A DNA stretch of 64,000 bases from the NCBI GenBank assembly GCA_905221615.1, contig CAJNDT010001857.1:536001-600000 (forward strand), given 5' to 3'. This document shows, in pieces, positions 1 through 64,000 of this stretch. The stretch's first letter is position 1; every line of letters begins with the position of its first letter. The notes below the pieces were generated by a model, which saw nothing but the letters and a program-made list of their open reading frames with translations, was not told where the DNA came from and ran no database searches. Both the position numbers and the translations under genes were made by a program. The stretch is from Symbiodinium sp. CCMP2592 (taxonomy: Eukaryota > Sar > Dinophyceae > Suessiales > Symbiodiniaceae).

Positions 1-186
1 ACAGGGTTTACAGCAGAGCATTTACGAACGTCTGTAGATGGACCCGAGCAAGGGACCCCTAAGAAACTTATCTATTCGTCGTTCAGCTGGGATCTCAAAC
101 CCCTACCGCTCAAGGCTTCCTTTTGCTCACTGTTCAATGCAGGGCTGTATGGATTCTTAGTGGTACGGGGATATACATGTAAGCAG
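1..186. other. window start, no exon recognised
   Basis: No protein-like stretch with plausible splice borders was seen here. It is presumably intron of the gene whose exon begins at 187. Confidence 0.4.
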
Positions 187-2461
187 GCTTACAAGTACCT
201 GAACTCGACCCTGCGAGAAATCTGTACAGCCCTGCTGCCAGGAGGAGACCTCGTCATGTCCTACGTCGCAGCCAAGGCTTCGCAGTTCAGGGCGTTGGGT
301 TTGGATTCGGGGATATAGGGCTATAATATCGGGTTTCTGGCGCTGAAAGAGGGGTAATTAGCATTGAGAGCTTGCGGTGCCGGAGTGTTTGCGAAAGGAT
401 CGCCGGATTCAGAGATGATACTGATCGTCTTGCTGTGTCATGTAAGGGGGGTCATCCGTCCGTGTGTAGGTCTAGGATTTCCTGGTGCTTCCATATTTCA
501 CTGGGAATATACCAGAAATACCATGGTTGAGGGTACCAGCGTCAGCTCGTCCTTACGTAAAAAATCGCAAAATTAGAACAGCTAGAGCCTAACCGTCCGG
601 AGCCCTTCGAATCCTGAACCCTAAACTCTAAAAGTGCCCTTGTCCTTGTCCATCTGTCATTTCATTAAATTATCTACTGGGTATACCCCAACATGGCTCT
701 GGTTTTGCTTAGTCGTTAGTTTTTTTGCTTTTTTGATAGCTGTCGGACACTCTGGACAGGAGAGGAGGCCGATCCAGTGGACACGGTGGAAGCCGATGCA
801 GACGAGGACACACGGGATAGTTTGTGACCTCCGGTCTGGTGTGTGCAGGCCCATGGGGTTGAGGCTTACAGCACACTAGGGCTCCAGAAAAGTTTCCCGA
901 AAGTTGGTAACTGTTGAGCTCCTGAAAGGTTGGCAAGAAAGACCTGACTTCCATTCAAAGAGGGTGGTAGCTGTCGTCTGGAAATTCAGTAGGCTCCCTG
1001 CAAGTTTAATATCGGCGTTGCTATCTCCAAGCTGAACAAGAGCAGAACACTCTAATTGCCCCCAAGCTCTAAACTAAACCTTAACCCTCACCAAGCCCTG
1101 ACGACTTTCGAAATGAGGTTCCTAACTATCTAATCTAATCCAATCTATCTACGTACGACAACCCGAAAGTGAAGCCCCCCCCCCACAACAAGAGCCCTTT
1201 GCAGGAGACGTCGTCGTCACATAAGCCAATACATACCATATGTAGATGATCAGAGGCAGCACCATTAGACATGGCGTTTGTTCAATGTACCCCATGTGTA
1301 TACACGCATGCATGTACATGTACACAAATACATGCATTCCTCCGCATGTACGTACATACATACATACATACATGTGTACGTAGTACACACATGTTTACAT
1401 GTGTATATGTATAGCAGACGTGTACATGTACAGGCTACATATTGCAACATGGTGTATGAAATAGCAATTATCATGTGCCATGTGCAAAAGTTGAGATGCG
1501 ATAGATAATTTGTATATACATGGGTATATATATATATATATAAGCACAACATATATGCAAGCACATATGCATATACATCTACATATAGGTATACATATGT
1601 ATATAAATATACATATACATTTGTATATAAATATACCTTTACATATACATATATATATATACATATATATGTATATATATATATGTAGCGGCAACGTATA
1701 TCCTTCTGGGTCTGTCTTGTGAGGAGGGCGAAGTCCTTTATTTCGGCGGCGTCTCGCAAGAGCGGGAGGAGCCTGAGGCGCTCTGAACCGGCAGATTCTC
1801 TTGGAGGGTTCACTTGGGAAGGCGGCGGAGGCGTAGCTTCATGTTCAGGGCTTAGGGTGTCCTGTTTGGTGTCTTCATGTGTTTAGTTTTTGCAGGGGGT
1901 GCGACAAGGGTTTGGAGCTACTTTTCTCGATGCCCAGCAACAGCAGCCGAAACGCTGAACCCCCAACTTGGAGTACCCTAGCAGCCCCAGGCCGCTCCAC
2001 CGCATATGAGGAAGCCAGACTTCCGTTTCTGGTGTTCGTGCCGGCTCCAGAAACAAAAAATCCGTGCATGCAGGTGTAAGGAGGTTCGAGCAAGTAAGAT
2101 CCTCTGCCCCAATCGTAGCTTCAAGAAGGCTGAAAATCAGGGGGTCAGGATTTCGATCCAAAATTTCGCAAGCATCGGCGCAGGAGACAGAAGCCATGCA
2201 GATCGCCGGCAGGATTAACCAGGCACACATTTCCACATCGTGGCCTCTTTCGCAGAAGTGGCGTAACTGTAGGCCCCTGAGTGCGTTTGGAGATTATGTT
2301 TCGAGGTCTTGGTTTCTTTGATGAGGATCTCCAGTAAGTTTTTTTAGTGTTGGCCTTGATGCTTCGCACCGGATTTCAGATGTGGTCGGCGAGCTTCAGG
2401 AGCTTGGGACTTCGGCATGCGACCCTCCAAGGTACCCAGGCTTTGCAAAGCAGAAAAGTAA
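187..2461 (+). CDS. gene 1: unrecognised protein, 3' part (5' end outside window)
   Basis: I do not recognise this protein. Phase-compatible exons are 187-276, 765-815, 1724-1777, 2184-2212 and 2380-2461. The first reads AYKYLNSTLREICTALLPGG and onward and ends AAG|GC. The second (EADPVDTVEADADEDTR) is strongly acidic and ends at a GA donor. The third contains EGEVLYFGGVSQEREEPE and ends GAG|GC. The fourth is ETEAMQIAGR. The last gives CGRRASGAWDFGMRPSK and runs to TAA at 2459-2461. No ATG with a nearby acceptor is visible, so the 5' end lies upstream of the window. The last exon could instead use a GT donor after 2431, in phase with 2501, which would fuse it to the next gene. The evidence is codon bias and phase only; no domain is identified. 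Confidence 0.4.
1297..1686. repeat. CA/TA/CATA microsatellite block
   Basis: Alternating purine-pyrimidine tracts of TACA, CATG and long TA runs lie in a gene 1 intron. They create spurious Tyr/Ile/His-rich ORFs on both strands. Confidence 0.9.
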
Positions 2462-2498
2462 GGAACTCTCCTGCGGAGCGCATGGCCTGGCTGGTGCC

Positions 2499-2512
2499 AG
2501 GCCCTGGCGATG
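2499..2512 (+). promoter_or_regulatory. candidate spliced-leader acceptor and start codon of gene 2
   Basis: AG at 2499-2500 is followed 9 nt later by ATG (2510) opening a basic N-terminus (MRRLPLARLEPRTER). The same AG plus 6-11 nt plus ATG arrangement recurs at the starts of the other inferred genes. This fits dinoflagellate trans-splicing, but it is inferred from position only. Confidence 0.35.
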
Positions 2513-5500
2513 CGCCGCTTGCCGCTGGCCCGGCTCGAGCCACGCACTGAGCGGGTGCTCGAAACCGAGCTCTGTCGGAGCCCGGTTAAGATTAGCCTAG
2601 GGTATATGGGTTATAATTTATCCTTAGTTTTGCGTTTGAGGGCCTACCGAAGGGAATCAACCTGCCTTTCCAGAAGGTCCTTGGTTTTCATTTTTCAAAG
2701 TCTCAGAGGGGACTTCACAAGGGGGACCTCAGACTGAAAACAACGTTAAGGCTCAATAGCGAGGCCGAAAAGTGAAGACGCTCTGGGAAGCATACTAGCT
2801 TTTCCTTAGAGGCCGTGAAGCCTTCAAATTCCTTCAACAAGCGCTGCTAGCGATTAAAGAGTTGCTATCGAAGCCTATTGAAGCTTGCTGAGCGTCGTTT
2901 TCGTGTTAGGAAAACCGAAATCTTGTTGAAGCGTTACACGCCCCTCTTAAAGAGTGCCCGTTGAAGCTTATTGAGTGCCGTGCTTTCAAGAAATCCGCAA
3001 TCTTGGTGAAGCGTTACAGCAAGAACCTTGGAAAGCCCTGCCAACCTAAACCTTGTAAGATTCCTGCCGAGAGTAAAAGTGGACAGCAGTTTCAAAACCC
3101 TGAAGGACAATCTTGCCCCGATGCCCCCAGCACCCGCAGGGAAGCTCCGATCGCGCCAGTAGAAACAGGTTGGCTTGAGCCCCAGCGGGATGAGTGTTTA
3201 AGTTAGTTTTACAAACTCTGGGGTTGTTAGGGGTTGAGGGGTTTGCAGGGCAGCGCGTATGGTTTGTGATTTCGATCACAGTGTTCTGGGGAGGGTGCGA
3301 TTGAATGAAGGGGTCCATGAGCTGGATAAAATATCATGTGCACAAGACGGAAGAGAGATCCACGAATATTCGGCACAGCAGATGAGGATGCATCCCGTGA
3401 GTAATGATTGAGTAACGAACGCTTTGGCGCCTCCCGGTCTGAAGGAAGCAAATCGATGTCTTGAACTTCATCAAACTTTCATTCCTTCTTTCGAACCGCT
3501 CCTTAAAGTCTCACCAGCATGCATCAACTACCACCATGGTGCACTTTATGTAAAGGTCATCTCTCCTCCCAACCGTCAGTCAGCTTGCTTGGCCACAGCC
3601 AGTGGCTTGTCAGGGACAGGACATGCATGCAGTCGACTCTGTCTGTAGTTTTCTGTCCCACCCAACTCAAGACAGGTCTACTTCCTAAAGGAGTTTCCAG
3701 ATCGCACATGCTGGCCACAAAGAACAGTTACTCCAACAGTGTAGCCAGCAGAACAACAGAAGTGACTGACTGCCGAGCAGCGTACCCGGAACAAGTGCTG
3801 AGGTACGAAGAGTTGGACGTGCCGCCCGACGCCACCATGGAAGAGATCCGACTGAAGTGCGCAAGTGTCGGTTAGTGGTACATAGCCGCTCCCTCTCCCA
3901 AAGCACACTGATGTGTATACGCTGGACCCCGAACCAACCAGATATTGAACATTCGACCAAACTTCCCATATTGCGTGAAGCTGTTGAGACTCTCTGGAAG
4001 TTTCCGGGCATGCCACGGGTGTGTCTTTGCACAGGTACTTAGAGATTGCGGAGGATGTAGAGGACTGTGCCGCTGCCATGGCCAGGGAAGGGGTTCCAGA
4101 GAAAGCGGTGTCAACGTCACAGAGTCAACAGATGCATGGCATAGTGAACATATATCTGCTTGCACAGCAGTAGAGTCTGTTCTGTCTGTGTGCAGGCATG
4201 CGCGATCATGTACTTATGTTGATACCTGGACGGCAACCTGCAACTGCCGGGCCGCTGTTTCATCTCCGCTCTGCTTCTCGTCTTCCTCACATGAAATTCG
4301 GTGCAGCACACCGAAACCCAAACACACAGATTTCACCTGAAAACCAAGTCCTTAGGAGAAAAGTCTGATTTAGTCTGGTCCTCGAGCACGAGAGAGTCCA
4401 AACACGGTCCCCTGGGAGCCTTAAGGGTAAGTAACGGCCAAGCCGTAAGCAATCAAACCCGACGCGCTTAAACCCGGAGCTTCTAAAGTCCTCACGCGCG
4501 GTCCGGCCAAAAGGAGCGGCTGGGGTACCTTCTTGAAGAAGGCCAGGCAGCATTGGGCTACTTAGGAGATTCAGTATTTGTGGAGTTCAAGATTTCGAGG
4601 TTTTCATGGCTTAGGACGTTTTGTGTGCGGTTTAGGGTTTTGGGCAGATGAGGTCGAGCACTTTCATCACATGCAGTCTTTCGATGCATTCTCGCTGAGG
4701 GTACCGCAGAAAGACAGGCAAACCATGTACAAGTTCCAGCTACTCGATATCCATCTTATGGTAGCGGACATTTCCAACAAGAAAGCTGACTGTCAGATGC
4801 CTAGTGATGGTGCGTCGACTTCCTTAACTTCGAGGTTAAGCTACCATGCCCTAGAGTGGTGCACCCTCAAGCCCTGAAGCTATCAGCCCCAAACCTTGAA
4901 CGACTGAAAACTGTCCGTAAGCTGCGACGTTATTCAGGCAGAGGCGGCTCCTACGAGGCTCGGTATGACGGCTCCCAGACACTCCAATTACCCAGGGAGC
5001 TCGGCACCCCTTGAGTACAGATATATCTGATGATGCTGTGGGGCTTCTTTGTTTCTGGGTTTCGGTGTGTTTGGAGATTGGTTTGGGTGCAACGAAATTC
5101 CTTGATTTGTGGTCATCCCTATTCAGGAACCCCGATTTCGGATTGTTTGGATTCGAAGTGTCAGGTTGGGATGTTGTGTTTGACGATGTAGACCCGGCAA
5201 GTATGGTTTCAGGATGTTGGGCAATTCAGGGCCTACTGGGGTAATACTGAAGCTCAAGGCTCGTCTGCCCCGTCTCCCCCAATAGTCTGGTTCTCCTGTA
5301 ATATGCTGCTGGTGAACAGCATGCTGCATTGCCTCCGGCACTCGAGTGTAGCGGTATTTGATAATTACTCTACAGCCTGTGGCTTCAGGATGTTTGTGCA
5401 GGGAATCTTGGTTTGTCTGGGTTCACTTGGTGTTGTTTTAAGGTTTCTTGCCGGTGGTCCTGTCAGGCTTGGTTTGAGTTTGTGCATGGAAACCCCTTGG

Positions 5501-8500
5501 ACAGGAGCAGCTGCTCACGAGGGACGACGATGAGGACGACGAGTGGAACTGGGCCAGATGGGAGGCACACGGGGGTCGCAGGGTTTGATTTGAACAGGCT
5601 GAGCGAGTTTACATTGATCGAGGAGTGCGGCGCCGCGACTGGCTCTTCATGTCCTTTTGCATTCGAGTCACCCTGACCTCTTGAACCTGCTAGACCTCGA
5701 GCCTTGCTCTCCTAACCCCCCCGAAGGCATGGCCTTGCACCTGCCAGGAGGGCAACAACGAGTCAGGGATTACCCTGCAGCCGGAGAGCTCCCTCATGGA
5801 GGCCAGGCTAAAACAAACATCAAGGGGAAATCTTCGGATTTCTGAAATCAGCGTTTCAAGGTGTGGGGTGTCGAGGCATATATCAGCTTATTGCTTGACG
5901 GCGCTGCGGTGCTGGGGCTTGAGGTTGAGGGATTGAGGTTTACGGCTTAAGGTTCAGATCTAGGATTTCGGATAAAGTTCTGAGGCAGACGGGCGGCCAT
6001 TGGGATGGGTTGGGGAGGCCCGGTGAGGCTCGTGGCAGGGCGTTTTGTTGTTATGCCGCCGTATACTTGGAAACCAGCACTGCGACTGCGACTGCTATGC
6101 CACTGCTGCTGCTGCTGCTCCTGCTACTGCAACTAGCAGCTCGTCGGCGATGGCACCGCCACCGCTAACGCTTCTGCATACGCCTGGGCTGGGCAATCAG
6201 TGATTGGAACTCCGACCCTCGGCCTCAAAGAGTCCTAAACCAAACCTAATGCCTCAGACCGCAAAGCATAAAGAAAGCCTTCACAACCCAGTCGCCAGGC
6301 TCCTCCTGAGAACCCAGAGTCGCCCGAGGAGGAGCCCTATAACATTTCAGGGTTCACTCAGGGCCTAGAACTTCGGGTTCTGGATTCAGAGTGTCCAGGT
6401 TGTTCAATGGTTTCCGGGATGCTTGATGCTGCAGATGAGCCTAGATATTTATCTGCTACCCCAAGTAGCGAAACTGCCCTAGGATTTCATGGTTTCATTC
6501 AAGGCACGGACGGTGGTGTTTGATGCTCGCGCTGAGGATGTCTTGTATCGACACAATGAAGAAGATATTGCCACAGCCAGCAGACCTGACTAGCCATAGC
6601 ATTTTGGAGAGACATTACATAAGATGAAAGCGGAGATGACCATAATGGTGGCTTCCTTGGGGGAACTTACTTCCGATTCGGAGTCAGGGTGTCTTGGACT
6701 TCGGACGTGACGAATAAGTTCTCAGGTTGGTCCACATACAGTTCCGAATGTAGGTCCTGTTCGGGTTACCTGGTTACAGTCCGAACAATCGGATTGCTTA
6801 GCAACCATGGAACATTGACTGGAGCTGTTGCGAGTAGGGAACAGATCCGTCAGACGCACTGGACAGTTAATACTACACTACACCGTTACTACACTCGTAT
6901 CCGTTAACATGGTCCACTGTGGTGAGTTGTTATAATTCACCAGCACTGCGCTTCTGCTAAGCAATAAAAACTTCACAAAATGCAATAAGACAAGAAAGAG
7001 CCCTTCTTGATGGTGATCAAGCTCTGTTCCAAAGTCAGCTGAGCCCTGAGCCGCAGGAGGCTGAGATCTTGGCCCAGGAATTCTACCGGGTCTCGAATCT
7101 CTACCAGGCCGCAGTACCGGTGCCACTCGTACAGTAGCAATCGTAGTAGTCATCGTAGAACTATTACATTGACAATGATCTCAGCAGCAGTCATGACAAC
7201 AGGCATATTGCGGTACATGCAGTACTGGCAGTATTTAAGAAGAAGGGTAACAAAAGCACTCGTATTACAATCATAGTAATCACCGTCGTACTAGGAGGAT
7301 CAGGTTTCAATGTGTAGTATCAGTCATAGTGGGCCGAAGGTTCCAAAGTGATCGCAGGTTGCTTACTCGGGCGGTGTAGATTTTCTGAGGTAGGGCGTAT
7401 GGAACACACGCTTAAACCACTTCGCGACAAATGGCAGATCCTTTCCGTGCCACAGCTGCGGAAGATCTACGACGAGGGCGGCGTTGAGGGCTTAGCCATG
7501 CCAAGCTGGCTTGGCTTATGTGTTTAGTTGTAGATTTGCATTCCCCACGAGGGTCGTTATCAATACGGACGTTTCAAAAGATGAGAAAGTTGTTTTAGAA
7601 CCTCGACTTCAGAATAGTAGGACCAGTAGGATCCTCACCATCCTTGTCTCTGAACATGGTGCCTCATATCAATCCTGCACCCCTGCTTTAAGCATCATGC
7701 TCGCTGGCTTGTGGACGGTAGATGAGGTGTATTTCGGCATGCTTTAGGTTTAGCCACACCCGAACCACAGATCCCTGAGCGATGATAAGCATACACCGAT
7801 TTCCTTGCTGGTTTGGGGCAAGTCAACTTTAATATGATATCGATCTGATTGTATTGACGAAAAAGTCGGAGGCAACCCCACGACATCCCTAAGTCGAATC
7901 GGAGTTGTACTGGCATCTCTGGATTAAGGAGTACATGGAGCACACCTTGAATCATGGAGGATTTCTTATCGTTCGGATTTGAAGGCTGCTCTTCCACTAA
8001 AGTCTACAAGGCTTCTCGTCACGCAAGAAGGTGACGCCAAATCTATGTCATCCGGATTGCGCCTGCATGGTCTTCGTCATCGATGATGGCTATCTTGATG
8101 CCATCAATACTGTGACGACTAGACGCGCTGTCGTCTAGGAGTCTAGCATGAGTCTTGCAAGTCTGTTGCCGTTGCTACCATATCTAAATTGACGACTGTT
8201 GGCATGACGATCGTAGTCTTGCATTCCCCCGCCTCCCACGCCGGCCCGCCACGGTCTGTTCCTGGGCCTTGTGGCCCTGGCCAGGAAAGTCCCTGCGCTT
8301 CGCAAAGGACTTCTGGAGCCCGAGCGCGTCCTGAAAATGGCCCAGGGCATCAAGGCTCCGCGGAGCCTTTGGAGTTCGTATAGGCTTGAGGGCTCAGGCT
8401 TTCGTTTTGGGTTAAGTTTCAGACCGAGGGCTTTCCGGGCTTGGAGTTGCTTTCCGGAGATTTTGGCATGAGCCACTTTCTGGGCTGCACGCGTTTACAA

Positions 8501-11013
8501 AGGACCTTCATCGATAACCGTGTTGTCCCTGTCGAGCAATAGCACGGGACTTGACGAGCCCCTGAATCCTTAAACTCGGACCCTCCTGATTGGAACCCCT
8601 TTCTCGGACCCTCCTGATTGGAACCCCTTTTCTGGAGTCCTTTCCCCTAAGGTCTGGCCACAGAATGTATACAGTATACCTATATAAGGCGAAATATATA
8701 TATATATAATATCTAAATCCATATATACATATATATATATACACACACATACTCCACACTCTGGAACTGCAGAGTTTAGACTGGTCTAAAGTTTAGACCA
8801 TGGCCGTGACCCCTAAACTCTACCCTCAACTCCAAACTCTTCAGACTAATGAAGTCCTCAACCCGACACTTTACAACTTAGACCCTAGATTCTGAACCCT
8901 GCACTGCCCTCGACCTGAAATCATGGTGTCCTGCGCAGACTCCGACAAAGCAGCGAGAGAGCCTCTTGCTTCGCGCCGCCCCTAGCACCAATCGGTTTAG
9001 GGAGCAGGGATTTAAGGATTCAGGGATTTTCAGGTTTCAGAGTTGAGGTCAAGGGTCAAGGTCCAGGTTTGCGCGGATCTTGTCGTTGTAAAAATAGGGT
9101 GCCTCTTTGTCAGGCTCCAAAAGGGTCAACCGCAGCAGTAGCGTTTCAGGGGATACTAAGTATCGAGGACTCCGAGTCTGCAACCATATCAAGCTCTAAA
9201 ACCACTTACCTGCGCAGAATCCTACGCTGGCAGTGAGGACGCAGACGACTGCACAACCACTTTCAACCATTCTGCCACGCAGATTCCGATGACTCATTCC
9301 ATGGCCGACTTCTACATGCAAACGTCGCCGCCGACCTTAATCTCTGGCACCTGAGACCTATGTGCATAGGACCGGACTTCGCGCTGCCCTCTGCTGCACC
9401 CTAAACCGTGGAAAGCCCAGGACCCCTGAAACGAGACCCCCCGCAAAAAAGCAACAGAACAACAGATTCAATAGGTGTTTCGGGATGAGAGTGGAGGTCA
9501 GGAGCCACGGGAGAAGACCTTCCGCCGGTACATGGGCAAGAACTCCATTCGACAGGCGCGGGGAGTTGGGGCAGAGGATTCTGGCATTTCGGGCGCATAG
9601 GCGTTCAGGGTATTTGCAGTGAGTTAATGTGGTTTGTCGGCTTCCGTCAACAGGTGGAGTAGAAAATTTAAGAGGGTTAGTTTCAATCTAAGTGCTCCAG
9701 GCTAGGGGAATGTGCAAAGTCTCTGCTGACATTTATGCTGTATGCTGAATGCAGCGGCTGTGCTGCCACAGCCCACATTCCAGTTTCGAACTGCGCTTCA
9801 GACATCTTCGGTGATGAAACGGTACCAGTCTTACCACATGAACCCGAGACCGGTAAAGCCCATGGAATTAAAATCCCCATCCCCCAAGCACGCTTAACAT
9901 AACCCCCTAAATGCTCTAAAGCCCGCAAAAACCTTTTGATTTCGTCTTGACATAAACCCTACATGCCCAAAGCTATAGTTCTTAACCCGAAGTCCAATAG
10001 ACCTAAACTCTCAAGCCCCAAAAACGAAAAGTTCCCTACACTAGGTCCTTCGCAGAATCACCGACTGCCTAAGGGTATGGCCCTGGTCTCAGCCCGTCTT
10101 CCATGCCTTTGCGGCTTGTGGGGTACTTGGGTTTCATGTCAGGGTGAAGGTTGTGCGCTTTAGGATTTAGGAGAGCTTGAACCTTGTTTGCTTCAGGATG
10201 TGAGGCAATCTTTTTATATGTTCTCAATCTAGACTTTTAGGTTCGAGGGTTCAGGGCTCTGAGTGGTCTGTCGAATTGCAAAGTCCTTTAAGAAGTTGAG
10301 GGTTTGAGGTCTTGGGCTAGGGCGAGCTGGGATGAGGATTTCTATGATCTTTTCGGGCTGGTTGAGGTTTGAGGTGATGGGGTGGGCGTGTCCTCTTTCT
10401 CGCCGTTTTCCTGGCTACGCCGATGAAAAAGCTAGTTGATTAGTTAGTTTAGATTATATCGGTCGAATCGAACAAATTCACATGACTTTGATTCGAGCGT
10501 CCGACATATTCTTTCATGTCTGATGTTGGGGAAGCTTTCACTTTTGAGCATTGCAGTCCGAGAGACATATAGGACGTCGGCGTAGAGTACTCAGATCGTG
10601 TAGGTTCTCCCTATTCCTAAATCCTGACGCTGCAAGGTGCTTCAAGAGCAAGGAGAGCCTCAAATTTCGCAAGAGAGACTTGCCTGCGGTAGCACTGCGT
10701 AAACGGACGTGCAGGGATCTTCAGTTGAGTTCCGCCTTTTCCGGCTCTCGGCCTAGCAGAATATTGTGCTGAAGTTCGTGCGTGTGCGAGCACGAGAGGC
10801 TGCAAACACATGGGCGACATGCAGCAAGTCATAGCAGTCTACAAGAAGTTGCTTTGGCGAATACGGTAGAGCACCAGCAACTAAGACACGATCTACGAAG
10901 AGTTGCCGGAGGCCGTGGCCATCTTTTCCAGGGTTTGCCGTCTGAAGGACTACCAGTCAGACATATTTGTTCAAGCCCACAGCAGCAAAAAGGCACCAGG
11001 CAAAGCATTCTAG
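2510..11013 (+). CDS. gene 2: J-domain-like protein with split domain
   Basis: The joined exons give 264 codons: 2510-2556, 3087-3148, 3781-3856, 4035-4104, 5505-5564, 5748-5801, 6299-6331, 7057-7107, 7438-7499, 8285-8354, 9218-9250, 9502-9550 and 10886-11013 (stop TAG). Residues about 43-72 (YEELDVPPDATMEEIRLKYL) match J-domain helices I-II. Residues 135-165 (FYRVSNLYQILSVPQLRKIY, then DEGG) match helices III-IV closely. Where HPD should lie I read EDVED, and residues 86-134 form an acidic Pro/Glu insertion (DDDEDDEW). J proteins normally stimulate Hsp70 through HPD, so this may be a J-like protein without that activity, or an exon was missed. The basic N-terminus could be an organelle presequence. 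The C-terminal third is basic and helical. Several ends use GC or GA donors. The 9502 exon end (9550 or 9555) and an optional 33-nt exon at 4514-4546 are uncertain. Confidence 0.6.
3781..3856 (+). CDS. gene 2 exon: J-like helix I and start of helix II
   Basis: This exon follows AG at 3779-3780 and encodes YPEQVLRYEELDVPPDATM then EEIRL. A GT donor at 3857 leaves AA, which completes a Lys codon with the G that opens the exon at 4035. That gives the I-x-x-x-Y spacing typical of helix II. A GC donor after 3860 is the alternative end. Confidence 0.6.
7057..7499 (+). CDS. gene 2 exons: J-domain helices III and IV
   Basis: There are two exons, 7057-7107 (EAEILAQEFYRVSNLYQ, donor GC) and 7438-7499 (ILSVPQLRKIYDEGGVEGLA, donor GC). 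They join in phase 0. Together they reproduce the family pattern F-x-x-[VI]-x-x-x-Y-x-x-L-S-x-x-x-x-R-x-x-Y-D-x-x-G. This is the strongest evidence for the J assignment. Confidence 0.7.
8575..8630. repeat. 28-bp perfect tandem duplication
   Basis: A 28-nt unit beginning CTCGGACCCTCCTGATTGGA occurs at 8575-8602 and again at 8603-8630, inside a gene 2 intron. Confidence 0.9.
8693..8752. repeat. TA/CA microsatellite
   Basis: Runs of TA with interspersed CA in a gene 2 intron. Confidence 0.85.
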
Positions 11014-11200
11014 AGCGCAAATACGAACCCGCACCTGAACAGAAAGTGTATATACAAACACACTAGTCGCCTCATCAAGTACCTTTGTCATAGCTGCGAA
11101 TAGGGGTGGGTGACGGATCTGGACTATTTGTGCTCTACTTCTTTTGCCTGTTTTTCTGGAAACGAAGCTGTTTGCGCCGGAAATAGTAATACGCCTTGCC

Positions 11201-11216
11201 AGTGGTGCTTCGAATG
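11201..11216 (+). promoter_or_regulatory. candidate spliced-leader acceptor and start codon of engB
   Basis: AG at 11201-11202 lies 11 nt before ATG 11214, and 188 nt after the stop of gene 2. The same acceptor is also in phase with the GC donor after 10999, so cis-splicing to gene 2 cannot be excluded. Confidence 0.35.
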
Positions 11217-14200
11217 GCAATTGAAAAACTGAGCCTGCATGAATGTCTTGACGAAGTCCGAGCCTACATAGTAAACTTTCAGACCAGAGATCCAAACCAT
11301 GGAGCTCTTGAGAACACAGGTCTGCCGTAATCTGTGGAACAGTGAAGTCGAACAGCGAGTAGGTCTCGTCTTTGTGTTGGGTTCCATCTTGTGTGTCCTG
11401 AAAGGTTGTGGTTCAGGCTATACAGACAAAATATGTGGGTGAGTATTTCGAGGGCTTATATAGCTAGCAGAGGCAGTGGTTGAACATCTCTGAGCATCCG
11501 GGCTTTTGAAGATGCCATGCAGATGCGGAGTCTGTATCCGCAAAACGTCCTAGGGCCAAAACGCATTGCATACTTTCGGCACTGATCGGGAGTGTCGGAA
11601 AACAACGAGACCTTCATCTAAACTTTAAACCCAAAGCAGTAGAACCCTATTACACTCACCCTTACACAACAACCTCTAAGTTTGAGGTTCGGCCCTCCAC
11701 CCAACGACACCATTCTAAAAGTTTGCCAGATAGCGGTGTTCGGCCGCGTGAACTCTGGGAAGTCAGCCTGGCGCTTGCAAACGTCATGCAGCAGTAGATG
11801 TAGTAAAGTGACAGTAATGACGTATAGCTCACTGAAGGATTTATAGCTGTTGTTCTTCTACACTTCTGGAGATGATGCCTCGACTGTCACAAAGGGGTAT
11901 GCGGCTGGCAGGTCCTTTGGGGAACCGAAGCTTGAAACAGGTTCTGCATCTAGGAAACTGCCCAAGCGTAGCCATCACCCAAAGTCTAGCAAAACCCCTT
12001 GGGGGGGACACTTGCCGGGTCTCTATGTTCAGCAGCTTTCACGAGTACGTAAAGAAAAAATCATGGTCCAGATCAAGAATATTGCCTATAGTGTAGGGGT
12101 AAGGGCTCTTTGGGCAGCGGCATTGTCCTGTCTTTGGTGGTTTAAATGGTTTAGCGCTTTGGGCTGGACGCACAGTTACCTACTATGTGGTTGGTCGCGT
12201 TGGGCCATCCAATTGAACACCTTTATCACCTGCAAGATCCTGCAAGTATAACCGTGCAACTCTTTCATACAAGCTGTCTACGGGGCAGGACCGTTGCCGA
12301 AAACTTGAAACCTCCTCGGTCTTGCGTGTATCCTCATCATATCCATACAAGCTGTAAGCACAGCAGAGCATTTACAAACTAGAACCGCGTTCTGGAATCC
12401 TCAAAAAACCACTTCAAAAAGCCCTCGCATAATGCAAACATCCACGAAGCCCTGGCCCCATCAACTCGGACCACCTCGAGGCGATGCTCCAGCACCTCTT
12501 CAGCGCGACGAACCCTAGAAGAAATGGCTGCGCACTCAGAGCGAAAAAAGCGTAGCGGGACTCTGGTCTTGGGGGTTTAGTCAGGAGTCAAGAGTTCAGC
12601 GACTTAAGGTCAAAGCTTTGGGATTTGGGGGAGTGTGATGGGATCGGGGCTTGCGATTGTAAGATTCAGGCTCCGGGGCACAGACCCGAGATGATACACA
12701 GCAGACCAAACAAGGCACTTCAGGCTTTGGGCTTCGGGAACGGCAGGGTTCAGACATAGTGTTGTGATCATACACTCGTCTTTTGATATCTGCAGTTGCG
12801 AATAACGAAACCAGGCCCTGCTCAGAAAAGCAAAATACTGTGATTTTCATAGCTTAGGCGGGGTAAGGGGCGCAATTGCTCTTCAGATGCGGCCCTGTCT
12901 AGCTTGGGATATCTTTGTGTCCCTCAATGCACCGCTGGGCTGGGAGTTTCTTGGGCCACATGACCCAAACCCCAGACTCTACACTACACGCGCTTGGGGC
13001 TTCGGGGAATTTAGGGACTTGGTTTTGGGTTCAAGTTTGGTTTCCCCACACTTCAGGCACTCAGACTTTATCCTGAATCATAATTATATCTACAGCTAGA
13101 GATAAACCTTCAACTGGTTGAGGCCATTTCTCCGTCGCCCAGACTCCTGGAAAGACCAAGGCTTGTCGACTGTTGGGGACGTTACAGTGGTTTTCAGGCT
13201 TAGAAGGTCAGCCAGTTTTTCGGCTTGCAGGCCACATTGAGGACAACGACGGACATGTACAGGGCTTTGGGATGCAAGGTATTGTGAAGGCTATGTATAC
13301 CGCTTGAGAAATTACCGGTCGCAACGAGGATTCTCGAGAGCCTCAAGGTAAGCTCCTTAAGACGCATGAAGTTGCAAGCTATCCCTGTCAGCAGTGCCAT
13401 CGTGAATACCCGGGCTACGAACGCTTAAACTTCAATAAGCCCATCCCTCGCCCCCATAGACTCCCTGAATCCCACACTCGGACCTGCAATCCTTGAATCC
13501 CGAACCCCAGGTAAGGCCTCAACTCCTTTTGGGCTTGAGTTCGGGCTTCAGGGTTTGGGTTCATCGTCTAGAGGTTTATGAGAGCATTTGCCCCCGGCCC
13601 GTGGTAATTCCTAGCTACTAATATATAGGTTTGCTCTGAATTTCGTACAGTAGGGTCTGATTGCATGAAACTCTTCAGAAGGATCAACCTTCAAGCTCTC
13701 AGCCCTGCAAGCCTTGTGAAGCCTCAAAACGCCTTGGATCAACCTCGTGACATACTGAAGATACCCTACAGTTACCATGGCCAAGCGCTAGCTATAATTG
13801 TCCTGCCAGGGTGTGCAAGTCTACTGCCTCAACCGCCGCTTTACGATCGCAGATATGCCGGGTTACGGCAAGAACGATCGCAGACACGAGGCTACTTTGG
13901 TCTTTGGGTCTAAGGATTGGGGCCTAGGTTGTTGCGTGTTTGGGAGTAGGGGATGCGTTGGCTTTGGGTTGTTGCGCAGTCTGGTGACAAGGTTTCGTGG
14001 CTTGGGCTTTGTTATATAGGGATTACGGATGGTGTGAGTCATCTTAGACATGTTTTTGGTGATGTTTTCCTCTACGATGGTGCTTTTTGGTTGTGAGGCT
14101 TCGGCACGTACTCAGCACTAAGCGGCCAACCATACATTCGAAGAGCCCCTCGCAGCCTAGTTCCGCACTTCAGGCGTGCTGCTCTGAACCCTTGGGTAAC

Positions 14201-17200
14201 GGCTTTGTATGTGAATCAAAATGAGGACCCTGATCTGGCTGAAGGTCTACTCTCGGGATGGTCACGGGTCCGGATAAGCACCTTTATTAGATCATGGGTT
14301 GTCTGCTTCGTTCTCCCGTTTCCTTTGTTGCCGTTTCTGAATTTTTCTGAGTAGTGCCCCAAGTGAGTTTTGGCGGTGGTTTGAGAATCTCACTCCAGCA
14401 TCAGGGCCGAAGAGACCAAATTCAGATAGCTACTCATGCATTGATTACAGTCAAACTATTTTGGCCCCTGTCCAAAATTGAAGAATCCCGTGAATGGTCA
14501 TTCGCCTTCACAAAACCTTGCTAAACCTCATGAGGACCATGTTTCAGCCTTCTGCCGGGGTTTCTGCGAATGTATGCAGGACTCTTTCGCATGGTGGTGA
14601 GAGCATGGGTGCATGTCCTTATGCGGCAAAACCCTGCTTCATGTGGCACTTCCATCCTAGGACACCGGTGCAGAAATTGCATACCCTTCGACTCACATAC
14701 TGGCGGTTTACGGCCCTCTTGGAGTTTAGGGTTGGAGTCCCAAGAAGGAATCAGCAAGGACATGCCTGTAAAATTTGCATACTCGCACATAACTAAACCC
14801 TTACGCCAACATTTATACCCTGAACGCAGGTGGCGCAGGAAATCCACAACAAGTGGGATTCCCAATGGAAGCCTTTGGTTGAGGAGAGCTGCCTTGCTGG
14901 TTCAGGTCATCTTGCAGGGGCATGTGGGTGTTTTTTGGCTTTAGGGTAGCATAGCTACATTCACTGGAGGTAGGACTCAGGTAGGACCCTACTGGATGCC
15001 AAACCTTGAGGCCACTTGTGAAAGCAGTGAGCCTTCAAATCCCGCACTGTGCAGGAGTACCTCAAGACCACACACTGGCTCAGGGCTGCCATCTACGTCC
15101 ATGACATCGGCAAAGATGCCCGCTCCTGAGTTCCATTGAGGGTGCGAGTCTTCGAATCGAGATCGAGGGATTCGGCAAAATAGCCGAGCTGCCTCTGGTG
15201 GATGAAGTGGAAACATGTAGGAAAACTGAACCCCGCAGCTTCTGTAAGAGCTCAGACTCGGGTCCGAGTTTCACGACCTAGCTGGGAGTTTCTGACATTT
15301 AGAGTCTAAAATCTCGGGCCCGCTTGTCAGCCAGCATCCCTTCGGGTCTACATCAATTGGATGCCAGCCCGAAAGTCTTGATTAATAGTGTTGAGCTTGC
15401 AGGGAGGCAGGTAGACAACACCATCATTACTTCGGGTTCCCCTGCTGAGTCGCCGAACCGCAAGCCCACACCCTTTGCCTCCAAGGCTTTCCCTTCACTA
15501 TTCATAGCCCGTAGGGCTCGAGCATGAATAGATGGATAGGGTTAAGACTAAGATCGAGATAGAAGCCTTCAGTCATGCATATGCTTGTTGCAGAAATACG
15601 CACAGATACCTCAAGGGCTGAAGCAAAAGTGGCCTTGAGGTGACCGACGCAGACTTGGAGACCCTGAACATGCTGAAGTGAACTCCGCCTCGCTTTCTGC
15701 CCCGCAAAAGCTTAAGGTAAACCCTTCGGGGTGACCGGCCCTGACCCCGACCGGAAGGTCTGACGGCCTGGCTCTAGTTTGATGCCAAAATGCCAGGCCT
15801 GCGGGTCTTGTTTAGGGCCGGGTTTAGGCCGAACGGTTGACGGCTGAAGGCGGCTTGCGCTTCCGGTTGCTTCCTGGGTATAGTGGGGTTCTCTCAAAGT
15901 CTATCTACACATATGTTTGCTGTGCCGGAAACCCTGCTTCTGTACCCATAGGCCCAAACCACTCTTCTCGATGCCTTTTTTGCAAGTAGCCCGGAACCCT
16001 CAGACCGACAAGGACAAGGTTAACAAAAAGCCTCGAGCATGACAGGGAGCATGGCATCCCGACGTTGCTCGTCTTCACCAAGGACGACAAGGCAGTGTTG
16101 CTAGTCGATCTTGGTTTGTCGCTATTTCAGGGATCAGGCACTTGGCAAATAGGCTGCAGGCCTAGGGGTTACATAGGCCTTTCGATAAGATGTGGCAGGA
16201 TTTACACCTGAGCACAAGAGCAATGCAAGTAAATGTGCCGAATCATAGATAGTCCCTCGGGCCAGAGTCCTTACAGTAAGATTTCTCATTGCATCCCCTG
16301 TTGCTCCCCTCCCCGAATACTTCCTTCTTGTTTTCCACCTGATTGTTGAGCCTAAACCCTGTCCACCGGAGCATGTCGCAAGTCGGATCGGACAAGACAA
16401 AACAGCAAGACCCTGAACCCTGCAAAGGCACCACTCTGAAGCCCTCAAACGATACTTCAGGATCATCCGAAAGTTGGTTAGTGTTTGCGTTTGGGGCTTG
16501 GGTTGCCGGCTTAGAGCTGAATCCGATGCCAACTTGGATTCTCGAACCCTTCGAATAAACTCCGACGCCCTCGACGCCCTGAAACTGCGGGCGAGGTCGA
16601 CTCGGAGACTCATCGTCAGAGTCGAACTCGGTACCTGAGGCGCGCTCGGAGAATGCAGGTGTTCAGGCTTTCGACAGGTTTGTTCTATCCGAGGGTCTGG
16701 AGGAGTCCAACTGTCGAGAGTCTGGGTCATCGTGTTCAGTGTAAAGGGTCCTCGATCCTCTTTTGAGTCTGCATTATTGGCCGGTTTGGAATATTGAGTT
16801 GAAACTTGTTCCGTGCTGTGAGAACACAGTCCGGGCCTTAGAAAACAGGCATGGGGTACCTCAAGCCTTGTCGCATTGCTTGACTTGAAGGCCACAGGAA
16901 GTAGAATGGCCGAAGGATTTACAGGGTTGAGGGTTTTTGGAATTGGATGCGGGTTTACGATTCAGAAGCGTGCACCATTTTCCAGGGTATGGGCCGCTGG
17001 GTATACGCTGACTGCCCCCTGGGCGCCTGAATCCAGCCTTCCGATATTCCACTGGTCCCTACAAAGAACGCCAAAATCCCTAGACATCAAGAAAACCTTC
17101 ATCAGCCCGCAAGCAAACCCCCCAATTCACCCTCCGGTCTTGCCTTCTCAGCCCGAGTCTGGCATGTGACCTGCTGCTCACAGGAAGAAGCAGGCACAGA

Positions 17201-17686
17201 TGGCACACTGCAGCCAAGGTGTCTCAATCCAGCCGTCCGAATCCGAAGGTTTCAATCCTTCAGATTCCGTGAAGTCTCAAAGCTTTTATGCACGGAGCCC
17301 CCTCAACTCTTAGCCTGAAACGGCTGCTACTCCCTTTGAGTAACGTAGAGGCAATACCAGTAGACTCTGGCTCCTTTTGGGGCTTATACTATGACTTAAC
17401 GCGTAAGGCAAGTGGAATGACGAATCACATGCACGAATCAGCCAAGCAACTTGTGTCGGAATGCCCAAATGGGAATCATGCTGCTTCCTTTCCGACTCGT
17501 AGCCATTCTGCGGGGTCATAGAACGAAAATCTCCTGCAACTCTACAGAACACTACAAAGTCCCCACAACAAAAGCTACAAAACGCTGTGGGACGCTACAG
17601 AGCGAGCCGGCCAAGTGGCTTTGTTCCGGGCCATGGAGGCGGGTCAAGGCAGCCCACCGAACCCAATCCCTGGCGAAACTGGGTAA
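11214..17686 (+). CDS. engB: gene 3: EngB/YihA (GTPBP8-type) ribosome-assembly GTPase
   Basis: Eleven exons give 191 aa, the usual EngB size (about 195-210 aa): 11214-11303, 11730-11765, 12481-12502, 13123-13160, 13810-13890, 14839-14883, 15055-15117, 15640-15677, 16046-16091, 17188-17218 and 17601-17686 (TAA). Visible motifs are G1 at residues 35-42 (GRVNSGKS), the family TPGKT at 57-61, G3 DMPGYG at 77-82, and G4 TKDD at 149-152 after EHGIPTLLVF. Residues 105-125 (EYLKTTHWLRAAIYVHDIGKD) fill the strand before G4. The segment after G4 (KQAQMAHCSQ and onward) is less certain and no G5 SS/SA was seen. EngB proteins act in assembly of bacterial-type large ribosomal subunits, so a mitochondrial or plastid role is likely, although no clear presequence is seen. 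Donors are 7 GC, 2 GT and 1 GA. Confidence 0.85.
11730..11765 (+). CDS. engB: engB exon with P-loop (G1)
   Basis: It encodes IAVFGRVNSGKS and ends at a GC donor directly after the P-loop Ser. The next exon opens AMLQHLF, giving GKSAML where the family has GKSSL. Confidence 0.8.
12481..12502 (+). CDS. engB: engB 22-nt micro-exon
   Basis: It encodes AMLQHLF plus the first base of a Ser codon. It fits between the G1 exon (phase 0) and the TPGKT exon 13123-13160 (which starts with the last two bases of that codon). The borders are AG|G and a GC donor. Confidence 0.6.
13810..13890 (+). CDS. engB: engB exon with G3 (DMPGYG)
   Basis: The 27 codons encode GVQVYCLNRRFTIADMPGYG and then KNDRRHE. The acceptor is CCAG|G, the donor GAG|GC, and the exon is phase 0 on both sides. 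FTIADMPGYG is diagnostic of the EngB/GTPBP8 family. Confidence 0.9.
16046..16091 (+). CDS. engB: engB exon with G4 (TKDD)
   Basis: Its first base completes the Lys codon left by the GT donor after 15677. It then reads EHGIPTLLVFTKDDK and ends AAG|GC. GIP-x-x-x-V-x-TK-x-DK is the expected EngB context. Confidence 0.9.
16092..17187. other. engB intron containing a long antisense ORF
   Basis: No + strand exon was recognised here. On the - strand 16134-16895 is open for 253 codons (first codon GTG), the longest non-repetitive ORF in the window. It shows no motif I recognise. Confidence 0.4.
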
Positions 17687-17771
17687 AAGCAACTAAAACT
17701 GATGTCGTAAGGGAAAATGAAGATAGGACTTGGAAATGAGGAGTTCAGGGTTGACAATTTTAGGGTGATGC

Positions 17772-17791
17772 AGGAGTTCATGGCCCTGAAG
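17772..17791 (+). promoter_or_regulatory. candidate spliced-leader acceptor and first coding exon of gene 4
   Basis: AG at 17772-17773 is followed after 6 nt by ATG 17780. The coding part reads MALK and ends AAG|GC after 17791, in phase with the membrane-anchor exon at 18261. Confidence 0.4.
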
Positions 17792-20700
17792 GCCTTAGGG
17801 TATGACTAAGCGTTTGCAGATTGGGAACTGGTGTCTGGGAATGCGAGGTTCTGGTCTTGGGCAGGATGCTGTATCTTTGAAGTTTCGGGCTGAAAGGAGC
17901 CCAGCACCGCATAAGGGCTTTACATCCCTTCGACCCGTGACCTCAACAGTTTCATGGGAGCTTCAAAGAACCGAGGCGCTGTAACAAGACATAAGCCGAA
18001 CAATAGGCTGCTCGTTGTATGGACGCTTACATAAGGTATGCCAAGTGTCTGCAACCCCGAAACAGCAAATCCAATCCCCCAAACCTTGAACATGAAGCCA
18101 GGTTCAGGGTTTCACAGGTACAACTCAGGCTCAACATAGCCCAATTCTTGACATACTTTTCGATTAGAAAACAATCATGCATTTTCCAGACTAAGGCACA
18201 TACCAGACGTCTTGCAGTTCAGGGCCGCAGCGGGCTCCTTAGGATCCATAACCGGCCGAGGAAGCGCCGCCTTTCATCTGGCTCCTGGTCCTTGCGGCCG
18301 CCGCGCTCTGGTGGCTATGGCCATGGCTGGAGCGAAACTTGCCCATTATTGAATGCCAGTTACCGTCGACGTATAAGGGTTGAAATATGGTAGTTGTAGC
18401 CAGGCAGGTATTTGCGAGAGTATATGGTTATCATGTATGTGGACTCTCTCAATAAGTTGATCCTGAAACCGCAAACCTCAATCCGTAAAATCTGAAACCC
18501 GAAGCCCCTTTACCCAGGGTTGTTTATATTGAAATGCTAGAATCTGAAGCGGGACGATCTCCAGTTGAACACCAATCCTGATGGCTGGATCAGAAATGAT
18601 ACATCTATATATATATATATATACACACACACACATTTATGCATATATACACACACAGAAAGCGTCGCACTGCAGGTCCGAGTTTTGAAGCTTTCTGTTT
18701 TAACACGATAGGCTGGGATCTTGCTAGTCTCTCCATCTACCTATCGATCTATCTATCTATCTATATATCTACATATCTTTCCTTCTTTCTATATCTATAT
18801 GTGTGTATACATATGTATATATATATATATATCAACATGCACACGTATGCACATACATGTGTGTGCAGCCAATGGGCTCAATATAGTGCAAACACATACA
18901 GTATCTACATGCTGAACATACAGCGAATCTGGGCTCGTGTTTGTCTATGTTTGACCTTTTTGTGCCTTGATGTGGTTTTGCATGTCGTTATACGTTCGTG
19001 TTTGCCCACGTCTTGGTGACCAGCCCCGGTTAATATGTCTATTGTGCTGTTTACACCATATACCTGCACATCTTATCTTGCTGTTCACCTCACACCTCAC
19101 GGGCGCGTATGCAAAGACTTTTTTGTGAGCGGCATTGGCCCGCATTGGCCAACTCTTCATCGCTAGTCTGTGTAATCGGACCACAGAAGAGTCGACTAGC
19201 TCATGGTCGCCGAGCCTGTGTTTTGCAACAACGCTGTTCTGGCACGTCCTGGTAAGACCGCCCAGGTCCAAATGCCCAATAATAAAAGCTCTAGCTTCAG
19301 GACTCAGGATAGTGGACATTATGGGTCAGTTTTTGTGGGAAACTTTGATTGCTAGATAATATTTCGACGTTTTAGATTACAAATCTTTGCGTGTTCACAC
19401 GTAGGCTTCTGTAAAAAAAAGCTAGGGCTTCCGTTTTGCGGGGCTTTTAGGAACTGAACTTGTTGCTTCCATAACCTTTGACTATTTACAGTCCTATACA
19501 GGCTTTGGGCCATCACAATGCAAGGCTTCTGCATGGAGGACCGAAGACTGGAACCTAATTTACAAAAGGTGATGTCGCTGCTGGGTCCCTCTCCACCCAA
19601 GGCTGGCAACAGGAGCGTCAAGCACCACCCCCTCCCAGCGCCGAAGAGCGAGCAGCTGCTGCGTCCATTCTTGCAGCCGGCATCAAGGGCGAGGACGGGG
19701 GGGGGCGGGGGGGGAAAGCCTGGAGAGGGAGGGCGGCAGGAGGGCCCTTTTTTTTGCGTTCCTTATGCATTCATGGGCTTGCCTTCTTTGTGGTTCGACA
19801 GGGACCGTTGCTGGCTGGTCACCCCAACCGATAACAAATGTCCTAAATCTTATACACTTCCGTCTGTTCGACTCAACATAACATATCACACAAGAACTCA
19901 AAAAAGTCCTCGGGAACGCAATAGTTGTAACACATCCTTAGAGCCTGAAGGTGAGGGTCTTCAATGCTGTCGTGCAGCAGTGCACGTCGTAAGCTCTTAA
20001 ACAACACCTTTACGAAGCACTGTAGCACCCTGATACAACCCTTCACCCCCCTGCACCCGCAAGCGCGGCTCCGCGAGGAACCAGAGAGCGACGTTGAAGA
20101 CCTCCTAAGGCCTTTATACGGGAGGCTTTCTTTGCAGCTTTCCGTATAGAGGTGTCAGGCTGGCTTTCACGGGTTAGTTCGAAGCAAAGTATGTAATTGC
20201 ACTCATAACCGGTTGGAGCCAGGTACTTACAACCAGGCTAGCTGACTGTGTATGCCACTTTTCTCTCGTCCCCATTTTGGGCTTAAGATAGCTGACAACT
20301 GTGCATAAAGCTTCAAGCAAGGCCCAGGACATCCCAATCAACCTTCCAGTTTCGACCCCGACCCTCCAAGCCCAAAGCTGTCAGACCCCTTAAGCCTATA
20401 GCCCAAACCTTGCAACTTACAGCTACGCTAGAGCCCACAAGCCTTGGGGCCTGAATTCCGACCGTTTATGAACTCATCAGGATCACGCTCGCACCGTCAC
20501 AGTCTCACTGCTTGATGTGTGCTCTAATTTAAGGTTTAGGTTTTCGGGGTCTTGGGCTTACAGCATGTGGAAGTCCGGAACTCGCAAGCACCGCAGCCAA
20601 TGCTCCCGCGAGACCTGACCTGGGTTTCGATCCTCTGACGGTCTTCCGGGAAAGCTACGCGCAGGCTTGTGGTTTGATGGAGAAGGCGTCCTGCTTGTTG

Positions 20701-23700
20701 CTTGATTTGTTCTTGGGGACACGCACACACGCTGAGTCAATACATGTATCATATATGTATACATACATACGTAAATACAGAGGTTTTCTGCTTAACTTTC
20801 ACTAGTCAGGCATGTGTTTCTGCAAGTGAGATTGGAGAGGGGCAAAAGGATCCCAGATGTGCGAGTCCATGAAGACTGTATGTCGCTTAAAGTCATAATC
20901 TTAAATGACGTTTTCTTGGGTTCCTCTGAATACGACACAGATGGGCTTCAGTGCAGCTTACGGTTTCGAAATGCGGAGTTCAGGACTCAGGAGTTGACTG
21001 TGGCGGGCTTGTAAGGTGGGACTCGAGCTGCGATCACCTTCAGCTCTCAGCCCTCGAAAGCATACATCGACATGGACGGTGCCTGCAGCCCCTCTTGATT
21101 AGTTCGAAAAAATAAATACCTCTCGTGCCTGTCGTACAGTTGAGCAGAGTGTCGATTGGTTTGGGCTATCTTCTTAAGTCGGATTCTGCTTGGGTTCTTG
21201 AAGGGTTCTAGGGTTGAGGTATCCAAGGCCTACGGGGCCGTCGCTGGATCCATCCGCTTGCGGTGTCCAAATCGTGCTAACAACTGGGCTCACAAGTTTT
21301 TGCACCCAAAGCGTCAGCCCTGAGAACCAATCGTCTCTGCGCTTCAAGAGGCCGTCTGGTTCACAGGTAGCCGCTGGCCGGGACCAACTATCCAAACGCC
21401 TGAGGTCCTGAACCTTCAACTCTTCCGTCAGATGGTCAAGACTTGCCCAACATCGTTCAAGCCGGAAAGCTTAAATACAACGTCTGTGAAGCCCTTCGGT
21501 TCAATAAGCCCTTCAAGCACTTTATGAGGCTTTGTAAACCTTGTCCAGCCGGGGTTCTGTGGAGGTTCTGGAGGTGCCACCCCTGGGGGAGCAGTTTACG
21601 GCTGCGGTCACGGGCCTCCACGCCATCGGGAATATCTTGGACCGTCTCTTCCAAGCGACTGGGATTCGCAAACCTGGGGTATTTGGAGTTGACCGGCTTG
21701 GAAAGGGATCCTAATTCGGAGAACAGCTTTCCTCCCAAGATACATTGAGTGCATGGGTCTCGACAAGCGCTGGAAGCCAAACTTCTACGTGCTGCGAGCC
21801 CCAAGCACCGACAGTTTCAACCGAAGCTTGAGCCGAAATCTTCGGAAGACGAGAAACACGGCCGCACGGCTTAGCGCGCAGTTTCCCACCAGCCTTACCA
21901 GAAAACCCAAATCAGAATGTAAGCCGTGTACTCACAAACAGAGCACTAAAGACTCTTGGGGAGGTCAATGCAGCATCATAAGCAACTTCAACATGATAAC
22001 CCAATCCGGTCCTTTCCAATGTGTTGCAGTTCCCGGATACCACAGACGGCTGCCAACGTTCAGTAGCAGCCGTCTTGCAGGGAACCAACCGTCCAGACCA
22101 GTCCCATTCCAAGTTATCCTGGGGCTCATACACAGAGGCATGGGCTACAGATGACTTGGGCCGTTTGTCCCAGATGAGGGAGGACAGCGAGGGCTTCGCC
22201 AAGAGCTTCGGAGGCTTCCGGTGGGTTCAGGGTTCCCCGGCGGTCCAGCGCCTAGTAATCCTATACGCCCCGAAAACAGGATCCTACAACTACTACTTGT
22301 TGGTGGTATTTCTTTTTCTTTAGTAGCCCTGTAGCTACTTAGCAGATACCGTCGAACACTTCGGGGGTTGATGTAGTGCTAGGGCATGTTAAAGGTTAGC
22401 CTTCCGAGGGCATGCGAGGTCAGCGATTTGGGTGACCGGACCAGATCCTGGGTCCTTCTAGAGGAAGCCATTAGCATGTGTCAGCATACATCCCACGTAA
22501 TCTTATGCTGCCCTAAACACCAATCTGCAGCAGCAAGCATCCTAAACTCGCGTACCTAGTTCTGGTGTGAGTGGACCCTCAGGGTTGAGTGCATATAAGA
22601 TCCTTTCCCTATGCTGGCAAGTCAAACGGATCGAATCAGCTCCTCGTCCCAGGAAACGCCGAAACCCTCTGTCTTGCCTAAGCTTCGGATTCGGTTCCTC
22701 GAACTGTAAACCTCGGAGCCCTTTTGGAAGCGAGCTCATGATCCAGAAATGCTGCAACAAGTATCCAATAATGCACTGCCACCCCGAACCGTTAATCGCA
22801 AGAGGCCGCGACAATCCGCTTCAGTCGCTGTTGGCCCACGCCGGCTTTGAGCGCCGGGACACCGACGGGACAAGCGGAAAGCCAGGCAAACATGGAATTC
22901 GAAGTTTAGTGACCCAAAAGAGGATGCCAAATCCTCGATCTCGCAGGCCCTTAACATAGCTTAACCCCTGCCTCTACTGCTACATTGTAGGATTAGGGTT
23001 GTGGGCTTGTGGGTCCGTGTGGTCGACCCCATGTCACCAGCAGCTGCAGCTATGCAGAGGATCCTCAGACCGGATGCTCCTCATGGGTCCCTGTAGAACG
23101 ATGGGATTGAACAGAAACAGAACAATCAGTTAATGGTTTTCACACCAAACCGACACGCTGGACAACTCCACTGCATGCTCTGCAGGCGCTGTCTGGGTAT
23201 TGGATCACACCAACCCTTCGATTCGCCTGCGTGCACTGACGGTGCGGCTTTGCTTGCGCCGCTTCGCAGAGTTGCAGAGGCAGAAGGGTCAATATGGCTT
23301 AGCTACTGTCAGTTGACTTTCAGCTGTGGTGGCAGCATGTTTTCCTATCTAGCTGCTGGATGCGAACTATGACTAGTTGACTGGGTGTCAGGAGAAGTGT
23401 TGAGCGATCTGCTCTGCCTGTTCGGATCAAAGATTCCCTGTGATTCCTTCCACTCACCGCCACCCTCTTATTCCCCGCGGAAAACAGGCTGTTGACTCAA
23501 TCTGGCTCTTTGATAGCGCAGGCACCACCACGACCACCACCACCACCACCACACCGAAGCCTGCTCTTGTTGGCAGGCTGCGGGGCACGCACCGCTGGGC
23601 GCAGTCAAGCAACGCTGCAGTGGCGCCGAAGCCAGACGAGGTCTGCTGCAAGGGCCGGATGCGTTCCATCCGCTTCAGCGCTAATAAAGGTTCCGTTCTT

Positions 23701-26700
23701 TGCACATAGATAGAGCTTGAGGGGAAAAGCTTGCTGCACAAATCCTTCGGCGCGGCTGTAGCAGTATAAGCCTATCAATGAAAACTGGCTTGAGTCGGGA
23801 GCATGCGGTGTTTCGTGCCGCCAGATTCCGGAAACCAGGTTGAAGTCACCTCTTTGGGAGCTTCCATTGACGCTCTTCTGGGAGGAGTCATCAGTGTGAA
23901 TGTCAGTGAATGTCGCCCTAAACACAAACTCTTCACCCTGCAATTCCTTAGGCCCTACACGGCAAGGTCATTTATCTGCGAAGGATGAAGTCAGGATTCG
24001 GCTAATTTCAAGACTTCAAGCATTTCAAGACAAAGATTGAGGTCCGGGACTCTACGTGGAGTGAGTTGGGATTCTAGGGATTACGGGGTTTGCGTAGCGC
24101 GAAATCTAAGGGCTTCTGCAAGAGTTGATTTTGTTGTTGTGGGCTTTCAAGCTGCTATCTGGCCATTTGTGTCAACAAAAACGCGGCTTTCCTCAATGGT
24201 GACTTGACCTGCAATCCTTGAGCGCGCATGTTAAGAACCCTTATCAGCTCTTGAAACACCTTCGCAGATCTCCTGAGAAACGACGAAACCTCTAAGCCAT
24301 TGCAGCACATGTCGTGCAGCTTGTGAAAGTTTCATGGCCCATACAGAACCTGCATATATAGCGTTGTTGATGATGCTTATGTATGTATGTATGTACGTAT
24401 GTATGTACGTACGTGTTTGTGTAGATGCATGTGTGTTTTATGTGTACACATGTGTATGTATGTATGTATGTATGTAAGTATGTATGTATTTATGTATGTA
24501 TGTATGTATAGCCTGTTCAGCATACCACAATAGAAATGTATATGATACCAGTTGTCTAGTCATGTTTCTTTCTTTCTGTCCATCTGCATTTCCAGCAACT
24601 GGCAAGCCAGCCAGCTAGCCAGCTACTATGGCCAGCCAGTTACCTATCTATATTATCAGTACATGCATCTTTCTATATTTTCTTGAGATTCTACTGCTAC
24701 TATGACACTGTGGATGATTGCAAAGGTTAACGAAGGAACACTTGAGCGAAATTGTGTGTGTATATACATATATGTATGTACATCCATGTAAAATAGGAGT
24801 ACAATATGTATGTGCATATGTAACATGTATGTGTACGTATGAATGCATGCCTGCCTGCATGCATGCCATGCATATGTACAATACAGATATATGGGCATGT
24901 ATTTGTACTTGCGTTTGAATCTGTACATGTGTATGCATGCATTCAATCAATGAGTAGATGGATGGATATGGATGAACTAACGGATGGATAAATGGTCGGA
25001 GGCGCGACATGCCACGTAGAATCATATCTGCGCATGCATATAGACCTATGTGTGTACATATTCATACATACATGCATGCACATGTCTACACACACATACA
25101 TATAAACGTGTTGTAAGATACATTTTTCTGTATACACACATGTATACGCGTGTGTATATGTATACAACCATATAACCATGTATACATATACACCTGTGTA
25201 CATATATACGTATATACATATGTGCATGCACAGAAACTCAGGTATGTATCCATGCATGCATGCATGGATGTACACATGCAGCTGTCTTGTATGTGTGTAT
25301 ATACATGTCTGCATGTTCGTGCATACCGCGGGCAACAGTGGCGAGGCCTCCCTGCAGGAGCTACTGGAGCTCTACAAGGCCCCACCCACTCTGATGCGAT
25401 GCTTTTTTTTGCAGGGGAGGGGGGTTGGAAGTAAAACGCTCAGGACTTCGGGTTTAATCACAGGGGTTGCAGTTACAAGATGTTACAAGGGTTCAGGTGG
25501 TGGTAGGGGTTTAAAGTTGTGGTCACGAAAATCAAGCTCTTTGCTTCGCTCTCAGGAGCTGGCTAGACCCACCTAGCCGCGAACCCCGATAAAGCACTTC
25601 AAATACTTTTTGGGGCCCATACGATGTCATATTATCCTAACACCCTACTCCCTACACCTTACCGAACCCTAATTAGCCTACCAAAGCCCGGAGGCTCCAC
25701 CAGAAGGAGTTCGGCCCTCGGCGCGTGAGCGGAACTTGGAGGCAGAGGTGAAGAGCCGCATCCACGAGCGTCGCGAGGAGCCTTCCGGCTTGTTGTCTTT
25801 TGGGAGTGGACGGGGGTGGGGGTGGGGGTGGGGGGGATGTGAGTGGCTTCGAATGCAAGCGTATGAAACACAGGACGTATGGATCTATTTGGGGGGTAAA
25901 GGAGCCGAACGAGAAACGAGGTTCGGGCTAGAAGCAGGGGCTTTAAAAGCGTTTGTAGGGTTTCTGACTTGTACAATCTGTGCGCCTACCTAGGTCTAGG
26001 CATGAGGATCTGACTAAACTGTTTGCACATACTCCTGATGTGGTTTCGCAAGATCATAAGGCCTAGTACTTAGTGCTACTATCCGCCGGACCCCCTTAAT
26101 CTAACTATCTCCCAACGCCAGGCTTAGTGACGCCTTGAGGCGCATCATCCTTGCAGCAAACTACAGGAGAATACATCTCGCCATGAACCGTCCAACAGTC
26201 TGACCCCGTGAACAACTCCCAGAGCCCAAAGAACCCCAAACTCTTGAGGATTCACACTGACATGTAAGGTGCTTATTTGGAGCATGCGCGTTAGCCAGGA
26301 GTCCGGGCTTCATCTTCCCCTGGTGCTCCACGAGGGCCTCAGCGCTGCCGCTCGAAGCCTGGCACAGTCCCAGCGCGTGCGGGAGCGGGAGGCTGGGTGT
26401 ATAGCGTCCAGGGCCGGACAACAACAGCTTGCAAAGGGCTGTTCGAACTCCTCATGAGCCGAATTAGGCTGTCGAGCACCTTCAACTCTGAATCTGAACT
26501 GAACCCTTGACTCTTATCTCAGGGAACCCAAAACCTGAATCCTACAACCCCTCAGCCATTGATATGATTGAGAGTATCCTCTCTTTCACCTTAGATCACT
26601 GAACATCCGAACTCTTCTCGTCAGGGCAAACTGAAGCCAGATCGCCTCCGCTTGCGCACCAGTGAGGTGTCTCGCCAGCATGCAGGGACGGGGTTCGTGC

Positions 26701-29700
26701 TTAATTTACACATGTTTAGGTGCTTTAAAGGACCCTGGACCCAGTGATTTGGTGTTCGGGTTCGGGACAAGATCTTGTAAGTTAGGTTGCGGGGGAGTGC
26801 ATCATTACAAACTTGAGCCTGTAGGGTAAGGTCTGAGTTCAAGGAACCTGAAACTTAAGCCCTTAACCCGGCAGCCATTGTGCTTCGTGTGGCTTTGTGG
26901 AGTGGTGTCTTGTCGGTGTGGCTTAGGGTAGGTCGGGTTGGTGAGACTTGTTGAGAGTCTTCCTGCCAGGCGCTTGAGGCGTGTACGCAACTCTGCCTGG
27001 ATACTTGCACTCTAGCGCCAAATGTCGTTTCTACGCTGTGTTTGACCAGGCCCAAAGACAGCAGGTAGCTAGCTCAACTGGAAAGGCGGCTGGAACTTAT
27101 GTATACTTCCACGGAGCCGAAGACTCCGTAGTTAAGGAGTATATGTCTCGAACTGTGGACGGTTCCCTTTGATCTTCAGATTCCTCGCATAAGCAGGCCA
27201 TCTAATCCTAAATGACCCATTCATTGCCACAGCATGGATGTCAAAGAGAACCTAGTCGGCCAAGCCCAACATACCCAAGGAACATTCCAATGCCAAGACC
27301 AGCCCATGATCATCATCAGTTATGATAACAGACCCAGAATCCGCTGTGACTGCGCAGGTGCAGGAAGTTTTGGGGCGGATGCCCTTACCGCCAGGCCGAC
27401 CTACGGCTTTTAACTGTGATGGCCTAGGGGCTTGGAGATTGTGTCGAAAAACTTGAATTACTCATATAATGCTAGGGGGTGGGTTTTGTCAGTTTAGGGT
27501 GTTGAGCGCAGGCTTTCGGGTCTCGCGCCGCCAGTTTTGGGAGTTTTGGGTTTAGCGTGTTGGGTGGTGGGTTCTGGGCTTTGGGGTGCAGAGCCGGAGA
27601 CGGAGAGGATAAAGGTCAAGGGTTTCAGTTGAAGTCTCCGAGTTTCCGGCTAGGGGAAAAGCATCCAGGCCAGACTTCGTGTACACTGTACAATTGAATA
27701 TATTAGCACACTTCCATTGCAACAGCACCTGTGCGGACACTAACCCTGCATCAGACCAAACCACAACCTGCCCGGTCTTGCGCGTTCCCCTGAGTAGCCT
27801 GAGTAACCAAGGTAAGCACAGAACATAAGACGTATGTCTCGGACGACACCAGAAGAACCCCTTGACCCAAACTCTTCAACTTACCATCGCCAACCTTCAA
27901 AGCCGTACCCGTGAATCCCTAATCTCTACCCCACTGACACCAACCTTACCAAACTTTAGCAAACCCCTGGAATGCAAAGGCTTTTCGGCCGCCCAGCTCT
28001 TCTTCCGATCGACTGAACTGCCGCGGCTCTTTGGCCTCACCTCCTCAACGGGTGCGAAGGCTCACCGGAGCGGCAGTTTGGGCATAGGGGCTTTTCAGTA
28101 CTCAGCGGTGTCTATTCAGGGTTTCACACCAGAGATTGAATACCTGTCCGCAAAAATCAAGGGAAGTTACACGCTTTTAGGGTTTCGCGAGTGCGGGCTG
28201 TTAAGGTTCAGGGTACTTTTGGTTCAGGATTTTGAGGTTTAGGTTTTAGAGCTTTTGTGATTGTAGGGGTTCAGGGCTGGTTTCGGAGGTTATCCAGAGC
28301 CTCTAGCCCAAAACCCTTTATTCAAGGGTACACTGCAAATGACATAGAGAGTCGAGAGGTATATGATTTAGGCCATGTTGCTTAGTCAGGGGGTTTTGGC
28401 TCAGTGTAGGTGACGCGGAGTACAGATGCGAGCCTACAGGTCCAAATACCTCGTTGAAATTGATGCTCCCGATGGACAGCATCCTGCACTTGACAAGGGA
28501 CATGGCTGGACACACCATGGAGTTGATTTAGGTAATGAGGTCTTTGCGGGCTGGACGGTCAGTCCGAAGGGTTCAGATGTTAGGCTCCAGAGCAGAGTAC
28601 TGCTCGCTCTGTAGCCCACGTATGTTCGTATGTTTGCAATGTCCAGCTTCGAGGCGCCCAAGAGACGGTTATTCTTCGGTGAGGGACAAGTTGGATTTTG
28701 TGAAAGTTTTCGGGCTTCGCCTTCGCTGAACGCAAACTTCTGGGCAGGGCTACGACTCCCCAGCCCTGCCGCAGGGGACGCCCATGGGCGGCGGCGCACG
28801 AACGGACGACAAGGCGAGATGTATGTTAAATGGCGAGAGACCCTGTCAGACCTGAGCCCTACCTACATCCACGCGCCAGAAGTTAAGTTTCTTTATGTTT
28901 TAGACTCAGGGGCACATTATCCCTCGAGTTAGGGTTCCGTGCAGTGCCCCGTACTTGACGGTCACTCGGTCCTGAAGGCGGTCTGAGTAGGTAGCTAGTC
29001 GTCACATACTGCAGTGAGTGCTATCTCACAAGTTCTTGCTGGTATCCTTAATCCAGAGGCCCGAGCGCTGGCCATTGGACCCTTAGGGAAGTTGTTCTAG
29101 TTCAAGTGGAGAGCACTGATAGTTTTAGCTGTCAGGTTTTGCTGCTTCGTATTTTGTCAGTGGTGTTGAAACTGTTTAAATCGAGTCGGATACGACAGGG
29201 CCCGGAAGCTTCAAGGCTAAGGCGAAGCATTCAGCAAGTGGCTTTCAAGTTTCGCGAGCTTGGCAGTAGGCCGCCTGCTGGCTTGAATTATGCAACATCG
29301 GATTACGTGTGCCCTAGAAGGTTTAAGCAACTCCAAACTCAACAGCCGGAAGCAAGTTTGAATCTGCAGCCGCTATCCAAGCCTGCCCAGCCCCCAACCC
29401 CGATGCGGCAGGCTGAACCCCTCAAGTACAAACCCGTAACATAGCGTCATGGATCTCTAGCGCCGTATCATCGTAGCCCCAAAGTTCCGGTTACTTTCAA
29501 TACACTGGTTTCCTGAAGTGTTTCTCCTTTATGGTGTTAAAGGATTGTTTCCAAGCTCCAGAGCCAAAGTTTCAACTACGGGGTGTCCCCACACATATTT
29601 ATCCTCAAAATTCGACTGTCGTCGGCTAGAAAAGGAGGCTTGCTTCCTTTGTTCGGGAGGATCAGGCGGCCGACATCCTGGCGCGTGAAGCCGTGGGCTT

Positions 29701-32700
29701 CTGGGCCGCCCGCCAGTCCCAGGAACCTGGATTCTGAAACTCAGACTGGTTTCGGGAGTGGTGGGGGAACAACATTATGATAGCGGTTATACGGATGATA
29801 CAGGGGTTTTGTTTATGATTGCTCATTATCCGGACAGTATGGTTTCAGTGGTTTGGGGGTTTGGGTTTCATATGATTTGATGTAGGCTTTGAGGCACCCG
29901 CTGGTTCAACTGAGGGCTGGGAGTGTTCCGCGAGTGACAGGTCGGTTGCAACTATAGTTGCGACCTACCTGCCACAAGTAGTAGCAACAGCTGCTAGGAG
30001 CCACAATAGTGGATATACGGAACGGTGGCTCTTCTTTTAATAGAATGCCTTGCAGGTTTGCATGTGCTTATTGCAGGGTGAGTTATTGCAACTACGGCCT
30101 CGATCACGTCCTATCAAGAACTCCGCAATATGTGTTTAAAGCTTCATCCCTTGATTGTGGGGTGCTCCAGTTTGCCCGCCATTGTCAGGCGCCATTGTCA
30201 GAACTTATCTTATAAACCACCACCATGGGTTGCAACACAACAATTCGAAGACAAAAACCTACAAAGCACAACAAATCCATAAAGCACTCTGGGCGACCTT
30301 TGTCAGGACTTAGCCTGGTCCGGGGCTGCCCTCTGTGGCATCGGTGCGGCCTTGGACTACACGGCCGGGACGAGTGCTAGCACACGGGGCAAGAGGGGCG
30401 TTTCCACAAGTCGTGTTTAAACCTGTAGGTTGTTGTCGGGTTTCTGAGGTTGCTGCAGCCTTTTTGAGGAACAGGTTCGTGCTTTGACAGAGCGGCATGT
30501 GGTTTTAAAATCCAAAACGGGGGTTAATGGATGTACGTGTAGTTGTAGGCCAAAGCGACCACATTTACATGCCTTCATGCTGGGCTTCTGAGGATTCAGC
30601 ATGTTGGCTTTTTCTGAACAGCACAGCGTAGCTTCCTTCATGCGACAGTCGCTACGGGGAGCAGCCCGAAGTTTAAGAAGCCCCCATCTACTGTTAGAGG
30701 CTCTGGATCCATCCAATCCATTTATCCATCCATCCATCCATCCATCCACCTATCGCTCTACCTGCCTTTACCTCTTTCTACAGATAGGCAGTAAACAGCC
30801 ATTGAAGGCTTGGGCTTCTGCATCTATACACTGATCAGTTTTATTATCAGCCAGACTATAGCTGCTCTCTTTCTCTATGCGTCTCTCACGTATGTAATTG
30901 TCTCAACGGTCTCTTGCCAGAGATCGTTGTCTCAACCACCCTTTCGGACGAAATTCGCATCCTAAAGCCTAGGCCTAGACCCAACACTGGCTCATTTTAA
31001 TTTTGCAGGTGAACCGAGGCTTCGTGGTTGCTCTGCTCATAGGCGCACGCCGTGGGAGGAAGTGCCGGGCAGGATTTGCGTGAGTCTTGTAGCCCACGAG
31101 TTTGGAGCTCTGGATATGTGACCCACCTTATGTGGCTTCATGGTTCCTCCAAAACATATGCCCGCAATGACGGCGTTTGGTGCCCGTTGCCTCAGGGCCG
31201 GCATGACACCGTATGCTAAGGAAATGCCGCGAGTCGTGCGAGTTTGATACAATCATCACCAAGTCCTGAACCCCAAACCCCCAAAGCCAACCCCCAAGAC
31301 CACAATCCTGAACCCCAAGCCCGAAGGAAGGTCAAGTCTTCGGCTTAGGGTTTAGGGTTTGAAGCACTTGTTCCTTAAGCCTGATGCTGCAGGCTATGAG
31401 GGCCTCTCTGCTGAAGCAGCTTGGCTTCAACGGCAGACTGGGTTTTACGGCTTGGGCTGGATTTGAGGGTCTTGGCTTCGGGCTTGTCCAGCCGAAGTCC
31501 ACAGTTGACCCGAGGAGCCTGAAACGTTACGATTCTGATAAACTTTGAGCTTTGAGTCTCATTCCGTTTGGCCCCTTAAAACAATGCTCAAAATTCTCGA
31601 GCCAGGGAAGTGGAAGATGTCGGGTTTGTCGGGGCACAGTTTATAGGGCGTTGGAGAGGTGTTCGGGTCAGGCTGTGACTTTCGATTGTCAGTTTGCAGT
31701 TCTTGGAACTTGGGGGTTCACGATGTTGACGCTTGGCTTCCATGGTTCCCCCAGCCGGCTACTCCACGAAAGGGTCCCAAGCTTCAGGCTTTGGGTCAGA
31801 AGCAGCCACCCCAACACCTTAAACCCTTGAAACCCTCTGCATCGCCACAATCCCCCAAATCCACCACAACAAGAGCCCTCCAGGCCTCCCACGGGCTGGC
31901 GGAGAGGCGTGAGGAGCTGGCCGGGCTTCGGAAGCGCCAGGCTCTGGGCGGGTCTTCGGGGCCTTGCACGTGGTTTTGGGATGGTGATGGCTTGAAGGGC
32001 TTACTGGGTTTACTGGTAAAAGGGGAGTGCGGTCTTGATGCATGAGGGGTTTTGGGCTTTGGGGCTCCAGGTCTGGCCTGCTCGGGTTTTGTGTTTGGAG
32101 CTGTGGGATGGTTACGTGTTGAGGCTGCACCCCCGAAAATGTCTAGTCTAAACCTTAAATCCTACAACACGGAACCTCGCCGAGCCAGGAAGCCCACAAC
32201 CCCAAATTTCGAAACGAAAACTGAGCCCCAACTCTCTCGAAGCAGTCTGACAGGGAAAAGCAGATACAAAAAAAAACTTCAACCTTAGATTCAGCTAGCG
32301 TGGCCAATTTCTTCTTGCTCGGGTCTGAGTGTAAGCCCTAGTACAGAGTTGACAGAGACCCATCTAAGAAATAAGCTCTGGTAGCTTATGGTCAGAAAAC
32401 CCTAAACCCTATGCAGCCCAGAAACCCCGGAACCCTCAGCCCTCGATCCGGTCACACGTCCAACACCGTATCCCAAAGTCAAACGGTTGCGTGTTCGGCC
32501 GGAAAGTTGCCATGCTGGCTTTCCTTTGCAGACGAACATGCAAGTTGGCAAAGGAGCCTGAACTATGTACGAAGCGACATAATGTACCCGAAACCAGCGA
32601 CAAATACAATGAACGGCCGCACACGGTCGAGACTTAGCTCCCCAAAGCAATGCGAAATCGCGATATGCTTGGACGACCACAGGCCCTGAACCCAGAAGGC

Positions 32701-35700
32701 ACCTCACGCCCGCGAACCCAGAACCCGTTGAGGAACAGCAAAAGTCTCCCCGGACAAGGCTGCTGCTGCCGAAGCTGCAGCGCAGGCTGCTCCGGCGCAG
32801 AGCTTCGGTGCCTCGATTTTCAAGGCCTTAAGTGGAGTGGTCTGACATGTATAATTTTTATTTACACACTATAAACCCTGCCCTTACATCAAGATCGCAG
32901 GGTTTTGGGTCTGTCGGGTATAGGGGGTTCCTTGTCAAGTTGGCAAATCTTTCTTGGGCTTCAAGCAGTAGAAGAGAGGCTTATAGAGTGTAGTTCATTT
33001 ATGTTCAAGTTTTAGTACATGGTTTTATACGGGGTTGGTACTGGCTTCAAAAAGGTTGGCTTTGCGTAGGCGCAGGGTTTTGAGGCCCTCGGCCTTTGTA
33101 TTTTGTCGTTGGAGTATGGGAGGCCACTGCGATTAGAGGGAAGTCCAGAGACCGCTCTTACGGAAACGTCTAATGCGGCCAAGCCTGAATCCTGCGTTGA
33201 TACAACCTGGATGGAACCCCAAACATGCACCCTGACCTGGCAAAACTAGTCTTTTCTGTAGTCCATATGCCCGAAGCCCTCGAAGTGAGAATCATTCAAC
33301 TCGGAAGAACTATTCAACTAGTCTTAAGTACGGTCCCTATAACTTCAGTTGTGTATTGGTTTGCAGGAAAGGCCCTACCAACAAAATTAGTCTGCGGGTA
33401 TGCTAGAATTCACCGTTGCTGAGGTGCACGGGTGCGGACTCTGGATGCTCCCACCGCCGATGCGGTGCTCCATCGAAAGTGAGCAAACTTGCGTAGTCTT
33501 ACGTATGCCGTAGCTCTTCTTGGCACGCGGCTTACGGTCTCTGCACTGAAAGCCCAACCCCTGTTAAGCGCTAACAACAAGCGTCGGCCCTACGCCCTCG
33601 AAATTTTGGAGTTGTTGAAGGGTTAGGGCCGCACCCTAAGGCCATAATCTGCAAGGTGCCTAATCAGATCCTTCTTCTTTCGGTCTGAGGTATCGGGTTG
33701 TTGATATCTCTACTGGGGGCTCCTCGCTCTTAAGATTCGAAGCTCATGCGCCGCAGACCTCGTAGTCTTGATCAAGAGTAAGGTTTCTTCTCGATCACTT
33801 GATCCGGGCCGCAGTCCGGCAGGCCTAGTAGATGAATAGAGGGTTTTGAACCATTGGCACTATTATTCCTGATTGTTCTCTACGAGTATAACAGTTTAAA
33901 CAGTATCAACCCCCCAAAAACCCTCTCCGCATTTCCTTGATGCAGCAAAGCTCATAACCTCAAGTTGCAGCCCGGTGCTGTGGCCAGCAGCAGTCATGGC
34001 TTTAAGCATGAATTTCCAGAGAGCCAAATACCGCTCAACAGATGAGTATACCTTGAATCGCAGCGAGGAGAGCCCTCAATAGTTGAATTGGGCTCTCTGG
34101 GTGCTGTCCTGAGCCTTGGACGTTAAACCGTGAAGTCTAAAAATGACCGAAACCCTAAACCCTAAGCCATTGAACCTTATACCAAGCCTTGAGCCCTGAA
34201 CCCAAAAAAGCTGGGGCCTTTGCAGGAGGTCACTCAATGCAAGCTTCCAGCTCACCACTTTCGTTAGAGTTTCTATCAGGGCTCTGAGTTTCTATCAGGG
34301 CTCTTTAAAGCGATGCCTGTTTGTCAGGTTGTCTATTAAAGCATTAAGGGTTCACAAAATAATTTAGAAGGTGCTCGTTTTCAGGTTTTCATTCTGAGGA
34401 CTATCAAGGCCTGGACCAGGGATCTATGAGAGCTTATGGTCTTGATCTATGAACGGGGTTAAGGGGTTTCGGTTTCCAGATTATGCCGTTTAGGATATTG
34501 GTAGTTGGGTTTACGGATTGAAAATAACAGACCTCATGTGCATGCTCTTTCGACTTGCTCAGTAAACGTACTTCTGAGTGTCTGTCCAAGAACCCATCGT
34601 ACTAGCCAGAATGAGGCCATGGTGATGATGATGATGTTTCAACTTCGAATTGTAGGGGTTGCTGCGTCCCCGATTCCTGTTGTTTCGCGTTTCTTGTTGA
34701 AGCCGGCGGCGGGTTAGTCGAAACCCCAACCCTGTCCAAACCCCAGACACGCAGTCTAAAAACTTCAGCGCCGATCTCTCTGTTGTCAAAGTCCGCGTGC
34801 CACTAAGCAGGGACATGTGTGCATGGTTGCAAGAAGTTCTACCGCTGTGTTCAGGTTCCGTGCCTTGTGGGTTTCGTGTCGAGTTTGATCTTGGAGCTTA
34901 CGTCTTGGTGCGTTTGGAATTTAGGGCGTTAGAGTATAGAAATAGGGTTTCGTGGGTAGGTGCGCCCAGGATTACACCAAGCGAAACGCAACTAGAACCA
35001 GTTACAAGGCTGAACCTATCATTATTGGTCAAAATCTCTACACCCCGTGCTTGTGTCAACCGTAGCCTCGAAGCGCAGATTCTGCAGAAGGCGTTTACGG
35101 CGAAATTCCACGGTATCGATCCGATATCTGGCTCCATGTGCCCTTTTCTATAGCAAATCGCTTATTTAAAAGCTATGGACCTACGTCTGGGTCCCTTTTG
35201 ACCGAGAGGTATATCGATACGACAAGTGCGCACATCCATCCATCAATCCATCCATGCATTCATCCATCCGTTCATCCATTCACCGTTCCAACACTTATAC
35301 ATACAGAAAAACATCACATACACATGCATGAAGGCCTACGTATATCTTAATGTTTGTGTGCATATTCATATATGGATATATATATATATGTATATACATA
35401 CATATTGCCAGGGAAAGTTTCCAAAGCGGGCTTTCTATTGTTGATGGACGGAAGGTTGCATTGGTCCTGAGACTGATCAAGACTTGACAAGCGTCTCCAT
35501 ATTTTGGCCTACTTTCGGCGATGAAGGATTCTGTTTACCACCAACTATATCACCATCTGGGCATCAGGTTTCTCTCTTTACCTGTATGGTAGTGAACTGT
35601 TGAATCTGATACTCGATCAAGGTGTAAAGCATAAGAGGTTCAAAGTGGGGTTCTAGCAGGATGGGCCTGGTAGTGTTTGATAGGGTGCTCTGATTATGGA

Positions 35701-38628
35701 CCATATTCCCATATCCCCAACCATCCCAACCCATATATCTCGAGACAATGATACCCACGAAACGAACCTCAGAACCAGCGGTGAAGAACTGCAACCACAA
35801 ACCTACTCTGCTCAAGCGGAACAGTTGGCTTGCGGAAGAAAGCGCTGGAACCTGCGCAGGGATGGATGGGGAGTCGTAGTCCTCAGATCTAGGGGGTCTG
35901 CGGTGTAGGAGTTTGGGTTCAGCCTTCGCAGAGTTTAGGACTTTGGGATTGAGGATGTACAGGTGAGGAGTTTGGGGTTTTGGGCTTTTGTTAGAGAACA
36001 TGCAGGCATGCAGGTCGTACCTCGGATTTGAGTTGCAGTATAGCAGCACTGAGCAGCCCGAATGCCGGTGTCTTCAGGGGATGAATGCCAATGTCTTGAC
36101 GTTCAGACTTGTTCCGTAAGGAGATGTGCAAATCACGGTTCACAGACTCTGGACAGTCGGACAGCTGCAAATCTAAGACAGGAGGTATCCTAAACGAACA
36201 TGGTCTCTTGGATTACTAGTTGCTGTTCGTGTTTTGCGTTGGGGAGCGAGGTTTCAGAGTTCGATTTGATGGCTAGGCGATTTAGGGTGTACAGGGCTCG
36301 GAGTTCATTGTGGCGGCAGTGGGAAGCCGAAACCCAAGACCCTGCACCTCAAACCCGTATACACCTGATCACTCTCGCGGGAAGGGTTCTGTTCCAGGCG
36401 CAAGCTCCGGTACGACTTGTTTTCACCCCATGCCCACTACACCACGCGAAGAGGCGGCACCAGCTGCTTTCATGTTGGCTTTAGAGTCCAGGGTTCAGGA
36501 ATGAATCTTCAATTTATCGGCTTGTAATTGAGGGTTTGGGCGAGCTCCAAACCCCTAATCACTACAGCCTGAGGTTGATTCAAGACTCACGTAGAGGCAC
36601 TGTAAGACCTCAGTGCAGAGAGACCGCATATCGCTTGTTGCACAAAATCCGGGTTCCGGGTTGAGGGTACATGCGACATCACGAGGCTCGCTTGTCCGTC
36701 ATGCAGAGCTTTATCTCACTTCGCACTGCCATTGCAATGTTGAACCCGGCTGGCCAGAGGTGCTCAGACTCTTCTGCTCGTCTTGCTATTCCGCTTGGAT
36801 GTATCTGTGGCTAGACTAGACTCCAATGGTGGGGAGTCTTGACTTGGAGAAGTGCCTTTCTCGCCGTCGAGATTGCGAGCAAAGCCGTCTTAGGACGCCG
36901 GCTCGAAACAGCATCGGATGCACATCCCTATCTAATCCTTGCTAACTTTTACTTTCCATGAAGCACACATAGCGGAATGCAGGATGCATTGTCGAAGCTT
37001 CCATTGCGGAATCCGCGGATCTCCAGCATGAAGTCGGTTGCCCAATTCAAGCACCCGCAAACTTGCAGTAGCACTCCGGTTGTGTTGTCTTAGTACGAAG
37101 ACATTAAGGTAAAGACATGAGGTCGTCATGATAGCTAAGATCGCAAGAAGAGCATGAGTTACCAGCAGCCCAAGGCTCGAAGAAAAACCAGTGCAAGTTT
37201 CAATCCTCAATCGGCTGCAGGCGGCTACGGTCAGGTCTTCAAGAACATGGCCCGGACCTCCGAGATCAAATGAATGATCATGGGGGGCTGTTTGGGCTCC
37301 TGTAAGCTGTCACCTCGACGCATAGCCTGGTTACAATGTTTCCGAAATTGATTTAGAAGCAATTAGGGGTCCTTGTTTCGGTGTAGAGTTGAGATGGACT
37401 TGCGCTGGATCGCGGTGTGAACATGGTCAATCACCCTCCACAGCTTACCTTTCTACATATCTATATGCATGTGTATATATATATACATATATACAATCGT
37501 ATGACATATGTGTGTCTGTAGATACATATATACACACACACACACGCGCACATATATGTTTACACATCGTGCGAACAAGTGAGCACAGACATGTATGGAT
37601 CCATAGCGGGGACATGCACAGTAGGCAGCGCTTGGACGGCGAAAACTCAGCGTGTCCTCAAAGTGTTACCTGGTTGTGCAGCTGGGACGAGTATGGACTC
37701 CAAACCACAGCTTCGATTCAGGAACCTTGGACTTGAAACTCAGAGACAAGCGACTTTGGGCAAGTAGCATTGGACCTAGGAGTACAGCAAGTTACAGTGG
37801 ATTAGCCGTTGACCTGGGAACCCTACACCCCTACTATACCTAATTAAAGCTCAAACCTCTACCGTGTACCCTCTGGCCTCGCTCTGTGACCCGCAGCTTG
37901 GCACGATGCTGCTTGGCCTCATAGCCACGGAGCAGCGTGAGGATGCCATGTATGCGCTGAAGGCAAGGGGGTTTGAGTCTAGGGGATTGCTACACGATCT
38001 TTCCCATGGTGATGTTAAGTTTTAAGTGACACGGCATTGGTGAACATACTGCTAAACGGGCTTCTGGTACGTATAAGACTTGAATACATGTCATGTACAC
38101 ACACCTCAGGTGGCATGAAGTGTATGAAGAAAAAAGTGGTCTTTGGTCGTGCTCACTTAGCAGCTTAAGCCCCTGGCAGAACGAGCTGCCGGAAGTGTTT
38201 TGGGACTACCGCGACAAGTGCCTCCTCGTCGTGGTGTGATGGATCGCTGTTTTTTCACTGAAAGTAGTTGGCATTTAGCTCATTTGGAAGATCTTCGTTT
38301 GTTTAAGGTTAGCTTGTTAGAGGCACTCGTATCAAAAGACCATGGAGCGAGGAAGAGGGTGTGATGACGTTGATGATCAATGAATACGCTGCTTGTGATA
38401 GTTAGGACAATGACAAAACGAATGTCTTCAATCACGGTTTCCTTGCTTTGACACAGCAAAAAATATAGTAGGTTTTCGGCGGCCTACAGGTCGGGTCTAT
38501 TGTGATTCAGGATGAGGTTCGATCCCCGGCACAACCGGTCAAAGGTTGCTGGGGTTGTTCTTGAAGCTTCTGCTATTGGCAGCGGGGCTTAACTGCTGCT
38601 ATTGCTAGTACGACTAGGAATACTAATA

Positions 38629-38667
<39 letters not shown>

Positions 38668-38668
38668 G

Positions 38669-38706
<38 letters not shown>

Positions 38707-38743
38707 GCTACTGCTACTGCTCCTGCTTCTGCTCCTGCTCCTG

Positions 38744-38797
<54 letters not shown>

Positions 38798-41700
38798 GTA
38801 CTAGTACTAGTACTACTCCTGCTTCTCCTACTGCTACTACGATGACGACGACACAGCCACACACTAGTCAAAGTTCGAAAGGATGTTTGACTAGGGTCCC
38901 GCTTTGCCTTAAGATCCGAACACTGTGGTACACAGACACACACACACACACACACTATGGAGTCAACATGTTCAGGGAAGACCGTTGGTCGGTGTTCACA
39001 CGAGGCGTGCTCCACGGGAGGTTCCCGCATGCGTGGATTTGCTGTGGCGCGGTGCATAGCTTGTCCCGTTATTTCCACAGGATTCCTCGGTCGCCGGCCT
39101 CCGGAAAGGCGGATGGATTCATCGCAAATTCCAACGCATGGGAAATCTCTCGGCCTCGAAATATCCGAATCCCGCCCAGTGCCTTGGGGAAGACTTTTGT
39201 CCGTTTTATGGGCGGAAGCATACGCCGGGTGGTCACGATGGTCTCCTTGTAGTTTCCCCTCGTCGTCTCCTGATGGATGTGGTCGTCCTTGACTTAGTGG
39301 TCCTGGTGGTCGTAGCCCAAACCATTCGCTGGGAGATTCAAGGTACCTGTGAGACGGGGTTCAAACTAGTTAGCGCGCTTCAAGTGCAGAAGCCCCAAAA
39401 GTTGGACACACGGCAGCGATGATGGCTAACGATCATGATCAGTGCAGGTATTGCCTGTAGTTTGCGGTTTCCAACTTCTTGGCAGTTGCTGTTGCTATAG
39501 CCAGGCGTTGACTGAGCTAGCTGCACTTCTGACCCTTCTGTACCAGCTTACCCATGAACTGTGAGCTGGCATCTGGCCTTTCAGGGTTTGCTGATTCAGA
39601 AAGATATTTCAAGCATTGCAATGCCTACAGGGAGGTTGCGGAGGGGGGGGGCAGAAGTCAGTGATAACTGTTTACAGTGTTCTTTTCGGGCTTCTAATGT
39701 TACCCTTAGGCAACTATAGTTTTGAATCGGGAACCGGGGTCTTTACTACAAGACTCCTTTTTGCATTCAGGGTTTGCCGATCGGGTCTGTACTGGGTCCC
39801 TTCTTTTCTGAAACACTCCTTAATTTACTTAGCTACAAGTTGCGCTGAAAAGCGCGGTTGCCTGAATCCTTAAGCCGTAGTGCACGGGCTTGCCAGCCTA
39901 CAGAGCATCGTTTCAGGGACCGAAGACATTTGAATAGGACGGTATTGGAAACTAACCCCTTTGCAGCGGTAGTACCTTCAAAAACTGATCTTCGAGTGCG
40001 AATGTTGAGCACCCAGGAAGATCTAATTGTAGACGGAATCCAAACCCCAAGTATCCTAGAAGCCAGAAGCCCCTAACCAGTGATCAGCAACGACCAAGCA
40101 ATATCAAGCATACTGTAGGAAGACATCTGACAGTTTCCCGATCTATTCGTCTTTGCAGCCCGCGCTTTGGCAAGCCAAAGGTACGTGCCGAAGCCCCGCA
40201 GCTTCTTTGGGCGAAAGCCTCCCCCCAAGAAGAGCCGACAGTATCCCAACGAGGCGGTCAGTGGCTCTACTTTTTACTTGTACTTGTGTGGATTCTGGAG
40301 CTTGGGTCTTAGGGATCTGGGGTTTAGCTCGAGGGTTTTGCATCGTTGAGCTTTCGGGATTAGGGCGTTAGTCCTCTGGATTTTGGGTCTGGTCCTGCAG
40401 GGTTTGGGTGTTTTGAGATTAGGCCGTTGAATCCTGCAGCGCTTAGGGCTTAGGGTTTAGGGGTTTAAGAATGTTTGTTTTGAAGGCATACTGCTGTGCA
40501 ACCTTTACCTGTCGGCTCCTCTTCTGGGCCTCGTCGACGGTAGTACAGTAACGCAGGATTAGGATACCCGCACTTGCGTTTTCTAAGCAAACTTCGACCC
40601 GTCGGGTAACCCTGAACCTCAAAGAGCTTTCAAAACCCTATCAAACCCTGTACAAACTCCTTCAAAACCGGAAAAACAAACCTCAGAAGCCCCATGAAGC
40701 CCTTGAGACTCCTTTGAAGCTCGATGGTTCATACGAAAAGGGGCTCTGAAGTCTGCAGCAGGACGTGGTCTACACGCAAGAGGAGCTGGATGAGGAGGAG
40801 GCAGGCTTCAGGGTATTATGGCTTAGGGTCTTTAGGTGTGGAGTGGTTTAGGATTTCGGATTAAGGCGACGTAAATTTGGGGCTTCTGGGTTTAGGGGGT
40901 GCTGAGTGGGTGTAGAGATCTACATTTTGTAGATGCATAAGGTTGTTGATGCTGATGCATACACACCTTCAGAGCACCTTAGTTCAATTCTCTGGACGCA
41001 GCAGGAATACCAAGCAAAGACATTCGCTCGCCGACAATTCAGGAACCGATATCATTACGAAAGCCCAGATGTACTTATGCAGCCATGTAGCTACGGTTAC
41101 AATGGCATCCCATGACAGCACTTAGCAGAAAGCACAAAACTACATCAGCTCTTGTTGCAGCTGTCACATGCTGTCGAAACAACAACCCTAGACCTGAAAA
41201 CGCTAACCTATACTTGCAGGACATCATGAACAAGCGGGAGCTGCGTGCCCTGAAGAGAGACATGCAGGCGCCTGTCATTGCGGCATCCGGTTGAGGTGAT
41301 GGGCCTAATGGGGTTTGGGCTTGGGGTTTAGACTTTCTATGGAGGGGGGGCTGGAGGCGGGGTTACTGTTTGGCATGCAAAACCACGCGAACATGCAGCG
41401 TTGGAAGATCCTCCAGAGTGTGTGTGATCTTGTCGCGAGTGCACGGAAGCCTTCGGTAGCAAAAGTCCGGTTCCGGACCAACCGTTCTATTTCCCACCTT
41501 CCAACGTGTCGGTGTTCACTGTAGGAGAGTAAGGTGCCCTAGATAGAATTTGACTAACACTGAGGACCTACTTTCCAGAACCCTGCATATGAGCTCCATT
41601 CGTTGTTAGATGTCCGACGCAGGCTCTTCTGGCTTGCTGTTAAGATGTTTAGCTTCGGTCGCCATGCTTGGGACACATAGTAGACATAGTATCTAATCTG

Positions 41701-42030
41701 CTTCCCTTACTCTGCTACCTTACCACCATCCTGATACTCCTTGCCTTAAAAAAAGCAGCCAGTAAACCCGTATAAACCTCCCTGCAAAATGCGCTCAAGC
41801 AGAGCACTGGTGACACTTGCAGGAGGGTGGAAAGAAGCTCACCGTCAACCAGCTGGCGGAGTTGGAAAAGGGACCAGCGCTCTCACCCAAGGACCCGGTT
41901 CTGGCAGCTCTATTCGACCACCGACTCCAACACTTCTAAGCGTTTTCTTGAGCAGCCTTGTTGGCTTCAAGGCTTGGAAACGCGGCTGCAGGAATGATAA
42001 TCAGCACATCCCTACCGTCTCGCTGGCGAT

Positions 42031-42071
<41 letters not shown>

Positions 42072-42539
42072 GTATATATATATATATATATGTATGTACA
42101 TATATATATATATACTGATACTGACATTGATGTTATCAAACGCAGGATCGCCTGAAGCGGTGGGAGGAGATGCTGGAAGAAGCCAGGCCTTGCTTCTCCT
42201 TGGGTCGGTTTTCTGCGCTTGACTGAGCATCCCCATGGAATCCTGAACCCGAACAAAAGCCCTGAACCCCCTTATGGTTCAAAGGACCCCAATTTGCTAA
42301 GGCCCTACCCCTCTCTGTGGTCGGCGTTATGGTGCTTGAAGCACAGATACTCAAATAGTTCCTACAGTCAGACAGGAGTTTCTGCATCCGCCCCGAAGAC
42401 AGTAGCCTACCAACCACGTGGATGGGCTCCTAGGGTACACTCTGAACACCTATGCATCTGTGTCACGAGGCAGTCAGAGATGCTCGGGTTCGCGCAGTCC
42501 TGGTACCCGATAATCAAGTACTGGGGCGTCAGAGAGTAG
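17780..42539 (+). CDS. gene 4: unrecognised 513-aa protein with N-terminal signal anchor
   Basis: I do not recognise the family. Exons, in matching phase: 17780-17791, 18261-18350, 19613-19693, 20078-20109, 25339-25378, 25694-25777, 26299-26391, 27358-27394, 27980-28059, 28775-28813, 29660-29722, 30307-30375, 31009-31042, 31393-31418, 31884-31940, 32759-32831, 33424-33478, 36398-36453, 37221-37261, 37897-37962, 38180-38219, 40159-40253, 40762-40800, 41220-41267, 41823-41903, 42146-42186 and 42470-42539 (TAG). Residues 9-27 are one membrane span. Next comes a Pro/Ala/Glu-rich stretch, then charged helices (ASHGLAERREELAGLRKRQ) and an Ala-rich segment near 280-300. A basic patch (SFFGRKPPPKKSRQYPNE) precedes an acidic one (TQEELDEEE) and a terminal helical region. 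Most donors are GC. The end of the 32759 exon and the 38180 exon are the weakest joins. The model could be two genes. Confidence 0.55.
18261..18350 (+). CDS. gene 4 exon: transmembrane signal anchor
   Basis: It encodes EAPPFIWLLVLAAAALWWLW then PWLERNLPII, an uninterrupted hydrophobic span flanked by charges. The acceptor is CGAG|G and the end is a GA donor after 18350 (inferred from phase). Confidence 0.6.
18603..18905. repeat. TA, CA and ATCT microsatellites
   Basis: TA and CA runs are followed by ATCT repeats near 18735-18775 and more TA, in the intron after the membrane-anchor exon of gene 4. Confidence 0.9.
19697..19714. repeat. poly-G run beside a splice donor
   Basis: Two long G runs broken by one C begin three bases after the inferred GA donor at 19694. 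Confidence 0.8.
23523..23553. repeat. ACC trinucleotide repeat
   Basis: CACCAC repeats with one interruption, in the 5.2-kb gene 4 intron. Confidence 0.9.
24378..24510. repeat. GTAT tetranucleotide repeat
   Basis: Tandem GTAT units with ACGT variants, in the 5.2-kb gene 4 intron. Confidence 0.9.
24755..25320. repeat. TG/TA/CATG-rich microsatellite block
   Basis: Long mixed TA, TG and GCATGC-type repeats that end just before the exon at 25339. They produce Cys/His/Tyr-rich spurious ORFs. Confidence 0.9.
25812..25836 (+). repeat. G-quadruplex-type G-run cluster
   Basis: Four runs of at least five G separated by single T residues, in the intron 25778-26298 of gene 4. Confidence 0.8.
26299..26391 (+). 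CDS. gene 4 exon, helical
   Basis: The 31 codons begin ESGLHLPLVLHEGLSAAARS and end QRVRERE. The borders are CCAG|G and GAG|GC, phase 0 on both sides. It is one of the clearest coding stretches of this gene by codon bias. Confidence 0.65.
29660..29722 (+). CDS. gene 4 exon, helical
   Basis: It encodes DQAADILAREAVGFWAARQS plus Gln, phase 0 on both sides. The acceptor is GAG|G and the donor is GA after CAG. Confidence 0.65.
30724..30750. repeat. ATCC tetranucleotide repeat
   Basis: About six tandem ATCC units in a gene 4 intron. Confidence 0.9.
31344..31360. repeat. telomere-like TTTAGGG units (example)
   Basis: Consecutive TTTAGGG-like heptamers in a gene 4 intron, one of the least decayed copies of the filler seen throughout the window. 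Other clear ones are at 40442-40468 and 51701-51720, and in the C-rich orientation at 34151-34167. Confidence 0.7.
34267..34304. repeat. 19-bp perfect tandem duplication
   Basis: The unit GAGTTTCTATCAGGGCTCT occurs at 34267-34285 and 34286-34304. Confidence 0.9.
35233..35405. repeat. ATCC repeats and TA tract
   Basis: Degenerate ATCC repeats (35233-35280) are followed by a TA-rich tract (about 35367-35405), in the intron before the exon at 36398. Confidence 0.85.
37456..37560. repeat. TA/CA microsatellite
   Basis: TA and CA runs in the intron 37262-37896 of gene 4. Confidence 0.85.
38621..38840. repeat. long (ACT)n trinucleotide tract
   Basis: About 220 bp of ACT units with GCT/CCT interruptions, in the gene 4 intron 38220-40158. 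The poly-Thr and poly-Ser ORFs over it are artefacts of the repeat. Confidence 0.95.
38933..38955. repeat. CA dinucleotide repeat
   Basis: About ten CA units close to the ACT tract in the same intron. Confidence 0.9.
41220..42539 (+). CDS. gene 4 terminal exons, charged helical C-terminus
   Basis: Four exons end the protein: 41220-41267 (DIMNKRELRALKRDMQ), 41823-41903 (starts EGGKKLTVNQLAELEK), 42146-42186 (DRLKRWEEMLEEA) and 42470-42539 (QSEMLGFAQSWYPIIKYWGV then RE and stop). The pattern LRALKR...G-x-K-L-T-x-N-Q-L-x-x-L-E-K resembles short helical segments in several eukaryotic RNA/translation proteins. That resemblance is too weak to assign a function. Confidence 0.65.
42035..42116. repeat. 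TA/GTAT microsatellite
   Basis: A TA run with GTAT units fills much of the short intron 41904-42145 and ends about 30 nt before the next acceptor. Confidence 0.9.
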
Positions 42540-45500
42540 TACCTAGTAACTGTAGGTCAGTATGCAAGGGAGCGTGTGGTTATCTAGGTGGAACTTTGGG
42601 GATCTTTTCTTTCCCCCTTCTCGTCCTGCATAGGTACCTGTGCATAAATACGTTGAGAGCCCTTCACCTGCGACCCCGCTACTAGCCAATAAAAACTGAG
42701 GATTCGAACCCTGATCTTTTGCTCCAAGCTTGTACCTTGACCCTAATAGCCTAAGCCCATCGTGGTGTTCATAGTTTAAAGATGCGGTTCTTGGAAGATG
42801 AAACCACAATCTCAGACCATCACACCTAAAACCTGAGAACCAATTTTTCAATTATGGGGAGGTCATCGGGGCATATTGAAGATGTTGCCCCGTCTTGGGT
42901 GTGAGCGGATGCTATTCAAGGGCAGTGTCAGCGCCCATATATGATCAGGATCCATGAGTTTCTGAACCTGACAGAAACCTTTCGAAACACCTTGCAATCC
43001 TGGAACCTTCAAAACGACACCGTGTAATTAGTCTCGACTGAGACCCACCGAGCCCAACACATCAAAATGGAAGAGTTTACAGGACTCTGCAAACGCACTG
43101 TAGCATTGAAGCGGTTCCCTAATTCCGGGGCGGCTTCGGAGGCGATTAGGGCTTTGGGTTAAGGGGTTCAGACGCGAAGAGTTGGGTGTTTGGGAGTTTA
43201 GGAGTCTAGGGCTGATGCCCGAACACCTCAAAATGAATCCCAAAACCCCCGAACCCGAAACCCCCTAAATTCTGAACCCCTAGACCCCTAGCAGACCCCA
43301 CACCCAACCCTAAACAGTTTAGGGTAGAAAACACGTTTTCTTGGGTTTGTAACAAGGCCTCAGATCGATGTACAACATCCTGCATCACCTCCAACTCTCG
43401 AAACTGTCTGAATCACGGTGCATTCCGTGATTCTTGATGGTGGGGGGGTTTGCTTCATCGGCAGCATCACCATATCTAGGTCCAAGTACTCAAAGCACAC
43501 ATGCTGTGGGGCCGAAGGACATCCTCTTGCTCCCTTCGGGGCTTTGATATACGGACACTTGGAGATCAGGGCCACGAAGCCAGCCTACTCAAAGCCTGGA
43601 TCCAAATATGTTCGGACCTACTACAGCGTTTGCGAGTTAAGTTGTGGGCTCAAACGCTGCGGTTTAGGATTTGCTCTTTTGGGGTTGTAGGGACAGAGGC
43701 TGTAGAGGCTTGGGACCGGGAAGTTAGGACGAGGGTGTGTGGTGTGAGCATGGGAGGTTCAGAAAGCATGCGAATTTTGAATAGAGCCCTTGATAGCAGG
43801 ATCCCGGCACAAGGAACCCCTGGAAAGCGGCCCCGCCCTCCAAAACAGCTTTAGGACTAAGATATATGCGTATGGCGGCCAAGATCGAGCGTCAGGGTGT
43901 AGGGCAGGCATATCCGGCGAGCCTGAGAAGCCTTTCAACTTCAAACCGGCTGTATCGAAGAATTTATGCCGTTATTCGAGGCTTCTAATCCCCGAGTAAT
44001 CCTGCAGTCCGGATGAGGGGATGTTGGGCGGTAGGTTGGCTTATTACACGAGCTTTGCTCAAACCCGCAAGCCTGCGGACAGGTCGCGCTGATCTGACGC
44101 CTTGTCTGAGCGGAACGGCGGGACCAGGGCTCGTGGGATTGGGAAAAGGTACAACATCTGAACTTCTATTCTCCCACACAAAGGATGCCAAGTCACAAAC
44201 CATAATGGCCTAATAAATCCTAAGCCCATCACCCCCCCTCTAAACAACGAGTCAGACCCTGTTCTCCTACGTGCCCTACCGCCTTGCTTGCCAGCGCGCC
44301 TGCAGACAAAAAGTCATTGTGGTCAGGCCTTTCAACTTCTGCTTGGTGCTCATACTCGTAGGGTTCAGGGCTCAGGACTTTAGGTCAAGCTTTCGGATTT
44401 AGGGTTGCTACGGCTTTCAGGGGCTTTCGAGATGTAGAGGCTCATACTTAGTTGTACATGGGGTTCTGCGTACCCCCCTCGGCCTGCAAGTAGTGTTTGG
44501 GCCAGAGGTTGGTTGGTCCACTTCCGGGTTCGCAACTGGAATTCAGGGTGTATTTAATTGGCATTTGGCGAGTGTATGTAGGGTTCCACTGAATACCATG
44601 TACACAAAGCCTACTTTACAAGCAGGTTTCAGACGCCCCGCCAGGAAGAAATGTGGGTGAGCTATTGGCGTTCTGATTCAATCGTCTCCAGTGGAGGTTA
44701 ATCTACAGTCTACAGGTTCTGTATGAGGAGAGGTTAGCCAAAGAGGCCTTTTGTGTGCGTTTGAGTCGGACAATCACCTAATGGCTTGAGGTTCCTGTTC
44801 AACTCATGACGATGCAGCATTTCCTCGCATTCGGGGTTTGTCCTGAAGTTCATGCATTCTCTTTCGTCATCCTTTCATGTATGTGTTATGGCATGCATGG
44901 TGTAAGTGCCTAAACCATAAACCCTGTCTGTCAGACAGATATCCATACATACATACATACTCATATACCTACATGAATACGTACGTACATACGTACCTGC
45001 ACGCACACATATACACAGATACATGCATTCATACACACATACATGCGTACATACATAGGTGGACATTCACACACAGACGCATGCACATACACATATCCAT
45101 GCACATCTGCACATACATCATGCAACTACACACACGCCTGCACCTGCTCCCACCCAGGCACTTACACATACGTGCACACACACACAACACATACATAGTC
45201 GTACATACACGTACATGCGCATATGTACATACATATATGTATGCATATTCCAATTTTCCTCGGCTTGGTCCTGTTATTTCCCGATGTGTTCGCAACTGCC
45301 CTTCTACTAAACTATGTGTTCCTCTGCCGCTTATCCCCGGCACTCAAGCCGCGAATTGCCACGATATGTCTGGATTATAATGGTTCTGCGAAGAAGAGAT
45401 CCTTGAGATTATGCAGACAGCAAAGCAAAGGACCCCCTGAATGCTGGACAGTTTGAACCTTCTGCTTTCCATGTAGAAGGGGGAATACGCTCAGAGACTG

Positions 45501-45623
45501 CACAAGACACCCCCCCTCGCAGAGAGCCCAATACATGCCCTTGAAGAAGTGGTGCCTCTAAATTCAAGCCATGTGACATATGCTTTAATCAAGGGGTGTC
45601 CGGCTCTCTGGACACCGTGGAAG
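42540..45623. other. intergenic region between gene 4 and the RBR gene
   Basis: No exon with matching phase was found in these 3.1 kb. It holds telomere-like filler in both orientations and a CATA/CA-rich block at 44943-45245. No TATA box or other promoter element could be supported. Confidence 0.45.
44943..45245. repeat. CATA/CA-rich microsatellite block
   Basis: Tandem CATA and CA units in the intergenic region upstream of the RBR gene. Confidence 0.9.
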
Positions 45624-45635
45624 GATGCTCTCATG
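45622..45635 (+). promoter_or_regulatory. candidate spliced-leader acceptor and start codon of the RBR gene
   Basis: AG at 45622-45623 lies 9 nt before ATG 45633, the first in-frame ATG of the RING1 exon. No further upstream exon is needed to complete the protein. Confidence 0.4.
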
Positions 45636-46290
45636 GCTCGATGGGCGCGCTCACGCGCGCGAGCAGCTGCAATTGAGGCCGCGGCCTCTGCCCAGGGCTA
45701 TGACTCCCAGTCTGTGCCAGAACCCGGGCAGCCATGCCCCATCTGCCTGGACGACGTGGTGGGGCAAGCCAGGCTATCTTGCGACCATGTGCTTTGCGCA
45801 GAGTGTCTCCTGAGGCCCTCTGGCTGCAGCCAGGTCCGTAGGTCTTACTTAGCAGGCCAAGATTGGGAATATACATTTTTGGATTGGTGTTCGTTTGCAC
45901 CACCGACACTGCACCAAACGATTGTGCCACAGCCCCCTAAGATCGAGAGCCTCGACAGTCCTCCACGGCCTTTGCTCTGGTGTTGGGCTTGGGGTTGTGT
46001 TTCGTGATGTTCCCAGGTCCAAGCCTAAACCCAACAGACCCATTCGGAGCCAGCACCGTCCGAAGCTTCATCTATCCAGTTTTTTTCACTGCTCAACATG
46101 GTATAGGGTCGCATGCAGAAGAACACTCTCGCCCTGATCCTCGGTTCGGTTGACCCCGAACCCGAACTCCGATTCTGCAAAAACCAGGTATGTGGAGAGC
46201 CTGGTGAACCAGGGCAAAGTTGCTGCCGATCAGCTTGCCTGTCCTCTACCCTCCTGCCGCACACCTATCGCGACCAATGCCCTTGCGGAC
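45633..46290 (+). CDS. RBR gene: RING1 exons
   Basis: Exon 45633-45833 opens MARWARSRARAAAIEAAAS and carries CPICLDD, then SCDHVLCAEC, ending CAG|GT. Exon 46213-46290 reads GKVAADQLACPLPSCRTPIA then TNALAD and ends before GC. The 18-residue gap between the sixth and seventh cysteines and the C-x4-C pair distinguish RBR RING1 from an ordinary C3HC4 RING. Confidence 0.9.
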
Positions 46291-48993
46291 GCTTGCTCGC
46301 TCTACTTTACAGGTTGGTGAACTTGTATGTCAAAACGTAGCCCGCTTAGCCTTAAGCCCTGAACCTAAAACCTGGGTCGATCACCTTCGGTTGCCCCACT
46401 TACTCTGTCGCACAAGTCTGCGTCGTGCCCACTTGGGGTGAAAGAGCACACCTGCCGTTACAGTTCGCTGTTACATTCGACAAATATTTCGGCGCAGAAA
46501 CATATTTTTGTTTTGCGTTTTTCTGGGCATATCATCATAGCGGTAACGCCATGTTAAAGCTTGCTAGTATGCGAAAGCATCGGTTTCGCAATGCTTTTCC
46601 AACTTTGTCCGCAGACAGACTGGGGCATGCGAGTGTGATCCGCCCCAAATCCTCCGCCTCAAACCCTGAGCCCTCACGAGAAAAAGCACCACAGGGCTCG
46701 GAACGTCGCAACACCACTTGAGACTCTCTGTCCCAGCATGTGTAATGGCCTAGGCGTGTTTTGCAGGCAGCCTTTGTAGGCTTGAGGAACTGGCCAGTCT
46801 TTAGAAGTCAGGCAACTGCAATTCGTGGTATTCATAAGCCAAACTTTGAATTCGATCCGATTTGGGCCAAAAGCCCGGAATGCCAAATGCTGAACCCGAA
46901 CTCCCTAATCGACCAGACGCCAGAACGCCAAGCCCGAAACGAAGTCGCAACACCCTAGCGGCCCTACCTTCAAGCTTTGGTCAGAGCCAGCTCCAGGAGC
47001 TCCTTCGTCTGCAGCCCAAGGGAGACGACGTCTACCAGCGGCTTTTGGATTTCCAGGCTGGTAGGAACCGGATGGAACCTACTCGTGGGTGTAGTGTTGT
47101 TCTTTCAAGGTGTAGCTTTGGTGTCTAGCTAGGAGCCCAACCGAAGAGTCCCCTTGGCGGAAGGTCACCCATTATGCCGACCTTCCCATCTATGAGCTAA
47201 ACCGCCTGCGAATGTGTAGCCTATAGATGCATGTCGTTTTGGGCGAGTATGACAAAGTCTTCGGGATAAAGATCATGATTAGCATCGAGGCTCCAAACAG
47301 AGGACCCCGTGTTTCTTGGAACTTTTCTTGCTCGGAGACTCGCAGGTATTCGCAAGAGCTGCTTTATCTATCGCCCGCGTGTAAGTTATCCATGAACTCC
47401 AGGTAAGTCGTGCCGTGCAGGCGCAGCGATTCGAGCCTGAACCTGGCGATGACGAACGGCTCGTGAATTGCCCTAGCCCGGGATGCATCTCGATCCAAGC
47501 AACATGTGGGATGTCTCGAGAATTGTGGGTGCTTCTTTGGGTGATCCTTGGAACAAGGGTCCTGTTGGTCAGGGTTCCGAGCGCACATGTTCGTGCGGGA
47601 GCTGTACTTGTTTCACCGGTGCTTGTATGTCGGATTGTAGCTAGGGTAACTCTGCAAACAATCGACCTACCCGTAACTATCCATGTACCTTGAAGCAACA
47701 TTTGAGCTTCCGTGAAACTGTGTCAAATCTTCAGGGTTTTGGAGGGTTGCTCGGGCTTGCCGTCGTAGCTCAATTTGGCTCTGTCCGACCACTCCTAGGC
47801 CCACAACCCGAAGCCCTTCATTCAACCAATCGTCCAAGGACTCTTGGCCCAAACCCCCAATCCCTAAACATTCGTGCAGTCCCACCGGAGTTAGGGTTTA
47901 GAGGTGCAGGGTTTAGTAGTGAAGGCTATTTGTTTCGGTTCTGTATAAAGTCTTCTAGACAGATTTTGCAGGGTGGCATATTTCCAAAGCACCTCACAAG
48001 GGTCAGGCTTCGTTCCGCTACGAAGGTGGACATGGTAGCAGCCTCCCGCCGAACTGCCTCATTGCCGCCATGTTACCGTCCTACATATGTTATCCCGTGT
48101 CAAGTCATAGTACAACAGAGAAGGTTGCTCATCGCCTCGGTTTATTCTGAGGTATCAAAGTCCTGGTGCCACTCTCGCTGGTCCAAGAGAAAGCCGATGA
48201 CTCTTGCTTGCACCTTTGCAGGGTTGTCCTCATAATTTTCCGCGGGTTACGGTACTTCATGAAAGATAGTGCAAGACTTTGTAGATCGGCAGTATGCCCC
48301 GAGACCCGAAACAGCCGGGAACGGGAACGAAGCTTCACAGCAGCCTTCCTGCATCAGGCCCAAACCACTTTCATTGCTTTGGTTTTGTGGGGTCCCCTGT
48401 TTCCTGAAACAATGCCAGATTATCCTGATCAATAATTCCAACCTGTTCTGGGTATCTTGGCCATAGACCTTGTGTGTTGAAAGCTCAGAGTTTCGTTTCG
48501 GACCTTCGTGGAGATTACAGACGACTCTTAAGCAAGAGACTTCCTCCCTTGATGTCTGTCCCAACCTAAACCTCGAAAACTGTAAACGTAAATCTGAAAC
48601 CAAGAGCGCAAGCCCTCAAAGCCTTAAGTCCGAGTCTCGAGACCTTAAGCCCTAAACCCTCTCGGACCCTCAACCCAAACGCGTCTGAAACGTGAAGCGC
48701 TCGAACCCTGCCCTAGACCCCGAAAGCCTTTCTAGCTGAGGTCAGCTGCCCTCAGTGTTCCCAGCGATTCTGTGCAAAGCCAAGTCTTAGCGGTCTCAGC
48801 GTTGAGGATTTTTTAGAGTTATTCAAACGTTTATTTATAGGGCTTGCACTAGCAGTAGTAGCAGTGAGAACAGCAGTGTTTTAGCAGCAGTAGCACTGGC
48901 ACCAGCACTAGCACTAACACTAGCATCAGTGACAACAGCAGTGGTTTTCGCAGTGGTAGTATTATGATTATTATTAGTAGTAGTAGTAGCAGC

Positions 48994-49051
<58 letters not shown>

Positions 49052-49055
49052 CTAC

Positions 49056-49118
<63 letters not shown>

Positions 49119-49179
49119 TAGTGGTAGTAGTGGTAGTAGTAGTAGTAGTAGTGGTAGTAGTGGTAGTAATAGTAGTAGC

Positions 49180-49232
<53 letters not shown>

Positions 49233-52200
49233 TGGCAGTCGCAGTCGCAGTCGCAGTCGCAGTCGCAGCAGCAGCAGCAGGAGGAGTAGTAGTAGTAGCA
49301 GCAGCAGATGATGCTGATTCGGCGCTCAAGCTCCAAGACCTTAAACCGACATTACATCTAGACTCTTAGACTCTTAGACCTTATAAGCCCTAAACCTTGA
49401 TTGCTTGTATAAGGCTCCAACAAAACCCTGAAAGGTGCCGCCTGTGCACAACCGGCTCACGCGGGCAGCTGCGAAGACGCAGAGCTGCAGAGGATGGATC
49501 CCGCGCCGCCTGATCGCAGAGTAATTGGCGCTGCTCCATCTTCAGGTTTCCTGTAAGGCACCTGACACTTAGGGTTTCGGAGGTTTGAATATTGTCGAAG
49601 GGATGTATGACTTGTAAGCAAGAACTGCAAACTGTAAAACCAAGATATAGGGCTCGAGCCCATTAACCCCCAAGGCCAAGAAAAAAGTTAAGCTATAAAC
49701 CATGTACAAATTCTCAGCTCTAAATTAGAAAGTGAGTCGTAAATTGGGACAAAGACAAAGACCAGGCTCGTCAGTGTCGTTGATTGCACGGGCGGCGTCA
49801 TGATCAGTACAGATCTGGGGGTCTACTATAACTATAGTTGCTCAGCTATATAGGAATTGCGACGAGGTATTGTTATTTGTTCAGACCTTTTCGTTATCCG
49901 TGAAACATAGGACACCACAACAAAAGTCTAGCAAACGGGGTTCTCGTTGGGTTCAGGCTACCGCCATGAGGGCGTCCGAAGCCCGACTGTCTTGCCAGCC
50001 GCTGTTGGCGCCCACATCAGCGAATGCTGAATCCGCACCGCATAAACTAAACCCGAAAACTTTTGCCCCAGACCCGAAGCCGTGATCCCCTTCAACCAGA
50101 ATCCCGAACCCTGACACCCGAGATGTACAAGCCCCAGAACCAAGAGCCCAAATATGCCCAAGGAACCAGCCTGACTTATCCCTCGCCCCTGAGGTTGAGG
50201 CGGCTCATCGCTCAGCAGAGCATCTCGGGTTTCATCCAGTCGTGCCGCAGGGTATGAGGGTTTTGTGTGTGTGTGTGCGCGCGTGCGTGTGCGTGTGCGT
50301 GTGCGTGTGCGGGCGGGAGGCGGAGGGGAGGGAGTCGGCGAGACTGTTTCGCAGTTCCTTCAAACAGACTAATTGCAGCTTGGTACCAACTGCCCTTCAT
50401 CCCCTGTACTGTCTGCGGGGCCCTAAGTCAGCATTGAGAAATCCATCGCGGAGCCCGCTGCCTACCTTAGGCCGTGACTTCATATGTTCGAAAATGGTGG
50501 AACCATAGAGGTCCAGGATCCCTATTAATTCGCAAGGCATTAGCCCGAACCTCGAGGCAGCACACCTGCAACCTTACCTCGACCACGTCTATAGGCTTGC
50601 CCTGCGTCCAAAACTCACTAGTTTTTCAAAACCTCTATACTTATGCTGCCCGCATGAGTGGTTTGGGGTTAAGCGCTGCCTGTTCACACTCCTACCTACA
50701 ACTATATCACCCAGGACGGGTAGTAATTACATAGAACATGCCACCGAACCCTGCCCTACTTTTCACCCTGACCAAGCGCAGAACGCCAAACCCTAGTGTA
50801 TGCCCCATGGGTTATCTGCACGGTTCTGAAGATTAATGTCAAGGCTCAAGGAACCAGTAAGTAAGTCTGCTTTATGAAAATTTGCCAAAGGGATGCTTAT
50901 TGGCTAACCTGAAGCTTGAAAAGCAATGCTTGGGACCTCATTCAAGCATCGTTAGTTTTGCCCCCGATGTCCTCGTTCTTCCAATCCACCCCGAAACTGG
51001 ACCGCAAGACATTAACGTCTATAGTCCCCATAAACCCGAATGCCCTAGACCCTTAACCCGAAATCCTTACCTATCCCAGACACTGAAGCCCATCGATCCA
51101 GATGCTACATTCTCGCGCCCCATCCGCTAAGATTGGAAGAGATGCCCAGTCTGCCGGCATCTCTGTGAGAGAGAGTCGGGCTGCAACTTCATGACGTGCC
51201 CTTCCGAGCAATGACACCCAGCTAAGTTGGTTCAGGGTAGGGGTTTTTGGTTGCCAAAGACAGCACTGTAGAGCCAGAGTCGCCCTAGAGGCTTATCCCG
51301 GCGACTTGGAGTTTGGGAGTTGTGCTTCCATTTAAAACATGATGATCGGACATTATGTCGTATGGACTTAATGGTCTTCCGATAATGGTCGTACAAGTCT
51401 CTACTCAATTTGATGTCTTCGAGGCTCTACAGGCCTACAGGACACAATCGCTGCATTTGTCCATCGCTTGGAGTGTAGCACAGCTCCAGTTCTTTGCAGT
51501 CTTACGGTGCTCATGCTTTGCAGTAAGGTGCTCATGCTCTGCCGTAAAACCCGAATCCAGTAAGAACCCCTCAACCAGAAACCTTTGTCCCCAAAAAACT
51601 GTCTGCCCGCCAGAAGTACTCCACACATTAAACGCTAAAGCCCAAATATCCGCCATGATCCTTAGGGTAGTTGTTAGGCTTCCTGGCTTCTGTTTGGGTT
51701 AAGGGTTTAGGGCTTTAGGGTATGATGCGGAATCATGGCAGGAGATGGGTCCATCTAGAACTTGTTCGGCATAGCGGCTTAAAGCACGAATTCTCTACCG
51801 CTAAATCTGCTTGATCAAGGACTCGGGATTAGGGCCAAACAACAGTCAACTTTGGGTTGACAGGGGTCTCCCTCAAACTCGGTTTCTGCACACCTTTTTA
51901 GAGGAGTATATGCATTGGAATAGGTTTGTTGGGTTTTGGCGATTCTGGGATTTAAATGGCATGGGTTCAGGGATGAAAGGCTTGAGGGCTTAGGGCCGGT
52001 CTGCCGCTTCCGACTGCGGGGGTTGGGGGACGGAAGGTTTTGGGGTTTTCCACACCGTCTGCGAGGCAAAGGGGAAACCTACTTTTGCTACCTTTGTGGG
52101 GAGATCCTGGCAGCTTCAGACCACGCCTCCCACTACGAAGGTGGAGCTCAGAAACTCCTCGGTTTATTAGTTTGTGTTTGCCTGCATGGTGGTTACAATC

Positions 52201-52630
52201 AGGTTGTGATCAAGGAGTAGAACTTCAGCTACATCTCAGGGTTGCATTCGGCATGCTGTTATGATCTTTAACCGATAGCTGTGAAACCCTGGACGGTTCT
52301 CTTTTTGCCCCCCAGCTCAAGCCGGAAATCCCCTCAACGGCTTGGCCAAGGCTCTCAAGCAAAGCCTCCGTCATGAAGCTTCAACTCGTATCCCTCCACC
52401 AGCAGTTCTCCGCCCCTAGCCTCCGAAACCTTAAGACGTAACTTTAGGATCTAGGGTGAAATTAATCCTGGATGCGATGCTCTTCTACGTCTTTGCCAGA
52501 ATTTTTTCTGCCCGCCACCAAGAACCCATCTTGTGAACTTCGTTTGTTTGTGTTTGTGGTTATAGGCTATATAGGCAATGGAGACAAGCTGCGGTGCTTA
52601 TGGTGTAGCCTCGAGCCGAAAAGCCGTTAA
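45633..52630 (+). CDS. gene 5: RBR (RING1-IBR-RING2) E3 ubiquitin ligase
   Basis: Ten exons join to 255 aa: 45633-45833, 46213-46290, 46997-47056, 47421-47498, 48741-48771, 49435-49492, 50194-50251, 51140-51212, 52066-52140 and 52575-52630 (TAA). RING1 spans residues 35-82: CPIC, SCDHVLCAEC, then the C-x4-C pair (CPLPSC) typical of RBR proteins. IBR spans 130-162: CPSPGC, VSCPQC, CAAC and the zinc ligands H158/C162. RING2 spans 190-223: CPVC, SGC203, MTC, C213, FCYLC. RBR ligases accept ubiquitin from E2 onto the third RING2 cysteine, here C203 (codon 51182-51184). There is no Ariadne, UBA or Ubl domain, so this is close to a minimal RBR. Several zinc ligands fall across splice junctions (C150, C213) and are restored only by the proposed joins, which supports them. 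Donors are 4 GT, 3 GC and 2 GA. The last exon is the least certain. Confidence 0.9.
47421..49492 (+). CDS. RBR gene: IBR exons
   Basis: There are three exons: 47421-47498 (ends RLVNCPSPGCISIQ, donor GC), 48741-48771 (VSCPQCSQRF plus T, donor GT) and 49435-49492 (starts GT, completing Cys, then AACAQPAHAGSCEDAELQ, donor GA). The C-x4-H-x3-C spacing equals that in parkin IBR. Confidence 0.85.
48958..49308. repeat. long (AGT)n trinucleotide tract
   Basis: About 350 bp of AGT with GGT, AGC and CGC variants, in the RBR gene intron between 48771 and 49435. It yields poly-Ser, poly-Val and poly-Thr artefact ORFs. Confidence 0.95.
50265..50310. repeat. TG/CG dinucleotide repeat
   Basis: TG units passing into TGCG units, directly downstream of the RBR exon ending at 50251. 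Confidence 0.9.
51140..52140 (+). CDS. RBR gene: catalytic RING2 exons
   Basis: Exon 51140-51212 encodes RCPVCRHLCERESGCNFMTC then PSEQ plus T. With a GA donor that T joins GC at 52066 to make Cys. The second exon gives KGETYFCYLCGEILAASDHA then SHYE. Catalytic Cys is at 51182-51184. The DHASHY tail after FCYLCG also occurs in known RBR proteins. Confidence 0.9.
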
Positions 52631-54074
52631 TGCGATGCGGGTTGGTGCCTTGCAGATTCCCCTGATGGGACCCTCCGTGGATCTTCGGGGCTTCTTCTGC
52701 TCACTCTCAAGCGATACGATGGAAGAAGCCAGGTTGGAATTCTCCCGCCCTCCATCCGAAACCTTAGGCCCTCACCAGCGCCCCGGTTACTAAATCCCCT
52801 CCCTGCATACGGATCCTAGTTTACAACGCACAGAGGCAACTACTGGTTTTCAATTTTCCAAGGCTCTACGTTACTCCACGTTATAAGCCCTAACCCCTAA
52901 GGCCCTAAGCCCCTTGCTGTCCCAGGCTTTGACGGTGCCATTGGGCTCCGAGGACCCTTCGGCACCTGCGTCTGCAGTCAGGTTTTGTAAAAATGCTTTG
53001 GGGGCTGTGAAGTAGATTGCATCGGACCAAAGATGCCTCTTTTGAGGGATATATCGGTTCGGGTTTCCAAGCTTGTGGTGAGGTTATTGAGGGGCCAAGT
53101 GCCAAATAATTTGGTTTGTCATGGCAGAGTTCAGGGTTCCAGGCTGCAGGGATCTGGATCGAGATTCAAGGTTCGGGGCATAGGGTATAGCTATATGTAT
53201 AGCTACTTTTATTAATTAGGGTCCAATCATTCAGAATATTGTAAGGACCAGGGAGCATGAGCTTGGGTTTACACGTTACGTAGTGGTCGTCGCCATACAA
53301 TGCAAACCAACGGTAGAAGAATGCGAAGACACCCCAATGAAATGTTTGCTGCAGCTGCTTGATCTGTTCTGCTACTACAGAAGCTGCAACGAGTACATCG
53401 TACTTGAATTGCTATCACAGCTGCACTACCACCACGACGGTGACTATGGATACTCGAAACTTATGGCGGACAATGCTGATATCACCCGTGGTCTCACCCT
53501 GTCGGTATCAACCGGTGTCTAGCTTCGTTGCTTTCAGATCGATTTTCTCATTCTTCCGGTCGTGGCGTCTACTCCGGTGTGCAAGGGTTCTGTGCTGAGC
53601 TCGTTCCTGGGGTCAAAGGGTTCCGGGGACGTGTCAGAGTTTCTTAATGGGCAGCAGGGGTGAAACCCTAAGAACTCGAAACAACTCCATGGCTATCCAA
53701 CCTAGCTTGCAGTTGTTGCACCCCACACGAGCAAACACATGAAACAAGTTCTAAATCTAACCTCAGCACCACAACCCAGAGCCTTCTTGCACCCCCGAAC
53801 TACACAAACCCCAAAGGCTAAGAACCTGCACCCCCAAGAAACGCACCGAAATCATAATGTTCAGAAACTCAGCTCCAAACCATTATTGTACCTGGAGCTC
53901 TACAGCCTTCAACTCTCAACCAGAAGTCCCTACGAGGTTCCGTCTGTTCCCAGGAACGATCAAACAACTGCGAAGGCCGCCGAAAAGAGAGCAGCCAGAT
54001 TCAATGATGCCTCTGACACCAATCACAAAGTTAATCGAAAGCCCTTAGACAAAAGCCCTAGAGTGATCCCACAG
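52631..54074. other. intergenic region downstream of the RBR gene
   Basis: No phase-consistent exon was found. A 79-codon + ORF (53283-53522) and an Ala/Lys/Arg-rich stretch (53976-54008) were noted but cannot be placed in a gene. Confidence 0.4.
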
Positions 54075-54088
54075 GTTCCGTTTGTATG
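54073..54088 (+). promoter_or_regulatory. candidate spliced-leader acceptor and start codon of gene 6
   Basis: AG at 54073-54074 lies 11 nt before ATG 54086, which opens a GC-rich Pro/Arg-rich first exon. Confidence 0.35.
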
Positions 54089-57000
54089 AATCGCCGGGAG
54101 CCGGATCCGTCGCTTCCCTCGCGACCTCCTCCACCACGGCTCAGTGCGGCTTCTCTCAAAGACAGACGACTTTGTAGGGGTTTGCAAAGGATATGTGTAT
54201 CGTTCTCGGGATGTTTCAAGGTGCTGCAGGGCTTTGACGGGCTGCATGTGGTCTGATTGTTGTTTCCGGTTTTGTTTTCTGCGTGCCTTCCAACCGGTGT
54301 TTTACAGGGATTTGGAACGTGCGGTTTAGGGCAGTTTGGGGGATACGAGGCTGCGTGGTCAAGGCGAGAGAGAGAGAGAGAGAGAGAGAGAACCAACCAT
54401 AGAGAGAGAGAGAGAGAACCAACCATGGGGAACAACCCCATGCTCGCGACCCCAAAGCCCCTTTTCCACAAACAAGGAAGGCAGGGGGTGGCCTCGGCCG
54501 GGGTCTTCGGACCTTGCCCCAGTTGCGAACGAGCGAGCGAGAGAGAGCTAGCTAGCTAGCAGGATAGATATACACGCATATAGGTATGCGTATATCTATA
54601 TACATATATATATATATATACAGTATACACATACATACACACGTCCGCAAGATCTCTGTACAAGCATATACATCCGCAACAAGAGCTTTGCCCGTGAGCT
54701 ACGAGAACCTCGTGTGTTCGGCCATGCTCTTCGAACTCCCTGTGGATTGGGGCTCGGAGTTCGGGCTCGGCCCGCTCTCTCCCGCGCAAAACGCACTGTC
54801 GAAAAGATCTCGGTTGCATGAGCCCACAGGTTGTTCGGGGAGAGGAAGAAGGCTCCATTGCGCTTCGCTTAACCTGGGCTGACCACAGGAGACAGCTTCG
54901 GCTTCGTTTGGGCTGTTGGTGGTGCGGTGTAGTTGCGAGATGCGTGTTGAGATGACTATGACCGGTTTGACCATCATGGCCCTTTCCGGCTTGTGATACA
55001 TCTGACATGTATAGCTTTACTGCCGCCACAAATGTGTTGATGTTATAGCGACTATGCGGGTCTGAGTACAGTTGTAAACAGGTGGTCATCAATGAGAGTC
55101 TTTTAAGCCCCAATTTCTGAATGCTCATGACACCTGACGGCTTTCTTGCATTTCAATGGATACCCGCGAAAGTTGCCTTCCCCTTTCGCCCCGGCCCGGA
55201 CCATTTAAACGTTTGTGCGGCAAAATTCCTTAAAGCCTCCCTTGAGAGACTTAACCGAAAGCAATTTCTGGAACGCCGCGCTCATGTTCTCGCTCCAGCT
55301 GATGCATGTGCCTGTTGCATAAACTACTGTAGTCTGTCGAACCTAGGAACTCACCGTGTATATGTGACTTCCCTGTTCAGGTTTTGGGTTCAAGGTCCCA
55401 TGAATATTATCTACACTACGCGGTCTTCACTATGCTTCTCAGACCATGCATCGGTCATCTCATTCCTTTGTTTGCCACGGTTTCTTGCCCCCGTCACCCT
55501 AAAATAATATTTTGATGATCTCGGCTGTAGTGTGGAAGTGGGTTTCGGGAAGTAACGTATTTGCGATGGGATCTTCTGAAGAATCGTACAGTGATGAGTG
55601 TATCTGCATTTGACTTGCTGACTTGTATGGGGCAGGGGGGGTTGAGGGTCTAGTGAAGATGGTTCCAGAAACCGTTGTGAGGGTGTCCGAAACCTTGAAT
55701 CCCAAGCTCGTAATGGAGGGTGTTTGTGTGTCTGTCTGTGTGTGTGTGTGTGTGAGCATTTGGGGTTAGGGTCTTGAGAGTGTCTGGATTATGTACACGC
55801 CGGATATGTGTCTAAAGTTACCTGTGATCCCACTCATCCATGAGCTTACAGGCATGTGTGCGTGGCATGACTGCATGAACCCCGAATTCCCCGCAAACGC
55901 GTCAGCCCAAGATCCGAAGCCGCATCCTCAACCCCAGAGGAGTGAACCACCGACTATCTACTACCGCATTTGGCTGTCGGTGCCTGGCAGCAAGGAGGCC
56001 TGGGTCAGCCAATCGAAGGGTCCAAGCACAGAGTGCAAACATACTGCCCAAAAGTACATACGATCCCGAACCCGAATGCCCTGACATTACACAGGTACTT
56101 TGGACGTCGGATGCGCTTCACGAGTTGCGAGTTTGTGGTTAAGGATTCAAGGCTCAGGCTTGAGATTCCAAGTACAAGGTCTACAGTTTCCGGCTTGGGA
56201 CTCGAACTTGAAGGTTTCGTATCCGCTCCGGGATAGCCATTGGGTGGGTGCGGGGTGTGGATGGGTCCTCCTATTGAGGAAGTGTATTCTCAGTGGTCCC
56301 TCCTCTAAGCCCTGAGCCCAAAACCCGCAATCCAAAGCCCCTTGAACAAGAAGATCCAATGGCTCCTCTCTTTGGCTTAGAGGACGTTTTTGGTGCGAAG
56401 ATTGTGAAAGTCAAGGTTACCAGATAGCAGTTGAAGGAACGTACACCGCGAGCCCACCAGGTTTAGGGTTTGAGGCCTGCGCCTAAAGGCTTACAAACCG
56501 GAGGCTCAACGATAAGCTGCCACTCATGAAAATCAACAACGATTCTTGTTGTGTTACATCAAGGTAGCATGGACTTGAGAAAGGCTGCCAAGAAAAAGAC
56601 TGCCCTTTGCAGGGTGGCAATTTGGAGTAATTATCATGTTATCTTTAAAATGTAGTTTAATACAAATGTCCTGAAAGAGGTTGTGCATATGTGGCAGCCG
56701 CACTTTGCCTTATGTATTACGTTTTGCTACTGTAGGCAATAAATTTGGCTCCCAAGCTAAACTCTGAGTGGTGCACCCCAAACCGGGCATTGCGGGGCTC
56801 TTAGGGTATTATGGGCACGGGGATTCAGAGTTTCGCGTGCGCGTGCAGGTGCACCATTATTCAGCAGCTGCGCGAGGGTCCGAGCCTCAAGCATGACGCC
56901 GAGAATCCCAAATCCATCGGGCTTGGGGTTTTGAGTTAAGCGTTTTACGGTGTACGGTTTGGGCGTTCGAGTTTCGAAGGCCTGTGTGCATGCCTCTGGG

Positions 57001-60000
57001 CAAGGAAGCCTTAGTTATCTTCACCTGATCCCAATCCTTTAACAGTCAACGCAGATGGTTCGTGGAACAAAGCGAACAAGCTTACTCTGACTCTTGTCAG
57101 CCCAAGCTGCACAGCAAGAGTAATTCTGCCGTGGAGCATTGAATTCGGCTGTTGTTCGTAGTCTTTCTACCTCGTGCCGACTATATAACCGCAGTCACGA
57201 TTCGGCTGCTTTTCCCAAAGGGTCCATACACTTGTTGAGTCTTAGGGCCGGTTTCGTCAAGCATGTAGCACCAGACTCTCAGGCGACTGAGTGGTACCCT
57301 GGCCCCCAGTCCTAACACACCCTAAGAAGTCCCAAAACCCACAACCCCTAGGCTTTAACTTCAGCATGCCCGCAAGCCTCAAATGCCATGTTCCTGCTCA
57401 GAGGACGATTGGCCTAGTAGATGCTGCAGGTAGGTTTCTAATATTTGGGGCTTAAGGTTCCTGATGACAGGGGCTAGATGACTAGACTACGGACATGATG
57501 AGAGCACTGCAAAGTTAACCGTTCGAATCCAGCGTTTGAAAAGTCACACCAAGTCCACGAAGGCTGTCAATCCAGTTTGTTCAACGTACGACGTCGTCAC
57601 TCACAAACTAGGCGCACAACATCATCTCCAGGCCAGAAAAGCCCGAACCCCAAATTGCACGCCACGGTTTGCCGACAGCAGCATCAACATATCGCATCAA
57701 ACCTCGAGCGAGGAGGCTGTCTCTTTGCGTTCCCGTTAGAGCCCTGGTCATTTGCAGCCGTGAGAACCGCAGGGCACACTACGATATCCCAAAAGGCTTG
57801 CCAAAGTACATCCGGTACCAAGCCACCGTGTCTTGCCTGAAGTAAATTGTGTGGGCCTTTCGGGGTCGATCTTGTTCATGGCAGTCGAAGCGTGGTCGCT
57901 GAGATGCCAGGCGATATGGTCGTCGTCGTAGTCTGTGTTGCTTGTGTTGTGGTTTCGATGCTTGGGCGGCGAAGATGAGGTGGTAGGGGAAATTGTTCAG
58001 CAGGCACACCGTGCTGTGCACAGAGGCAGTGCATGGTCTGCAGAAGGCAGAAGGCGCTACTGCTATCGTATGCTGGCGCTTGCTGCTATTTCCTATCGGA
58101 CTTTGGGGGTTTGGGATACTGATTCTCTAGCCGTGGCCCGGAAAGCGTGAACCCTTCCCTGGAGACCCCTTGAAACACTCCGGCGCACAGCGTCACCCTC
58201 ACACTTTTGGAAACCCGTTTCATCCCTGCCTTTAAATTTTCTAATTCTGATTGTGCACAGTGCGAAGAACTCCGAATGCGATCACTAGTGCTGCTCATAG
58301 TACAGCCAAACCACCCTTAGCACTACCGTTTCTAGTTCTACCGCTGGTAGTTTCTGCTACTACAAGGATACCGTTGAACCCTCGCCGAAACACCAATTCC
58401 CCAATCAGCCAGCTCTACATCCAATCCCGAAGCCTAATTCTAATGTCCAAGCCCCACAAAGTGACTCTGGAGCGTTTAGCCCAAAGCCTGAAACTCACAA
58501 AGTTTCCATGCAAGGTGGCGGCCGTCAACGTGAATGGCATCGGCCCTGCCAGCAGCAAAAGTGAGGCCTCGAGCTCATTTGTAAAGAAGGCTTGTTAAGG
58601 CCTTTATGGCCTTGCAGGATGTTGACGATTTGAGTTCGGGGTGTAGGGTGTATGAGGTCGTTGAACGTCCCTTTACATACAACCCTAGGATCGGAGCCGC
58701 ACAAAACCGTATCAGGCCTTCTAAAGCCTGGATAGAGCGAACCCTGTGAACACTCCCTCAAACCTCCATACAACCCTGGGATAAGAGCTGCACATAATAT
58801 TAAGCCTTTTATAACCTTGGTAGAGCCCTTATACATCCCACGACCCACTGATGGCTTGCCACGCCATCAGGTGTTACACTTCCACCCTCGTGAGCTCGAA
58901 GCAGAGAAGGACAAACTTTGTCTTACTCTGGGATTGTATGCAGGTTGTATAATGGGCTCCAAAGGGGCCTTTAAGGGGCTTCAAAGGGGGGCTTTAAGGG
59001 GCTTTGAAAGGGGCCAACTCCAACCTCGGGTTGAGGTTCGGGTGAAGGTCACCTCTAACCGCAGCTGAAGACTTCGAAAAGCCCTTCAAGCCTCCGAAAC
59101 CTTCCTTCACCTTCGGGGAATCTTAGAGTCTTAGAGTTTGGACTAGGGATCCCGACCCCGATGTTACACTCAGAGGCTCTAACATCACCTGCATTCTCCA
59201 GATCAAGGGAAACTGCGGTCTCCGTGAACCGTTAGTCTTGACTGCAGTTTTGTGATTCGATGCCCCTGAGCCTCGAGAAGATGCATGCAAAAGTTCAGAA
59301 ATCGGGCCTTCAGTAGCCTGAGTCGGAGTTCCCGCGAGCATACTGAATACCTAATCATTGTGACTCGGAGGATCTGTTGACGAAGAACCCTTATAACACC
59401 GACAGTTATCAGCATAAGCCACCTTACCTGTGTAAACTACTTCCAGATAAACCCAAAGCTCGCTACGATGATACTATGCCCTGGTCCCAGCATATTCTCC
59501 ATATGCTACATTGTACAGGTAGAAAAAGCTGCAGGTCGGTCGCAAGTGAAGTGAGTTCTAGAAGAGGTAGGTTACGTGCAAGATGTGGCACTGTACTCCT
59601 ACATGCAGCATGTACGTTCGCCTTCAATACGTGCCTGGTGTACGAGCCTCCACGGTTGGTATCTGTATCACTTCCCACTTCCTCGCAGTAGACCATACAC
59701 CGCGAGAGCTTCATTGCAGTTCACAGTCTTCATCCACTATGTCTAAGGTTTCTGAAAGCTTGGTAGCTGCACATCCACGGCCGTCGTTGCAAAGGAAGAC
59801 CGGAAGTAGAGTTGCAGATTCCGCTCGTAGACTTCAGATGTAAGTGTTTAGCCTGGGGCGTGTGAAGATAGGGAACTTGAGGGTGGGCCATGGTGGATGT
59901 TTCGGGGAGGCCATCTGTTGTGCCATGCGCATCAGCCTTGCCGTTGGTGTGTGACTGGGCCACCTTCATAGCTGAGTTGGTAAGATGTTTCTGGGTGTTT

Positions 60001-60310
60001 AGCAAGTCATCCTGCCAGGTTTACGTCCTCAGTTACAAGATCCTCAGCCCGGCAGTCACAGCAATCGAATAGGAGATGCTGCCCTTGCCACAGAGAACCA
60101 AGCGTTGGACGACCAAATGATGACCCAGGAGCTATGCGTAGGTACGATAATTAATCGTGCAGTCACAACCATGGTGCCATAGCTCTTGTGACCAAGAATA
60201 TAATGGCAAACGTACGATTCAACAACGGCTACGCCACGGCAACAGTAGCAGTAGTAGTAGCAGCAGTGGTGGTAGTAGTAGTAGTAGTAGTGCAGCAGGA
60301 GTAGTAGCAG

Positions 60311-60409
<99 letters not shown>

Positions 60410-60472
60410 TAGTAGTAGTAGTGGTAGTAGTAGTAGTAGTAGTAGCAGTAGTAGTAGTAGTGGTGGTGGTGT

Positions 60473-60520
<48 letters not shown>

Positions 60521-63500
60521 GAGAAGTAGTCAGGATGCAGCCGGTTGCTGATTCCAGACAGCTAGAAAATGTTGGCATGACTTCAGTGAGTGTTTGACGC
60601 TTACCCTGCTTCCTCTGCGTTCCTGTGCGCAGTTTCGAGCGCGCACCCATGCTAGCAACTCGCTCCCCCAGTCCATAAGTGGCAAAATTCCTGAACCTGT
60701 GGCTAGTACTGCTCAGGATTGTGATACTGATACACCCTGCTAACTCAGTCCACGACTCCCTCGATCCAAGACCTGAAGCGCACACACACAATAATTGTAA
60801 GAAACTCACTCGTTAAAGCCTGAACCCCGAAAGCAGCCCGAAAGCACGGCATCGCTTTGGACATGTAGTTCTCGGATCGGTTCTGCTGCACCCATGCCTT
60901 TGCAAGGAGACACTGGACTCTATCATCGGACCCCAAAGTGTCAGTCCGTTCCTAGACGCACCTGCCGGACCTACCTCGGCCGCCCCTTATCTGCGGAGTT
61001 TCGACACGGGGTCATGGAAATACGGGACCCAAAGCTGGACGCTTTGAATGAGATCCTTCCCAAAGCGCCTAAACCTCAATCCCCAAGTCCTGAAAACTCC
61101 CTGTCGCAAGCCGACGATTGAAAGCAAGCAAAATCCAGCTAAAGCCCAGAACGAGCTCAGAATCAAGGGCGGAACCTTGGACCATCCTGCTTGGAGACGA
61201 GCTTCCCTGGCGATGCAAGCAGGCTAGGGCTTTACAGCTTTTGGCAACGAAGTCTTGAGGGCACCGGGGTTTTGAAGCTTCGTGTTTACAGGTGTTGGGT
61301 TCAAGCGTTTAGGGGTGTGCTGGTTTCTTTGTGTTTTTAATTATCATTCCTAGGCTTTGCGTTACATCTTGTAGAGCCACAGGGGGGAGGGGCCGGGCTT
61401 TAGGGGTTCAGGGCCCATGCGCCACCCATGCCAAGCCCTAATCCCCGTGCACCCTTGCGGGAGGTTCCATTGAATTGTATTGAACCCTGTGAGGCTTTAG
61501 GATGAGCGGGTGTGGCAAACCGAGACGAGACTCTGAAGCATGATCTCTGCATGGAACGCTCTCGACGCACCCAGAGAGAACAAACTCGTGTATCTCAGGA
61601 CGATACTTTGCATGTACCGACAGCTCCTGAAACTAAACGGCTAGTTAGTCAAACACGAGAGGCGACGATTGTGGCCAGAGGCCCAAGTTTACATGTGAGC
61701 AATTTCCCATGATCCTCCAAGCCGCCGGTTACAGATGCAATATTTTCCTAAGATAGAACCCTCCGCACCCATAGTCTTATTCTTTGACAAACAAGTTTTG
61801 TTACACTGGGCATCTGCTTGAGGCACTTTCTGACTTCCCGGCGAAGCTCCCGGTCTACGGGCCTGCAGGGTGACCTACCAGCGAGTCTCCGGCGATAAGA
61901 CCAAGGGCAACTGGACGCATGGGCCGTTTCTTCAGGTTCGTTGTCACTTCTCAAGGGCTGCTTCAATCAAGGATGATCAACCATTTTGGTTCATGCTTGG
62001 GCTGAGATTTGTGAAGCTCCCACAGCAGAGCAAGCACGAGTTCACGAGCGTCGAAGAGGCTCAGCAAAACGCCAGCGAGGACGCAAACCGGCAGAGATTT
62101 GTGGCGATTGATATGGGAGTTTCATACACTTGCATTAATAGGTTGATAGTAAAATACCAGTCGAAAAGACATCTTATGAAGATTGACTCGCTTTTGAAGC
62201 ACTACCCCTTTGACATGGTTTCGGAGGCTTGGAGTTGCTACTTCTGAGTTAAGCAGTGCGAGTGCAACTGCTCTTGTCACACCATCATCTATCATTTCCA
62301 CACGTGGCTTTCGCGATAACGGTCTTTATAGGGGTTTAAAGGTTGTTTATCAGGGTGTCTCCAGTTTTTGCTTTGAGCACGGTCTAAGAAGTCGGAGTGC
62401 CTTCCTTGGCTTTTTCTGTAAGGATACTTTTAAAATTCTTTGCGGCTCCACAATCTGACCAACCTGAGAGCTCCCCTATCGGCCGTTCGCCTTGCGGGTG
62501 GCGCTTCTCAAACGCGAGTCTGGCACAACAAGACTGCGGCCACTCGCTCGCGGCATGTCTCTAGGGAAGGACCCCCGGCAAAAAGGTCCGGTCGGATTCA
62601 GTGTGTGGGCCGTTAGCACACGAAAATCCCATTGAGGCGAAAACCTCTTTGAGTAAAGCATCTGCCTCAAACCAGTCAGTTTCTACTGATTTCCAGGAAT
62701 ATTTCCTAATGGAATTGTTTTGAGTTCTCTGAGTTAAACACTGTGTGTTTTCATCTCGTGCATTGCTCCTGGCTGCTCTTCAATGGGACAGAGGTGGCCT
62801 ACACTGCTGAGTGCAGAGGCATCGCTGACGGTGATGCTCAGGAGCGGGAAAATGCGCCCATACTTGTCTCAATGTGCTTAACGTACTTTCTGCTTTGAAA
62901 TTGCATATCTTGATGTTCAATAAACGATGCTATCTCCGAACCCAAGATGGTCAACCGAACTCCTAGAAGGCATGACCTACATTGCTGAGAAGTGGTTGGA
63001 TCTTGCCTACGGTGTAGGAGTCAGGAGATTGAGTTCACGGCGTCAGGATCGTGTAGATTTAAGTTGTGGTTCTAGTCGGACTGCGCGCTTGTGTGACACC
63101 GTTGTAAGCCGTCTGCGTGGTCAACTGACATGGCTGTGTTGAGTTGCCCATACTGTTTTTTCATAATTTGTCGTCCCTCTGTGTTTCAAAGGCTTCCAGG
63201 CATTTTAGCTTGATGCCTGGATTCTGAGAAAAAAGCAGGCTTGGATTCTTCATCTCGAGTGCACGCCGAAGCCTAAAGCCACCAATTCGTTCGTCCACTC
63301 CCTGCAAGGCTTCAGATTCCATGTAAACGTTAGAACCATCACAGGTACGATTTGGACGCCAAACTACCAAAGCGCGAACCTCTCAAGAAGCTGTAGCCCC
63401 TTGCCGCAACATACCCCATGGCAAAACTATGTAGTCCTGTAAGCCCCTTACTTATCAACCGTTTTTAGTTTAAACCTTTCCGGCAGCCCTCAAAAGACTC

Positions 63501-64000
63501 TTTGTATCTCTTTGTCCGACCAATCTGCCGCAGCTGTGGCTCGGTTCGCTTCTGCCCTCTCTTCAGGGAGAACGCAGGAGGACCGAGCAGGCTCAAAGTC
63601 TCAAAGTCCGTTTCTGAGGGCTTCAGGGCTTTTGGGTTTCAGGGTTCGGGCCAAAAGGGAGCTTGGAAATGGCAGCCATGAAGGATTTTGCTCTAGAGGA
63701 GCATTTCGCAAGCATTGAGGATTTAGGGTTCAGGGTGTGGTTGTCGAGAGCCGTAAACGTGACCACGTGCAGTACATCCAGCATAAGGGGTAAGGCGCTG
63801 ATGATGGTGATCAAGATGGTGATGGTTATGATGATGACTATGATACTGGTAATGATGGCATCTTTTGAGGATTTCTACGGCAACAGCCGGATATCAATGT
63901 TGGGGTACTTCTGATCGTGTGATGAGTAACAGCGAGTTAGCATTGAGCGCCAGGGGAGGAGCTTGGGCATGAGGACGACGACGAAGATGATGCCGATGAC
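54086..64000 (+). CDS. gene 6: unrecognised protein, 3' end outside window
   Basis: I do not recognise this protein. Phase-compatible exons giving 242 codons to the window edge are 54086-54160, 54706-54785, 56849-56897, 58515-58562, 58871-58943, 60094-60141, 60956-60992, 61869-61935, 62026-62082, 62794-62853, 63534-63590, 63684-63711 and 63954-64000. The clearest are 58871 (VLHFHPRELEAEKDKLCLTL), 61869 (VTYQRVSGDKTKGNWTHGPF then LQ) and 62794 (VAYTAECRGIADGDAQEREN). The N-terminus is Pro/Arg-rich (MNRREPDPSLPSRPPPPRL). The last exon is very acidic (EELGHEDDDEDDADD) and runs off the window. Exons 54706, 60956 and 63684 were chosen partly for phase and are weak. No catalytic motif or domain was identified. 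Confidence 0.45.
54364..54424. repeat. GA repeat with duplicated spacer
   Basis: Two GA runs, each followed by the same short AACCAACCAT spacer, in the first intron of gene 6. Confidence 0.9.
54593..54642. repeat. TA/CA microsatellite
   Basis: A TA run followed by CATA units in the first intron of gene 6. Confidence 0.85.
55121..55507 (+). other. 128-codon ORF inside a gene 6 intron
   Basis: It is open from ATG to stop and not repetitive, with codon use unlike the GC3-rich exons around it. It lies in the intron 54786-56848. It may be chance, a remnant of a mobile element, or a small intronless gene; no motif was recognised. Confidence 0.25.
55732..55754. repeat. GT dinucleotide repeat
   Basis: A short GT run in the second intron of gene 6. 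Confidence 0.85.
60243..60524. repeat. long (AGT)n trinucleotide tract
   Basis: About 280 bp of AGT with GGT and AGC variants, in the gene 6 intron 60142-60955. Confidence 0.95.
63797..63855. repeat. ATG/GAT-rich imperfect repeat
   Basis: Imperfect GATGGT/ATGATG units in the last complete intron of gene 6. Confidence 0.7.

Follow-up and report, generated by a model that had tools for sequence, protein, structure and literature searches.

Introns that start with GC or GA are known from Symbiodiniaceae. As far as the available portions of the sources go, GC, GT and GA donors are tabulated for Symbiodinium microadriaticum, listed with 50.5% GC, a GC content of about 50% being given for Symbiodinium (PMC5177918), GC donors are about as frequent as GT in S. 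minutum (PMC4083563), and a review of the family puts GC/GA introns at 25-74% (PMC11453091). Splice sites of sPCP genes, based on cDNA, are given as MWG/gy for the donor and sag/GY for the acceptor (PMC4201569), and gene finders are described as already adapted to the GC and GA donors of this family. For the introners of S. microadriaticum, the available text reports a 4-bp duplication together with terminal inverted repeats, the 3' splice site being carried by the element and the 5' splice site coming from the duplication (Gozashti et al. 2022; PMC9860276).

The genome analysed here resembles those of S. microadriaticum, Breviolum minutum and Fugacium kawagutii in having GC, GT and GA donors and an AG acceptor often followed by G. 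It differs from them in the low share of GT (13/84 introns) and in the order GC>GA>GT, a difference that comes from 13 genes and may be due to sampling. The window most likely belongs to the nuclear genome of a member of Symbiodiniaceae: intron-rich genes, GC/GA donors, GC content and assembly size all suit that family, and values published for Effrenium voratum (assemblies of 1.1-1.3 Gb, 50.6-50.9% GC, long introns; PMC11114475) agree with them. The genome would add a further case to the published ones, with a non-GT share that may be among the higher ones. The initial annotation held that a GC majority would be notable; the use of GC and GA donors is not new, having been published for this family. 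The suggestion that non-GT donors fit a dinoflagellate agrees with the census below and with the published Symbiodiniaceae donors. The reading favoured here is that the introns are handled by the major spliceosome with a relaxed second donor base, as G(C/A/T)...AG followed by G, and that many introns of conserved genes are old introners whose donor was supplied by target duplication and whose +2 base has been drifting to C. A probability of about 0.7 is given to this explanation as a whole, introner origin included.

EngB-type GTPase and RBR ligase genes

The window, that is, the whole stretch of DNA that was analysed, comprises 64 kb of contig C1857 and has a GC content of 45-54% in 2-kb steps. 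The two genes that the initial annotation had named, engB and an RBR ligase, were both found in it on the + strand. The following parts of the EngB-type GTPase were located; its G4 motif lies in the stretch LLVFTKDDKA near 16.05-16.10 kb, + strand.

11742..11765, + strand: G1 motif GRVNSGKS, from a motif scan and aligned to L006; ends of the enclosing exon loose
13810..13890, + strand: exon with G3 motif IADMPGYGK, preceded by the acceptor CCAG then G
13891, + strand: putative GC donor, GCTACTTTGG, placed by reading frame and census motif
16046..16091, + strand: part of an exon carrying the G4 motif TKDD, with an approximate start and a likely GC donor at 16092

An intronless EngB paralog of the same genome (L006) was tried for placing the EngB junctions. 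It was too diverged, and the spliced alignment shattered into spurious micro-exons, so only the motif exons of EngB were used.

The RBR ligase gene is ARIH1-like (phmmer E 1.6e-5 to PDB ARIH1), lies at about 45.6-52.1 kb on the + strand and aligns with ARIH1 across RING1, IBR and RING2. A close RBR paralog that could serve as internal cDNA was not found among the 16 candidates scored, the best one outside the window having an E value of 0.15. Four joins were testable by the combination of reading frame, alignment to ARIH1 and an AG acceptor before G.

45661..45814, + strand: exon with the first part of RING1 (CPIC...CDHVLCAEC), start loose
45815..46187, + strand: intron GC...AG then G, placed by frame and ARIH1 alignment; alternative donor GA at 45812
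46188..46287, + strand: exon YVESLVNQGKVAADQLACPLPSCRTPIATNALA
46288..46996, + strand: intron GA...AG then GA; its start GACGCTTGC resembles the census motif
46997..47056, + strand: exon ELLRLQPKGDDVYQRLLDFQ
47057..47420, + strand: intron GC...AG then GC
47421..47498, + strand: exon AQRFEPEPGDDERLVNCPSPGC, start of IBR, 3' end loose
48747..48773, + strand: IBR motif CPQCSQRFC from a motif scan, exon ends loose
51130..51212, + strand: RING2 exon RCPVCRHLCERESGCNFMTCPSEQ, 5' end loose
51213..52065, + strand: intron T/GA...AG/GC, with a Cys codon rebuilt across it
52066..52141, + strand: exon KGETYFCYLCGEILAASDHASHYE, end of RING2, 3' end loose

Read with GC at 45815, GA at 46288, GC at 47057 and GA at 51213, the gene gives an unbroken ARIH1-like protein, and GT is used at 0/4 of these joins. 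Two of the four have alternatives (GA at 45812, GC at 51198), and other joins allow several possible donors. Because the 19 junctions counted in the initial annotation came without coordinates and several donors are possible at those other joins, its tally of 10 GC, 6 GT and 3 GA is neither confirmed nor denied. The proposal that joins of the RBR gene recreate zinc-binding cysteines holds in kind, as T/GA...AG/GC rebuilds a TGC Cys codon across 51212/52066. The donor at that join is better taken as GA, and the alternative T/GC at 51198 would cost one RING2 cysteine. Long triplet-repeat tracts with open frames reading Thr, Ser or Leu runs were also seen in the window, at 38593-39360, 48835-49366 and 60056-60812.

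Donor usage in conserved genes

Donors were counted in 13 conserved genes (HSP70, HSP90, actin and tubulin) of the genome from which the window comes, an assembly of 1,098,105,373 bases in 5383 contigs. The genes were located in the contigs by Pfam models and aligned to proteins with a dynamic programme ignorant of splice signals. Reference proteins from the same genome were the intronless BiP (L059), HSP90 (L064) and actin-like (L067) genes and paralogs; the DnaK of the bacterial-looking contig C5051 and a tubulin consensus were used as further references. The earliest splice alignment had no rule for ties and left many junctions ambiguous; it was replaced by a choice restricted to AG, which was later checked with the AG rule lifted. 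Each junction was set by whichever intron with an AG ending scored highest against the protein, and the donor was ignored. The 149 introns proposed were reduced to 121 by dropping 28 from sister copies, and then to 90 resolved introns, defined by a score of ≥45 that is ≥2 above the next AG choice; the other 31 had a score <45, a margin <2 or no AG solution. The dropped tie cases often offer a choice of GA or GC and were kept out of the count. The census is a small sample of related, conserved genes and gives no genome-wide figure; its thresholds were fixed after a first look at the data, and some of the reference proteins themselves came out of this procedure.

Among the 90 resolved introns, donors were GC in 49, GA in 22, GT in 13 and other dinucleotides in 6 (CA 2, CG 1, TC 1, AC 1, CC 1). 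With a stricter cut, 74 introns gave GC 43, GA 18, GT 12 and CA 1. The first donor base was G in 84/90 although this was never required, and the next exon began with G in 86/90, in line with the initial annotation's description of AG acceptors often followed by G, AG itself being imposed by the method. The 84 introns with G at both the donor and the next exon were used for the proportions: GC 58% (48-68), GA 26% (18-36) and GT 15% (9-25). Non-GT donors thus make up 71/84 (85%; 75-91%) across the 13 genes. GT is a clear minority when 13/84 is set against one half (binomial p 8e-11) and is outnumbered by GC (49:13, p 5e-6). The excess of GA over GT (22:13, p 0.18) and a GC share above one half (p 0.08) were not significant in these 84 introns. 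The +2 composition differs from that of G-first dinucleotides of the same loci (chi-square p 5e-10). Five introns of an extra HSP90 copy on C680, outside the count, have GA, GA, GC, GT and GA.

Judged from the genomic sequence, most of the checkable introns start with GC or GA and GT is in the minority. The standard GT-AG expectation, with GT at nearly all donors, fails here (GT 13/90). The earlier statement that non-GT donors exceed GT was right in direction, in the census as in the RBR joins; its proportions were not supported, since the census gives GC>GA>GT and places GA, at 22, over GT, at 13, where the initial annotation had GT second and GA third; the census order of GA and GT is not significant. 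It had also conceded that exon ends were partly chosen by phase, and several joins of the window have more than one possible donor, so non-GT donors might be an artefact of that choice, the real ones being mostly GT. This is very improbable given that a donor-blind count puts GT at 13/90 and that the published transcript-based tables for the family agree with non-GT donors. Most of the introns tested would escape a gene finder bound to GT-AG, as could be shown from sequence without RNA.

The 5' consensus of the 84 introns differs from GTAAGT. It reads A (0.65) G (0.55), then intron G followed by C, A or T, with G at +2 in 0/84; further into the intron, C is found at +5 (0.55), T at +6 (0.51) and G at +8 (0.54). 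The 3' consensus is C (0.46), any base, C (0.56), AG, then exon G followed mostly by A, C or T. With the AG rule lifted, the top score was reached by an AG ending in 96/115 introns, by a GG ending in 95/115, and by every other ending in at most 46/115. The GG ending is a one-base shift of the AG splice, made possible by the G that opens both the intron and the exon after it. The two registers cannot be separated by cDNA, and therefore the names GC, GA and GT for the donors rest on the AG convention.

Intron starts and the exons that follow

The exon after an intron tends to open with the same bases as the intron itself. In the 84 introns, identity was found at +2 in 45 (26.9 expected; 0/20000 shuffles), at +3 in 33 (21.8 expected, p 0.004) and at +4 in 30 (20.3 expected, p 0.008), with no excess at +5 (18, 22.1 expected) or +6 (25, 21.9 expected). 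All four bases from +1 to +4 are the same in intron and next exon in 8/84. An inverted repeat of 5 bases begins at +5, complementarity being scored between intron start and intron end, with 2.15 matches against 1.90 in shuffled pairs, a value reached by 5/2000 shuffles. It is weak, at about 0.25 extra matches out of 5, and was not found in the neighbouring registers (+4 reached by 774/2000 shuffles, +6 by 1516/2000). The first match test was done with 64 introns; the precedent of Gozashti et al. was already known when the repeat register was examined and the set enlarged. Intact pairs of duplication and repeat in the window were no more frequent than expected (5 on the + strand and 3 on the - strand, against 4.9, sd 2.4, in shuffled sequence). 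The 4-bp duplication and the inverted repeats are shared with the S. microadriaticum introners; here they appear as just a statistical trace among the introns, taken to be old, of conserved genes.

The odd donors look likely to be copied remnants of mobile-intron insertion sites. In the favoured explanation, the insertion of an introner-like element with short terminal inverted repeats of about CTTGG...CCAAG would have duplicated an adjoining 4-bp target, GHNN. Of the two target copies, the left would have turned into intron bases +1 to +4, and with them the donor, the right would still open the next exon, and the AG would have been supplied by the inserted element's own end. GA, GC and GT donors would then be a legacy of whichever exon sequence the element met. 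Substitutions at +2 since then, mainly towards C, would make GC the commonest donor and GT rare, with GA retained almost only where the next exon still starts with GA. Insertion as the cause would link the odd donors with the origin of the introns.

Two other accounts of the intron starts were weighed. Recognition of +2 alone may have been relaxed, the introns being of ordinary age with a second base free to drift and no legacy of insertion. The variation of the +2 base between sister copies and the weak 5' signal suit such drift, which predicts neither an identity with the next exon that spans +2 to +4 and ends at +5, nor an inverted repeat in the +5 register, nor the lack of G at +2 (0/84); it is regarded as rather unlikely. 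Slightly less probable still is an origin without transposons, by tandem duplication of an AGGN stretch or by insertion at AG/G proto-splice sites. Exons do end in AG (0.65, 0.55) and restart with G, and MAG/G proto-splice sites have been proposed for Symbiodinium sPCP genes in the available part of that study (PMC4201569). Against this, the duplication covers 4 bp starting from +1, such an origin does not predict the inverted repeat, and the comparison of exon end with intron end at -3 to -6, made on the earlier set of 64 introns, gave 11, 14, 17 and 10 identities of 64 where 15.8, 16.3, 17.7 and 14.6 were expected.

The match at +2 is strongest for GA. A GA donor faces an exon starting with GA in 21/22 cases, as against 13/62 for the other donors (p 5e-10), and a GA donor where the exon has another base was found at 1/50 sites. 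With T at exon +2, the donor carries C in 17/22; with C at this exon base, the donor carries T in 5/25 (p 1e-4); and with A, it carries C in 10/34. At codon positions 1 and 2 only, exon T with donor C was found in 15/19 and exon C with donor T in 2/14. If the exon keeps the older state, the donor seems to shift towards C. Introns with GA are not clearly better matched at the next two bases (+3: 7/22 for GA, 17/49 for GC; +4: 10/22 for GA, 14/49 for GC), so youth alone fails to explain the GA pairing.

At the same intron place in sister cytosolic HSP70 genes, donors were GA, GA and GT at position 190 and GT, GT and GC at position 238. In an intron shared by HSP90 genes (L065/L066/L081), GT occurs with exon GT in C325 and GC with exon GC in C680, and at HSP70 position 41 (L048/L050), GA occurs with exon GA in C4928 and GC with exon GC in C5058. 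At this HSP90 place and at HSP70 position 41, sister genes that differ at donor +2 differ in the same way at next-exon +2.

A further interpretation, doubtful but less so than the two other accounts above, is that a GA donor works only as a matched pair, GA...AG then GA, and otherwise yields to C. The spliceosome would prefer C at +2, GT would be a relic kept in a minority of introns, and splicing would include a step that compares the intron start with that of the next exon. Neither the GA pairing nor the drift towards C was found in the literature searched, which did not take in the main dinoflagellate introner paper (Roy 2023). Both are simple predictions for any Symbiodiniaceae cDNA set, and they bear on how a spliceosome with canonical U1 reads non-GT donors.

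Spliceosomal RNA genes and other lineages

At least 42 U1 copies were scored in the genome, and the 5' end was canonical, ATAAACTTACCTGG, in 8/8 copies read. U1 occurs with U2, U4 and U5 in one tandem unit of about 2.1 kb on several short contigs. A search for U6 in L012 gave no match at E 0.1.

C2929, C3641, C3660, C3790, C4008 and other contigs; positions 1-1659 of L012: tandem snRNA unit

An altered U1 snRNA that pairs with GC or GA donors would suit C as the commonest +2 base, and 34 of the at least 42 U1 copies lie outside the 8 that were read. It is nevertheless highly unlikely, given that ACTTACCTG is kept in 8/8 copies read and that a shifted pairing with U1 is not reflected in bases +3 to +6. 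In the favoured explanation, canonical U1 would tolerate these donors, C or A at +2 being accepted through relaxed U1 pairing plus other factors.

Comparable departures from GT are described in other lineages, as given in the available parts of the reports. In Amoebophrya, from the dinoflagellate lineage, introns carry direct as well as inverted repeats and many have ends other than GT (PMC7789003). Its intron ends vary widely and U1 is given there as undetected, whereas here G(C/A/T) dominates and canonical U1 genes are plentiful. In the tunicate Fritillaria, most introns depart from GT/AG and the core spliceosome is retained, and m6A on U1 and U6 has been proposed (PMC13326754). The 3' ends change as well in Fritillaria and U2AF is duplicated, in contrast to the present introns, where AG was imposed and is compatible with 96/115.

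Two further observations were made along the way. The 2.96-Mb contig C5051, which provided the DnaK reference, is dense in bacterial genes (DnaK, GTPases) and probably belongs to an associated bacterium; its loci are L001, L002, L005, L008, L017 and L019. The intronless EngB (L006), BiP (L059), HSP90 (L064) and actin-like (L067) copies each have intron-rich relatives in the genome, the pattern expected of retrocopies, and are usable as internal cDNAs.
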